Part shown: positions 1 to 26,415 of the stretch, piece by piece | Layout: every line of letters starts with the position of its first letter | Position numbering within the stretch: the stretch's first letter is position 1 | Virus record (IMG/VR): IMGVR_UViG_3300029267_000446 | Coordinates: 1 to 26,415 of that record | Direction: 5' to 3' (one strand) | Source of the DNA: a virus | Length of the DNA stretch: 26,415 bases | Program-made: the position numbers and the translations under genes | Notes under the pieces: generated by a model | What the model was told of the DNA's origin: nothing | Databases searched by the model: none | Seen by the model: the letters and a program-made list of their open reading frames with translations, nothing else

Positions 1-1550
1 AGGATTCTAAAATGGGCTGGGCGAAAGCGTACCGAGAACTGTTTAGCCTTCTCATTGGAGGTCAGGTTCCAAAATGGGACACTAGCAAAGTTCGTCCTGC
101 CGGTGCGAGACTTAAGACTTTTGGGGGTCGGGCAAGTGGACCAGAACCACTTGAAGACCTGTTTAGATTCACCGTTAACACCCTCAGAGGTGCAGCAGGT
201 AGAAAACTTACTTCTCTCGAATGTCACGATATCATCTGCAAAATTGCAGAGATCGTGGTTGTCGGAGGGGTACGCCGATCAGCACTCATTTCTCTCTCCA
301 GTCTCACTGACGAGCGAATGAGAGATGCAAAGAGTGGTGCATGGTGGGAAGCAGATCCACAACGTGCCCTCGCAAACAACTCTGTAGCATATAAGGAGAA
401 GCCAGATCCAGGCATCTTCATGGAAGAGTGGTTGTCTCTCTATAAGTCAAAGAGTGGTGAGCGTGGTATCTTCAACCGTGAAGCAGCACAGAAGCAGACT
501 CGTCGTTCAAACTACTTCCGTCTGGACATGGATGCTACCTATCGCACTCGTGAAGAAGATTGGGACTTTGGTACGAACCCATGTTCGGAGATCATTCTTC
601 GCGACAAGGAGTTCTGTAATCTTACCGAAGTCGTTATTCGCGCCGACGACACGATGGACTCCATCATGCGTAAGGTGAAACTTGCCACCATTCTTGGTAC
701 TTGGCAGTCAACTCTTGTGAACTTCAAGTATATCTCAAGTGAGTGGAAGAAGAATTGTGAAGAAGAACGCTTGCTCGGTGTCTCGATGACTGGTATAATG
801 GACTCCGAGGTGACAAGAAGTATGACAGGACTCGAAGCAAGACTCAAAGCATTCCGCAAGACTGCTATTGTTACGAACAAGGAACACGCCGATATTCTCG
901 GTATTCCTCAGTCTGCTGCTATTACTTGCGTCAAACCATCGGGTACTGTCTCTCAGTTGACTGATGCTGCATCTGGTATTCACGCACGACATAACGATTA
1001 TTACATTCGTACCGTTCGTGCTGATAACAAGGATCCGCTATGCACCTTTATGAAGGAAGCAGGATTCCCCCACGAAGCATGTGTCATGAAGCCAGAGCAT
1101 GTGACTGTATTTTCATTCCCAGTGAAGTCTCCTGACGCCTGCGTCACTCGGAATGACATGACTGCGATTGAGCAACTCGAACTCTGGTTACAATATCAGA
1201 AGCACTGGTGCGAACACAAGCCATCAGTGACCATTACTGTGAAGGAACACGAATGGCCCATTGTCGGTGGGTGGGTTTACGAGAACTTCGATGAAATCTC
1301 TGGTATTTCATTCTTGCCTTGGGACGGAGGAACATATCGCCAAGCACCATATCAAGACTGTACCAAGGAACAGTATGAGGAACTTCTATCGAAGATGCCA
1401 AAAAATATAGACTGGAATGATCTTGGAAACTATGAACAAGATGATAATACCGCAGGAAGTCAGACGATGGCTTGCTCTGGTGGGGCTTGTGAGATCGTAG
1501 ATATTACCGAGTCTGGTAATAGTGTAGAACACTCACCAAGAAGAGGTTGA
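1..1550 (+). CDS. nrdJ: Adenosylcobalamin-dependent (class II) ribonucleotide reductase, 3' part
   Basis: Reduces ribonucleotides to deoxyribonucleotides for phage DNA synthesis, using a B12 cofactor. The frame is open to the left edge, so the ATG at 12 is internal and the gene start lies outside the window. Motifs match the monomeric Lactobacillus-type reductase: GGVRRSA, ANNSVAYKEKP, NPCSEI (codons 576-593; active-site Cys at 582-584 and Glu at 588-590), LLGVSMTGIMD and CVKPSGTVSQL. The C-terminal CSGGAC (1473-1490) corresponds to the redox-active cysteine pair at the end of that enzyme family. About 18 residues follow this pair, more than I expect, so the last codons may have changed when the downstream HNH gene inserted. 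The N-terminal cysteine and the allosteric region are not visible. T4 itself uses class I and class III enzymes. Confidence 0.95.
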   Translation, partial: DSKMGWAKAYRELFSLLIGGQVPKWDTSKVRPAGARLKTFGGRASGPEPLEDLFRFTVNTLRGAAGRKLTSLECHDIICKIAEIVVVGGVRRSALISLSSLTDERMRDAKSGAWWEADPQRALANNSVAYKEKPDPGIFMEEWLSLYKSKSGERGIFNREAAQKQTRRSNYFRLDMDATYRTREEDWDFGTNPCSEIILRDKEFCNLTEVVIRADDTMDSIMRKVKLATILGTWQSTLVNFKYISSEWKKNCEEERLLGVSMTGIMDSEVTRSMTGLEARLKAFRKTAIVTNKEHADILGIPQSAAITCVKPSGTVSQLTDAASGIHARHNDYYIRTVRADNKDPLCTFMKEAGFPHEACVMKPEHVTVFSFPVKSPDACVTRNDMTAIEQLELWLQYQKHWCEHKPSVTITVKEHEWPIVGGWVYENFDEISGISFLPWDGGTYRQAPYQDCTKEQYEELLSKMPKNIDWNDLGNYEQDDNTAGSQTMACSGGACEIVDITESGNSVEHSPRRG

Positions 1551-1554
1551 AAAA

Positions 1555-1620
1555 TCCAGAGAATACTTACCCTAAACTGAATGTTTTATATATATCTGTA
1601 TAGGGTAAGTATTCTCTGGA
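1555..1620 (+). promoter_or_regulatory. 20-bp perfect hairpin sequestering the HNH ribosome binding site
   Basis: The left arm 1555-1574 and right arm 1601-1620 are perfect reverse complements, separated by a 26-base AT-rich loop. The GGAG ribosome binding site of the next gene (1618-1621) lies almost wholly inside the base of the stem, six bases before its ATG. Read-through RNA from nrdJ should therefore hide the site. No T-run follows, so it does not look like an intrinsic terminator. Confidence 0.85.
1587..1594 (+). promoter_or_regulatory. Possible late promoter inside the hairpin loop
   Basis: TATATATA in the loop differs from the T4 late motif TATAAATA at one position. Transcription from it would begin near 1600-1602, at the start of the right arm. 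Such RNA would lack the left arm and leave the HNH ribosome binding site free. The motif is degenerate, so this is inference. Confidence 0.4.
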
Positions 1621-1627
1621 GAAACGA

Positions 1628-2221
1628 ATGAACTGGGAAGAAAAGAAAAAACTTTGTTTATATAAAGGCGAAAGTCAAATAAACAAAAAGTATGGAGAAT
1701 GGACTGTTTTGGGATATTCTAGAACAAAAGAAAAACCTAGTGGTTCCGTAGCGATGTGGAAGGTTCAGTGTAGTTGTGGAACAATATCTGAAACTACATC
1801 ACACAATCTAATATATGGAAGAACAACTGGTTGTACAAAATGCTACGGTAAAAGGCATAATGGATCTAAAAATCCAAACTGGAAAGGTTTTGGTGACATC
1901 CCGTCTAGTCTGTGGAGTAGGATTCTAAACGGAGCAAAGAGTAGAAATATTGAAGTTACTGTTGATATTGAATATGTGAATGGTGTGTGGAAAAAACAAA
2001 ACGGAAAATGTGCGTTGTCTGGAGTTGATTTGACAATGGAGGAGTTTTGGAGCAGAGACTCATGGTCAAACTCACCGTCTTTAGATAGAATAGATTCATC
2101 TAAAGGTTACATCCCAGAAAATGTTCAGTGGGTACATCCTATAGTGAATATAATGAAAAACAGATTTGATACGGAAACTTTCATAACTTACTGTCGTTTA
2201 GTGACAGAACAGACTCAGTGA
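1628..2221 (+). CDS. Free-standing HNH homing-type endonuclease
   Basis: A 197-residue protein. The N-terminal half has a four-cysteine zinc-binding-like segment (CSCG near residue 48 and CTKC near residue 70). The C-terminal half has the HNH-like core GKCALSGVDL, then SPSLDRIDSSKGY, PENVQWVHPIVN and MKNRFD, typical of free-standing phage HNH nucleases that cut DNA at specific sites and spread their own gene. It lies directly after nrdJ; phage nucleotide-metabolism genes are a common home for such elements. The gene is visibly richer in A and T than nrdJ and the porin gene, which suggests recent arrival. The start has GGAG six bases upstream, inside the hairpin at 1555-1620. Function confidence is high; the target site is unknown. 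Confidence 0.85.
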   Translation: MNWEEKKKLCLYKGESQINKKYGEWTVLGYSRTKEKPSGSVAMWKVQCSCGTISETTSHNLIYGRTTGCTKCYGKRHNGSKNPNWKGFGDIPSSLWSRILNGAKSRNIEVTVDIEYVNGVWKKQNGKCALSGVDLTMEEFWSRDSWSNSPSLDRIDSSKGYIPENVQWVHPIVNIMKNRFDTETFITYCRLVTEQTQ

Positions 2222-2242
2222 TCTTACATAAGGAGAAAACAT

Positions 2243-3259
2243 ATGAATAAGATCAACGCTATTATTGCAACCTGTGTTCTCAGCAGCGGAGTTGCTGCCG
2301 CACAGGACATGGACACTCTAGAGCGTGTCCAACTCGATGCCGCTACCCGCGCATCACTCAACGACCAATGGATGCTCGGTCGCGTAGGCGGTTTCGTCCA
2401 AACTGGTTGGGAATACTCAAACGGCGGTGGACTTCCCGCCCAGAACGGTTTCTCAGTGGACCGTGCCCGTCTTGTTCTCGAAGGAGACATGACCGATGAA
2501 TCAATGTCATACCTCGTAAGTGGAGAATGGAGTGATCAGACTTCTACTTTTGACCTTCTCGATGCAGTTGTTACTCTTCGGATGTTCGATATCGCCAACA
2601 TCCGAGTCGGACAATTCGTCCCTCAGTTCTACGATGGATTCGTCAACGATCCAACTCAACTCACAACCTTCAACTACTCAGTCACTGCTCTCACCTTTGG
2701 ACAGGGACGAGGACAGGGTGTCGAAGTCTTCAAGAACATCGGAGACATCGAACTCAGTGGGTTCTACAACAACGGATTTGATGTCTACGGAGTCGGTGAC
2801 AATAACTTCGCAGTTGGCGGTCATGCTCGTGTTCACTTTGGTGATGGTTTCTCTGTATCCGCTGGTTACGCTCTCAATGAGGTCGCGGACTCTTCGGTGA
2901 ACTCATACACCGTGAGTGCTGCATGGCATGACGGTCCAATCGCATTTAATGTTGATTGGATCAACAACGACGAGGGTGATGACTGGGACAACTGGTCAGT
3001 CGTTACTACTCTCGGTTATGAGTGCTTCGACAACTTCCAAGGATTTGCTCAGTGGGAGTATGGTCAGTATGATGGAGATCTTAATCTCCTCACTCTCGGT
3101 GGTAACTACCACCTCAATGAATACGTCACTTGGACCAACAGCGTTGGTTATTCAGTGACTGATCTCGGTTCGAACTTCGTCACTGATAACACTGGCTGGC
3201 GTGCCGGTGGTGAAGATGGTCAGTGGGTTGCTCGTAGTGTAATTACTTTCAGTTTCTGA
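2243..3259 (+). CDS. Outer-membrane porin (OprO/OprP-like beta-barrel)
   Basis: A complete 338-residue secreted protein. Residues 1-20 form a signal peptide ending in VAAA before QD. The mature part starts with a short segment containing DAATRASLNDQ, then FVQTGWEYSNGG, NGFSVDRARLVLEGDMTDE and IRVGQFVPQF, the pattern of the phosphate-selective porin O/P family: alternating amphipathic strands with the conserved RAR region and GQF. The protein ends in Phe (VITFSF), the usual C-terminal signal for outer-membrane insertion. AAGGAG lies seven bases before the ATG. It follows the HNH gene by 21 bases and a terminator follows at 3462. Base composition resembles phage neighbours, arguing for an adapted gene. 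Substrate is not determinable; it could change uptake by the infected cell or block adsorption of other phages. Confidence 0.88.
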   Translation: MNKINAIIATCVLSSGVAAAQDMDTLERVQLDAATRASLNDQWMLGRVGGFVQTGWEYSNGGGLPAQNGFSVDRARLVLEGDMTDESMSYLVSGEWSDQTSTFDLLDAVVTLRMFDIANIRVGQFVPQFYDGFVNDPTQLTTFNYSVTALTFGQGRGQGVEVFKNIGDIELSGFYNNGFDVYGVGDNNFAVGGHARVHFGDGFSVSAGYALNEVADSSVNSYTVSAAWHDGPIAFNVDWINNDEGDDWDNWSVVTTLGYECFDNFQGFAQWEYGQYDGDLNLLTLGGNYHLNEYVTWTNSVGYSVTDLGSNFVTDNTGWRAGGEDGQWVARSVITFSF

Positions 3260-3461
3260 TTATAGAAAGGCTATAAAATGATGCAAAAACAAGAAAAAGA
3301 AACATGTTCAAAGCCATGCTGTCCGTGGGGAGGATCGTAGCGAACACGTTATGCGTGGTGATCGCGCTCCCCGTTTTGATCGTCTAGAACGTGGTGATCG
3401 TCCCGACTACCCACGGGTAGAACGAATCGCAAGAGACTGATAAAACCTCCACACTCCCAGG
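3260..3461 (+). other. Porin trailer with overlapping small ORFs
   Basis: No long gene. Three short frames overlap. 3278-3340 (20 aa) has a good ribosome binding site, GAAAGG, and ends with a cluster CSKPCCPWGGS. 3304-3387 (27 aa) would be a single hydrophobic segment, but its codon use is unlike the phage. 3351-3440 (29 aa, starting MRGDRAPRFDRLERGDR) has phage-like codon use, and its frame is open back to 3282 without a start codon. An 11-base direct repeat, cgtggtgatcg, occurs twice within 3351-3400. I cannot decide which, if any, is expressed. A +1 shift would join the first frame to the third. Confidence 0.3.
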
Positions 3462-3492
3462 CCTCTCCCATAAATATGGGAGAGGTTTTTTT
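3462..3492 (+). terminator. Intrinsic terminator after the porin gene
   Basis: Perfect 10-bp stem (3462-3471 with 3476-3485), four-base loop AAAT, then seven T. The same T-run leads straight into the ATG of the GIY-YIG gene at 3493, so the right arm (GGGAGAGG) is also that gene's only ribosome binding site candidate. Confidence 0.9.
3469..3476 (+). promoter_or_regulatory. Possible late promoter in the terminator loop
   Basis: CATAAATA spans the top of the terminator hairpin and matches the late motif at seven of eight positions. Transcription would start near 3482, leaving an almost leaderless message for the endonuclease at 3493. Tentative. Confidence 0.35.
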
Positions 3493-3942
3493 ATGTACGG
3501 ACATTGGACTGGTCTTCCAGATAATTTTGACGAGGGTGAATGGTTTGGTTTCATTTATGAAATCACCAATGTCGATACAGGAAAACGATACATCGGAAAG
3601 AAACAGTTTCATTCCTACACTCGCAAAAAGGTCAAGGGTAGAACCAATCGCAAAAGAGTAGTAAAGGAATCGAACTGGAAGAAGTATACTGGTTCTTGTG
3701 ATGAACTCAATGAAGATATTAAGAAGATGGGAAAAGAAAAGTTCTCCTTTGAGATTCTACGCTTGTGTAAAACCAAAGGAGAACTTACTTATTCTGAAGT
3801 CGAGATTCAGATCAAACGAAATGTATTGACCGAGACAATGGAGAATGGCGATCGTTTATATTACAACGGCAATATTATGAATCGGTTTTTTCCAAAGTCT
3901 GCTTCCGCTCTTTTACGAGAAGCCAAAGACAAATCAGAATGA
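3493..3942 (+). CDS. GIY-YIG endonuclease
   Basis: A 149-residue protein with the GIY-YIG nuclease core: GFIYEITN (residues 19-26), then YIGKK (33-37), followed by a basic stretch, a KYTGSCDELNEDIKKMGKEKF segment and a later Glu/Asn region (SEVEIQIKRNVL, YYNGNIM). This arrangement resembles a GIY-YIG family I know from T4-like marine phages, where it may be a homing nuclease or a DNA-processing enzyme. The start is fixed by the terminator hairpin right before it. Its 3' end overlaps the convergent lipoprotein gene by 68 bases, which is unusual and would produce complementary RNA. Nuclease assignment is good; the biological role is open. Confidence 0.8.
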   Translation: MYGHWTGLPDNFDEGEWFGFIYEITNVDTGKRYIGKKQFHSYTRKKVKGRTNRKRVVKESNWKKYTGSCDELNEDIKKMGKEKFSFEILRLCKTKGELTYSEVEIQIKRNVLTETMENGDRLYYNGNIMNRFFPKSASALLREAKDKSE

Positions 3943-4105
3943 TTGCAGTCCAAGTGAACCAAGGAAAAATTGCTTTCGCTATGTTCTTTTCTTGTTCTTG
4001 AACTTGTATTGGTGTTGGTTCGGCATTATTTTCACCCTTGAGAGTGTAATTGCCTGCCGCACAACCAGACAGTGCGATGATAATGGATGCGAGTAATGTT
4101 CTCAT
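3875..4105 (-). CDS. Small lipoprotein with C-terminal membrane segment (spanin-like candidate)
   Basis: A 76-residue protein. A lipoprotein signal ends in the lipobox ALSGC (Cys15), then about 30 polar residues, a hydrophobic segment at about 46-63 (FPWFTWTAIILICLWLLV) and a charged tail. An outer-membrane lipid anchor plus an inner-membrane anchor in one chain is the layout of unimolecular spanins, which fuse the two membranes during lysis, but the linker is much shorter than in T1 gp11. It could simply be an inner-membrane lipoprotein. The start is ATG 4105, which overlaps the upstream stop by one base (TGATG), so the two genes are coupled. No endolysin is visible here. Confidence 0.7.
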   Translation of the reverse strand: MRTLLASIIIALSGCAAGNYTLKGENNAEPTPIQVQEQEKNIAKAIFPWFTWTAIILICLWLLVKERKQTLEKTDS

Positions 4106-4557
4106 CACTTTCCTTTCGCCGATGCGTTACCGAAGTAGAAACCAATAATCGTCACAAGAATCTGTCGATTCTCTGTAGTGAACAGATAACCAGTAACCGA
4201 TTCATATGAGACATATGTGTTGGTTCCAAACAAACCAAAGAGATCCAGAGGAGCTGGTTTGACTTCTTCGACCTCTACAGTGATTGGAATATCAAAGAAG
4301 GGTAACAGGAATGGTGCGATGATCGTCCCAAACAGAATACAGAGGACGATGAGTCTGCGAACCACCTTTCCCGCTTCCACACTGACTCTCTGGACCGCGG
4401 CATCGGCCACTTCTGATCTTTTGTCGATGAGGGAGAGAGTTCTCTCGAATCTCTGTTGTTCTGCCATGCGGCGTTCAGCCATCGCACGAAAGATAAATCC
4501 AATTGCACTTCCTCCGACCAGAGATAGAAACTCTGGTGCTAACAATGCTTCGAACAT
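4105..4557 (-). CDS. Small multi-spanning membrane protein (holin candidate)
   Basis: A 150-residue protein with hydrophobic segments at about 10-25, 68-90 and 122-143, and a charged helical stretch between the first two (residues 26-67). Two or three membrane spans and the coupling to a lipoprotein-plus-anchor gene make a holin or lysis-accessory role possible, but no family was recognised. Start ATG 4557 is preferred over GTG 4563 because AGGAGG lies five bases before the ATG; that AGGAGG encodes the last two arginines of the upstream protein. The gene begins three bases after that stop codon. Confidence 0.65.
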   Translation of the reverse strand: MFEALLAPEFLSLVGGSAIGFIFRAMAERRMAEQQRFERTLSLIDKRSEVADAAVQRVSVEAGKVVRRLIVLCILFGTIIAPFLLPFFDIPITVEVEEVKPAPLDLFGLFGTNTYVSYESVTGYLFTTENRQILVTIIGFYFGNASAKGK

Positions 4558-4559
4558 AG

Positions 4560-4892
4560 TCACCTCCTAAACAGGTAAGACATCTCTCCTGTTTGACTGT
4601 TCTGGACAATGATGCTATTTGCACCAGTCTTTTTTACTTGTCCTTTGATTCCGTATGAAGTGTCATCTCCAAGATATCCTGCATATCTTTCGTACTTGCC
4701 TTTACCTTTGAGGCACTTCTGATATTCTTCGGGTGTTACCTTAAAGACTGGACACCCCATGAACTTGTCGTCTGGTTTTTTTCTTTTTCTTACAGGTGGA
4801 AAATCATCTGGTGGAGCCCCAACACCTTTGAAGTTACCAGAACCCACAGTATTCGCACCGAGTTCTTCAGTTAATTCTCTGTAGGTCTTCAT
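4560..4892 (-). CDS. Internal head-type protein with capsid-targeting-like N-terminus
   Basis: A 110-residue protein starting MKTYRELTEELG. The first residues match the T4 capsid-targeting peptide pattern (MKTY, a hydrophobic position, then L/I-x-E), so LTE may be a prohead protease site. The rest is basic and proline-rich (PPDDFPPVRKRKKP), with a C-terminal domain containing CPVFKVTPEEYQKC and YEYR-type aromatic residues; no function is recognised. The start at 4892 is chosen because GGAAAGG sits upstream with good spacing and because the upstream in-frame codons overlap the previous gene. It overlaps the gene at 4867-5400 by 26 bases. Confidence 0.75.
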   Translation of the reverse strand: MKTYRELTEELGANTVGSGNFKGVGAPPDDFPPVRKRKKPDDKFMGCPVFKVTPEEYQKCLKGKGKYERYAGYLGDDTSYGIKGQVKKTGANSIIVQNSQTGEMSYLFRR

Positions 4893-5400
4893 GTGTAAAT
4901 ACCTTTCCATTGACTTCGTAGATTGGGAATCCAAGAACGATATCGACTGGATCTAAGTATTCGTTCAGATCCAGAATATCTCCTTCGACCAGATAAGTTC
5001 CGTTTTCAATGACAGTTGAGTGTCTTGATTCTAACATATCTGCATAACCAATATCAGCGAGATATCCGTAAAGAATATCTTCGACTCTTTCTGCATCACC
5101 ACCTTGACTCCGAACATGTTCTTTGAGAAAGTACGCCGCGGCCGCGATCGACGCGAGTTTGCTTCTTCCGAATGGAAGTTTTTCTAGAAGTCTCTTAACT
5201 TTCCATACGAGAGTATAGAAAATTGAAGGATATGCCTTTTTCTCTTCTTGCGAGGAAAGTTGCCTTCTCTTTTTGAGAATCTTACCCTTGTCATCAATGA
5301 TACCGAGTTTGTAGGCATCGGTTTGATCGAACGGAACAACCAGAAGCTGAATGAACTTATATGCAATATAAATGTCTAATGCTTTTCCTGCTAGTCCCAT
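4867..5400 (-). CDS. Conserved T4-like phage protein of unknown function
   Basis: A 177-residue protein. The N-terminal half (LDIYIAYKFIQLLVVPFDQTDAYKLGIID, LKRLLEKLPFGRSK-like region and AAAAYFLKEHV) resembles a small protein I recognise from T4-like marine phages, whose role is not established. The helical N-terminus looks amphipathic to hydrophobic. The C-terminal third (VIENGTYLVEGDILDL) is acidic. Its start codon overlaps the upstream stop (TAATG), and GAGGG precedes it, so it is translationally coupled. No catalytic motif is seen. Confidence 0.75.
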   Translation of the reverse strand: MGLAGKALDIYIAYKFIQLLVVPFDQTDAYKLGIIDDKGKILKKRRQLSSQEEKKAYPSIFYTLVWKVKRLLEKLPFGRSKLASIAAAAYFLKEHVRSQGGDAERVEDILYGYLADIGYADMLESRHSTVIENGTYLVEGDILDLNEYLDPVDIVLGFPIYEVNGKVFTHEDLQRIN

Positions 5401-5777
5401 TAAATTTCCCTCAATACTGATGCAACTTCGTGGTTTATTGGTATTCGAATGATGTCCACTTCTGGTATTCTCTCTGGTAAAAAACTAAGATAGATCAAAA
5501 ACGTTTTCAAGACACTATGGAGTTCCTCTTCAAGACTGTAGAACATAAGACGAGGAGACATTTTACCAAACACATTGTTGAGAATGATTATATGATTCAA
5601 TAATAATCTTTCTCTCAATATGCCTTGAGACTCGTATTTCTTTATGAGTCTCTTTACATACTTTATTCGATTGAGGTCTTCATAAAACTCGTCTGTGCTT
5701 CCGCACTGAGGGTTGTCATAAGACTTCATCGCATAGAGTATGAAATTTTCATCATTTAGTGGGTCACTTAAATTCAT
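5400..5777 (-). CDS. Conserved T4-like phage protein of unknown function
   Basis: A 125-residue protein with the pattern NFILYAMKSYDNPQCGSTDEFYEDLNR, a KYVKRLIKKY helix, and ERLLLNHIIILNNVFG. I recognise this pattern as a small family present in many T4-like marine phages and without known function. It contains no signal peptide or catalytic signature. The start at 5777 has no strong ribosome binding site; a weak late-like CATAAATC lies just upstream (5778-5785). It is the second of a run of coupled minus-strand genes. Confidence 0.75.
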   Translation of the reverse strand: MNLSDPLNDENFILYAMKSYDNPQCGSTDEFYEDLNRIKYVKRLIKKYESQGILRERLLLNHIIILNNVFGKMSPRLMFYSLEEELHSVLKTFLIYLSFLPERIPEVDIIRIPINHEVASVLREI

Positions 5778-5788
5778 GATTTATGTTG

Positions 5789-6532
5789 TCAACTTTTCTT
5801 CTTTGGTTCCTCTCTTGCGAGTTTACCGAACGCGGCATATCTCTGTGAACCCTTTGGTGCGCCCTTGAGTTGCTTTCGTGCATCTAGGCGTGAGAGGGCA
5901 GCAGAAACACCCTTTGCTCTTTTGTTGGTCTTCGGTGAGTGCTTACCTGTCGAGAGATCACTTTGGACCTGTCCTTTTGCTTTGTAGGCATATGAACGAA
6001 GTGTGTCTGACTTGAGTTCTTGAAGATCATCACCTTCGAGTTCAACGTGGTCCTTTGCTTCTTCTACATCTTCGTAATCAAGTCCACTTGGAACGATCTC
6101 TGCTTCGACCTGATACATTCCATCACCAACACGAACAAATTCTACATTGAGTTCGAGTCCGTGACCGAGTTTCTCGGTGATGTTGTCGCTCTTGTGCCAT
6201 TCGTTGTGTGGAGTGTCTGGTTTCTTACCAAAAGAACCACCGAACATTGTGAGCGGATAGACACCTTCATTTGCTGTTTGTTGGGTAACATCAAAATCAA
6301 GACCGAGAGTGTTCAACTTCGCACGAAGTTCAATAACTGCCTGGTTTGGATCGAAGTAGAGTTTCTTGGTGAAGTTCTCAACGAATTGATTGATCTTCTC
6401 AAGTGACTCTGGGTGTCCGATGTTATGAACACCATAGGAACCAGAACCGAGTGAGTCGAGGTCTGATCCATATGTGTAAATTGCACCGTAGTCTTCTGCG
6501 AGTTGTTCTGTGAGCTCTTTGAAACGCTTCAT
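5789..6532 (-). CDS. Modular head-type protein with targeting-like N-terminus
   Basis: A 247-residue protein starting MKRFKELTEQL, with a possible protease site LTE at residues 7-9. Residues 30-130 contain a conserved T4-like phage region (VHNIGHPESLEKINQFVENFTKKLYFDPNQAV, LRAKLNTLGLDFD). A second possible site, LQE, at 170-172 introduces LKSDTLRSYAYKAKG, which is also found as LKTSTLRSYVKKAQ in the gene at 10020-10781. The C-terminus is strongly basic (KRAKG, EEPKKKS), suiting DNA contact inside the head. GGGGGATC precedes the start, and the upstream gene ends at 6529, giving an ATGA overlap. A scaffold or internal head role is an inference from these features. Confidence 0.75.
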   Translation of the reverse strand: MKRFKELTEQLAEDYGAIYTYGSDLDSLGSGSYGVHNIGHPESLEKINQFVENFTKKLYFDPNQAVIELRAKLNTLGLDFDVTQQTANEGVYPLTMFGGSFGKKPDTPHNEWHKSDNITEKLGHGLELNVEFVRVGDGMYQVEAEIVPSGLDYEDVEEAKDHVELEGDDLQELKSDTLRSYAYKAKGQVQSDLSTGKHSPKTNKRAKGVSAALSRLDARKQLKGAPKGSQRYAAFGKLAREEPKKKS

Positions 6533-6810
6533 TCGTGTGATCCCCCTTGGTCGTTCATCGCCCTCATCGCGGCGTCGAAGAATGTGTTTGCTTGTCCTGT
6601 GTTCATCATCTGTCCGCCTGAAGCGTCCATGAGATGTTGGTTAAGAATTTTGTTACGGTCTTCGAGAGTTCTTGCCTCTCTTGCAGCCTGTCCCGCTTTC
6701 ACGGCAGCCATCTGCATATCGTTACTGATCTCGGTTCCAACTCTCTGTCCGATGATCTTTGCGATGTCATTGGCAACATTACGATATCTTGGGTCATTCA
6801 GGTCGCTCAT
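6529..6810 (-). CDS. Small hypothetical phage protein
   Basis: A 93-residue, Met-, Ala- and Gln-rich, probably helical soluble protein. No family recognised. The start MSDLNDPRYRN at 6810 is preferred over a start at 6879 because AAAGG precedes it and because the longer version would overlap the upstream gene more deeply. It still overlaps that gene by 17 bases and overlaps the next gene by four (ATGA), so it is part of the coupled late block. Confidence 0.65.
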   Translation of the reverse strand: MSDLNDPRYRNVANDIAKIIGQRVGTEISNDMQMAAVKAGQAAREARTLEDRNKILNQHLMDASGGQMMNTGQANTFFDAAMRAMNDQGGSHE

Positions 6811-7840
6811 TGGGTGTATCCTTTTTATATTTACGCAGAAGTTTCTTTGTTCCTTCTTCTCCTGCGCCATGTTCCTCATAGTATGTATAGGATTCGTTTG
6901 CTTGTCCTCTCGCTCGTCTTACTCTTTCGATTTCTTTCTTACGCATTTGAGGCATAAGTCGGAACGCAAGTTTCTTCAGCAAGGCTTTTTTCTTGTTGAT
7001 GAGTTTTTCGACTCTTTCTCTTTCCGCAAAAGACAATGAGTTCCAATCCCTGTCTTTGATGATTCTTTTTCGAATTTTATTTCTTGCGGCTTTCTGTGCC
7101 ATTTTCTTCAGACGAGGTAAGTCTTTCATTAACTTTTTCTTTCTCTTTCGAGCCCTCGCTCTTTTCTTTGCAGTTCTTCTCGCTGCGAGTGATCTCTTGC
7201 GTCTCTGCTGAAGATTCATTTCATAGATGTTTTCTGCGTTCTCTTCAAAATCAAATTCAATATCTTCTTTGATGTTCATGTGTCTCTTGAGATTATTGAA
7301 CATCGAGATTCTGTCTCTTTTTGGCATACGAGATGGTGTGCCCTTGAGAAATGACTCAAGATCGTTGTCTCTTACGAAACCACGCATCTTTGATGCACTC
7401 ATTCCCGATACATCGTCCGCGTCTGGATCTCTTTCACCTGCACTCACCACCTTGAACTCATCGAAGTAGTATGCTTTGCTTTTATCTGAGTGATTGATAT
7501 ATCGACGAATGCCACGATCGAATTCTTTGACTCGATCGGAACCAACTACGAGAATAACTTTCTTGTATCCGTCATCACTGAGTTTCTTCATGACATGAAA
7601 GATGGTAATGGCGTCAGTGTCTTCGATGATATTCGCATAAGGAAATCCCTTCCGAAGAAACTTGATTTTCTTTGCATACGGAAGGGGGTTTTTGTTGTTG
7701 TCTCTGGACATCGAGGTGTAGATGCGATGCTCTGCACCACGATAGGCCTTCGCTACTTTGATAACTGTATTGACGAGTTGTTCGTGGCCTGAAGTCGGCG
7801 GATTTAATCTTCCAAATGTCACTACAATAGACTTAGACAT
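6794..7840 (-). CDS. Cytidylyltransferase-fold (NMN adenylyltransferase-like) enzyme with basic tail
   Basis: A 348-residue protein. Residues 1-170 form a nucleotidylyltransferase domain: FGRLNPPTSGH with the (H/T)xGH motif at 16-19, VVGSDRVKEF at 98-107, and the second nucleotide-binding motif SASKMR at 148-153. This fold transfers a nucleotide to a phosphate, as in NAD synthesis; the substrate is not certain. Residues 205-320 are extremely rich in Lys and Arg (RRTAKKRARARKRKKK) and resemble a domain seen in other T4-like marine phage proteins, perhaps binding packaged DNA. The sequence NIYE before MNLQQRR fits the prohead protease consensus and could release the tail. A late promoter lies at 7858-7865. 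Confidence 0.85.
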   Translation of the reverse strand: MSKSIVVTFGRLNPPTSGHEQLVNTVIKVAKAYRGAEHRIYTSMSRDNNKNPLPYAKKIKFLRKGFPYANIIEDTDAITIFHVMKKLSDDGYKKVILVVGSDRVKEFDRGIRRYINHSDKSKAYYFDEFKVVSAGERDPDADDVSGMSASKMRGFVRDNDLESFLKGTPSRMPKRDRISMFNNLKRHMNIKEDIEFDFEENAENIYEMNLQQRRKRSLAARRTAKKRARARKRKKKLMKDLPRLKKMAQKAARNKIRKRIIKDRDWNSLSFAERERVEKLINKKKALLKKLAFRLMPQMRKKEIERVRRARGQANESYTYYEEHGAGEEGTKKLLRKYKKDTPNERPE

Positions 7841-7857
7841 AAAAATCTCCTATGTCA

Positions 7858-7865
7858 TATTTATA
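7858..7865 (-). promoter_or_regulatory. T4-type late promoter
   Basis: On the minus strand this reads TATAAATA, a perfect late motif, 17 bases before the ATG at 7840 with AGGAG between them. It begins within the T-run of the terminator of the upstream gene. Confidence 0.85.
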
Positions 7866-7890
7866 AAAAAAGAGAGGGTAAACCCTCTCT
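7864..7890 (-). terminator. Intrinsic terminator of the KxDG gene
   Basis: On the minus strand an 8-bp GC-rich stem (AGAGAGGG with CCCTCTCT) is followed by seven T. It starts just after the stop codon at 7893 and leads directly into the late promoter at 7858-7865. Confidence 0.88.
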
Positions 7891-7892
7891 CT

Positions 7893-9101
7893 TCAACCCC
7901 AGTTCTTGACAGCTGTGAAATTCTGTCGGGAGAATTCTAGTCGGTCTACAAGTTTTAGTGTTGAACCTTTATTGATTCTATCGACTGCAACGAAACCTTC
8001 AGGGGCGGTCACTCGATAACCATTACCAGTCTGAACAAACGTTCCAATATCTTTCACCTTTTCGAGTTTTCTGACAATATCAGTCTTCAAATCAGAGAGT
8101 TTGCGATAGAGGTCGAATATTTTGTTTATATTAGCTCTATTCTTCTTAAGGTATGAGATGAGCTTGTCAGCGTCTGCCCTTCTTCTCTTCTTCGCATTCT
8201 CTGTTTTGAGACTATCTATAGCGGACTGCATCTTGTCGTTCAAATAAGTTGTGAACTCCTCCGCAGTCCCAAGTAAAGCTCCCTGCCTTACTTGTGCGTT
8301 GCTATAGATTTTAAGTTCTGCAATTATTTTGTCGTTCTTGACGAAGTTGTCAAGGAATGAGCTTACCCTGCTCAATTTTGTCCTGAGTTGCCCAATACGC
8401 CTATTAATTTGTTTTGTTTCTTGTTTTGTGAATGTCGCTGATCCAGAGACATCCTTGAAGTCGGCATCCGTAAACCAGACATCCCTAGTCTTTTTCAGGG
8501 ATTTAACCCGTGGGTTGAAGGATGCTTTCAGGTCTTGAATTGTCGAGCCTTTGTATACCGTGTGGAAAACTATGCCCATTTTCGCCGATCGAATCTTTTT
8601 CGCTAGGTCAGAGTTTACAGGGACGGCATACATGATGGTATTGGGCTGAAATGTTAGATATTCTTCTCCATCAATTGACACCTCCTGTAAATCTGAGTCT
8701 GTGAACATGAGATCGCCTTGAAGAATGTCTCGAATGTCGAGTTTCTTCAAGTGCTTGAGTGCGATCTTAAGCTTTGACGCAAGGCCAGGTGCCTTGCTGT
8801 GGTTCTTGTCGATGTCTGCATTGGTGTAGTTGATCTTCGGATTTTTGTTGAAGACACCTTTGCTGCCGACAAAGAACTTACCTGTTTCTGGGTGAATACC
8901 AGCGAACACAGCGGGAGCTCCGTCCCACTTGACCGTGATATTGACTCTACTTTGTGCGTGTCCTGTGAGTTTTTCGACGATTGATGTTGCAATATCAAGC
9001 GCCTGTACACCACCACCAGAACCGAGGTTCAGAATAGAATCCTCGAAGTGTTCCATATGCACATTTTTTGCTTCATTCAGAAATGTTTGGAATGACTTCA
9101 T
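7893..9101 (-). CDS. Ligase-like KxDG nucleotidyltransferase candidate with capsid-targeting peptide
   Basis: A 402-residue protein starting MKSFQTFLNEAK, a capsid-targeting-like peptide with possible cleavage after LNE (residue 10). Residues 55-65 read TVKWDGAPAVF, which contains the KxDG nucleotidyl-acceptor motif of DNA/RNA ligases. It is followed by FFVGSKGVFNK (77-87), GDLMF (129-133, compare ligase motif III) and GIVFHTVYKG (176-185, compare motif IV). The C-terminal half is helical and coiled-coil-like (KKRRRADADKLISYLKK). Similar KWDGAP proteins occur in T4-like marine phages without known activity. Start 9101 is chosen for the targeting motif and the GATAAATA promoter at 9125-9132. 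Enzyme activity is inference. Confidence 0.8.
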   Translation of the reverse strand: MKSFQTFLNEAKNVHMEHFEDSILNLGSGGGVQALDIATSIVEKLTGHAQSRVNITVKWDGAPAVFAGIHPETGKFFVGSKGVFNKNPKINYTNADIDKNHSKAPGLASKLKIALKHLKKLDIRDILQGDLMFTDSDLQEVSIDGEEYLTFQPNTIMYAVPVNSDLAKKIRSAKMGIVFHTVYKGSTIQDLKASFNPRVKSLKKTRDVWFTDADFKDVSGSATFTKQETKQINRRIGQLRTKLSRVSSFLDNFVKNDKIIAELKIYSNAQVRQGALLGTAEEFTTYLNDKMQSAIDSLKTENAKKRRRADADKLISYLKKNRANINKIFDLYRKLSDLKTDIVRKLEKVKDIGTFVQTGNGYRVTAPEGFVAVDRINKGSTLKLVDRLEFSRQNFTAVKNWG

Positions 9102-9735
9102 TGGCGTACTCTTTCTCTTCGTAGTATTTATCAATTGTTTGCTTTAGAAGAGAGACATAATTCAAAGGATTTTCGATGAATGTCTGTGTAGTACCTTCCT
9201 CCGTGGACACCAGAATCACGATTTGGTCGATTGTTTGACCTGTGAGTTCCTTCCACATGATGGAATAGGCGGTTGCCTGCATGAAGTATTCGTTGATGTC
9301 CGACTTTCTCTTTTCCTTGGTAGAACCTTTGAAGTCGATCACTGACAAACGCCCATCGTATTCTGCGATACAGTCCACACGACCCGCCAGACGCAGGAGA
9401 TCACTGTATAACGGGACTTCTTGTGCTACGATGTTGTTGATGTGTTCGTCGAGAAGTGGCTTGATTTGTAGAAATAAACCAGTGGGGTTTTCGATCTTCT
9501 CGTTATTGAGATAGTCTTCGATGAGTTTATGAACAGAGTTTCCTCTGCGAAGAACCCGCATGGATTCTTGTGGATTTTTGCGTCTCCATTCTGCAAAGAA
9601 CTTCTTCTTTTCATGTCCAACCACGGTGGTTACGGAAGGATATTCTGTACCGTTTTCACGACGGTATTTTCGTCCTTCGTCAGTTGTAGTTGCTTTGAGT
9701 TCTTCGAGAATTGGTGCATTTAGATGTACGAACAT
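9073..9735 (-). CDS. PD-(D/E)XK exonuclease (RecB/MGME1-like)
   Basis: A 220-residue nuclease. Motifs in order: RGNSVHKLIEDYL (65-77, the conserved His region), GRVD (118-121), VIDFK (132-136, the metal-binding D-x-K) and QATAY (the QxxxY motif of RecB-type nucleases). The family processes DNA ends; in T4-like phages such proteins probably act in recombination, repair or host-DNA breakdown. Start ATG 9735 is preferred over GTG 9750 because AAAGG lies just before it. Unlike most of the block it has a sigma70-type promoter at 9753-9781, pointing to early expression. It overlaps the next gene by 29 bases. Confidence 0.85.
   Translation of the reverse strand: MFVHLNAPILEELKATTTDEGRKYRRENGTEYPSVTTVVGHEKKKFFAEWRRKNPQESMRVLRRGNSVHKLIEDYLNNEKIENPTGLFLQIKPLLDEHINNIVAQEVPLYSDLLRLAGRVDCIAEYDGRLSVIDFKGSTKEKRKSDINEYFMQATAYSIMWKELTGQTIDQIVILVSTEEGTTQTFIENPLNYVSLLKQTIDKYYEEKEYANEVIPNISE
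9125..9132 (-). promoter_or_regulatory. Late promoter variant
   Basis: GATAAATA on the minus strand, 23 bases before the ATG at 9101. It lies inside the coding end of the exonuclease gene, so this promoter would allow late expression of the downstream gene apart from the early gene before it. Confidence 0.7.
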
Positions 9736-9752
9736 AATAAAACCTTTCACAT

Positions 9753-9781
9753 ATTGTACAATATTTTTTATCTGAAGTCAA
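9753..9781 (-). promoter_or_regulatory. Sigma70-type promoter for the exonuclease gene
   Basis: On the minus strand TTGACT (9776-9781), a 17-base spacer, then TACAAT (9753-9758). The -10 box lies in a 14-base perfect palindrome, ATATTGTACAATAT (9751-9764), which could be a repressor site. The -35 overlaps the last codons of the upstream gene. Confidence 0.7.
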
Positions 9782-10020
9782 ACGTTTCTTGAACGATTTC
9801 GAGACTTACTCATGGCCACAAGGTTCGATAATCTCTTATCTCTTGGGTTGCCGTTTTTGTGATGTATGTCTTTTCCGTCACCTTTACTAACTATACCTGC
9901 CTTTTCGGCATCTCTACGAGATTGGACCCGACCAGCTCTTCTCAGAATCTGGTCGGGTCTTCCCTGATACTTATCGTATTCGTCACGATAATTTCGTTTC
10001 CACTCTTCGAAACTTAACAT
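9778..10020 (-). CDS. Small HNH-like phage protein
   Basis: An 80-residue basic protein. Its C-terminal half, GDGKDIHHKNGNPRDKRLSNLVAMSKSRNRS, matches the His-His-Asn-containing segment of HNH nucleases and resembles small proteins in T4-like phages. The cysteine pairs that would hold zinc are absent, so it may bind DNA or RNA without cutting. The N-terminus (LSFEEWKRNYRDEYDKY) is helical. ATG 10020 overlaps the upstream stop by one base (TGATG); GTG 10023 is an alternative start. Confidence 0.7.
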   Translation of the reverse strand: MLSFEEWKRNYRDEYDKYQGRPDQILRRAGRVQSRRDAEKAGIVSKGDGKDIHHKNGNPRDKRLSNLVAMSKSRNRSRNV

Positions 10021-10781
10021 CACTTTTCTTTCTTGTCGGTGCCGTCGGCCTTCTTATGTGACTTGTAACCCTTGTTCTTCATCCACCATGAAAGTGCCCA
10101 AGGATTGTCGATCTTGTCTGAGTGTCTCTTCTTCATGGCCTTGACTGTGCCCTCAAAGCCTGGAGGTGAAACTTCATCGAGGTGTTCTGGTGACTCACCG
10201 AGTCTTTCCTTTGCTCTTGCAACACCACGATTACGCTTGCGTAACTTGTTGAACTCTTTCTTTGGGAGCGGATTGGTTGTATACATATCCACCTGTCTCA
10301 TGGCACGCTTTTGATTATCATCCTGTGCTTTCTTGACATAGGAACGAAGTGTGGATGTCTTGAGTTCGTCGAGGTTTTCGACTGATTCACGAACTGTTGC
10401 ACGATTCAGTGGACCCTTGAAGGTATCACCGTTGTCATTCTTAATATGAACGGTACTTCCCTGAATCTTGGTGACTTTACCAACCACACCAGTTCCGCCC
10501 TTGGTGCCGTGACCGAGGTGAACGGTGTCACCGACTTTGATTGCTTCTTCAAGTTCAACGTGGTCTTTGATAAGACCTTTGATCATCTTTGCGTTCGCCT
10601 TGACCGAGGTTGATCCGAGGTTCTGAACAAACTTACTTGTTCCTCTTGTTACATGGAGTTGTCCGTCCTTCTCGTAGAATTCACGACCGAACTTCTTATC
10701 TTTGCCAAGATATTTGTATTCTGGTCCGAGGTGTGACTCTGTTTTTAGATTTTGCTCGTAGATTCTTCTTTGAAATGACAT
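10020..10781 (-). CDS. Modular head-type protein with repeated L-x-E junctions
   Basis: A 253-residue protein starting MSFQRRIYEQ, sharing its N-terminus with the upstream protein (MSLQRKIYEQ). Likely prohead protease sites are IYE (7-9), LEE (77-79), LDE (137-139) and LDE (201-203). These separate distinct modules: an N-terminal piece; a KOW/SH3-like beta domain (IKVGDTVHLG to FKGPLNR, about 81-126); the LKTSTLRSYVKKAQ module shared with the gene at 5789-6532; and a C-terminal SPPGFEGTVKAMKK...NPWALSWWMKNKGYKSHKK module that recurs in marine phages. The layout suggests a packaged precursor cut into small peptides. Cleavage is inferred from the consensus, not shown. Confidence 0.75.
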   Translation of the reverse strand: MSFQRRIYEQNLKTESHLGPEYKYLGKDKKFGREFYEKDGQLHVTRGTSKFVQNLGSTSVKANAKMIKGLIKDHVELEEAIKVGDTVHLGHGTKGGTGVVGKVTKIQGSTVHIKNDNGDTFKGPLNRATVRESVENLDELKTSTLRSYVKKAQDDNQKRAMRQVDMYTTNPLPKKEFNKLRKRNRGVARAKERLGESPEHLDEVSPPGFEGTVKAMKKRHSDKIDNPWALSWWMKNKGYKSHKKADGTDKKEK

Positions 10782-10782
10782 A

Positions 10783-11127
10783 TCATTTGACCTTTATACT
10801 TTTAATGGTTTTCTTTTTGGATTTGATGTCGAGTTTATCTGCATCAGGCCAAAGATTCTTTGCAGCCTCTACAGAATCTTTCATTTCTGATTTTTCAAAT
10901 GGTACAGAACCGAGCATTTTACTGCCCTTATATGCAACAATCTCATCTTCATTCAGATCGGTTTCTTCTCTTTGTGTTTGTCTTTGGTGTCGAGCCTGTT
11001 CGCGTTCTCTTTCACGTCGATCGCGTTCTGCTCTGTCTCGAAGTCTTTGAGCGTCTCCTCGGGTGGTCCGAAGATCGACTTCCATTAGACCTGCAAGTTG
11101 TTCATAAATCTTTCTCTGTAGCGACAT
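10783..11127 (-). CDS. Small charged head-type protein
   Basis: A 114-residue protein starting MSLQRKIYEQ, with IYE at residues 7-9 as a possible protease site. Residues 20-55 are a very charged helix (RLRDRAERDRREREREQ), probably a coiled coil. Residues 65-110 form a small conserved-looking domain (GSKMLGSVPFEKSEMKDSVEAAKNLWPDADKLDI) ending in a basic tail. AGGAG precedes the start. The shared N-terminus with the next gene suggests both follow the same assembly or packaging route. Confidence 0.7.
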   Translation of the reverse strand: MSLQRKIYEQLAGLMEVDLRTTRGDAQRLRDRAERDRREREREQARHQRQTQREETDLNEDEIVAYKGSKMLGSVPFEKSEMKDSVEAAKNLWPDADKLDIKSKKKTIKSIKVK

Positions 11128-11159
11128 GTAACTCTCCTATCAAGAGGCAACAATATGTA

Positions 11160-11543
11160 TCATTTTGGTTGAGTCACGTTCAGAATCTTCTCAATCTGAA
11201 GATCACACTGAGCAACTCTTTGTGCCCCTGGCCAGTACATGTAATCTTTGTCGCCATTCTTCTTGAGATTTAAAAGAAGAGGCATGATGAGAGATTGGAC
11301 TTCACTCATCTTTGCACGGAGGAGTTCGTCATACTGTTCCTTGACAGCATTTGCACCTTCACATGTAGAGTTCATCTGCATGATGAGATCGAGTTTTTCT
11401 TTGATGGATTGAATTTCCTCTGGGGTCGAAGGCCCAGCCTTCTCCCCCAAAATTTCCTTCAGTTCATCTTCGTTGACGGCCATGAAGCCGTATGCTTGAT
11501 CACTGTCAAATCCATCCATGAAATTATTATCAGTCGGTTGCAT
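11160..11543 (-). CDS. Conserved T4-like phage protein of unknown function
   Basis: A 127-residue, mostly helical, acidic protein. The region from LIMPLLLNLKKNGDKDYMYWPGA to QIEKIL resembles a small protein I have seen in T4-like marine phages (compare 'I-WPNR' helical proteins), but no function is known. GGAGG lies five bases before the start, within the end of the 575-residue upstream gene; the overlap is 14 bases. Two cysteines, no signal peptide. Confidence 0.7.
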   Translation of the reverse strand: MQPTDNNFMDGFDSDQAYGFMAVNEDELKEILGEKAGPSTPEEIQSIKEKLDLIMQMNSTCEGANAVKEQYDELLRAKMSEVQSLIMPLLLNLKKNGDKDYMYWPGAQRVAQCDLQIEKILNVTQPK

Positions 11544-13257
11544 ATGTACCTCCAGTTATTTGTGCCCATACATATGAACCTGCGTAACCGTCTGGATATG
11601 CTAAAATTGGTCCCCATACATTCTCAAACGAAGGCAGTGGGCCTGTGAGTCCTGACTGTAGATTTGGTATCGCTTCCGCATCATAACTTGCACCGTTTTC
11701 ATCGTACCATTCCCATTTCGAGGTTCTATTGGTTGATACGTTTGTTACCGTAATATCAGCACTTCCACCCGATATACCAAACTGATAATAACCACCAAGT
11801 GGAGATCCTCCAGGCTGGGATTCGGTATATTCTGCATCATAGAAAGAAACCTTGAGATAATCATACTGATTGTACAATGCTTCTAAAGCATCTGGTAATG
11901 TGTCATCGTCTGGAATTCCCGGCTCATCACCCTGATTCACGTTGACAAGAAATTCTGTTCTGAAAGCGGCAGGGTTCAGTGGGAAGCTACAATCATCATC
12001 CTCTGGAGACGAACCAGTATAAATAACAGAAAATCTATCAGCAGAGTAACCTGCTACCCACGGATGAGTGACTCCTGTGAGTTCATATTGTTCACTAAAA
12101 TCTATTGTCAAGTTTCTAAAATTATTACAAGCTCCGAGGAGTCTTGCTGCTACCCAACCATCTGCTGGATCCGGCCCTCCAGCGGGTGGGCCATCACCGT
12201 CGCCTGGAAGAGGAGATGCTAACTCGGGGTTTATCACCACTGCTAACATTCTATTTCGTCCTTCATCCGTTTGTCCTGGATCTACTGTACAATCTTCGTA
12301 ATCGGGAATTCCTTGAGCAGATACCCTAGTGTATTCTCTCCAAGCATCACCAGTCAAAGAGTCCCAACCGATACCAGAGTTTGCCCATAAATAACTTCTA
12401 AAGTTTTCCCAATATTCACCAATATTGTATGAATCTACCTCAATTATTACATTTGCATCATATGATTCATATGTAATTGTTGAATCTTGTTGTCCGCCTT
12501 GAAAAATATCAACACAGTCTGGACATGTAGAGCAAGGATACCACGCTCTAAGACATTTTTCGACTTTCCTTAAATTTAGACTACCGTTAGTAGGTGGTGT
12601 TACTGTAATTTTTGCTAAGAGATTTTCACCGTCGTATAATTCGGTTTCCATATCACCAATTCTAAATTGTTTAGTGAGATATTTTAATACCCCATTGTTT
12701 CTTTCATAATTTTCAAAAGAAATTCTTACTGAAAAAGGTATTCCCCAACCAGCTACACCATTTTCTTCTCTACAACATTTCAGTCTTCTTGTATCGCTGT
12801 CGTCGCAACCGGCGGGACATGATTCTGGTGGGTCGGCGTCGTCTCCCTCGGGGCCGCCGCCATCAAGTGATTGAAATCCATTATCATACTGTTGTTTGCA
12901 CTGATCTGAACAACATTGTAATGCGTTTGTTCTGCTACCTTGAAATTGTACACAGTATGGTTCTCTACAATAACCAGACTCATCGTAAACCTGAATTCCA
13001 CCATTTGGTATAAAATATGTGTCTATTGTATTTTCATCAGGTAAAATTGAATGGTTTATTAAATCTTCTGGTGGACTCCCTGAACCTATTGCCCACCATA
13101 CCAATGGGCCCAAAAACCCATCGTCGGTGCCAGATGGCACGTCACAATCGCCACCTTCACATGGCATACTATGAGGCCTGTATGTGGTAAATCCATATGC
13201 TCTTCTTCTCAAAGAGCTCCCTTTGAGTGCGATTCTGCTTCCCAATGAAAATGGCAT
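11530..13257 (-). CDS. Cysteine-rich probable virion protein
   Basis: A 575-residue protein of unrecognised family. It holds about 18 cysteines, most of them in the first half and often paired: CEGGDC, CREPYC, CCSDQC, CPAGC, KCC, and CSTCPDC. It is rich in Gly, Asp, Pro, Tyr and Trp, lacks a signal peptide, and has a linker of Gly/Pro/Asp (PLPGDGDGPPAGGPDPADG). This composition fits an extracellular or virion-surface beta-rich protein with metal or disulfide clusters; tail fibre or baseplate component is a guess. GGAGATATACC precedes the ATG. It lies 23 bases after the HNH gene, probably in the same late unit. Confidence 0.7.
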   Translation of the reverse strand: MPFSLGSRIALKGSSLRRRAYGFTTYRPHSMPCEGGDCDVPSGTDDGFLGPLVWWAIGSGSPPEDLINHSILPDENTIDTYFIPNGGIQVYDESGYCREPYCVQFQGSRTNALQCCSDQCKQQYDNGFQSLDGGGPEGDDADPPESCPAGCDDSDTRRLKCCREENGVAGWGIPFSVRISFENYERNNGVLKYLTKQFRIGDMETELYDGENLLAKITVTPPTNGSLNLRKVEKCLRAWYPCSTCPDCVDIFQGGQQDSTITYESYDANVIIEVDSYNIGEYWENFRSYLWANSGIGWDSLTGDAWREYTRVSAQGIPDYEDCTVDPGQTDEGRNRMLAVVINPELASPLPGDGDGPPAGGPDPADGWVAARLLGACNNFRNLTIDFSEQYELTGVTHPWVAGYSADRFSVIYTGSSPEDDDCSFPLNPAAFRTEFLVNVNQGDEPGIPDDDTLPDALEALYNQYDYLKVSFYDAEYTESQPGGSPLGGYYQFGISGGSADITVTNVSTNRTSKWEWYDENGASYDAEAIPNLQSGLTGPLPSFENVWGPILAYPDGYAGSYVWAQITGGTYATD

Positions 13258-13280
13258 GGTATATCTCCGAAAGAAATCTG

Positions 13281-13811
13281 TTACTCTATATGTATATCAA
13301 TCCATCTTCCCCAGAGTTCTTTTCCATTGGTATCCAGACCGATCATTCGGAGTGCGTAACAGGACTTTGGTTTCCTCGGTTTGTTTCTTAATCGCATTTT
13401 CGTTTCTTTGAGAAGTTTATTTCCCTTGCGAGTGTTGCAATCAGGGCAGGCCGTCGTGAGATTCGTCCACCCAGAATCTCCACCTCTGCTCCGAGGATGA
13501 ACGTGGTCGATGGTAAGTTTTGATGTGTCTTTGGTTCGGTGTCCGCAGTATTGGCAGGTCCAGTTATCCCGTCGAAATACATTTTGCCTCGTTGGGTTAA
13601 GTTTGTCAGACCAAGGAATGTGGACATACTGAATAAGTACAATCGCCGCTGGTAACTCATATGTCCCAGTCGTTGTCTTGATTCTGTGTTTTTTATCGTA
13701 GTTGTGGGGTTGAGTTGCTTTGCCAGATTCGATAAGTTTGACTGCTTTCTTCCAGTCAACGATTCCAAGCACCTCTTCAGATGCGTTGAGTAAGAGAACC
13801 TCTCTCTTCAT
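13281..13811 (-). CDS. HNH endonuclease (C-x2-C zinc type)
   Basis: A 176-residue protein. The N-terminus (VLLLNASEEVLGIVDWKKAVKLI) and the core CQYCG (86-90), DHVHPRSRGG (102-111), W-NL and CPDCN (122-126) make a complete zinc-supported HNH nuclease, with His103 of the Asp-His pair as general base. This form is widespread in bacteria and phages as a nicking or double-strand nuclease; in tailed phages it often lies near packaging or structural genes. A perfect late promoter lies at 13829-13836, 17 bases upstream of the ATG, with GGAGG between. Its timing therefore points to a late role or passive carriage. Confidence 0.88.
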   Translation of the reverse strand: MKREVLLLNASEEVLGIVDWKKAVKLIESGKATQPHNYDKKHRIKTTTGTYELPAAIVLIQYVHIPWSDKLNPTRQNVFRRDNWTCQYCGHRTKDTSKLTIDHVHPRSRGGDSGWTNLTTACPDCNTRKGNKLLKETKMRLRNKPRKPKSCYALRMIGLDTNGKELWGRWIDIHIE

Positions 13812-13828
13812 GCAACCTCCATCTGACG

Positions 13829-13840
13829 TATTTATAAATA
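13829..13840. promoter_or_regulatory. Bidirectional late promoter
   Basis: TATTTATAAATA is a 12-base perfect palindrome containing TATAAATA on both strands (plus 13833-13840; minus 13829-13836). It serves the ATG at 13861 with AGGAG between, and the HNH start at 13811 with GGAGG between. Confidence 0.88.
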
Positions 13841-13860
13841 TTAGTAAAAGGAGATTTCAC

Positions 13861-14091
13861 ATGTCAGGACATTATCGAGATACTCAAACGGGATCTGGGT
13901 CTTTACCTTTCATTCCAAAGAGCCACACTGCCATTTTAATTAATGTTGCAGGATCATATGTTTTCACAGATCGTCAAGGTGTTGATTTTACCGTAACTGT
14001 TGGTCCGAATAACGTTCCAGCTTTACTTCCAATTTCTGTATCCAGTCACAAGTCTGGTGGAGTTTCTGGTAGCGTAGTATATCTAGTATGA
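13861..14091 (+). CDS. Small probable structural protein
   Basis: A 76-residue protein (MSGHYRDTQTGSGSLPFIPKSHTAILINVAG...). It looks like a small beta-rich domain with alternating hydrophobic residues and a Gly/Ser-rich end. Family not recognised. The start is set by AGGAG at the right distance and by a perfect late promoter; a longer frame upstream lies over the promoter and the HNH gene and is not used. Late timing and size suit a head decoration or tail accessory protein, but this is inference. Confidence 0.7.
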   Translation: MSGHYRDTQTGSGSLPFIPKSHTAILINVAGSYVFTDRQGVDFTVTVGPNNVPALLPISVSSHKSGGVSGSVVYLV

Positions 14092-14099
14092 AATAAAAC

Positions 14100-14131
14100 A
14101 GGGGCCTCCCGATGAGGCCCCTCATTTGTTT
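14100..14131. terminator. Bidirectional intrinsic terminator
   Basis: A 9-bp stem (AGGGGCCTC with GAGGCCCCT), five-base loop, T-rich on the plus side (tcatttgtttt) and, read from the minus side, followed by TGTTTTATTT. It separates two converging genes. Confidence 0.85.
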
Positions 14132-14147
14132 TAACCCGTCTGTCTTC

Positions 14148-14405
14148 TCAGTTTTGGTCTAGTTGTCTGCGAATCCAGATCAAGTCTGTTTTGATTTCTG
14201 CAAGATCCGAACGAATCTCTATGCGGAAGGATTCCGCTGTGTCCATTCGAGAGTCGAGGTCTTCTAATTCTTTTTCGATAGTGTTGAGACGAGCTGTGGT
14301 TGTTGATTGATTCACAGCAGTATTCCAAATGAATGTTCCAAGAGTAAGCGCCCACGCCACCAGCATCCCAACTACACTCCAGTTGGTCTTGGCTTGAGTT
14401 GTCAT
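14148..14405 (-). CDS. Single-span membrane protein with coiled coil
   Basis: An 85-residue protein: short polar N-terminus, membrane segment at about 11-29 (VVGMLVAWALTLGTFIWNTA), then a long heptad-like helix (LNTIEKELEDLDSRMDTAESFRIEIRSDLAEIKTDLIWIRRQL). This type II layout with a periplasmic coiled coil is shared by inner-membrane spanin subunits and other phage envelope proteins, but no sequence family is recognised. A late-like ACTAAATA lies at 14442-14449 and AAGGAG upstream of the start. It faces the small gene at 13861 across a terminator. Confidence 0.65.
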   Translation of the reverse strand: MTTQAKTNWSVVGMLVAWALTLGTFIWNTAVNQSTTTARLNTIEKELEDLDSRMDTAESFRIEIRSDLAEIKTDLIWIRRQLDQN

Positions 14406-14441
14406 TTGAAAAGAGTCTCCTTGTGTCGGTTGATGTCACTA

Positions 14442-14449
14442 TATTTAGT
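14442..14449 (-). promoter_or_regulatory. Late promoter variant
   Basis: ACTAAATA on the minus strand, about 36 bases before the ATG at 14405. Its divergent partner at 14481-14488 has the identical octamer. Confidence 0.55.
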
Positions 14450-14480
14450 TTTTTTAAGCATTTCACCTACTTCTCGAAAT

Positions 14481-14488
14481 ACTAAATA
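14481..14488 (+). promoter_or_regulatory. Late promoter variant
   Basis: ACTAAATA, 21 bases before the ATG at 14510, with GGGGG between. It keeps the TAAATA core but not the first two bases of the T4 consensus. Confidence 0.55.
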
Positions 14489-14509
14489 TGGTGTAGTCTT
14501 GGGGGTTTC

Positions 14510-14878
14510 ATGCAAAAAAATACAAGATTTTTCATTAATCAGATTTGGCCTTTATCAGAAGTATATAGAAATTCTGGTCTTGGTAAATGGTTTCACGGAG
14601 AGAAAGCAAAGGGAACCGAGCCAGGTTGGGATCGTTATAACTCAAAGGGTGAGAGAATCGGTAAATGTGGTGATGCGAAAGAGGGAGAAGCATACGCTGC
14701 ATGTCTCTCTCGACAGAAAGCAAAGAAACTCGGAAAATCAAAGGTAGGATCGTTTGTTCGTCGCAAGAGAGCCGCACAACGTGCTGCGGGTGATGCGGAG
14801 AAAGGCGGAGAGGCTACCAAGGGTGATAAACCCGTCTTCGTAAAAACTGGTATTACTGATTTAAAGAAAAAGGGATGA
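14510..14878 (+). CDS. Small basic phage protein (LGKWF / GWDRYN domain)
   Basis: A 122-residue, strongly basic protein. SGLGKWFHGEKAKG is followed by a segment GWDRYNSKGERIGKCGDAKEGEAYAACLSRQKA with two conserved cysteines (about residues 53 and 65), then KKLGK, GSFVRRKRAAQRAAGDAEKGG and KPVFVKTG. I recognise this combination as recurring in phage proteins, often in head-associated contexts, without known activity. GGGGG lies four bases before the start. It shares an ATGA with the next gene at 14875, so they are coupled and probably act together. Confidence 0.7.
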   Translation: MQKNTRFFINQIWPLSEVYRNSGLGKWFHGEKAKGTEPGWDRYNSKGERIGKCGDAKEGEAYAACLSRQKAKKLGKSKVGSFVRRKRAAQRAAGDAEKGGEATKGDKPVFVKTGITDLKKKG

Positions 14879-16377
14879 ACATGGAAGACCTACACGAAAA
14901 GAACAAGCCCACCAATCCAGATTTATGGAGTCAAGCAATTTCAAAGGCAAAGAGCAAGTTTGATGTTTATCCCTCTGCTTACGCCAACGCATGGGCGTCG
15001 AAGTGGTACAAGGAACAGGGTGGTGGTTGGAGATCAAAGAAGAAGGAGGAGTCCGTGAATTATAACGATATAGAAGAAACTGTCGAGAAAATGACAGGAG
15101 AGATTGCAGACAAGATCAAGGGTGAGATGAAAAAGCGTCTCAACAATCCAAACGCAACAGTCAAGGACTATGCAAAGAGTGCCAAAGAATCAGTAGAACT
15201 TCAAGAACAGAAGTTTAGTAAGGCACAGATCGACCGTATGCGAAAAGAGTACTCATCACTCGGTACGATAGATCCATCCCAACCAACATACAAAAGACTT
15301 ACTGAACTTCTTGATAACATGTCTGACGAACAACTCAAAAAACTTGCACAAGCAAAGATCAAGTTCGTGTCTTCACTTGCACTCAACCGAGTGAACAAAA
15401 GAAAAATGAAAAAGGAGTCAGTTGAACTCAATGAAAATAAGTTTCGTGAAGTTCTCAACCGAGGAAAGAAACTCGGTGACTGGAACATGATGTCATATTT
15501 TCTCTATCAGGGAAATGTGTGGATGCTTCAATCTGGTCGTGCAGTAAACCAAGGCGCACTTGAAGACTTTAGAAAGAGATCACAACCTGGCTTGCTCAAG
15601 TCTATTGGTCTTACCGAAGCACTTGCCGATCGTCAGGTGATTCGTCAAAAGAAACTCCCATCACTGGAAAAGAAAACAACCAACATCGCATTGGTTCTCC
15701 CAAATACTCCCGAGATGCAAACCAAGATTGATCGGGTTCTGGAATTCTCCGCAAGTACGCGAAACCGAATGAACAAATTGGTCACGGGCCGCGAGAACCG
15801 AGGAAAGGATCTGGTTCTCTACTTCCGAAGTGCTCAGTCTCGTAAGAAGTTCCAGAAGATGCTCAACGCAAAGTCAGACTGGACTGCGACCGAATCAGTC
15901 GAGCTCGATGAAGCAAGCGAGAAGGACCACGAATACTCAATGGCACGTTCACAACTCTCGACTATTGAGAAAGCAGTGATGAATCTCAAGAAGAAGATGA
16001 AGGGTGAAGGTAATCTGGAAGCATGGGTACAATCCAAACTCACCAAGGCTGCTGACTACATCGACTCTGTATCTGACTACATCGACAGTGGTGAACATGA
16101 CATAGAAGAATCGAATCTAGAGGAAAAACTCAACGATCCAGTTCGTACCTCGGGTGGACCAAAAAAGTTTATGGTAAAAGTAAAAGATCCATCTACAGGA
16201 AATGAGAAGACTGTTCGTTTTGGTGATCCAAATATGGAGATCAAGAGAGACGACCCAGAGAGAAGAAAGAGTTTTAGAGCAAGACACAATTGCGAAAACC
16301 CAGGCCCAAAGACAAAGGCTAGATATTGGTCATGTCGTATGTGGGAAAAGGGTAAGAAAGTCAGTGAATTGGATTGA
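14875..16377 (+). CDS. Multi-module head-type protein with repeated ESVEL-x-E junctions
   Basis: A 500-residue protein that looks like a string of domains. Residues 12-55 carry the KPTNPDLW...YPSAYANAWASKWYKEQGGGWR module. Near-identical junctions ESVELQE (ends at 111), ESVELNE (187) and ESVELDE (346), plus LTE (248), IEE (412) and LEE (417), all fit the T4 prohead protease rule [L/I]-x-E. Between them lie helical or basic modules, including KDHEYSMARSQL...LEAWVQSKLTKAADYIDS (about 350-400). The C-terminal module RTSGGPKKFMVKV...FGDPNMEIKRDDPERRKSFRARHNC...YWSCRMW recurs in many tailed phages. I infer a packaged precursor cut into several peptides. No capsid-targeting peptide of the MKTY type is present, though LHE occurs at residues 6-8. 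Confidence 0.75.
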   Translation: MNMEDLHEKNKPTNPDLWSQAISKAKSKFDVYPSAYANAWASKWYKEQGGGWRSKKKEESVNYNDIEETVEKMTGEIADKIKGEMKKRLNNPNATVKDYAKSAKESVELQEQKFSKAQIDRMRKEYSSLGTIDPSQPTYKRLTELLDNMSDEQLKKLAQAKIKFVSSLALNRVNKRKMKKESVELNENKFREVLNRGKKLGDWNMMSYFLYQGNVWMLQSGRAVNQGALEDFRKRSQPGLLKSIGLTEALADRQVIRQKKLPSLEKKTTNIALVLPNTPEMQTKIDRVLEFSASTRNRMNKLVTGRENRGKDLVLYFRSAQSRKKFQKMLNAKSDWTATESVELDEASEKDHEYSMARSQLSTIEKAVMNLKKKMKGEGNLEAWVQSKLTKAADYIDSVSDYIDSGEHDIEESNLEEKLNDPVRTSGGPKKFMVKVKDPSTGNEKTVRFGDPNMEIKRDDPERRKSFRARHNCENPGPKTKARYWSCRMWEKGKKVSELD

Positions 16378-16385
16378 AACACCAA

Positions 16386-17258
16386 ATGAAAACAGTAAAG
16401 CAACTCATCACAAAAACTGGTTGGTTACTACCACATTACCCAGTTCAGATCATGAACAAGTATGATGAACATGAATGGTCACATGGTGATCCAGAAGATC
16501 CTATTCACTGGACAGGTGATAAGAAGAAAGCTGACCAGATAACAAAAAAGAAAAGAGTTGCTGGTAAGAAACCATATAGTGATGATGCAGATTTCAAGAT
16601 CGAAGAGTCTTACATTTCGCCTGGTGGTGGGAGTAAGTATGGTAATGTCATCTTTCTTGCGGGTGGTGCCGGTTCTGGCAAGTCAACGGCGATTCGTAAA
16701 TTTGTAGACTTATCAAATTACAAGATCATCAACCCAGATGACTTCAAGGAACGTGCAGTCCGTGGTGCAAAAAAAGGTATCATGAGTTTCCGTCAGTTCC
16801 GTTCTCTCGATCCAAATTCACCCGAAGGCTCTTCCGAGATTCACAAGAAATTCTTTGATAAAGGAAGTGGACTGAGAAGGGCTGCGAGTGTTCTCGACGA
16901 TCCTTCACGATCAGAACTTCCAAATTATCTTTTCGATCGTACATTCTCACATGCAAAAGAATTCAAGAGAATGGCCACAAGAATGTTGAGACTGGGATAC
17001 AAACCACAAAACATGCACATTGTCTTCGTAGATACTCCAGTCGAAAGAGCAATTATGCAGAATCGTATGCGCACTCGTACACTTCCTGATGAAGTAATTC
17101 GTGCGAGCAACGAAGGTGCTCGTGCAAATGTTCGAGATTTTCTTTACAAGAGACTCAGAGGAGCCGCTATTGACGGTGATGTCTGGGTCGTACGCGGTGA
17201 TGATGTCAAGAGAGTCAAGCAGGCCGGTAGACCTTTCAATCGCACCAGTAAAATTTAA
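16386..17258 (+). CDS. P-loop kinase (zeta-toxin/polynucleotide-kinase-like)
   Basis: A 290-residue protein. Walker A GGAGSGKST lies at residues 93-101, followed by INPDDFKE (115-122), which in such kinases holds the catalytic Asp, then LFDRTFS and VFVDTPVERAIMQNRMRTRTLPDEV, a lid-type arginine region. The family phosphorylates small molecules or nucleic acid ends; similar kinases occur in T4-like marine phages. Residues 1-75 are an extra N-terminal piece starting MKTVKQLITKTGW and ending KIEE, so a prohead protease could trim it and free the kinase. ATG 16386 is preferred over TTG 16374, but no strong ribosome binding site is seen, so the start is uncertain. Confidence 0.75.
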   Translation: MKTVKQLITKTGWLLPHYPVQIMNKYDEHEWSHGDPEDPIHWTGDKKKADQITKKKRVAGKKPYSDDADFKIEESYISPGGGSKYGNVIFLAGGAGSGKSTAIRKFVDLSNYKIINPDDFKERAVRGAKKGIMSFRQFRSLDPNSPEGSSEIHKKFFDKGSGLRRAASVLDDPSRSELPNYLFDRTFSHAKEFKRMATRMLRLGYKPQNMHIVFVDTPVERAIMQNRMRTRTLPDEVIRASNEGARANVRDFLYKRLRGAAIDGDVWVVRGDDVKRVKQAGRPFNRTSKI

Positions 17259-17276
17259 TAACAATAGGTGCAACTA

Positions 17277-18572
17277 CTAGGGTTGGAAGCCTATCTTATC
17301 CGTACCACTACCAAGTGAATTCTTCGTTCTTATTTTGATATCATTTGATTCTTTGAAATCAACACTAGACAGAAGTGACCACTCAGGAATCCCAGTGGAT
17401 CCTTGCTTGTAGACGACATAGTAGACTTGATTTTTGATTGCGTCCACGAAAATATCAATGACGGGACAAGATCCATCTGGTTTGGTTTCTTCTTCAATTA
17501 TTTTTTCACAAGCGTAGTTGATTGCCGTAGAAGAAATCTTACCACCTTTTACTTGTGGTTTGTTTTCTGTAATCGCTCTTTGTATTGTTTCGTTTTTTTC
17601 AATGAACTCATCCCATAACTTTTGATCGTAGTTTTTCTTCTTAATGATAAAGTCATCAACTGCTTTAGCAGTGATGCCTGGATACTTTCTTTTTAGATTA
17701 CTTTTTTTACTCATTAAATACCAAACACCCGCCACACCTCCAGTTGCTATTGGATTCTCATCCAATACTTTCAATAAACCGTACTGTGTGGTATTTGACC
17801 ATTTTCTTTTAACAGTGGTCTGTCTGTCTATCAAGTCTAATACATCTTGTGGTTTTACAACATTTGTTGAACCTGGCTTCGCTTTTGCTGATATGACAAT
17901 TTGACGTTCATTTCTTCCCGTTCCACTATAAATAGCATAGTCCATTAACGGATAGTTTGGCAGGTCGGGAAACCAAGATTTAGTGTTTCGTGCTATATCA
18001 TACTTCAATCCGACTTTCTCAAGAAGATCAAATGTAATCACTGCCATTGGGCCTAGAATTTCGGAGAAATCGGTTTTCACCGCATTAACGAATGAAGTGT
18101 TTGTTCTAACTGAATTAAACGCCGATCGTAATTCGGCATCAGTGATATACTCACCCTGTGAGTGATAAAGAACTAATAGTTCCAAATAATATTTCTGATC
18201 AGCAGTTAAATCATTTCTTGAGTCTATGGATTCAAGTAGAGTGGTTTCTAACTGATCGACTGTATATTTCGGTCCTTCTTTGATATTGAAGGCTTGTGGT
18301 TTGAGACTTGCTTGTGCTGATTTGGAACTACCAGGCTTTACAAGATCATCCAAATTTATTCTAACTGATTTTCCTTTGAACTCAACCAACGCTCTAGCTA
18401 CATACTTATCTTCATTGATAAAAGTTACCTTATCACCTTGTTTGAATGATCCAATTCTTCTGTTACCATCTGCATCATACATAGTGGCGTTATCTTTCCT
18501 AACCACTGTGTCGATACTTTTGTGTTGCTTATATTTGGCTTCCCAGTTTGCTTTTCCTCTTCTTCCGGCCAT
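17277..18572 (-). CDS. SH3-like plus PD-(D/E)XK-like nuclease candidate
   Basis: A 431-residue protein. Residues 30-80 resemble an SH3/KOW fold (MYDADGNRRIGSFKQGDKVTF...VRINLDDLVKP). Residues 205-245 contain MDYAIYSG and, after a turn, RQIVISAKAKPGSTNVVKP; an Asp (211) followed by a beta-strand S-x-K (228-230) is compatible with a variant PD-(D/E)XK metal site. The rest is helical. The C-terminus GTDKIGFQP resembles the ISFQP end of the divergent neighbour. Start ATG 18572 has GGAG at good distance; TTG 18584 is an alternative. The leader from the late promoter to this start is about 70 bases and holds a three-codon frame (ATG at about 18616). Nuclease activity is only a possibility. Confidence 0.65.
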   Translation of the reverse strand: MAGRRGKANWEAKYKQHKSIDTVVRKDNATMYDADGNRRIGSFKQGDKVTFINEDKYVARALVEFKGKSVRINLDDLVKPGSSKSAQASLKPQAFNIKEGPKYTVDQLETTLLESIDSRNDLTADQKYYLELLVLYHSQGEYITDAELRSAFNSVRTNTSFVNAVKTDFSEILGPMAVITFDLLEKVGLKYDIARNTKSWFPDLPNYPLMDYAIYSGTGRNERQIVISAKAKPGSTNVVKPQDVLDLIDRQTTVKRKWSNTTQYGLLKVLDENPIATGGVAGVWYLMSKKSNLKRKYPGITAKAVDDFIIKKKNYDQKLWDEFIEKNETIQRAITENKPQVKGGKISSTAINYACEKIIEEETKPDGSCPVIDIFVDAIKNQVYYVVYKQGSTGIPEWSLLSSVDFKESNDIKIRTKNSLGSGTDKIGFQP

Positions 18573-18646
18573 CTTGATCTCCAAATTTTGGTAAAAAGAT
18601 TTATTTTCAACAGTATCACAGAGTCATCGGCGTAAAATCTCCAATT

Positions 18647-18654
18647 TATTTATA
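18647..18654 (-). promoter_or_regulatory. Late promoter (minus)
   Basis: Perfect TATAAATA on the minus strand, 75 bases before the ATG at 18572. The leader is longer than at other late promoters here and includes GGAG followed by a very short frame. Confidence 0.75.
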
Positions 18655-18655
18655 T

Positions 18656-18663
18656 AATAAATA
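18656..18663 (+). promoter_or_regulatory. Late promoter (plus)
   Basis: AATAAATA, 19 bases before the ATG at 18683, with AGGAG between. It lies one base from its divergent partner. Confidence 0.75.
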
Positions 18664-18682
18664 ATCAGAAGGAGTTTCGGTG

Positions 18683-19717
18683 ATGAAAACATACAGACAA
18701 TTTATCAATGAAGAGGGACGATCGAGAGGTGAAGCGATGGAACATGCGATCGTCACCGCCGTCAATGGCAAAGAGGCAACACAACCAGGCATCCCAAAGG
18801 GTGCCGGAACCAAGGTAGCAAAGGCAACTCGTCTCTCAGGCAAGGCCGAAGTGCTTGGTGCCTCTCAATTGGAAGTCTCTGATATCTGGTCACAATACTG
18901 GCCAGGAGGGAAGGTTCCTGCGTCTACGAAGACTCCTAAGACTGACATCATGGTAGGACGCAAGAAGATCAGTCTGAAGACTGGAGACGCTGCACAGTTA
19001 ATGTCTGGGGGTGTGAATGAGTCCACCGCCACCTTCTACGCAGCGGTGGACCGTATGGGTATTGACCCCGACACTGAGGGTGGGATCTTCAAGAAGATTG
19101 AGGACGCGGTTCTGAATCTTGCTCCTGCTTCAGTAGCAGCAAGTGATCTGAAAAGCGAAATTCAAAAGGGCAAAGATAAAGCAGTTATGCGTGCCAATGC
19201 CGCTCACAAGATTCTGCAAAAGGATCTCAATTCTCTTTTTCAAAACAATCCAGAATTTGGATTTGAATTCATCTACGAAGCCATGACAGGTGAGGTCAAG
19301 TTCGGTGGTAATCTCGGTACATGCACACACTTTCTGACATGTGAATTCGACGGTGAGAATGCTCATCTGATTCCTGTAACAAACGAACAATATGTACGAA
19401 AGATTCTGAAGAGAACCAAAGTATCTGTTCGTTTCAAGACAACATCACAGAAGAGTGGTGGAAAGAAAACAGGTGCGTACAAGTATTGGTCTGTTGTAGG
19501 CCTTGTCACCAACAAACTACTTGAAGAGATTGAATCGGCGGGCGATCTACTGACCGAGGGTATTCTATCTAACATCATTCAAAGAGTCAAAGACTTCGCG
19601 ATGCGTACATGGAACAAAGTCAAGGAATGGGTTTCCAAGTCTTGGCAAAATCTTCTTGACTTCCTCGGATTTGAACCTGTCGTCAAATTCCGAAACAACA
19701 TTAGTTTCCAACCATAA
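18683..19717 (+). CDS. Capsid-targeted PD-(D/E)XK-like nuclease candidate
   Basis: A 345-residue protein starting MKTYRQFINEEG, very close to the T4 internal-protein targeting peptide, with likely cleavage after INE. Residues 17-30 (EAMEHAIVTAVNG) form a helix with conserved acids; TPKTDIMVGRKKISLKTG (84-101) has Asp88 and S-L-K (97-99), the layout of a PD-(D/E)XK metal site, followed by AQLMSGGVNESTATFYAA. I recognise similar sequences in T4-like marine phages. A later beta region (FGGNLGTCTHFLTCEFDGENAHLIPV) and an amphipathic helix near the C-terminus complete it. It could enter the host with the DNA. ATG 18683 is chosen over GTG 18680 on ribosome-site spacing. Confidence 0.8.
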   Translation: MKTYRQFINEEGRSRGEAMEHAIVTAVNGKEATQPGIPKGAGTKVAKATRLSGKAEVLGASQLEVSDIWSQYWPGGKVPASTKTPKTDIMVGRKKISLKTGDAAQLMSGGVNESTATFYAAVDRMGIDPDTEGGIFKKIEDAVLNLAPASVAASDLKSEIQKGKDKAVMRANAAHKILQKDLNSLFQNNPEFGFEFIYEAMTGEVKFGGNLGTCTHFLTCEFDGENAHLIPVTNEQYVRKILKRTKVSVRFKTTSQKSGGKKTGAYKYWSVVGLVTNKLLEEIESAGDLLTEGILSNIIQRVKDFAMRTWNKVKEWVSKSWQNLLDFLGFEPVVKFRNNISFQP

Positions 19718-19745
19718 ACACACTTGATCAGTCGAAGGGATAGAG

Positions 19746-20255
19746 ATGAAATCATTCAAGCAATTTATCGCAGAAGCACGGGCGGCGGTACTCGGAAGAG
19801 CGTATATCGTCGGTCCAAATGGTAAATGGTTCCATTGTAACGCACGAACACACAGCGATTGGGTGATGAAAAATTACAAGAAAATTGGTGTCACATCAAA
19901 ACTCGCAAGTTATAATCCCAAGAAACCAGAAACCAATTATAGCATTACCGTCGAAGATGCCATTTGGTATGGTGCAGTTCGAATTCTCGTTTCACATGGC
20001 GTCGTTGAGATGGTATGCAAAGAGAGTGCATTGACTCCAAAGGTGAGAAAAGCATGTGCTGATTTCTATGAGAAGGTAGCATATGGTCACAAAGTCTGGA
20101 TTTATGTCGCCGACGAGGAAGAAGGCGGTGATGAAAACGTGGAGGGTCGTTTGCTTCATAATTTTCCTGATCCCGATGATGCGATGCAATTCTTCGAGAG
20201 AGGTAAAGTTGTGAAGAGAAGCAAGATCGGTAGTACGATGGCACAATTCAGATGA
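19746..20255 (+). CDS. Internal head protein-like, one module
   Basis: A 169-residue protein starting MKSFKQFIAEARAA, matching T4 internal proteins (MKTYQEFIAEAR) at nearly every position; cleavage would follow FIAE. The body has an N-terminal motif YIVGPNGKWFHCNARTHSDWV, and ends RGKVVKRSKIGSTMAQFR, an ending shared with both halves of the next protein. AAGGGA precedes the start. It overlaps the next gene by ATGA, so the two are coupled. I infer a packaged, injected protein; T4 IPI, which blocks a host restriction system, is a precedent, but the target here is unknown. Confidence 0.85.
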   Translation: MKSFKQFIAEARAAVLGRAYIVGPNGKWFHCNARTHSDWVMKNYKKIGVTSKLASYNPKKPETNYSITVEDAIWYGAVRILVSHGVVEMVCKESALTPKVRKACADFYEKVAYGHKVWIYVADEEEGGDENVEGRLLHNFPDPDDAMQFFERGKVVKRSKIGSTMAQFR

Positions 20256-21439
20256 AATCATTCAGTCAGTTTATACTCGAAGAAACATCATATCGCCGCA
20301 AGGGATACATCAACATCAAGACAGGCAAGATGGTGTTGTTTCCTTTCGCGGGTAGAGGTATTCGTCCGTTTCATACCGAGTATGTGTTGAAGAATGCAAA
20401 CAAGTTCATTCGTGGAGGTGAAAACGCACTTCTTCGAAAGTTCGCAGATGCAAATGGATTTGAACCCGAAGACGAAGAGACGATCTCCATGTGGGTTGAT
20501 ATCAAGACTGGCAAGGTAGACCGCGATCCGAATCTCGATAGCATCATGGAAGCAGAGGGATGGCGTCGTGTGGTATTTGACGAAGGTATCTCCAGTGTCG
20601 AACCACGCGATCGCCGCGAAGGACAGAGACTCGTCAAGATGATACTCGATAAGATTCCGTGGAAGAACATTGAAAGTTTGAATGTCTATGATGAAGGACA
20701 CTTGAACGACATGACCACATTATATTCAGAGGAAGACGCATACTCATACGTCAAACGTGGGTCTGTTCCGAGACGAAGTAAGATCGGTTCAACCATGGCT
20801 ATGTTCCGTGGCGAGAGTGTCAGTGAACAAATAGTCAAGGGCGAGTTGATCAAAGGATGGATGACACCACGCGGCAAACTAATGGTATATCCAAGAAATA
20901 GTAAACAAGAGTATCACCTACAGATTCTCACACAACTGATTCCGTATGAGAAAATGCGTCCTCACATGGGCGAGTTCATTGGTTCGGAACATCTCAAGTT
21001 CATTGAAAAGATGCAGAAGGATGGAACGTCAGACTTCACAGATGAACAAATGAAAGAACTCGTCGAACGTGAGTATAAGAGAGTCTACAAAATGTGGGCG
21101 ACTGGTCGTGTTGACTCCGACAGAACCGTAGAAGGCAAGTTCGTGGATATGGGATGGGTCAAGATCGTGATTGATCGCAACCAATATGGCATGTCTGCAA
21201 TCGAGGGATCGGACAGACAGACACTCAAGTGTGCGAAGAAACTCGACAAGATGTTTGGTGGATGGGAAGGATTCGCCACCAAATCCATGATGATATCCAG
21301 CAAGACAAGTGTCAGTAGAATCGGATCGGCAATTCGTGACAGTGCTGGTTGGGATCACTATCTCAAGACAGGTCAAGTCAAACGGCAGACTGAGATTGGT
21401 CGCAAGATGTCTCAGTTCCGTGAGTTTGTTCAAGTATAA
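20252..21439 (+). CDS. Internal head protein-like, two tandem modules
   Basis: A 395-residue protein starting MKSFSQFILEETS, again a capsid-targeting-like peptide with L/I-x-E at FILE. It is an internal duplication: module 1 runs from YINIKTGKMVLFPF (about 20) to RGSVPRRSKIGSTMAMFR (about 187); module 2 from GWMTPRGKLMVYPR (about 205) to TGQVKRQTEIGRKMSQFR (about 390). The preceding gene is a single such module. Each module has a conserved His/Tyr start region, a helical middle, an acidic beta segment and the basic R-x-x-IG-x-x-M-x-x-FR end. No catalytic motif is seen. Probably packaged with the DNA; role unknown. Confidence 0.85.
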   Translation: MKSFSQFILEETSYRRKGYINIKTGKMVLFPFAGRGIRPFHTEYVLKNANKFIRGGENALLRKFADANGFEPEDEETISMWVDIKTGKVDRDPNLDSIMEAEGWRRVVFDEGISSVEPRDRREGQRLVKMILDKIPWKNIESLNVYDEGHLNDMTTLYSEEDAYSYVKRGSVPRRSKIGSTMAMFRGESVSEQIVKGELIKGWMTPRGKLMVYPRNSKQEYHLQILTQLIPYEKMRPHMGEFIGSEHLKFIEKMQKDGTSDFTDEQMKELVEREYKRVYKMWATGRVDSDRTVEGKFVDMGWVKIVIDRNQYGMSAIEGSDRQTLKCAKKLDKMFGGWEGFATKSMMISSKTSVSRIGSAIRDSAGWDHYLKTGQVKRQTEIGRKMSQFREFVQV

Positions 21440-21448
21440 AACTGAATA

Positions 21449-21498
21449 GGTTCTCTTGATATAAATTATGTTTCCGATTTTATAAATAGAAGAGAACC
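21449..21498 (+). promoter_or_regulatory. Hairpin with a late promoter in its loop
   Basis: GGTTCTCTT (21449-21457) pairs with AAGAGAACC (21490-21498), a 9-bp stem around a 32-base loop. The perfect late motif TATAAATA is at 21481-21488 in the loop, 28 bases before the ATG at 21517. The ribosome binding site (CAGGAG) is outside the stem, so late RNA is not hidden. The stem could affect read-through RNA from the upstream gene. Confidence 0.7.
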
Positions 21499-21516
21499 AA
21501 TACAGGAGTTATACTC

Positions 21517-23811
21517 ATGGGATCACCATCAGGAACAACCGCAGACTTTCCAGAAAATCCAGCTGATTGCTCTACGTTCGGGCATACATTTGAATATGCT
21601 TGTGGAGACGGTAATAAGATAATAATTAACGTATCGCGAAGGTGTGTAACGGGTGGTGAAGATAAAATCATTAGTGTTGATATTACTACTACTAATATTT
21701 CAGGGTCAGTCACTTCATCTGTATCAGTTGAGGATTCAGATGACCAATCAGATGACCAATCAGACGACCAATCAGTGGAAACTGAGGTTGAAGAAGAGAT
21801 TGTTACGAATCCCAAATCATATTCACCGCAAGGTGTTCTTCAACCCGGCAGTGGATATGATACAGACTTTGTAGAATTCAGCGAAGATCAAACAATCAGT
21901 ACTGCTGATGTTTTCGCTTCTGAATCACACCCAACATTACATTTTGGTTTACCCGATGTTCACTACATGGATGTTTCTGGTTTTACCCTTGACGTTTACA
22001 CTTTTCATGGATCGTCCATAAAGAATGTGATTCTATCATGCGATGGTGGTCCAGGCGTAACTGCTGGATATGAACAGATCAGTGGAAACACTGGCGCTGG
22101 TTATTTTTACTTCCCGGTTGACGCTTCAGAATTTACTGCGGGTAAGACATATGAAATAAGAGTAACATCAATTCCGTTTAACGGATACTCGCGTTCGGGT
22201 CAAATGATCTTGACCTATTATGGTGAAGAAAACAAGATACAGATCGACACCTCAACATCACTAAAAGAAGCTTGTTTGCAAATTACCGAGTCAGAAGAAT
22301 ACGATCCAACAAAACAAAACATCATCGAACTCACAGAGTCTGGTTATTATGATTTCGGATCAAATGTATCTGGATCATTTCCTACTGATTATGGTGTCAT
22401 AGAGGTCGTTCCTGCTGATGGTGTTTCTGCGAAGTTTGATTTGACAACCCAAACAAAGAACAATCAGAACATCACCAGGCCTGGAATCAAACAAATCAAG
22501 TTCAAAAATATTACGTTTGAAAATAAGATAGGTCCAGCGGCCGAGAATCCCGACAATTCAAATCCGGGAGTATATGTGAATGACGGCGTGGAAAACCGTT
22601 GGTATTTTGAAGGATGTACCATGCAAGGCGATTGGTATGACTCGGGAAACTGGCTTTTATCATGTGAAGATGCTCCGAACCGTGAAGGATGGTTTAGATC
22701 TGCTTATTCCCAGAGATTATATTATCTCAACTGTTATGCAGAACAATGTCACAATGCTCCTTTCGGCGGAACTAGGTTGGCAAAGAATTGTGTTTGTCGT
22801 TATAACCATCAAGATTCCTATACACGCACAAAAGCATGTATCAACTGTTCCTCCATTGATCACTTGACTCCAACATGTTCGGCTTTCCACGCTGATCATT
22901 ATCAATTGTTTTGTCCAAGAGCTCCTTGGTTGGTTGAGAACTATCTTCTTTACGGTTATAAAGGAAACGACTTAGTTGAAAATATTCAACCGTTTGGTTT
23001 CTTTGGAACAGGAAACGAGACATATCGAAACATCGCACACGTTGAATGTGTCTGGGATGGTGCATCGGGTTCGCCTGCTCTTGCTCAAATAGGTTTGTCC
23101 TACGATCACATTATGTTTATCGGTTGTAGTTTAGAGAACAGAGGGTTCGCCTTCGTGGATAGGCCAGGAAATGCTATCGGTCCTGTTTTGGTTCGTGGAA
23201 CCAGAGGTCCAAGTGTGAAGTGTGATTTTCTTCACGAAACTGAATATCTTGCTTTGGTTGGTAGTACGAACGAATTCAGAATCGAAGACAACATTCCAGA
23301 TGTTCGTTTCACAGGATCGCCCACTGACGATTCCACACTTACGGTATTATATGAATGGCATATTCCTGCATCTTCGATGGCTTCTGTAGAAAGCTTTAAT
23401 GCCTACCTGATAGACGGTGACGGTACAAATACAAGTTGGTATCTTGGAGTGACTGCGGAAGGTCCATCTGGCCCAAGAGCAATCTCTGATATATTTCATT
23501 CGGGTAAGGGTCAAGGTAGATTTGCATACTGTGGTTTTAATTATCCAGAGAAAATTTACTTCCGATCATTCACACTTACGAGTATACCAGATGAAGTTTC
23601 TGCTCTGAATCTTGAAGATGAAAACTACTACATAAGAATGATTACATCCAAAGGCACTTCAACAAGTCTTGCAGGAAAGAAAAGAGCAACAAATAATTTC
23701 GTTGATTTTACAGGATTTAGTCCTGGCATCTTCGATAGTGCGAATCAAACCGCAGATGATATATTGAATTCTGCTACAGGAGTAACGTTTCAAATACTGA
23801 GTCCAAGATAA
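21517..23811 (+). CDS. Large fibre/spike-like protein, probable beta-helix
   Basis: A 764-residue protein. An N-terminal cysteine-containing domain (residues 1-70) is joined by an acidic repeat linker (S-DDQ three times, about residues 74-86) to a beta-rich middle and a long region (about 250-600) with the spacing of a right-handed parallel beta-helix: short strands separated by N and G turns, such as IKFKNITFEN, RWYFEGCTMQG, RLYYLNCYAEQC and IMFIGCSLENRG. Such folds form phage tailspikes and fibres, some with glycan-cleaving activity. The C-terminal part (620-764) is probably a separate beta domain. Cysteines are unusually frequent for a spike. Catalytic residues cannot be assigned. CAGGAG and a perfect late promoter precede the start. 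Confidence 0.75.
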   Translation: MGSPSGTTADFPENPADCSTFGHTFEYACGDGNKIIINVSRRCVTGGEDKIISVDITTTNISGSVTSSVSVEDSDDQSDDQSDDQSVETEVEEEIVTNPKSYSPQGVLQPGSGYDTDFVEFSEDQTISTADVFASESHPTLHFGLPDVHYMDVSGFTLDVYTFHGSSIKNVILSCDGGPGVTAGYEQISGNTGAGYFYFPVDASEFTAGKTYEIRVTSIPFNGYSRSGQMILTYYGEENKIQIDTSTSLKEACLQITESEEYDPTKQNIIELTESGYYDFGSNVSGSFPTDYGVIEVVPADGVSAKFDLTTQTKNNQNITRPGIKQIKFKNITFENKIGPAAENPDNSNPGVYVNDGVENRWYFEGCTMQGDWYDSGNWLLSCEDAPNREGWFRSAYSQRLYYLNCYAEQCHNAPFGGTRLAKNCVCRYNHQDSYTRTKACINCSSIDHLTPTCSAFHADHYQLFCPRAPWLVENYLLYGYKGNDLVENIQPFGFFGTGNETYRNIAHVECVWDGASGSPALAQIGLSYDHIMFIGCSLENRGFAFVDRPGNAIGPVLVRGTRGPSVKCDFLHETEYLALVGSTNEFRIEDNIPDVRFTGSPTDDSTLTVLYEWHIPASSMASVESFNAYLIDGDGTNTSWYLGVTAEGPSGPRAISDIFHSGKGQGRFAYCGFNYPEKIYFRSFTLTSIPDEVSALNLEDENYYIRMITSKGTSTSLAGKKRATNNFVDFTGFSPGIFDSANQTADDILNSATGVTFQILSPR
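21736..21775 (+). repeat. 12-base tandem repeat in the fibre-like gene
   Basis: TCAGATGACCAA three times in a row (third copy with one change, C for T) plus four bases of a fourth. It encodes the S-D-D-Q linker. Unit number could vary by slippage without breaking the frame. Confidence 0.9.
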
Positions 23812-23820
23812 GGAAAATAA

Positions 23821-24252
23821 ATGGAATATAATGAGGAGAACTTGGAACGTGTTTCCGAGATCATTCGTGAATGTTTGACATCCGATCTGCTTCCAAAACG
23901 AATGAATGAAGTATGGCAGAAACGTGCTATGATCAGTCCTATGTTTGGTCATTGTCATACTGCATCGGCGTGTCTTCGAAAGATATTTGGAAAAGAGAAC
24001 ATTCAACTCTATAGAGGCCTGGATGATGATGAAATCTATCACTGGTGGGCCGAAGATAAGAATGGTGTTCTCATTGACATCACCGCTGAACAATATACCA
24101 ATGCGGGATGGACTCCACCATATGATCGTGGTGAGAAGGCATCACCTCTTGGGTTTCCGTCATACCGTGACAAGATAAACACCGTCATGGAAAGAGTCGA
24201 GGCCAAGTTGAACGACGACGAAGTGTCTCTGTTCGGAGAGAAGAATGCCTGA
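23821..24252 (+). CDS. YunG-like / papain-fold-like protein
   Basis: A 143-residue protein. MFGHCHTASACL (about 41-52), YHWWAED (73-79) and GVLIDITAEQY (82-92), then PPYDRG, match a family of small bacterial and phage proteins that includes YunG. The order Cys45, His74, Asp86 resembles the catalytic triad of papain-like or transglutaminase-like enzymes, suggesting a protein- or peptide-modifying role, although activity is not proven for the family. AAGGA precedes the start. It overlaps the next gene by eight bases and follows the fibre gene by nine, so it belongs to the same late unit. Confidence 0.75.
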   Translation: MEYNEENLERVSEIIRECLTSDLLPKRMNEVWQKRAMISPMFGHCHTASACLRKIFGKENIQLYRGLDDDEIYHWWAEDKNGVLIDITAEQYTNAGWTPPYDRGEKASPLGFPSYRDKINTVMERVEAKLNDDEVSLFGEKNA

Positions 24253-24868
24253 ATTAGTCGAAAACATTCCACCCGTTCAATGCCTGGTACGATCCGAATA
24301 TCTTCACAATCTCGAACATGGTCATGGTGAATATGAAGAATGCTTCTGGGTGACTGCAAAGTCAATACCATCCAGAGCACTCTACATCGAATCATATGTC
24401 AGTGAATACGGTGCCCTCTATGACAAACTCCCCATCTCCGCATACTGTTGGAAACCCGTAGAGAATCCTCTCTCGCTTTCACAATTGCAGATGTGGGATT
24501 GTCTTTCATATTCGATCGTGTGTATTGAAAAATCATTCATGAGAGATCGAGAGTGTACCGTGATGATACCAAACTCTTCAATGAGTCTTGCGGGACAGTA
24601 TCTGTTCACTTTAGATTCCTATGGATCGGGTACACTCGCGGAGACACCGAACGAACACAAGTCATACAACTTCATCAAACTAGAGAATGGACAATTTGGT
24701 GCATATCCAAACAATCGAATACTCTGGAAAGACAACTCGTTTACACCCGAGAAGCAGAAGACGCCGACATTCAAGACATCGACTCATTACTTCTTCTGCG
24801 AAACAGGAAACGAATCATTTGCATACGACGACAAATACTTCTATGGAAACACAGAAGATTATAAATAA
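24245..24868 (+). CDS. Conserved phage protein of unknown function
   Basis: A 207-residue protein with the conserved-looking block PVQCLVRSEYLHNLEHGHGEYEECFWVTAKSI, then RALYIESYVSEYGALYDKLPISAYCW. I recognise this pattern from phage genomes, with no established role; it may be enzymatic given conserved His, Glu and Cys residues. Its start lies in the end of the upstream gene with GGAGAGAAGA before the ATG. The stop region contains the late promoter of the next gene. Confidence 0.7.
   Translation: MPELVENIPPVQCLVRSEYLHNLEHGHGEYEECFWVTAKSIPSRALYIESYVSEYGALYDKLPISAYCWKPVENPLSLSQLQMWDCLSYSIVCIEKSFMRDRECTVMIPNSSMSLAGQYLFTLDSYGSGTLAETPNEHKSYNFIKLENGQFGAYPNNRILWKDNSFTPEKQKTPTFKTSTHYFFCETGNESFAYDDKYFYGNTEDYK
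24860..24867 (+). promoter_or_regulatory. T4-type late promoter
   Basis: Perfect TATAAATA, 30 bases before the ATG at 24898 with GAGGAG between. It overlaps the final codons of the upstream gene. Confidence 0.85.
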
Positions 24869-24897
24869 CATATTCCATTCAAGAGGAGAAATCAATC

Positions 24898-25419
24898 ATG
24901 GAACCATCACAATTTAAAGCACTCGTCGAGTCAGTCAACAACTTTATGACAACCGGCGACACCGACCCCGACCTCACAATCGCCGAAGAACTCGTCGGTG
25001 ATTATCTCGATAACTGCTTTGGACTGAACGAAGAAGTCTCTGATGACGAAATCGAAGACGCACTTCTTACCGTACTCGGACTCGCAGAAGCCATTGAGTA
25101 TGTCATCGAGAAGAGAGACAGAAGTGCCAAGGGTCTTGCAAACAAGATGTATAATGCTGCAAACGACGAAGATCAAGCATGGGGTAAAGCAGCCAAGCGT
25201 GCGCCAAAGATTGCAAACGCCGCACACAAGGTCGCAAAGAAGAAGTATGGTAAACTTGCTGGTGATGCGATGAGACGCAGAGCAGAGAGACAGGCTGGAG
25301 AAGATGAGTATGGAACAGGTAACGCTGCGTCCAGAAAGAACCAGAAAAAGATTGAGAAACTCGGTAGATTCATCGCCCGCCGAACTGGAAAGAACCCAGG
25401 CGACGGCCGCGGTGACTGA
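24898..25419 (+). CDS. Bipartite acidic/basic head-type protein
   Basis: A 173-residue protein with an acidic helical N-terminal half (MEPSQFKALVESVNNFM to IEYVIEK) and a strongly basic C-terminal half (KRAPKIANAAHKVAKKKYGKLAGDAMRRRAERQ). LVE (9-11), IAE (28-30) and LNE (43-45) fit the prohead protease rule. Acidic-to-basic layout with late expression suits a scaffold or DNA-binding internal head protein; no family was recognised. A strong terminator follows. Confidence 0.7.
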   Translation: MEPSQFKALVESVNNFMTTGDTDPDLTIAEELVGDYLDNCFGLNEEVSDDEIEDALLTVLGLAEAIEYVIEKRDRSAKGLANKMYNAANDEDQAWGKAAKRAPKIANAAHKVAKKKYGKLAGDAMRRRAERQAGEDEYGTGNAASRKNQKKIEKLGRFIARRTGKNPGDGRGD

Positions 25420-25445
25420 TAAATCACAATCGAAGAGGAGAGAGA

Positions 25446-25477
25446 AGAGGAGTCTCGCAAGGGACTCCTCTTTTTTT
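25446..25477 (+). terminator. Strong intrinsic terminator
   Basis: AGAGGAGTC pairs with GACTCCTCT (25446-25454 and 25463-25471); two more pairs close on a GCAA tetraloop. Seven T follow (25471-25477). It ends the plus-strand late unit and abuts the stop of the convergent thermonuclease gene. Confidence 0.92.
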
Positions 25478-25838
25478 ATTCGGGGTATGGAACTGCGTGA
25501 CCCGATTGCAATAGAGACTCATTCAGACTCGTTCCATTCGGAAAGATGATTTCACCAATGGTTCTTCCATACTTTCCACGATTGTATTCTGTGAGAAGTA
25601 GAAACTCTGTACCGTGTTGATCGAACAGATTCAGAACAAATGATTCTGCTTCGATACCTCGTCGTTTCTCATCGAGATCCTTGGTGCGTTTCTCGGGTGC
25701 ATTGATACCACGAAGACGTACACGCTCTCGAATCCAGATATCAAATCCGAGATCAATCGAAACGTCCACGGTATCTGCATCCACAACGCGAAGAAGTTTC
25801 GCATTGTAGATGTATTTTCTTTCCAAATTGCTTGACAA
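25476..25838 (-). CDS. Thermonuclease-fold (SNase-like) protein
   Basis: A 120-residue OB-fold nuclease-like protein. LLRVVDADTVDVSIDLGF, then RVRLRGINAPE (41-49), and YGRTIGEI (90-97) match staphylococcal nuclease around its active-site Arg35, Glu43 and Arg87; the position of Asp40 is Asn, as in some other members. No signal peptide, so it acts in the cell or in the virion. No ATG is available in frame. TTG 25838 is preferred because GGAG lies seven bases before it and a late promoter (25875-25882) is upstream; TTG 25865 would lie very close to that promoter. The leader overlaps the oppositely directed tRNA promoter. Confidence 0.8.
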   Translation of the reverse strand: MSSNLERKYIYNAKLLRVVDADTVDVSIDLGFDIWIRERVRLRGINAPEKRTKDLDEKRRGIEAESFVLNLFDQHGTEFLLLTEYNRGKYGRTIGEIIFPNGTSLNESLLQSGHAVPYPE

Positions 25839-25859
25839 GAGACAACTCCGTTGTATAAT
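25832..25859 (+). promoter_or_regulatory. Consensus sigma70 promoter of the tRNA array
   Basis: TTGACA (25832-25837), 16-base spacer, TATAAT (25854-25859). Both boxes match the bacterial consensus exactly. It fires toward the tRNA genes that begin at 25912, and implies that the host polymerase reads them early. Confidence 0.85.
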
Positions 25860-25874
25860 AGTCAAACGAAAGGA

Positions 25875-25882
25875 TATTTATA
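25875..25882 (-). promoter_or_regulatory. Late promoter of the thermonuclease gene
   Basis: Perfect TATAAATA on the minus strand, 36 bases before TTG 25838, with GGAG between. The RNA it makes crosses the early tRNA promoter in the opposite direction. Confidence 0.75.
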
Positions 25883-25911
25883 TGGCCAAATATATGAATA
25901 TGTGAATGTGC

Positions 25912-25993
25912 GGGTGGATGCCGGAGTGGTCAAACGGGGCGGACTGTAAATCCGCTGGCATAGCCTTCGGGGGTTCGAATCCCTCTCCGCCCA
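25912..25993 (+). tRNA. tRNA-Tyr (GTA)
   Basis: Full cloverleaf: acceptor GGGTGGA/TCCGCCC, anticodon stem GCGGA/TCCGC with loop CTGTAAA, a long variable arm (type II, as expected for bacterial Tyr), T loop TTCGAAT. The CCA end is not encoded. Confidence 0.95.
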
Positions 25994-26001
25994 TATATAA
26001 A

Positions 26002-26088
26002 GGATCGGTGGCAGAGCGGTTGAATGCGGTGGTCTTGAAAACCACTGAACTCGCAAGGGTTCCGGGGGTTCGAATCCCTCCCGATCCG
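26002..26088 (+). tRNA. tRNA-Ser (TGA)
   Basis: Acceptor GGATCGG/CCGATCC, anticodon loop CTTGAAA in stem GTGGT/ACCAC, a long variable arm and G discriminator as usual for Ser. CCA not encoded. Confidence 0.95.
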
Positions 26089-26091
26089 TTT

Positions 26092-26165
26092 GGGGCGTTG
26101 GCTCAATTGGTTAGAGTACCGGCTTGTCACGCCGGTGGTTACGGGTTCGAGTCCCGTACGCCTCG
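26092..26165 (+). tRNA. tRNA-Asp (GTC)
   Basis: Acceptor GGGGCGT/ACGCCTC with one G-T pair, anticodon loop TTGTCAC in stem CCGGC/GCCGG, T stem ACGGG/CCCGT, G discriminator. CCA not encoded. Confidence 0.95.
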
Positions 26166-26180
26166 TTAGAAAAGAAACAT

Positions 26181-26256
26181 GGGCGCGTAACTCAATTGGG
26201 AGAGTATTTCGTTTGCATCGAAAAGGTTGCTGGTTCGAGTCCAGTCGCGTCCACCA
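26181..26256 (+). tRNA. tRNA-Ala (TGC)
   Basis: Acceptor GGGCGCG/CGCGTCC with the third pair G-T, the main identity element of Ala tRNA. Anticodon stem TTTCG/CGAAA with loop TTTGCAT gives TGC at 34-36, not Cys GCA. The CCA end is encoded here (26254-26256), unlike the other five. Confidence 0.93.
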
Positions 26257-26257
26257 T

Positions 26258-26331
26258 GCCCTCGTAGCCCAATTGGCAGAGGCGCCTGATTTAGGTTCAG
26301 GTTGTTGTAGGTTCGAATCCTACCGAGGGTA
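26258..26331 (+). tRNA. tRNA-Leu (TAG), short variable loop
   Basis: Acceptor GCCCTCG/CGAGGGT, anticodon stem CCTGA/TCAGG with loop TTTAGGT giving TAG, G37, T stem GTAGG/CCTAC, discriminator A. The variable loop is only five bases, whereas bacterial Leu tRNAs usually have a long arm. D stem has a C-A mismatch at its end. The anticodon reads CUA (and probably other CUN) codons. Confidence 0.88.
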
Positions 26332-26337
26332 TTTCAC

Positions 26338-26411
26338 GGGCGATTAACTCAGTTGGCTAGAGTGCTTCCTTTACACGGAAGAAGTCGGGGGTTCGAGTCC
26401 TCCATCGCCTA
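26338..26411 (+). tRNA. tRNA-Val (TAC)
   Basis: Acceptor GGGCGAT/ATCGCCT, anticodon stem CTTCC/GGAAG with loop TTTACAC, T stem GGGGG/CCTCC (one G-T). CCA not encoded. It ends four bases before the window edge, and the array may continue. Confidence 0.93.
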
Positions 26412-26415
26412 TTTT

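Follow-up and report, generated by a model that had tools for sequence, protein, structure and literature searches.

Does the long hairpin between nrdJ and an HNH endonuclease gene in an uncultured virus delay production of the nuclease until late in infection? The stretch of DNA analysed, a 26-kb virus record of 26,415 nucleotides called the window here, carries at this junction an inverted repeat with a promoter-like octamer in its loop (Table 1). Regulation by a hairpin combined with a late promoter has been described for I-TevI, I-TevII, I-TevIII, segB and mobE of Aeromonas phage Aeh1, the last being an HNH gene inserted in nrdA (reviews PMC2988022, PMC3014915). The best explanation for the present locus, and one that we consider quite probable, is a mobile cassette whose expression is switched on late, like that of I-TevI and Aeh1 mobE: a free-standing HNH homing-endonuclease gene that entered a T4-like phage genome at the 3' end of nrdJ and would bring its own expression timer. 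The evidence comprises the hairpin, an octamer at the T4 spacing, relatives with an empty site, the recurrence of the arrangement in other homing genes, and the late motif and gp55 in relatives.

Table 1. Features of the window discussed in the text
Feature	Position	Strand	Evidence
nrdJ, B12-dependent ribonucleotide reductase; 5' end outside the window	12..1550	+	phrog_367, E = 1.3e-146
Inserted segment, about 710 bp, ends approximate: nrdJ tail extension, hairpin and HNH gene	1509..2218	+	12 empty-site relatives
Left arm (anti-Shine-Dalgarno arm), TCCAGAGAATACTTACCCTA	1555..1574	+	Repeat search, RNA folding
Late-promoter-like octamer TATATATA in loop	1587..1594	+	Motif comparison; predicted +1 at 1600
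Right arm, TAGGGTAAGTATTCTCTGGA, includes GGA of the Shine-Dalgarno	1601..1620	+	Repeat search, RNA folding
Shine-Dalgarno GGAGA of the HNH gene	1618..1622	+	Sequence, predicted accessibility
HNH endonuclease gene, 197 aa	1628..2221	+	phrog_3322 endonuclease, E = 2.8e-25
Conserved gene directly after nrdJ in empty-site relatives; signal peptide, porin-like by eye	2243..3259	+	Relatives compared
Second hairpin, stem over Shine-Dalgarno of SegE-type gene	3459..3485	+	CATAAATA (3469-3476) at apex, then T7
SegE-type GIY-YIG endonuclease gene	3493..3942	+	PF19835, E = 4.8e-41

The hairpin and octamer between nrdJ and the HNH gene

The earlier note on this DNA had described a perfect 20-bp inverted repeat at this junction, and the repeat search confirmed it. 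The left arm begins 4 nt past the nrdJ stop and the loop comprises 26 nt (1575-1600); it exceeds every other perfect inverted repeat of the window in length, and also all 20 dinucleotide shuffles, in which the longest stem measured 9-13 bp. Folded as RNA, the hairpin reaches -38.4 kcal/mol (z = -7.5), a value equalled by none of 200 shuffles, whereas RNA starting at the right arm, and so without the left arm, has ordinary structure (z = 0.03). No Rfam family matched the hairpin at gathering score, and low-scoring matches to microRNA models merely reflect the long stem. The identical hairpin, followed by an identical HNH gene, is present in contigs L003 and L004.

The Shine-Dalgarno (SD) of the HNH gene reads GGAG(A), and the statement in the note that the repeat covers the ribosome binding site is true for most of it, namely the GGA at 1618-1620, and not for the AUG, because G1621 and the start codon (1628-1630) lie outside the stem, just beyond it. 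The predicted probability that the SD is unpaired is about zero at the paired bases in the long RNA as against 0.4-0.9 in the late RNA. The loop octamer stands 6 nt before the right arm and is identical to the late octamer TATAAATA at 7 of 8 positions. In T4, the late octamer occupies -13 to -6 relative to +1; the same spacing applied to the loop predicts a +1 at 1600, one base ahead of the right arm, which agrees with the suggestion in the note that the octamer is placed for transcription to begin there.

From this layout a switch can be proposed. In read-through RNA from nrdJ, made early or in the middle of infection, the left arm would pair with the right arm, the SD would be hidden and the nuclease would not be made. 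Late in infection, a gp55-directed polymerase would start at the loop octamer, with +1 at about 1600, and the resulting RNA would lack the left arm, leaving the SD open for translation of the HNH gene. In this scheme we infer that transcription comes through from nrdJ, that a late start occurs, that the stem blocks translation and that the enzyme is active in homing.

Late transcription in this group of phages

The phage is T4-like; for one conserved gene of the window, the best protein relatives are found in T4-like phages of Methylophilales, Pelagibacter and cyanobacteria. In the relatives, a late motif of the form (T/C)ATA(A/C)ATA is found upstream of genes, and exact TATAAATA precedes several genes of the window. 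Counted over the window and its nrdJ relatives, TATAAATA occurs 13 times upstream of open reading frames (ORFs) against 1.2 expected, CATAAATA 8 times against 0.7 and TATACATA 6 times against 0.65; position 5 of the octamer is variable, since TATACATA too is enriched. The version found in the loop, TATATATA, is weakly enriched (3 against 1.0 expected). The late sigma factor gp55 (phrog_234) is encoded in three longer contigs of the nrdJ relatives and was not seen in the 26-kb fragment itself. Given the enriched late motif and gp55 in relatives, a T4-type late system is well supported for this phage group, the gp55 part of the evidence coming from relatives and not from this fragment. That the loop octamer matches at 7 of 8 positions does not disqualify it, because the late octamers of T4 I-TevI (AATAAATA) and Aeh1 mobE (TCTAAATA), in sequences that we read for comparison and which have comparable stems, also match at 7 of 8.

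Exact TATAAATA also stands 25 nt upstream of the start of another HNH gene in the window (13281-13811, minus strand). A kinase-like P-loop protein, encoded at 16374-17258 on the plus strand, matches Zeta_toxin/AAA_33.

The HNH gene, its relatives and the empty site

The HNH fold or family match expected of a free-standing HNH homing endonuclease was found. PHROGs matches were to endonuclease and HNH families, including phrog_1035 "endonuclease VII" (8.6e-21). In the alignment, cysteine pairs and SLDRID..GY...NVQWVH..N are conserved. The phrog_1035 match would fit the DHHRN (F-CphI/Endo VII) family with its D-H-H-R-N catalytic set, but the conserved core, as judged from sequence, reads SLDRID...N...WVH...N. 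An AlphaFold2 model (mean pLDDT 89.5) had as its best Foldseek match in the PDB the HNH nuclease PacI, with modest scores (E = 8e-3). We found no Pfam match for the protein, and a sequence search of the PDB gave nothing relevant.

In 26 of 77 other loci, nrdJ lies directly upstream of the HNH relative (within about 270 nt of the conserved end of nrdJ); these include phages with an nrdJ of only about 30% identity, and the crAss-like phage PhiCrAssBcn18 has the same gene order. The closest homologs, L098 and L099 (48-49% identity), are also behind nrdJ. Judged by position, this HNH lineage seems specialised for nrdJ; a tendency of homing genes to lie close to ribonucleotide reductase genes has been described (PMC10448857). 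The phages with HNH relatives directly behind nrdJ are very diverse (about 26 loci, L098-L172, plus L178 and L179), and in Rhizobium phage RHph_N3_13 (L179) nrdJ is split by the HNH relative.

Relatives with an empty site delimit the insertion. Twelve contigs (nrdJ about 71-82% identical, some contigs near-identical to one another) have the order nrdJ...TGA-TC..CATAAGGAG-porin with no insert, the porin-like gene starting within about 25 nt of the nrdJ end; the corresponding gene of the window has no Pfam or PHROG match. The HNH gene is thereby polymorphic in presence at a single site. In the window, the last nrdJ codons and the stop come from the insert: the C-terminal extension ESGNSVEHSPRRG is missing in the empty-site relatives, whose nrdJ products end ...CEIVDLTN* or nearly so, and the HNH stop TGA occupies the position of the original nrdJ stop. 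The question of whether the repeat came with the gene, raised in the earlier note, can be answered from these contigs: all 12 have neither hairpin nor HNH gene, and the two therefore arrived together. At the ends of the insert there is a 7-bp inverted match, GAGTCTG at 1509-1515 and CAGACTC at 2210-2216, possibly by chance.

The repeat might instead be a transcription terminator, or act at the level of DNA in connection with the insertion. The minus strand does have TTTTT after the stem, but on the plus strand no T-run follows it (GAAACGAATG) and no terminator was called; the missing T-run on the coding strand led us to rule out the terminator. As for a repeat tied to insertion, a search of the window for further copies of the arms returned none, the hairpin region is unlike the empty site, and in L098 and L099 the HNH gene was inserted without the repeat. 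We regard this pair of readings as highly improbable. An autorepressor operator of the I-TevI type, resembling the homing site, was also considered and rejected: similarity between hairpin and empty site was not above that of shuffles.

Hairpins at other HNH genes

A perfect stem of at least 8 bp covers the SD at 14 of 70 non-redundant HNH starts, as against 5 of 217 other gene starts from these loci (Fisher p = 4e-6) and 2.4% in shuffles, an enrichment of about nine-fold over other genes; the stems have no obvious common sequence. This distribution bears on a further explanation, in which the duplex is cut by RNase III or shields the nrdJ mRNA and its overlap with the SD is incidental. A perfect 20-bp duplex 4 nt past nrdJ would suit such a role, yet stems cluster over the SDs of homing genes and not at other gene starts, and nrdJ does not need the hairpin, because the empty-site relatives do without the duplex; we consider processing or protection of the nrdJ message very unlikely.

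The closest homologs, L098 and L099, have exact TATAAATA just ahead of the HNH SD and no hairpin. The hairpin is not obligatory, since these homologs have the late box without it, and the sequences suggest that late expression varies less among HNH homologs than the hairpin does. Cyanophage S-SKS1 has an HNH homolog behind psbD whose SD is covered by a stem of 11 pairs, and the loop of this stem contains exact TATAAATA; the fold as a whole is unexceptional compared with shuffles (z = -1.07). Against the late-expression switch count the octamer match of 7/8, the weak enrichment of TATATATA, gp55 encoded in relatives rather than in this fragment, the closest homologs without hairpin and the unexceptional fold in S-SKS1.

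One could also suppose that the hairpin represses HNH translation in all RNAs as a constant damper and that polymerase does not use the loop octamer as a promoter, relief coming from ribosomes ending nrdJ or from RNA processing. At the HNH starts of L170, L112 and L103 the SD has a long stem in which no late octamer was recognised, which fits this explanation, as does an nrdJ stop only 4 nt upstream; the explanation leaves aside, however, the octamers at T4 spacing in the window, in S-SKS1 and in all seven SegE-type hairpins described below, and the enrichment of TATTTAT upstream in some other phages, where it is present in at least one such hairpin (L143). Constant repression is, in our view, unlikely, and the late-expression switch is preferred.

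TATTTAT and CTATTTA occur 18 and 11 times within 60 nt upstream of ORFs, against 1.2 and 0.37 expected, in contigs L105, L119, L126, L129, L143, L144 and others, ahead of HNH and other ORFs. By their position they are a possible promoter of other phage lineages; in L143 the hairpin that covers the HNH SD has the motif in its loop.

A second hairpin, at a SegE-type gene

The second hairpin of the window precedes a SegE-type GIY-YIG gene and is kept in relatives L009 and L012. Stems of at least 8 bp were found at 7 of 37 non-redundant SegE-type starts, with NATAAATA in the loop of all seven, and the stem in L211 is 20 bp long. A gp55-family protein is encoded in 5 of the 6 contigs tested from the SegE-type matches. 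A scan of 1.2 Mb of phage DNA for a stem with a loop octamer, an SD and an ORF returned 7 distinct cases, all at homing-type genes, and none in shuffles; the loci were largely chosen around homing genes, hence these counts are no measure of specificity, and one case, Aeh1 mobE, was deliberately included. In the new cases, the distance of the predicted +1 from the start of the right arm ranges from -3 to +6 nt. The same anatomy recurs independently at unrelated homing-endonuclease genes and is present twice in this window.

The SegE-type genes with the SD in a hairpin and NATAAATA in the loop are those of the window (3459-3493), L211, L195, L209, L197, L223 and L212. In the window and in L009 and L012, the SegE-type hairpin resembles an intrinsic terminator with its T-run, so that terminator, promoter and ribosome binding site appear fused.

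Comparison with known systems

As in I-TevI and mobE, the locus has a stem that sequesters the SD and, as far as sequence can tell, a late promoter placed so that late RNA would lack the left arm. Aeh1 mobE is a near-exact parallel: an HNH homing gene at a ribonucleotide reductase gene of a T4-like phage, with an SD-hiding stem and a late promoter in the hairpin. Its stem is 13 bp in our reading and that of the window 20 bp, its octamer is TCTAAATA where the window has TATATATA, and it splits nrdA, whereas nrdJ stays whole with a new tail. The proteins are not detectably related: the HNH protein of the window shows no detectable homology to Aeh1 MobE, and shared ancestry was rejected (BLASTP E = 0.22, hhalign probability 0.4%). 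The logic is shared and the protein family separate.

In T4, I-TevI likewise has its SD hidden by a stem in read-through RNA and a late start within the hairpin, but it is a GIY-YIG enzyme inside a group I intron and also acts as a repressor at an operator similar to its homing site, a similarity not found in the window. The leaders of T4 gene e (lysozyme) and soc have SD hairpins bypassed by late promoters as well; these are late genes of the phage core and not mobile elements. F-CphI of cyanophage S-PM2 resembles the HNH protein in being a free-standing homing nuclease of the beta-beta-alpha-metal type, encoded next to its target gene by a marine T4-like phage; it differs in having a DHHRN/Endo VII motif, against SLDRID...NVQWVH...N, and psbA as target, and neither hairpin nor late promoter is described for it (PMC6083498).

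Comparative evidence supports the proposed switch. The view of the earlier note that I-TevI-like logic operates at an unrelated HNH gene next to nrdJ is supported by the late motif, the I-TevI/mobE geometry, the empty sites and the recurrence; late expression itself is a prediction. Such a transfer of the I-TevI logic to an HNH gene is not new, having been published for Aeh1 mobE at a ribonucleotide reductase gene (PMC2988022, PMC3014915). Regulation of homing genes by hairpin and late promoter is already known, and its spread here is broader than the cited sources describe. Tentatively, we suggest that the hairpin with a promoter in its loop may be a portable or repeatedly evolved timer of unrelated homing families (nrdJ-associated HNH, SegE-type GIY-YIG) across uncultured T4-like phages, with unrelated stems and the same geometry, and that phages without detectable gp55 may use the layout with CTATTTAT.

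The I-TevI/mobE timer is then not peculiar to a few cultured T-even phages: the same geometry is found on unrelated nuclease families with unrelated stems, twice in one fragment of an uncultured virus. Should the switching be confirmed, holding back the nuclease to the late stage would appear to be something that phage homing genes generally need, and such genes could be sought by the signature of a stem that encloses a late octamer.

Follow-up and report, generated by a model that had tools for sequence, protein, structure and literature searches.

The Lc porin, borne by the lambdoid phage PA-2 and expressed in the infected or lysogenic cell, is a precedent for the remodelling of a bacterial surface by a phage. 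PA-2 is a temperate lambdoid phage with an enterobacterial porin, whereas the porin cassette described here is found in lytic-type, T4-like phages. A viral OmpL-like porin has also been described, in glnK-amtB-ompL clusters of viruses from marine oxygen-minimum zones (PMC8115048). The viral OmpL resembles our porin in that it is encoded by uncultured marine phages, has a conserved barrel and has no assigned substrate. The gene context is different, since the OmpL-like porin follows glnK and amtB taken from Bacteroidetes, while the window-type porin follows a class II ribonucleotide reductase (RNR) gene in T4-like phages and has a small Cys-rich partner. By eye, neither glnK nor amtB was recognised near our porin in the listed open reading frames; its neighbours are RNR, an HNH gene or a small ORF, and RuvC or SegE. 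In BFVD, similar predicted barrels are found for A0A8S5S2G8 (Siphoviridae sp. ctBLh2, 'Phosphate-selective porin O and P', E 1.4e-16) and for A0A6J5L4P1 ('OmpC', uncultured Caudovirales, E 2.8e-12), and these phage porins are 12-17% identical to the window porin. Virus-encoded porins in marine viruses are already in print. New are the cassette slot, the Cys-rich partner, the allele exchange, the short barrel and the loci with a beta-helix protein and TonB, and we found no report in the open-access literature of the RNR-linked cassette, its small partner or the phage TonB.

The window, that is the whole stretch of DNA analysed here, is a 26,415-base IMG/VR virus record and a contig of a marine T4-like phage. 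The porin gene and the genes around it are the following:

12..1550, + strand: adenosylcobalamin-dependent (class II) RNR gene, 5'-truncated by the contig start (PHROG 367, E 1.3e-146; Pfam Ribonuc_red_lgC and RNR-II_ins_dom)
1628..2221, + strand: HNH/endonuclease-VII-like homing endonuclease gene between RNR and porin (PHROG 3322/1035/374)
2230..2236, + strand: porin ribosome-binding site AAGGAGA, from the sequence; the leader is the same in L007 and L008
2243..3259, + strand: porin ORF, complete, 338 aa, predicted 16-stranded barrel with an L3-type constriction loop at residues 126-156
2243..2305, + strand: putative porin signal peptide, residues 1-21, assigned by eye; the N-terminus has a low pLDDT
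3278..3340, + strand: 20-codon remnant of the gene for the small Cys-rich membrane protein (DNA alignment; family alignment A3)
3493..3942, + strand: SegE-type GIY-YIG endonuclease gene, the downstream neighbour (Pfam SegE_GIY-YIG, E 4.8e-41)

A sequence-only reading of this stretch had described a complete porin with a signal peptide, a terminal Phe and a ribosome-binding site. The ORF, the AAGGAGA site, the C-terminal motif ...ITFSF and the barrel model all agree with this description, and the C-terminal F is invariant among 15 aligned relatives.

Contigs with the porin were collected by scanning viral_contigs with the porin, its alignments and the small partner. Together with the window and one contig from a metagenome-assembled genome (MAG), 37 distinct contigs carry the porin. 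In 29 contigs the sequence reaches far enough upstream, and in 28 of them RNR directly precedes the porin; the sole exception, L002, starts inside the HNH gene. The common gene order is thyX, RNR, porin, small ORF and RuvC or SegE, followed by a holin-like gene on the opposite strand. Only about 20 bases separate the RNR stop from the porin start in L006-L008 and others, and co-transcription of the two genes is therefore likely. The RNR homologue in L006 matches the annotated adenosylcobalamin-dependent RNR of Roseobacter (marine) phages at about 63%, and for DUF6267 of the window there are matches at 40-45% in cyano-, pelagi- and methylophage myoviruses. An 86-kb record (G002) encodes T4-type terminase, sheath and portal.

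An origin of the porin from an assembly artefact or from bacterial contamination has a probability close to nil. Nothing was found in its favour; the 37 contigs show the same neighbours, a 128-kb T4-like record (G001) has T4-type terminase, sheath, portal, DNA polymerase and UvsX, and the sole match in genome_contigs, a 5.5-kb contig in a Flavobacteriales MAG, shows the phage gene order. Contamination at an assembly join, which had been named beforehand as the finding that would speak against a phage gene, is thereby refuted, and the porin gene is truly phage-borne, lying between phage genes in a lytic-type (T4-like) phage. Against 50,697 phage isolate records the porin gave no significant match and two insignificant ones (E 0.03-0.05). 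The L020 porin form and the short barrel treated below had no match in the phage isolate records either, and the L018 porin had none in plasmids. The claim that porins are rare in lytic phages thus holds for the isolates, but not for uncultured marine T4-like phages with their 37 contigs. Six tRNA genes (Tyr, Ser, Asp, Ala, Leu, Val) are clustered at the contig end of the window (25912-26411). In G001, at about 30-44 kb (L030-L031), there is a long run of ORFs whose N-termini look, by eye, like those of glycosyltransferases or sugar-nucleotide enzymes.

The product of the small ORF next to the porin is 58-103 aa long; a cluster of Cys residues lies at its N-terminus, and it has a single hydrophobic stretch as well as a motif resembling LPFSARGVxW...LWD (alignment A3, 12 sequences). 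Of 32 contigs that leave room for this ORF, 25 have it beside the porin. It is missing from seven, namely the window and six contigs that form one close group (L011-L015, L021). For the protein, neither a Pfam or PHROG family nor a significant match in phage records was found. In L002-L004, whose porins are identical to that of the window, the gene is intact and encodes 92 aa. Compared with these near-identical contigs, the window assembly has an apparent 116-bp deletion at 3331/3332, by which the membrane segment is gone and the frame shifted.

The window and L002-L004 carry the HNH insertion, which is absent at the other RNR-porin junctions. In the window with its insertion the C-terminus of RNR is altered, with ESGNSVEHSPRRG replacing a short end, while the porin leader is that of L007, which has no HNH insertion. 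Two structured elements flank the HNH and porin genes:

1555..1620, + strand: extended, nearly perfect stem-loop in the interval from RNR to the HNH gene, which takes in the HNH ribosome-binding site (RNA fold of 1551-1632, -37.2 kcal/mol)
3459..3488, + strand: terminator-like stem-loop with a T run; 13-bp stem containing a T4-late-promoter-like ATAAATA, with the Shine-Dalgarno sequence of the next gene in the 3' arm

The sequence-only reading had given the porin its own terminator. A terminator-like hairpin is indeed present and the layout of 3459-3495 recurs in the relatives L011-L015, L018 and L021, but it lies 200 bases past the porin, behind the gene remnant, and overlaps the ribosome-binding site of the next gene; moreover, terminator-like sites are no more frequent in the region than expected by chance (two found, 3.6 expected). 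The hairpin with its ATAAATA is similar to the hairpins by which T4 late genes are controlled. Its layout is not found genome-wide, and promoter-like sites (8 found, 7.6 expected) do not exceed the chance level.

An AlphaFold2 model of the porin, computed from alignment A2 of 15 phage porins, has 16 antiparallel strands (pLDDT 77.4, pTM 0.73) and is not the poor barrel prediction that had been named in advance as evidence against a porin. The connection between strands 5 and 6 comprises 31 residues with a helix at 147-152 and lies in the place of the porin constriction loop L3. All top structural matches in the PDB are porins, and Foldseek concurs. VIA-align placed OprP first (Z 24.6), followed by Omp32 (24.4) and OprO (24.2), with OmpK36, OmpU and OmpF/OmpC at about 23. 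Since these top matches are tied, the fold identifies a porin without telling its kind. On the strength of the model, we conclude that the window gene encodes a predicted secreted, 16-stranded porin. The fold is that of OprP and OprO (PDB 2o4v and 4rjw), which rank best by structure, whereas the window porin has 338 aa instead of a 411-residue chain and is acidic, with one lysine and no lysine cluster. General porins such as Omp32, OmpF and OmpC likewise share the fold (Z 23-24), and relatives of the window porin pass Porin_4; they differ by a sequence identity of 11-16% and by the phage-encoded cassette.

Sequence families gave a less uniform picture. The window porin alone had no meaningful Pfam or PHROG match, the L020 and L024 porin forms were likewise without a PHROG family, and searching PDB sequences with the porin or with its profile returned nothing meaningful. 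Two NCBIfam barrel models match the window porin weakly, below their cut-offs. The cut-off of Porin_4 is passed by the relatives L016, L018, L066 and L070, and that of Porin_O_P (PF07396) by the relatives L010 and L013 and by three of six virus records searched. The O/P-family motifs claimed earlier for the window protein thus do not show as a Pfam match of the protein itself, but Porin_O_P matches occur in its relatives.

The Porin_O_P matches would be consistent with a porin of the OprP/OprO type, specific for phosphate or polyphosphate, and OprP ranks first by structure, yet tied with other porins. We consider such a specificity very improbable. The Porin_O_P matches in the relatives are confined to positions 20-146 of the 370 of the model. 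In OprP, a lysine cluster lines the vestibule. The mature window porin contains 1 lysine, 11 arginines and 43 acidic residues, with a net charge of about -31, and hence an OprP-type lysine cluster cannot be present. The uptake of phosphate or other anions, which had been proposed with OprP as the comparison, finds no support in this composition. In the ORF list of the window, no pstS-, phoA- or phoH-like neighbour was recognised by eye. The acidic character is common to the family: the 15 aligned phage porins have net charges of -20 to -31 and 0-5 lysines (after residue 20), and 11 Bacteroidota ORFs from the same profile, some of them partial, range from -21 to +11 with 3-24 lysines. Marine proteins are often acidic, and net charge does not fix ion selectivity. 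R74, R76, R121 and R331 are invariant in all 15 phage porins, and R156 and R320 are conserved in 14 of the 15. These arginines could line an ordinary porin eyelet. According to the title of entry 2o4v, OprP has an arginine ladder along its pore.

The porin is under purifying selection, with dN/dS values of 0.085-0.25 in 39 pairs with less than 25% protein distance. Conservation is 0.72 for residues 126-156 and 0.55 for the mature protein, and only 4 of 286 windows of equal length score higher. This conservation of the constriction loop is expected if the pore is used, although it may reflect only the fold constraints of the porin family. Taken together, the probable co-transcription with RNR, the intact export signal, purifying selection and the conserved constriction loop point to a working outer-membrane pore. 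Our preferred reading, to which we assign a probability of roughly one half, is a general, probably cation-preferring pore for small nutrients that replaces or adds to the porins of the host. The porin would be transcribed together with nucleotide-metabolism genes, exported by the Sec and Bam machinery of the host and thus reach the infected cell's outer membrane, into which it would insert during phage DNA synthesis. There it would serve as a non-specific, probably cation-preferring diffusion pore, replacing or supplementing the host porins. Synthesis of the latter would cease after take-over, and the phage pore would keep small nutrients coming in for phage DNA synthesis.

The porin alleles do not simply follow the RNR next to them. 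For 12 non-redundant loci the correlation between porin and RNR distances is moderate (Mantel r 0.44; 75 of 10000 permutations as high), and it is 0.59 (0 of 5000) with near-duplicates included. In L006 and L008 the RNRs match at 93% and the porins at 54%, in L020 and L016 at 86% and 46%, and in L009 and L011 the order is reversed, with 74% for RNR and 85% for the porin. Nucleotide identity profiles place the change at the porin: L006 and L008 have identities of 0.81-0.97 in RNR, 0.40-0.70 in the porin and 0.81-0.89 in the small ORF, while in L009 and L011 identity is mostly 0.5-0.8 in RNR, rises to 0.77-0.91 in the porin and is below 0.65 beyond it. By these comparisons, porin alleles are exchanged, as a cassette in the slot behind RNR, between phages with non-matching flanks.

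Such exchange argues against a nutrient pore in that genes for host interaction show it more commonly than those for housekeeping transport. The swapping of porin alleles at a fixed site, as in L006/L008 and L009/L011, is the main argument for another role, namely that the porin is a decoy or replacement for the receptor and its pore incidental. Host porins would be displaced or their assembly blocked, leading to superinfection exclusion or preventing released virions from binding to debris. That a shorter, remotely related barrel fills the slot in 18 contigs also fits. A decoy, however, would need only outer loops, and the pore-constricting loop is among the best-conserved stretches; furthermore, the porin adjoins early replication genes and not known exclusion genes. 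The receptor replacement or exclusion suggested from the sequence alone hence gains from the allele exchange at the locus and loses from the conserved loop, and we regard surface remodelling as the main rival explanation, possible but less likely. The frequent allele swaps suggest that the surface-exposed side of the porin is, in addition, tuned to the host or to rival phages, and the nutrient pore and surface remodelling may both be true.

In these 18 further contigs, RNR and the small ORF are followed by a protein of 250-257 aa in place of the porin, in most cases ending in LRFTF. None of the compiled contigs carries both porin and short barrel. A profile comparison of the two families gave a probability of 89.8% (E 1.8e-6, 163 columns) with a shared DA-V...VGxF stretch, and the structure model of the short barrel, from three sequences, reached a pLDDT of 27. 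From the profile comparison, the short slot protein appears to be a barrel remotely related to the porin. At a third type of locus (L092, 4364-5914) the small ORF is kept and an unrelated ORF of 516 aa with a proline-rich C-terminus, for which no Pfam family was found, replaces the porin. Because L092 has the locus and the small gene without the porin, the porin is dispensable in some phages.

Three of the 18 short-barrel contigs, as well as G002 behind its porin, encode in addition a beta-helix-like secreted protein and a TonB:

L039:5414-6052: phage TonB gene (Pfam TonB_C, 1.8e-13 in G002), adjoining the gene of the secreted beta-helix protein with a dockerin-like C-terminus

Scanning viral_contigs for this TonB revealed 10 loci (L039 and L096-L104), in several of which the upstream part lies outside the fetched stretch. 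Among the phage isolate records nothing matched the phage TonB at E <= 0.01, and the secreted beta-helix protein had no Pfam family. As TonB is added at some loci, envelope transport seems to be a theme. One could combine all parts into an outer-membrane transport module coupled to the B12-dependent RNR, with an interchangeable barrel, a Cys-rich partner needed for assembly or function and, in one lineage, the beta-helix protein and TonB, which would feed the cell and control phage entry. We regard this larger scheme as doubtful. If it were true, the phage would supply ions, perhaps cobalt or cobalamin via TonB-dependent receptors of the host.

Downstream of the porin two membrane-associated genes are found on the opposite strand:

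3875-4108, - strand: lipoprotein with a C-terminal transmembrane stretch, u-spanin-like by eye
4105-4563, - strand: conserved holin-like membrane protein (PHROG 38283, E 4.5e-20, a family without functional annotation)

These neighbours raise the question whether the barrel and the small membrane protein might act with the nearby holin-like and lipoprotein products to disrupt the outer membrane, as an envelope-weakening or lysis helper; a PHROG 'Rz-like spanin' match was negligible (E 0.6). We judge this role improbable. The holin-like and lipoprotein genes are on the opposite strand, whereas the porin belongs to the early-gene side. Moreover, lysis proteins are not typically well-formed porins in which the constriction loop is conserved. 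A general nutrient pore remains the reading that we prefer.

The donor lineage was sought among 296 Bacteroidota genomes, of which 21 match the porin profile. One of them is the Flavobacteriales MAG with the phage contig; the other 20 matches are weak (best 2.2e-13), and we therefore rejected them as donors and regard them as distant family members. The DAATRASLN-like motif of the porin, a weak host hint in the sequence-only reading, and the dockerin-like C-terminus of the beta-helix protein are perhaps reminiscent of Planctomycetes.

The locus, conserved and exchangeable, was seen in 55 contigs of uncultured marine T4-like phages: 37 have the porin and 18 the shorter barrel. It offers a partner protein that can be tested and a TonB variant, and the arrangement of RNR, small gene and barrel is a marker for a phage group without a sequenced isolate in the collection searched. 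These findings suggest that refitting the outer membrane of the dying cell is routine for lytic phages, with a bearing on how infected plankton take up nutrients and how phages compete with one another.

Follow-up and report, generated by a model that had tools for sequence, protein, structure and literature searches.

Tagged genes and their common start

The window, meaning the whole 26,415-nt stretch of DNA that was analysed, holds 33 genes. Those considered here are listed below, together with T4-type late promoter cores lying just upstream of some of them; CTS denotes a capsid targeting sequence.

4560..4892, minus: g07, CTS protein of 110 aa, predicted cut after residue 9 (LTE)
5789..6532, minus: g10, CTS protein of 247 aa, predicted cut after residue 9
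6794..7840, minus: g12, 348 aa, cytidylyl/NMN-transferase-like domain and very basic tail (phrog_3041, E 9e-54)
7858..7864, minus: T4-type late promoter core ATAAATA, 17 bases upstream of g12
7893..9101, minus: g13, 402 aa, CTS and DUF6267 (PF19782, E 9e-116)
9125..9131, minus: late promoter core, 23 bases upstream of g13
10020..10781, minus: g16, 253 aa, predicted polyprotein, [LI]xE after residues 9, 79, 139, 196 and 203
10783..11127, minus: g17, 114 aa, g16-like N-terminus MSLQRKIYE, [LI]xE after residues 9, 16 and 60
14875..16377, plus: g23, 500 aa, predicted polyprotein of several small modules, joints ESVEL[QND]E and similar
16374..17258, plus: g24, 294 aa, P-loop kinase-like domain preceded by an IEE joint after residue 78; TTG start uncertain
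18657..18663, plus: late promoter core, 19 bases upstream of g26, with g27 and g28 next
18683..19717, plus: g26, 344 aa, CTS and HinP1I/MspI-like nuclease fold (VIA-align of the predicted model)
19746..20255, plus: g27, CTS protein of 169 aa, no homologue among the loci compared
20252..21439, plus: g28, CTS protein of 395 aa, containing a diverged copy of g27 and a second copy of the g27 C-terminal motif

The initial annotation had proposed that six genes begin with T4-type capsid targeting sequences. All six are confirmed as open reading frames with the starts claimed, namely MKTYRELTEE (4892), MKRFKELTEQ (6532) and MKSFQTFLNEA (9101) on the minus strand, and MKTYRQFINEE (18683), MKSFKQFIAEA (19746) and MKSFSQFILEE (20252) on the plus strand. 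The coordinates were right but the set was too small, as the site also occurs, elsewhere in the protein, in genes at 10020-11127 (minus) and 14875-17258 (plus). The [LI]xE site ends at residue 10 in the genes starting at 9101, 18683, 19746 and 20252, and these four starts match the T4 functional residues exactly: F/Y at 4, F at 7, I/L at 8 and E at 10, positions whose targeting and cutting roles in T4 are described in section 10 of PMC9026906. The genes starting at 4892 and 6532 have a shorter ELTE form, with L at residue 7 and the site ending at residue 9. Of these two products, g07 matches phrog_3286 (E 2.5e-5), and g10 has a second joint, LQE after residue 172, followed by an LKSDTLRSY module.

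A stricter start pattern, used initially, caught only two of the six window starts and was replaced. Among the 33 genes, about 0.03 tagged starts (0.026) are expected and six are seen (P ~4e-13). The pattern is specific to starts, being found in relatives at 49 of 2344 early Met codons versus 4 of 5050 late ones (the window plus 98 loci). Two of those four late matches precede known modules. At the DNA level, the strict pattern gave 21 matches in 14 of 37 phage records, and its reverse gave two; in the T4 genome it marks ipII, ipIII and gp61.1 only. It had no match in the complete genomes of HTVC008M, Melnitz, S-PM2, phiM12 and DLP_6, all five of which carry gp21, and in HTVC008M, whose tags are more divergent, a looser pattern had none either. 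Homologues in tag families carry [LI]xE at the N-terminal position in 61 of 108 cases, versus 13 of 86 in control families; g22 (1/2) was placed in neither group, and g16, g23, g24 and g25 have no homologue in view.

The common start could in principle be unrelated to packaging and serve as a generic expression leader or N-terminal helix, since the motif is short and is missing from many homologues of the same families. This is highly improbable given that four of the six starts reproduce the mapped T4 residues exactly (PMC9026906, section 10), that the T4 pattern marks ipII and ipIII, and that the site separates tag families from controls. The claim of T4-type targeting sequences is thus supported by a start-specific signal and by the match to T4 residues.

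Judging by the sequences, the tag comes and goes within one protein family. Where the N-terminus is in view, [LI]xE falls at residues 8-14 in 13 of 15 g10 homologues and in 21 of 45 DUF6267 homologues, and in the g12 family it does so in 20 of 37, the window copy of g12 having no CTS. Cyanophage-type DUF6267 homologues are without the tag, and pelagiphage ones keep the targeting residues but have K instead of E at residue 10.

The window contains 13 ATAAATA cores where 2.76 are expected, a number reached in 0 of 100 shuffles, and the T4-type late gene arrangement, with the core just upstream, is found at g12, g13 and g26.

Predicted enzymes and virion proteomes

The initial annotation had also seen nuclease-like and ligase-like domains in the cargo, and the predicted folds bear this out. 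The DUF6267 protein g13 probably has an RNA-ligase-like fold, according to comparison of its predicted model (residues 1-13 at pLDDT<50) by VIA-align, in which RNA or DNA ligases fill the first 17 rows. The match to the RNA ligase 6vt0 has Z 8.6 (183 aligned, 3.7 A), which is near the background of 7-8. These rows came from VIA-align alone, with nothing below E 0.19 in Foldseek against the PDB. K58, D60 and G61 of the KxDG motif I are invariant in 26 sequences.

For g26, a HinP1I/MspI-type restriction endonuclease fold is predicted from a model of mean pLDDT 71.8 built from 7 sequences. VIA-align returned HinP1I (Z 11.0 and 10.5), MspI (9.7) and HhaI (7.3), with the next row at 4.9; these restriction-enzyme rows likewise came from VIA-align alone, with nothing below E 0.93 in Foldseek against the PDB. 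D88, S97 and K99 are nearly invariant in a 10-row alignment. A second LxE lies at residues 290-292, before a helical tail, and L290xE292 is kept in all nine rows that reach it; in a g26 homologue without the tag, the tail is absent too.

The g24 kinase-like domain matches PF06414 (1.8e-7) and PF13671 (5e-7). Comparing the sequences with PDB chains yielded weak matches, the best for the kinase being L-seryl-tRNA(Sec) kinase (E 0.003). The g28 protein matches g27 with 29% identity over 194 aa (E 3e-11), and a second match covers 21 aa (E 0.003). The loci compared, from which the near-identical contig of L010/L106 was excluded, held no homologue of g17, g28 or g32 either, and a scan with g28 as query found no relative. 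The window also encodes a porin-like protein; its comparison with the HTVC008M porin (E 0.1) did not support shared ancestry.

Packaging of the tagged proteins, which the initial annotation had proposed, is likely, and virion proteomes of related phages, which contain cytidylyl/NMN-transferases, lend it support (PMC3037559, PMC10665884, PMC9602691). The g12 protein shares 45% identity over 207 aa with the T4-GC190 virion protein of S-SM1, a cytidylyltransferase whose N-terminus is a CTS and which was detected in virions by mass spectrometry (PMC3037559). S-CREM2 virions contain ORF154 together with six unknown proteins whose genes lie no more than 15 kb downstream (PMC10665884, section 18), and S-SCSM1 virions contain ORF91, again by mass spectrometry (PMC9602691, section 13); the authors of both studies caution about co-purification (PMC10665884, PMC9602691). 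In S-PM2 virions the cytidylyltransferase went undetected, but so did seven structural homologues (PMC3037559).

Packaged proteins of this kind might remain core or DNA-condensing parts of the head, neither ejected nor active in the host, and the small, basic character of some modules (the whole g12 protein has net charge +41) would suit DNA-bound head proteins. Several points make this unlikely: g13 and g26 have predicted enzyme folds with conserved motifs; T4 Ip1-3 possess a leader of this type, are injected and act by blocking restriction (PMC12373910); and the cassette sits between gp41 and gp61 in S-SM1, S-PM2, HTVC008M and Melnitz, an interval proposed in T4 to be an anti-toxin island (PMC9391042).

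Predicted cut sites at domain joints

The kinase family to which g24 is related was counted at exact positions, superseding an earlier count of [LIV]xE within six residues. Across 21 distinct contexts, [LI]xE stands exactly at the domain start in 20 and VxE in one, so that position -3 is L or I in 20 and V in one and -1 is always E, whereas neither -2 nor the residues from -14 to -4 are constrained. The nine internal copies have [LI]xE at the joint in eight and [LIV]xE in all nine. Among 69 loci fetched with the kinase family, at least three contigs of which were shared with the earlier set, the joint is present in 15 of 16 strong contexts, L261 being the exception. Five weak rows (E 1e-4 to 3e-3) were a different open frame starting MK[ST]FRDFIFE and were not counted.

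Other modules behave similarly in part. The g12 protein has an IYE joint after residue 207, followed by its basic module, and the last module of g16 is preceded by [LI]xE in six of seven contexts, including one free-standing CTS gene. Modules of g16 and g23 occur separately elsewhere, which implies several unrelated domains in one chain. Off the rule are HAD (3/10 preceded by the site), KKLDP (1/6), g23M6 (2/7) and g16N1 (0/3). Counted per family across the cassette, [LI]xE tops the motifs tied to internal module starts, at 61 per 1000 sites versus 50 for VxE and 10-39 for 14 control motifs; counted per single site, [LI]xG (17.7%) exceeds [LI]xE (15.3%). The site is short, with a background of 0.011 per residue, and it also occurs inside folded domains, as in g13 at 43, 140 and 262. 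A crude test on the interior starts of BLAST alignments (634 proteins, 1406 boundaries), since superseded by the motif-controlled tests, gave no clear excess, with [LI]xE within -12..+2 in 0.176 versus 0.159 +- 0.010 at random places.

Because the site stands at domain joints, and because the shared module M7 mostly lacks it where gp21 is absent (no preceding site in five of six phages without PF03420), some of the cargo looks like polyproteins of the prohead protease. The tags could instead be real and cut while the internal [LI]xE sites are acidic flexible linkers, with the long proteins remaining whole in the virion. The flat crude test fits such linkers, as do E-rich joints such as ESVELDE and the rise of [DE]xE at module starts (39 per 1000). 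Linkers would not readily account for a joint that is almost constant at -3 and -1 but variable at -2, for the same modules standing behind a CTS in free-standing genes, for the behaviour of M7, or for the tag-like stretch retained at some internal kinase joints, such as KTFKEMKEFIKE; we regard this reading as rather unlikely. Cleavage at the [LI]xE sites is probable.

The gp21-type protease to which the initial annotation had attributed the cutting was not found in the window, which is a fragment, and this phage's own enzyme is consequently unseen; in relatives it is present in all six complete DUF6267-bearing genomes tested, as well as in all four contigs >60 kb among eight kinase contigs searched. 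Polyproteins and the variability of the tag within families were missing from the earlier annotation.

Proposed loading and comparison with known systems

The genes are, in our judgement, quite probably a late head-cargo set that is targeted by the CTS, cut by gp21, partly made as polyproteins and carried into the host with the DNA. The direct basis is the sequence signal, the position of the sites, their distribution among families, the late promoter cores and the fold predictions. The set would be transcribed late, and the CTS would dock each tagged product to the prohead core, where a gp21-family protease would cut after [LI]xE, so that the tag is lost and the protein stays in the head with the DNA. 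In polyproteins and fusions, the same site would separate small modules or enzymes; a single targeting event could thus load several proteins, to be set free at maturation. The cargo would comprise an RNA-ligase-fold protein, a nucleotidyltransferase, a P-loop kinase, a restriction-enzyme-fold nuclease and small basic modules. On entering the host with the DNA, it would most likely counter host defence or repair damage in the first minutes.

T4 IPI-IPIII and Alt share the functional residues 4, 7, 8 and 10 with the window proteins and are cut after [LI]xE, as the latter are predicted to be. In T4, Alt undergoes a further cut at the C-terminus (PMC9026906, section 10), and the same is predicted for g26. 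Unlike the T4 internal proteins, the window cargo consists of recognisable enzyme families, fusions and proteins with internal joints, and its own gp21 is unseen. The contrast drawn earlier between a wide cargo here and three small internal proteins in T4 is not supported in that form, as T-even phages are reported to have at least ten internal proteins (PMC12373910). Loading of various proteins by T4-like phages through the CTS had already been suggested in a 2022 review (PMC9026906, section 10).

The cyanophage T4-GC190 cytidylyltransferase/NMNAT-like protein, of which g12 is a homologue, is located in the virion and has a CTS on its S-SM1 member, whereas in the window the tag is on the neighbouring DUF6267 protein and not on g12. 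The parts of the T4-GC190 literature at hand do not mention a targeting tag. Polyvalent proteins, which are phage-borne and multidomain, are believed to enter by injection and to be processed into parts (Iyer et al., 2017; PMC5512222), as proposed here. Their release is thought to occur through an embedded metallopeptidase (PMC5512222), whereas the window proteins have other domains and would depend on a separate prohead protease. Pfam and PHROGs at E 0.01 gave no embedded metallopeptidase in g16 or g23, a threshold that weak matches could escape; membership of the metallopeptidase-released class was considered but is not claimed. In phiKZ and SPN3US, a gp21 relative cleaves many head and ejection proteins after xxE (PMC9026906, PMC10052503). 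There, propeptides are removed, and the portions of these sources at hand do not describe strings of separate modules.

More specifically, and only tentatively, the cargo may be a virion kit of marine T4-like phages for RNA repair and anti-defence, packed through the CTS and partly as polyproteins cut by the capsid protease, directed against tRNA-cutting or restriction defences. The kit would combine the RNA-ligase-fold DUF6267 protein, the nucleotidyltransferase, the P-loop kinase and the restriction-type nuclease, with a HAD phosphatase in some relatives. It would be loaded in one step and cut inside the prohead, ready at DNA entry.

It appears that a marine relative of T4 fills its head with many enzymes by means of T4's short N-terminal tag, some of them as chains that the head-maturation protease would cut apart. 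If so, the earliest-acting phage enzymes in infected marine bacteria would be carried in rather than expressed from phage genes, and the capsid protease may double as a polyprotein-processing enzyme, a role not met in the literature found. Unknown virion proteins of cyanophages, of which S-CREM2 has 22 (PMC10665884), would become testable, and the tag and cut site together would make it easier to catalogue, by sequence, what many T4-like phages carry. DUF6267 is present in 465 phage records, mostly of cyanophages.

Tagged gene starts and the specificity of the tag

The window, a complete IMG/VR record of 26,415 bases in which 33 genes were called, has the gene content of a T4-like phage fragment. 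The initial annotation had read six gene starts as T4-type capsid targeting sequences (CTS), and these starts are real, each with an [LI]xE, the predicted cut site of the prohead protease gp21, ending at residue 9 or 10:

4892, minus strand: g07
6532, minus strand: g10
9101, minus strand: g13, a CTS followed by DUF6267
18683, plus strand: g26, with a predicted HinP1I/MspI-like nuclease fold
19746, plus strand: g27
20252, plus strand: g28

Amber-suppressor work in T4 assigned residues 4 and 7 to targeting and residues 8 and 10 to processing (PMC9026906), and four of the six starts match T4 exactly at these residues. The T4-type late promoter core ATAAATA occurs 13 times in the window against 2.76 expected (0 of 100 shuffles had as many), with copies 17, 23, and 19 bases upstream of g12 (cytidylyl/NMN-transferase-like with a basic tail), g13, and g26, respectively, and 9-30 bases upstream of g04, g20, g29, g32, and g33. 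Late expression fits with head assembly. g28 is an expanded version of g27 (the pair spans 19746-21439, plus strand), and neither has a homologue among the comparison loci.

Across the window and 98 loci, a loose tag pattern matched at 49 of 2344 Met codons in the first 60 residues of open frames versus 4 of 5050 later ones (Fisher P 2e-20, the related loci not being independent), and two of the four late matches stand ahead of known modules. A strict DNA pattern, searched in 37 phage records, matched 21 times in 14 of them, and its reversed form matched twice. Its three matches in the complete T4 genome were ipII, ipIII, and gp61.1, with ipI absent. T4 gp61.1 (L181:2967-3131; T4 18966-19130) is a 54-residue protein annotated as hypothetical that carries a full CTS, MKTFKEFIKE. 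Among eight named complete gp21 genomes, the strict pattern matched in T4, KVP40, and C48C1 and had zero matches in HTVC008M, Melnitz, S-PM2, phiM12, and DLP_6; it also had zero in T5, SPO1, phiKZ, FelixO1, and RHEph12, all without gp21. The strict pattern is thus specific, yet misses much. A looser pattern likewise had zero matches in HTVC008M, whose leaders, judged by eye, terminate in LSE, LVE, or LKE. Counting only homologues with the N-terminus in view, the families of g07, g10, g13, g26, and g12 have [LI]xE at residues 8-14 in 61 of 108 members, against 13 of 86 for nine other window families taken as control.

Peptidase_S77 (PF03420), the gp21 family, was found in 11 of the 37 records (T4, KVP40, S-PM2, phiM12, HTVC008M, Melnitz, DLP_6, C48C1, and three contigs) and not in T5, SPO1, phiKZ, FelixO1, RHEph12, or the remaining contigs. 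It is also present in S-SM1, Atu_ph07, and CC2, in all six complete DUF6267 genomes tested (HTVC008M, Melnitz, S-PM2, S-SM1, DLP_6, and C48C1; S-SM1 DUF6267 match, E 2e-91), and, of eight searched contigs with the kinase, in the four longer than 60 kb. It did not turn up in the six Roseobacter and Pelagibacter phages used as controls or in the window, a phage fragment.

Internal joints in long proteins

The long proteins of the window were split into modules, and a cut site was sought from -4 to +4 of each module start elsewhere, with the window copy counted.

Modules with a predicted cut site at their start
g23, predicted polyprotein: M1 4/4; M3 6/6; M4 2/3; M6 2/7; M7 6/23
g16, predicted polyprotein: N1 0/3; N2 2/2; N3 1/2; N4 6/7
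Other: C-terminal module of g10 2/3; g12 basic tail 10/17; g24 kinase 1/1; DUF6267 19/45; g26 6/6
[LIV]xE within six residues of domain start: nucleotidyltransferase 26/41; DUF5824-like 13/21; AIEK 3/5; HAD 3/10; KKLDP 1/6

The last module of g16 is also a free gene in one locus (L107), where it reads MKSFIQYLNE-VSPPGFEG. The start of M7 had originally been placed too far right; when 14 residues upstream were scanned, a site appeared in 17 of 23 copies, or 20 including VxE. Phages without PF03420 have the site in only one of six (P 0.018; PF03420 was the one protease family sought in those phages). Among the controls, the protein starts MAKYQGR, MAKYKGR, or MATYKGK in Kolga, HTVC202P, and CRP-901, and at the equivalent place gp21 phages have LxE-AEYQGKK.

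The P-loop kinase is the clearest case of an internal joint. In 21 distinct contexts, [LI]xE (20) or VxE (one) ends exactly at the domain start, and the entropy of the alignment columns, 2.4-3.3 bits from -14 through -4, is 1.2 at -3, 2.6 at -2, and 0 at -1, where every residue is E. Nine contexts are internal (eight [LI]xE, one VxE), and upstream of them lie a nucleotidyltransferase with a tag-like leader (five), another P-loop protein (three), or an unrelated stretch (one). A set of 69 kinase-selected loci, which shares at least three contigs with the earlier set (those of L028, L029, and HTVC008M itself), has [LI]xE in 15 of its 16 strong contexts, the exception being L261. Since every named kinase phage tested carries gp21 (HTVC008M, Melnitz, Atu_ph07, and CC2, 4/4), leaving no gp21-less control, the conserved E could in principle be part of the kinase domain itself. 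Atu_ph07, a 490 kb Agrobacterium phage with gp21, encodes a 778-residue protein (L191:1745-4081) with the kinase after VTE and two LFDT modules, each after L[TN]E.

A motif control took internal sites with 22 residues on each side and counted the families in which two proteins resemble each other downstream but not upstream of the site. Over all 2792 proteins, [LI]xE ranked top of 18 motifs, with 18.1 families per 1000 sites (others 5.0-15.0). In 471 proteins from the cassette, the region of cargo-type genes, [LI]xE gave 61, VxE 50, and fourteen other motifs 10-39; counted per single site, [LI]xG (17.7%) exceeded [LI]xE (15.3%). The capsid protein gp23 and gp21 themselves were among the examples, as expected. 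An earlier, cruder boundary test was flat, with no clear [LI]xE excess.

DUF6267 and the predicted nuclease g26

Homologues of DUF6267 show three main N-terminal states among 50 distinct N-termini. Some carry the tag, its [LI]xE ending two to six residues ahead of the domain; others start directly with MGAK, MAVK, or MAK, where a cut would leave AK or SK. The pelagiphage form, MFSFKGFITK (L019, L023, L028, and L033), keeps residues 4 and 7 and not E10, and is predicted from its sequence to be packaged uncut; in T4, a tag with D at residue 10 still targets but is no longer processed (PMC9026906).

The DUF6267 model (pLDDT 86.9; residues 1-13 below 50) aligned best with 6vt0 (Z 8.6), then 1xdn, 6n0t, and T4 Rnl2 and Rnl1. 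The top 17 structural matches are all RNA or DNA ligases, and KxDG is invariant. Because Z is near the usual background, the modelled ligase fold is probable rather than proven. The g26 model (pLDDT 71.8) matched HinP1I (Z 11.0), MspI (9.7), and HhaI (7.3), after which the next match falls to 4.9. L290 and E292, separated by a variable residue, are conserved in all nine sequences reaching that far and directly precede a helical tail modelled at low confidence. The S-SM1 sequence, the tenth, lacks both the tag and this tail. This second LxE may be compared with T4 Alt, whose C-terminus is processed too (PMC9026906).

Virion proteomes, genomic position, and possible function

The accessible part of one proteomic study lists 41 proteins in S-SM1 virions, including the cytidylyltransferase T4-GC190 (PMC3037559), whose gene starts MKKFSAFLNE and whose product shares 45% identity with g12 across 207 residues. 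In S-PM2, whose annotated gene lacks a tag, the cytidylyltransferase went undetected in virions according to the same part, and seven structural homologues were likewise missed (PMC3037559). S-CREM2 virions yielded 52 proteins, among them cytidylyltransferase ORF154 and six unknown proteins from the next 15 kb (ORFs 155, 156, 160, 165, 174, and 176) (PMC10665884), and the 45 of S-SCSM1 include NMNAT-like ORF91 (PMC9602691); ORF154 and ORF91 are, by description, possible relatives of g12, and the authors of both studies note possible co-purification (PMC10665884; PMC9602691).

Cassette homologues lie between the annotated gp41-type helicase and gp61-type primase in HTVC008M, Melnitz, S-PM2, and S-SM1. 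The corresponding T4 interval holds dmd, tifA (61.4), and adfA (61.2), proposed in the available portion of PMC9391042 as an anti-toxin island, and also the CTS-bearing gp61.1.

Both the use of the CTS to load cargo and the injection of multidomain proteins are already known. Our search of open-access papers, mostly by title, abstract, and excerpt, found no account of a T4-type protease cutting polyproteins of cargo. T4 Ip1-3, which have a leader of this kind, enter the host by injection and block the GmrSD restriction enzymes (PMC12373910, in excerpt), and RNA ligase, kinase, phosphatase, and nucleotidyltransferase all figure in phage RNA repair (PMC7824862; PMC9503650, both in excerpt). Because of these two points, our preferred though tentative guess is that the cargo might be an injected repair and anti-defence kit.

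Endonuclease-type genes also stand amid the cargo genes:

3493-3942: SegE-like GIY-YIG
9778-10023: HNH
13281-13811: HNH
25476-25865: staphylococcal-nuclease homologue

Positions 1628-2221 are HNH-like by eye, without a Pfam match. A 338-residue protein (2243-3259, plus strand) looks by eye like a porin with a signal peptide; it has no Pfam match, and its similarity to the HTVC008M porin is not significant. At 24245-24868 (plus strand) lies a protein of phrog_3704, a family labelled ferredoxin among host-takeover genes, and the record ends with a six-tRNA array (Tyr, Ser, Asp, Ala, Leu, and Val; 25912-26411, plus strand).

Follow-up and report, generated by a model that had tools for sequence, protein, structure and literature searches.

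Several components of the system considered here are already known: head proteins are cleaved behind [LI]xE, gp22 and gp67 are cut at more than one site, and injected proteins with several domains exist (PMC9026906, PMC5512222, PMC10052503). The capsid targeting sequence of T4 has a length of 10 residues (PMC9026906). In Salmonella phage SPN3US, multiple prohead-protease cuts occur in head and ejected proteins, with gp245 as the protease (PMC10052503). Polyvalent proteins of phages and conjugative elements combine 2-15 disparate domains per chain, are predicted to be delivered together with DNA, and have been likened to polyproteins (Iyer et al. 2017, PMC5512222). In this study, a 500-aa reading frame from a T4-like marine phage was analyzed which probably encodes a gp21-processed cargo polyprotein, i.e. 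a shuffled variant of T4 head processing. Modular composition, module shuffling, the junction motif at module borders, and the association with the S77 protease were directly observed. From these observations we infer cleavage of the 500-aa protein, packaging, retention and ejection of its products, and the function of the modules.

The window analyzed is a virus contig of 26.4 kb (26,415 nt; IMG/VR record IMGVR_UViG_3300029267_000446) that represents a genome fragment. It encodes a DUF6267 protein (7893..9134, minus strand) whose nearest counterparts among isolates were found in Methylophilales phage Melnitz, C48C1, cyanophages, and Pelagibacter phage HTVC008M. Judged by sequence relationships of this neighbor, the source is placed as a T4-like, Kyanoviridae-like marine phage. 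Six clustered tRNA genes (Tyr, Ser, Asp, Ala, Leu, Val) are located at the contig end (25912-26411), and two ORFs at 1628-2221 (plus strand) and 13281-13811 (minus strand) resembled homing/HNH endonucleases by eye.

The putative cargo polyprotein gene (14875..16377, plus strand) is an open frame from an ATG, in which modules M1 to M6 were mapped. According to the initial annotation, three ESVEL(Q/N/D)E strings end at residues 111, 187 and 346. These were recovered as ESVELQE (105-111; 15187..15207), ESVELNE (181-187; 15415..15435), and ESVELDE (340-346; 15892..15912), and the reported LTE246-248, IEE410-412 and LEE415-417 are also present. Three further [LI]xE sites had escaped that annotation: LHE6-8 (14890..14898), a candidate site immediately ahead of M1, as well as IEE66-68 and LTE142-144. 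The latter lies within module M2. Hence, [LI]xE by itself does not define cutting. With 9 occurrences compared to 4.9 +/- 2.0 in 10,000 shuffles (P = 0.04), the plain [LI]xE count in this single protein is only suggestive and too weak to decide. The repeated ESVELxE 7-mer is far beyond chance. Strings of the type E[STDNEM][VIMF][EDNT][LI]xE were found 98 times in 2,907 distinct ORFs from related loci versus 7-9 times in shuffles, an approximately twelve-fold excess, and variants with D replacing the last E numbered 17 in this set.

Because E, V and L are encoded by differing synonymous codons in the three ESVELxE copies, it is the peptide rather than a DNA repeat that is conserved. This bears on the view that the junctions are recombination linkers, i.e. 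short homologous stretches for module exchange without a role in cleavage. Heavy module shuffling and the mutual similarity of the junction strings would agree with such linkers. However, in addition to the differing codons, conservation is confined to P3 and P1, with variation at P2, P4-P6 and P1', which is the pattern of a protease and not of DNA, and recombination linkers are therefore regarded as highly improbable.

The description of the segments as apparently unrelated modules proved to be correct, since they match different phage groups and each has its own relatives. M1 (residues 1-57; 14875..15045, this and all following modules on the plus strand), of the WPSAYA type, is confidently folded and related to the N-terminal half of DUF5872; its relatives occur in cyanophages and Roseobacter phages. 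It is followed by the acidic linker or segment M1b (58-111; 15046..15207), which holds IEE68. M2 (112-187; 15208..15435) is a single gene in Rhizobium phages and is preceded by ILE in HTVC008M. M3 (188-248; 15436..15618) carries LTE248 at its C-terminus. Its relatives came from two contigs only (L003 and L005), within other module orders, and no match was obtained among isolated phages. M4 (249-346; 15619..15912) has one other relative, in an M1-M4 architecture, so the known relatives of M3 and M4 are very few. M5 (347-417; 15913..16125) is of the DHEYSMARSQ type of cyanophage T4-GC119 proteins and contains IEE412 and LEE417 in its tail. The very basic M6 (418-500; 16126..16374; phrog_7595) is related to proteins of many marine phages and remotely similar to DUF5754/Tlr6F. 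The M6 match to this Pfam family (E 4.4e-5, 23.9 bits) is below the gathering score cut-off of 27.4, and 6 of 18 M6 members matched at E <= 0.001. Polinton-like viruses, virophages and giant viruses encode Tlr6F, a small conserved protein without an assigned role (PMC4642659). No function was found in the literature naming the Pfam families, and PDB sequence searches gave no match.

DUF5872 is also present in large eukaryotic viruses. Its first half aligned with M1 (L270:2118-2288) and its second half with another phage module, B (L208:6167-6448), the latter match being weak (E 0.016). M1 and B may represent one split DUF5872-related family. In the window, a stand-alone B module gene (14510..14878, plus strand), with LSE before VYRNSGLGKWF, overlaps the start of the polyprotein gene via ATGA. 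In S-BM3 and in contig L005, B and M1 form a single protein and are separated by an LxE site, the joints (slashes) reading NIGE/EYIEE/KNVPTNP and YLTE/KNKPTDP, respectively. Despite the split B and M1 genes, the site is kept in the window (MNMEDLHE/KNKPTNP).

The AlphaFold2 model of the 500-aa protein, based on a shallow alignment, reached a mean pLDDT of 60.5. Confident parts were M1 (pLDDT 94-97, residues 11-50) and the core of M3 (86-89), and values below 50 were assigned to residues 57-67, 248-253, 332-349, and 404-430. Structure prediction had been suggested as a check on whether the junctions fall in disordered linkers or inside folded cores. The outcome was mostly in line with disordered linkers: no junction was located in a confident core, but the ESVELxE copies at 105-111 and 181-187 were predicted as helices of low confidence (approximately 60-72) and are not clearly linkers. 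Long-rmsd fold matches were disregarded due to the low overall model confidence. The only meaningful fold matches were short ones of M1 to phage proteins of 44-57 aa.

Four scans of viral contigs resulted in 249 loci, and profile searches were carried out over 3018 ORFs from these and earlier loci. Module families were identified in 423 viral proteins which, after overlap resolution, displayed 79 architectures, 67 of them multi-module. Among 56 ordered neighbor pairs, 14 were found in both orders, and at least one LxE linker was present in 49 of the 56 pair types. Together with the concentration of LxE before module starts, this is the outcome anticipated by the initial annotation, in which modules are shuffled while junctions stay. 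Several unrelated domains per chain in variable combinations, as in polyvalent proteins, are thus seen in the 79 architectures. The T4-GC119 proteins of S-SM1, S-SM2 and S-BM3 contain the same modules in different orders and are encoded just after gp16, and the counterparts in S-SRM01, S-SCSM2R and DSL-LC02, also just after gp16, again have these modules reordered. The T4-GC119 locus lies between gp16 and gp17. In its S-SM1 copy ESVEIQE is found ahead of a module, and the annotation of this family is 'hypothetical' and not 'virion structural'. In proteins of about 630 aa from three contigs (L054:5902-7779, L072:5884-7791, L034:5902-7824), M6 and D modules are N-terminal; by eye the C-terminal part resembles a protease-scaffold fusion, and it had no Pfam hit.

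The placement of the junction motif was evaluated in a non-redundant set of 186 proteins using 16-mers before module starts. [LI]xE was present in 167 of 329 such windows (51%) versus 70 +/- 6.5 in shuffles, in 28 of 1132 module-interior windows (2%), and in 394 of 2631 other linker windows (15%). The control motifs LxD, LxxE and LE were found upstream of 23 (7%), 64 and 68 of the 329 module starts, respectively. In 402 distinct linkers [LI]xE reached 1.70 times the shuffled level (z 16.6) and [LI]E, [LI]xxE and [LI]xQ remained at 1.0, while within modules [LI]xE dropped to 0.40 times; z values of this kind overstate independence, since related sequences are counted, and the non-redundant figures are preferred. 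Redundancy-controlled linkers (n=193) gave z 9.6 for LxE, 0.6 for [LI]E, and -0.3 for LxxE. In 43 of these 193 linkers the predicted cut position (P1) fell one residue ahead of the next module, which is the peak of the distribution. Weaker linker signals were observed for [VMF]xE (1.2 times) and for Ex[LI] (1.3 times), the latter deriving partly from the ESVEL string. About half of the module starts are without a nearby LxE, and in DSL-LC02 one of five has it.

M1 is preceded by LxE in 49 of 62 distinct contexts, 42 of them at one fixed offset, and by LxD in 1 of 62. At this offset P2 varies (LHE, LLE, IEE, LNE, LTE, LVE, IDE and others), and relatives carry IEE, LTE, LNE or LEE at the position of LHE8, ahead of KNxPTNP. 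In T4, processing is blocked when the P1 Glu is replaced with Asp, and the rarity of LxD before modules fits this block (PMC9026906). At its candidate processed positions the 500-aa protein carries [LI]xE, as do gp21 substrates. An uncleaved multidomain protein, of the virion or the cytoplasm, in which LxE arises by composition in acidic flexible linkers, would be compatible with K- and E-rich linkers and with a simple LxE count barely above chance in the 500-aa protein. Nevertheless, neither composition-matched shuffles nor the LE, LxxE and LxD controls reproduce the signal, and composition would not account for a position fixed before M1 in 42 contexts or for the depletion within modules. 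An uncleaved protein is therefore considered very unlikely.

The S77 protease (PF03420, T4 gp21) was found in all 10 Kyanoviridae genomes tested, S-SM1 among them, and also in Flavobacterium phage immuto. It was not detected in 14 module-bearing records (CRP-2, -6, -207, -235, -738, -902, HTVC041P, 106P, 112P, 202P, Aegir, DSL-LC04, S-CRES1, and RHEph12), of which Aegir is an 18-kb record. In complete genomes, 17 of 33 modules had an upstream LxE when S77 was present compared to 1 of 18 when it was absent (Fisher P 0.0016), a correlation that sets unrelated phage groups side by side. Complete phage genomes rather than IMG contigs split by S77 or gp23 were used for this contrast because most IMG contigs are fragments. 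No S77 gene was found in the 26-kb window or its nearest contigs, all of which are fragments. Many modules are fused in phages with S77 and are single small genes in phages without it, e.g. M6 and M1 of CRP-2, which are the adjacent genes gp71 and gp70. The single exception among S77-less phages is Roseobacter phage CRP-6 (L277:1186-1875), where an XkdF-type prohead protease (PF14550) carries M6 at its N-terminus. This fusion points to the capsid interior. By eye, gp97 of S-CRES1 appeared to be an M1-B fusion without LxE.

Further genes in the window show similar features. A P-loop kinase-like protein (16374..17258, plus strand) has IEE ahead of its kinase domain, and a P-loop kinase domain of similar kind is located between LEE and INE sites in a large polyprotein of another contig (L079:2443-6237). 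In a second polyprotein-like gene (10020..10781, minus strand), HGTGHG- and TLRSY-type modules are flanked by VELEE, NLDE and HLDE junctions. A third one (5789..6532, minus strand) starts with MKRFKELTE and has DLQE before a TLRSY-type module. ORF 10020 and its neighbor 10783 share the start MS[FL]QR[RK]IYEQ, perhaps a second targeting signal. The cytidyltransferase-like gene (6794..7840, minus strand) belongs to family T4-GC190, whose relatives make up the N-terminal region of polyproteins that have M6 at their end and are fused to TGHRP and M6 modules. This family was detected in S-SM1 virions (PMC3037559), which bears only indirectly on packaging of the 500-aa protein.

N-terminal decamers of the type MKSFxxF[LI]xE were present in 56 of 1525 ORFs versus 0.3 in shuffles, with a P1 peak at residue 10, although these are not 56 independent cases, as many belong to one family (MKSFQQFISESINIAGDF). 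We take these decamers to resemble that of T4 IPIII. The pattern is found in four neighbors within the window, namely the DUF6267 protein (MKSFQTFLNE, from the second Met) and three neighboring genes at 18680..21439 (plus strand) with the capsid-targeting-like decamers MKTYRQFINE, MKSFKQFIAE and MKSFSQFILE. In C48C1, a stand-alone M6 follows directly behind MKKFKQYIDE and ELELTE. The start of the 500-aa protein, MNMEDLHE, ends in LxE without the MKxF/Y..F pattern and differs from a typical targeting sequence of about 10 residues. Nearly all module families are net positive. T4 internal proteins are basic (PMC9026906), and this likeness of the mostly basic modules was counted in favor of packaged cargo.

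The cleavage rule and capsid targeting are carried over from the T4 literature. On this basis, six or seven small, mostly basic modules would be translated as one chain that enters the prohead core, where a gp21-type (S77) prohead protease would cut after [LI]-x-E at LHE8, LQE111, LNE187, LTE248, LDE346, and IEE412/LEE417. A cut at IEE68 is possible, and one at LTE144 is doubtful due to its location inside M2. The freed products would be mostly basic peptides of about 7-11 kDa, most of which would remain with the DNA as internal peptides and be ejected together with it. The initial annotation had proposed one translation product giving about five packaged peptides. Shuffled modules and [LI]xE at their joints favor the polyprotein reading, but the number of products is probably nearer six or seven.

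Alternatively, gp21 might cut the junctions, but the pieces would be prohead core or scaffold filler leaving the head, as most of T4 gp22 and gp67 do. T4 core proteins are indeed cut into multiple fragments which mostly exit (PMC9026906), the same motif logic would apply, and CRP-6 has a fusion of M6 with a prohead protease. In contrast, the modules are conserved small folds, each kept as a gene of its own in unrelated S77-less podo- and siphoviruses, and mostly strongly basic modules as well as fusions to enzymes (cytidyltransferase, kinase) suit cargo better. Core filler thus seems unlikely.

Beyond this locus, the cargo polyprotein may tentatively be seen as part of a general shuffled cassette system in marine T4-like phages. 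Modules and enzymes (cytidyltransferase, P-loop kinase) would be recombined at gp21 sites, allowing one or a few transcripts to load many internal proteins, and an internal, DNA-associated place in the virion would be expected for the Tlr6F/DUF5754-, DUF5872- and DUF6321-like proteins of eukaryotic viruses as well. Polyproteins are characteristic of eukaryotic RNA viruses, and a capsid-maturation protease cutting a shuffled cargo chain would, if true, put head proteolysis to a distinct use. Such a system would also provide a function for 'hypothetical' families of abundant marine phages (T4-GC119, phrog_7595, DUF5754, DUF5872, DUF6321), allow virion content to be predicted from the sequence only, and suggest a hypothesis that can be tested for Tlr6F of polinton-like and giant viruses.

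In the open-licence papers searched we found no description of a polyprotein whose modules are shuffled and whose joints carry prohead-protease sites, which does not prove its absence. The cyanophage T4-GC119 cluster (Sullivan et al. 2010, PMC3037559) contains the homologous modules M5, C, B, D and E and some LxE joints; in the portion of that report drawn on here it figures only as a hypothetical protein, with no mention of a polyprotein nature. Polyvalent proteins (PMC5512222) have large, often enzymatic domains and often embedded peptidases, whereas our candidates consist mostly of modules of 25-100 aa without a peptidase and with head-protease sites. Known polyvalent domains (metallopeptidase, ART, DdrB-like, RadC and others) had no Pfam match in the 500-aa protein. 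The multiple cuts in SPN3US (PMC10052503) are as proposed here, but they mainly remove N-terminal propeptides, at AxE, and leave one mature product per protein. With T4 gp22 and gp67 the 500-aa protein would share multiple gp21 cuts in one chain; their fragments are scaffold-derived and mostly leave the head, whereas the units exchanged between genes and phages here are distinct, conserved modules. T4 IPI-IPIII and Alt, from which gp21 removes propeptides, agree in the [LI]xE rule, in their basic character and the packaging that is proposed here, and in the length and pattern of the decamers of the neighbors. In T4, each such gene encodes a single cargo protein that receives one main cut, in contrast to the gene described here, whose chain contains several modules with a candidate site at every joint.
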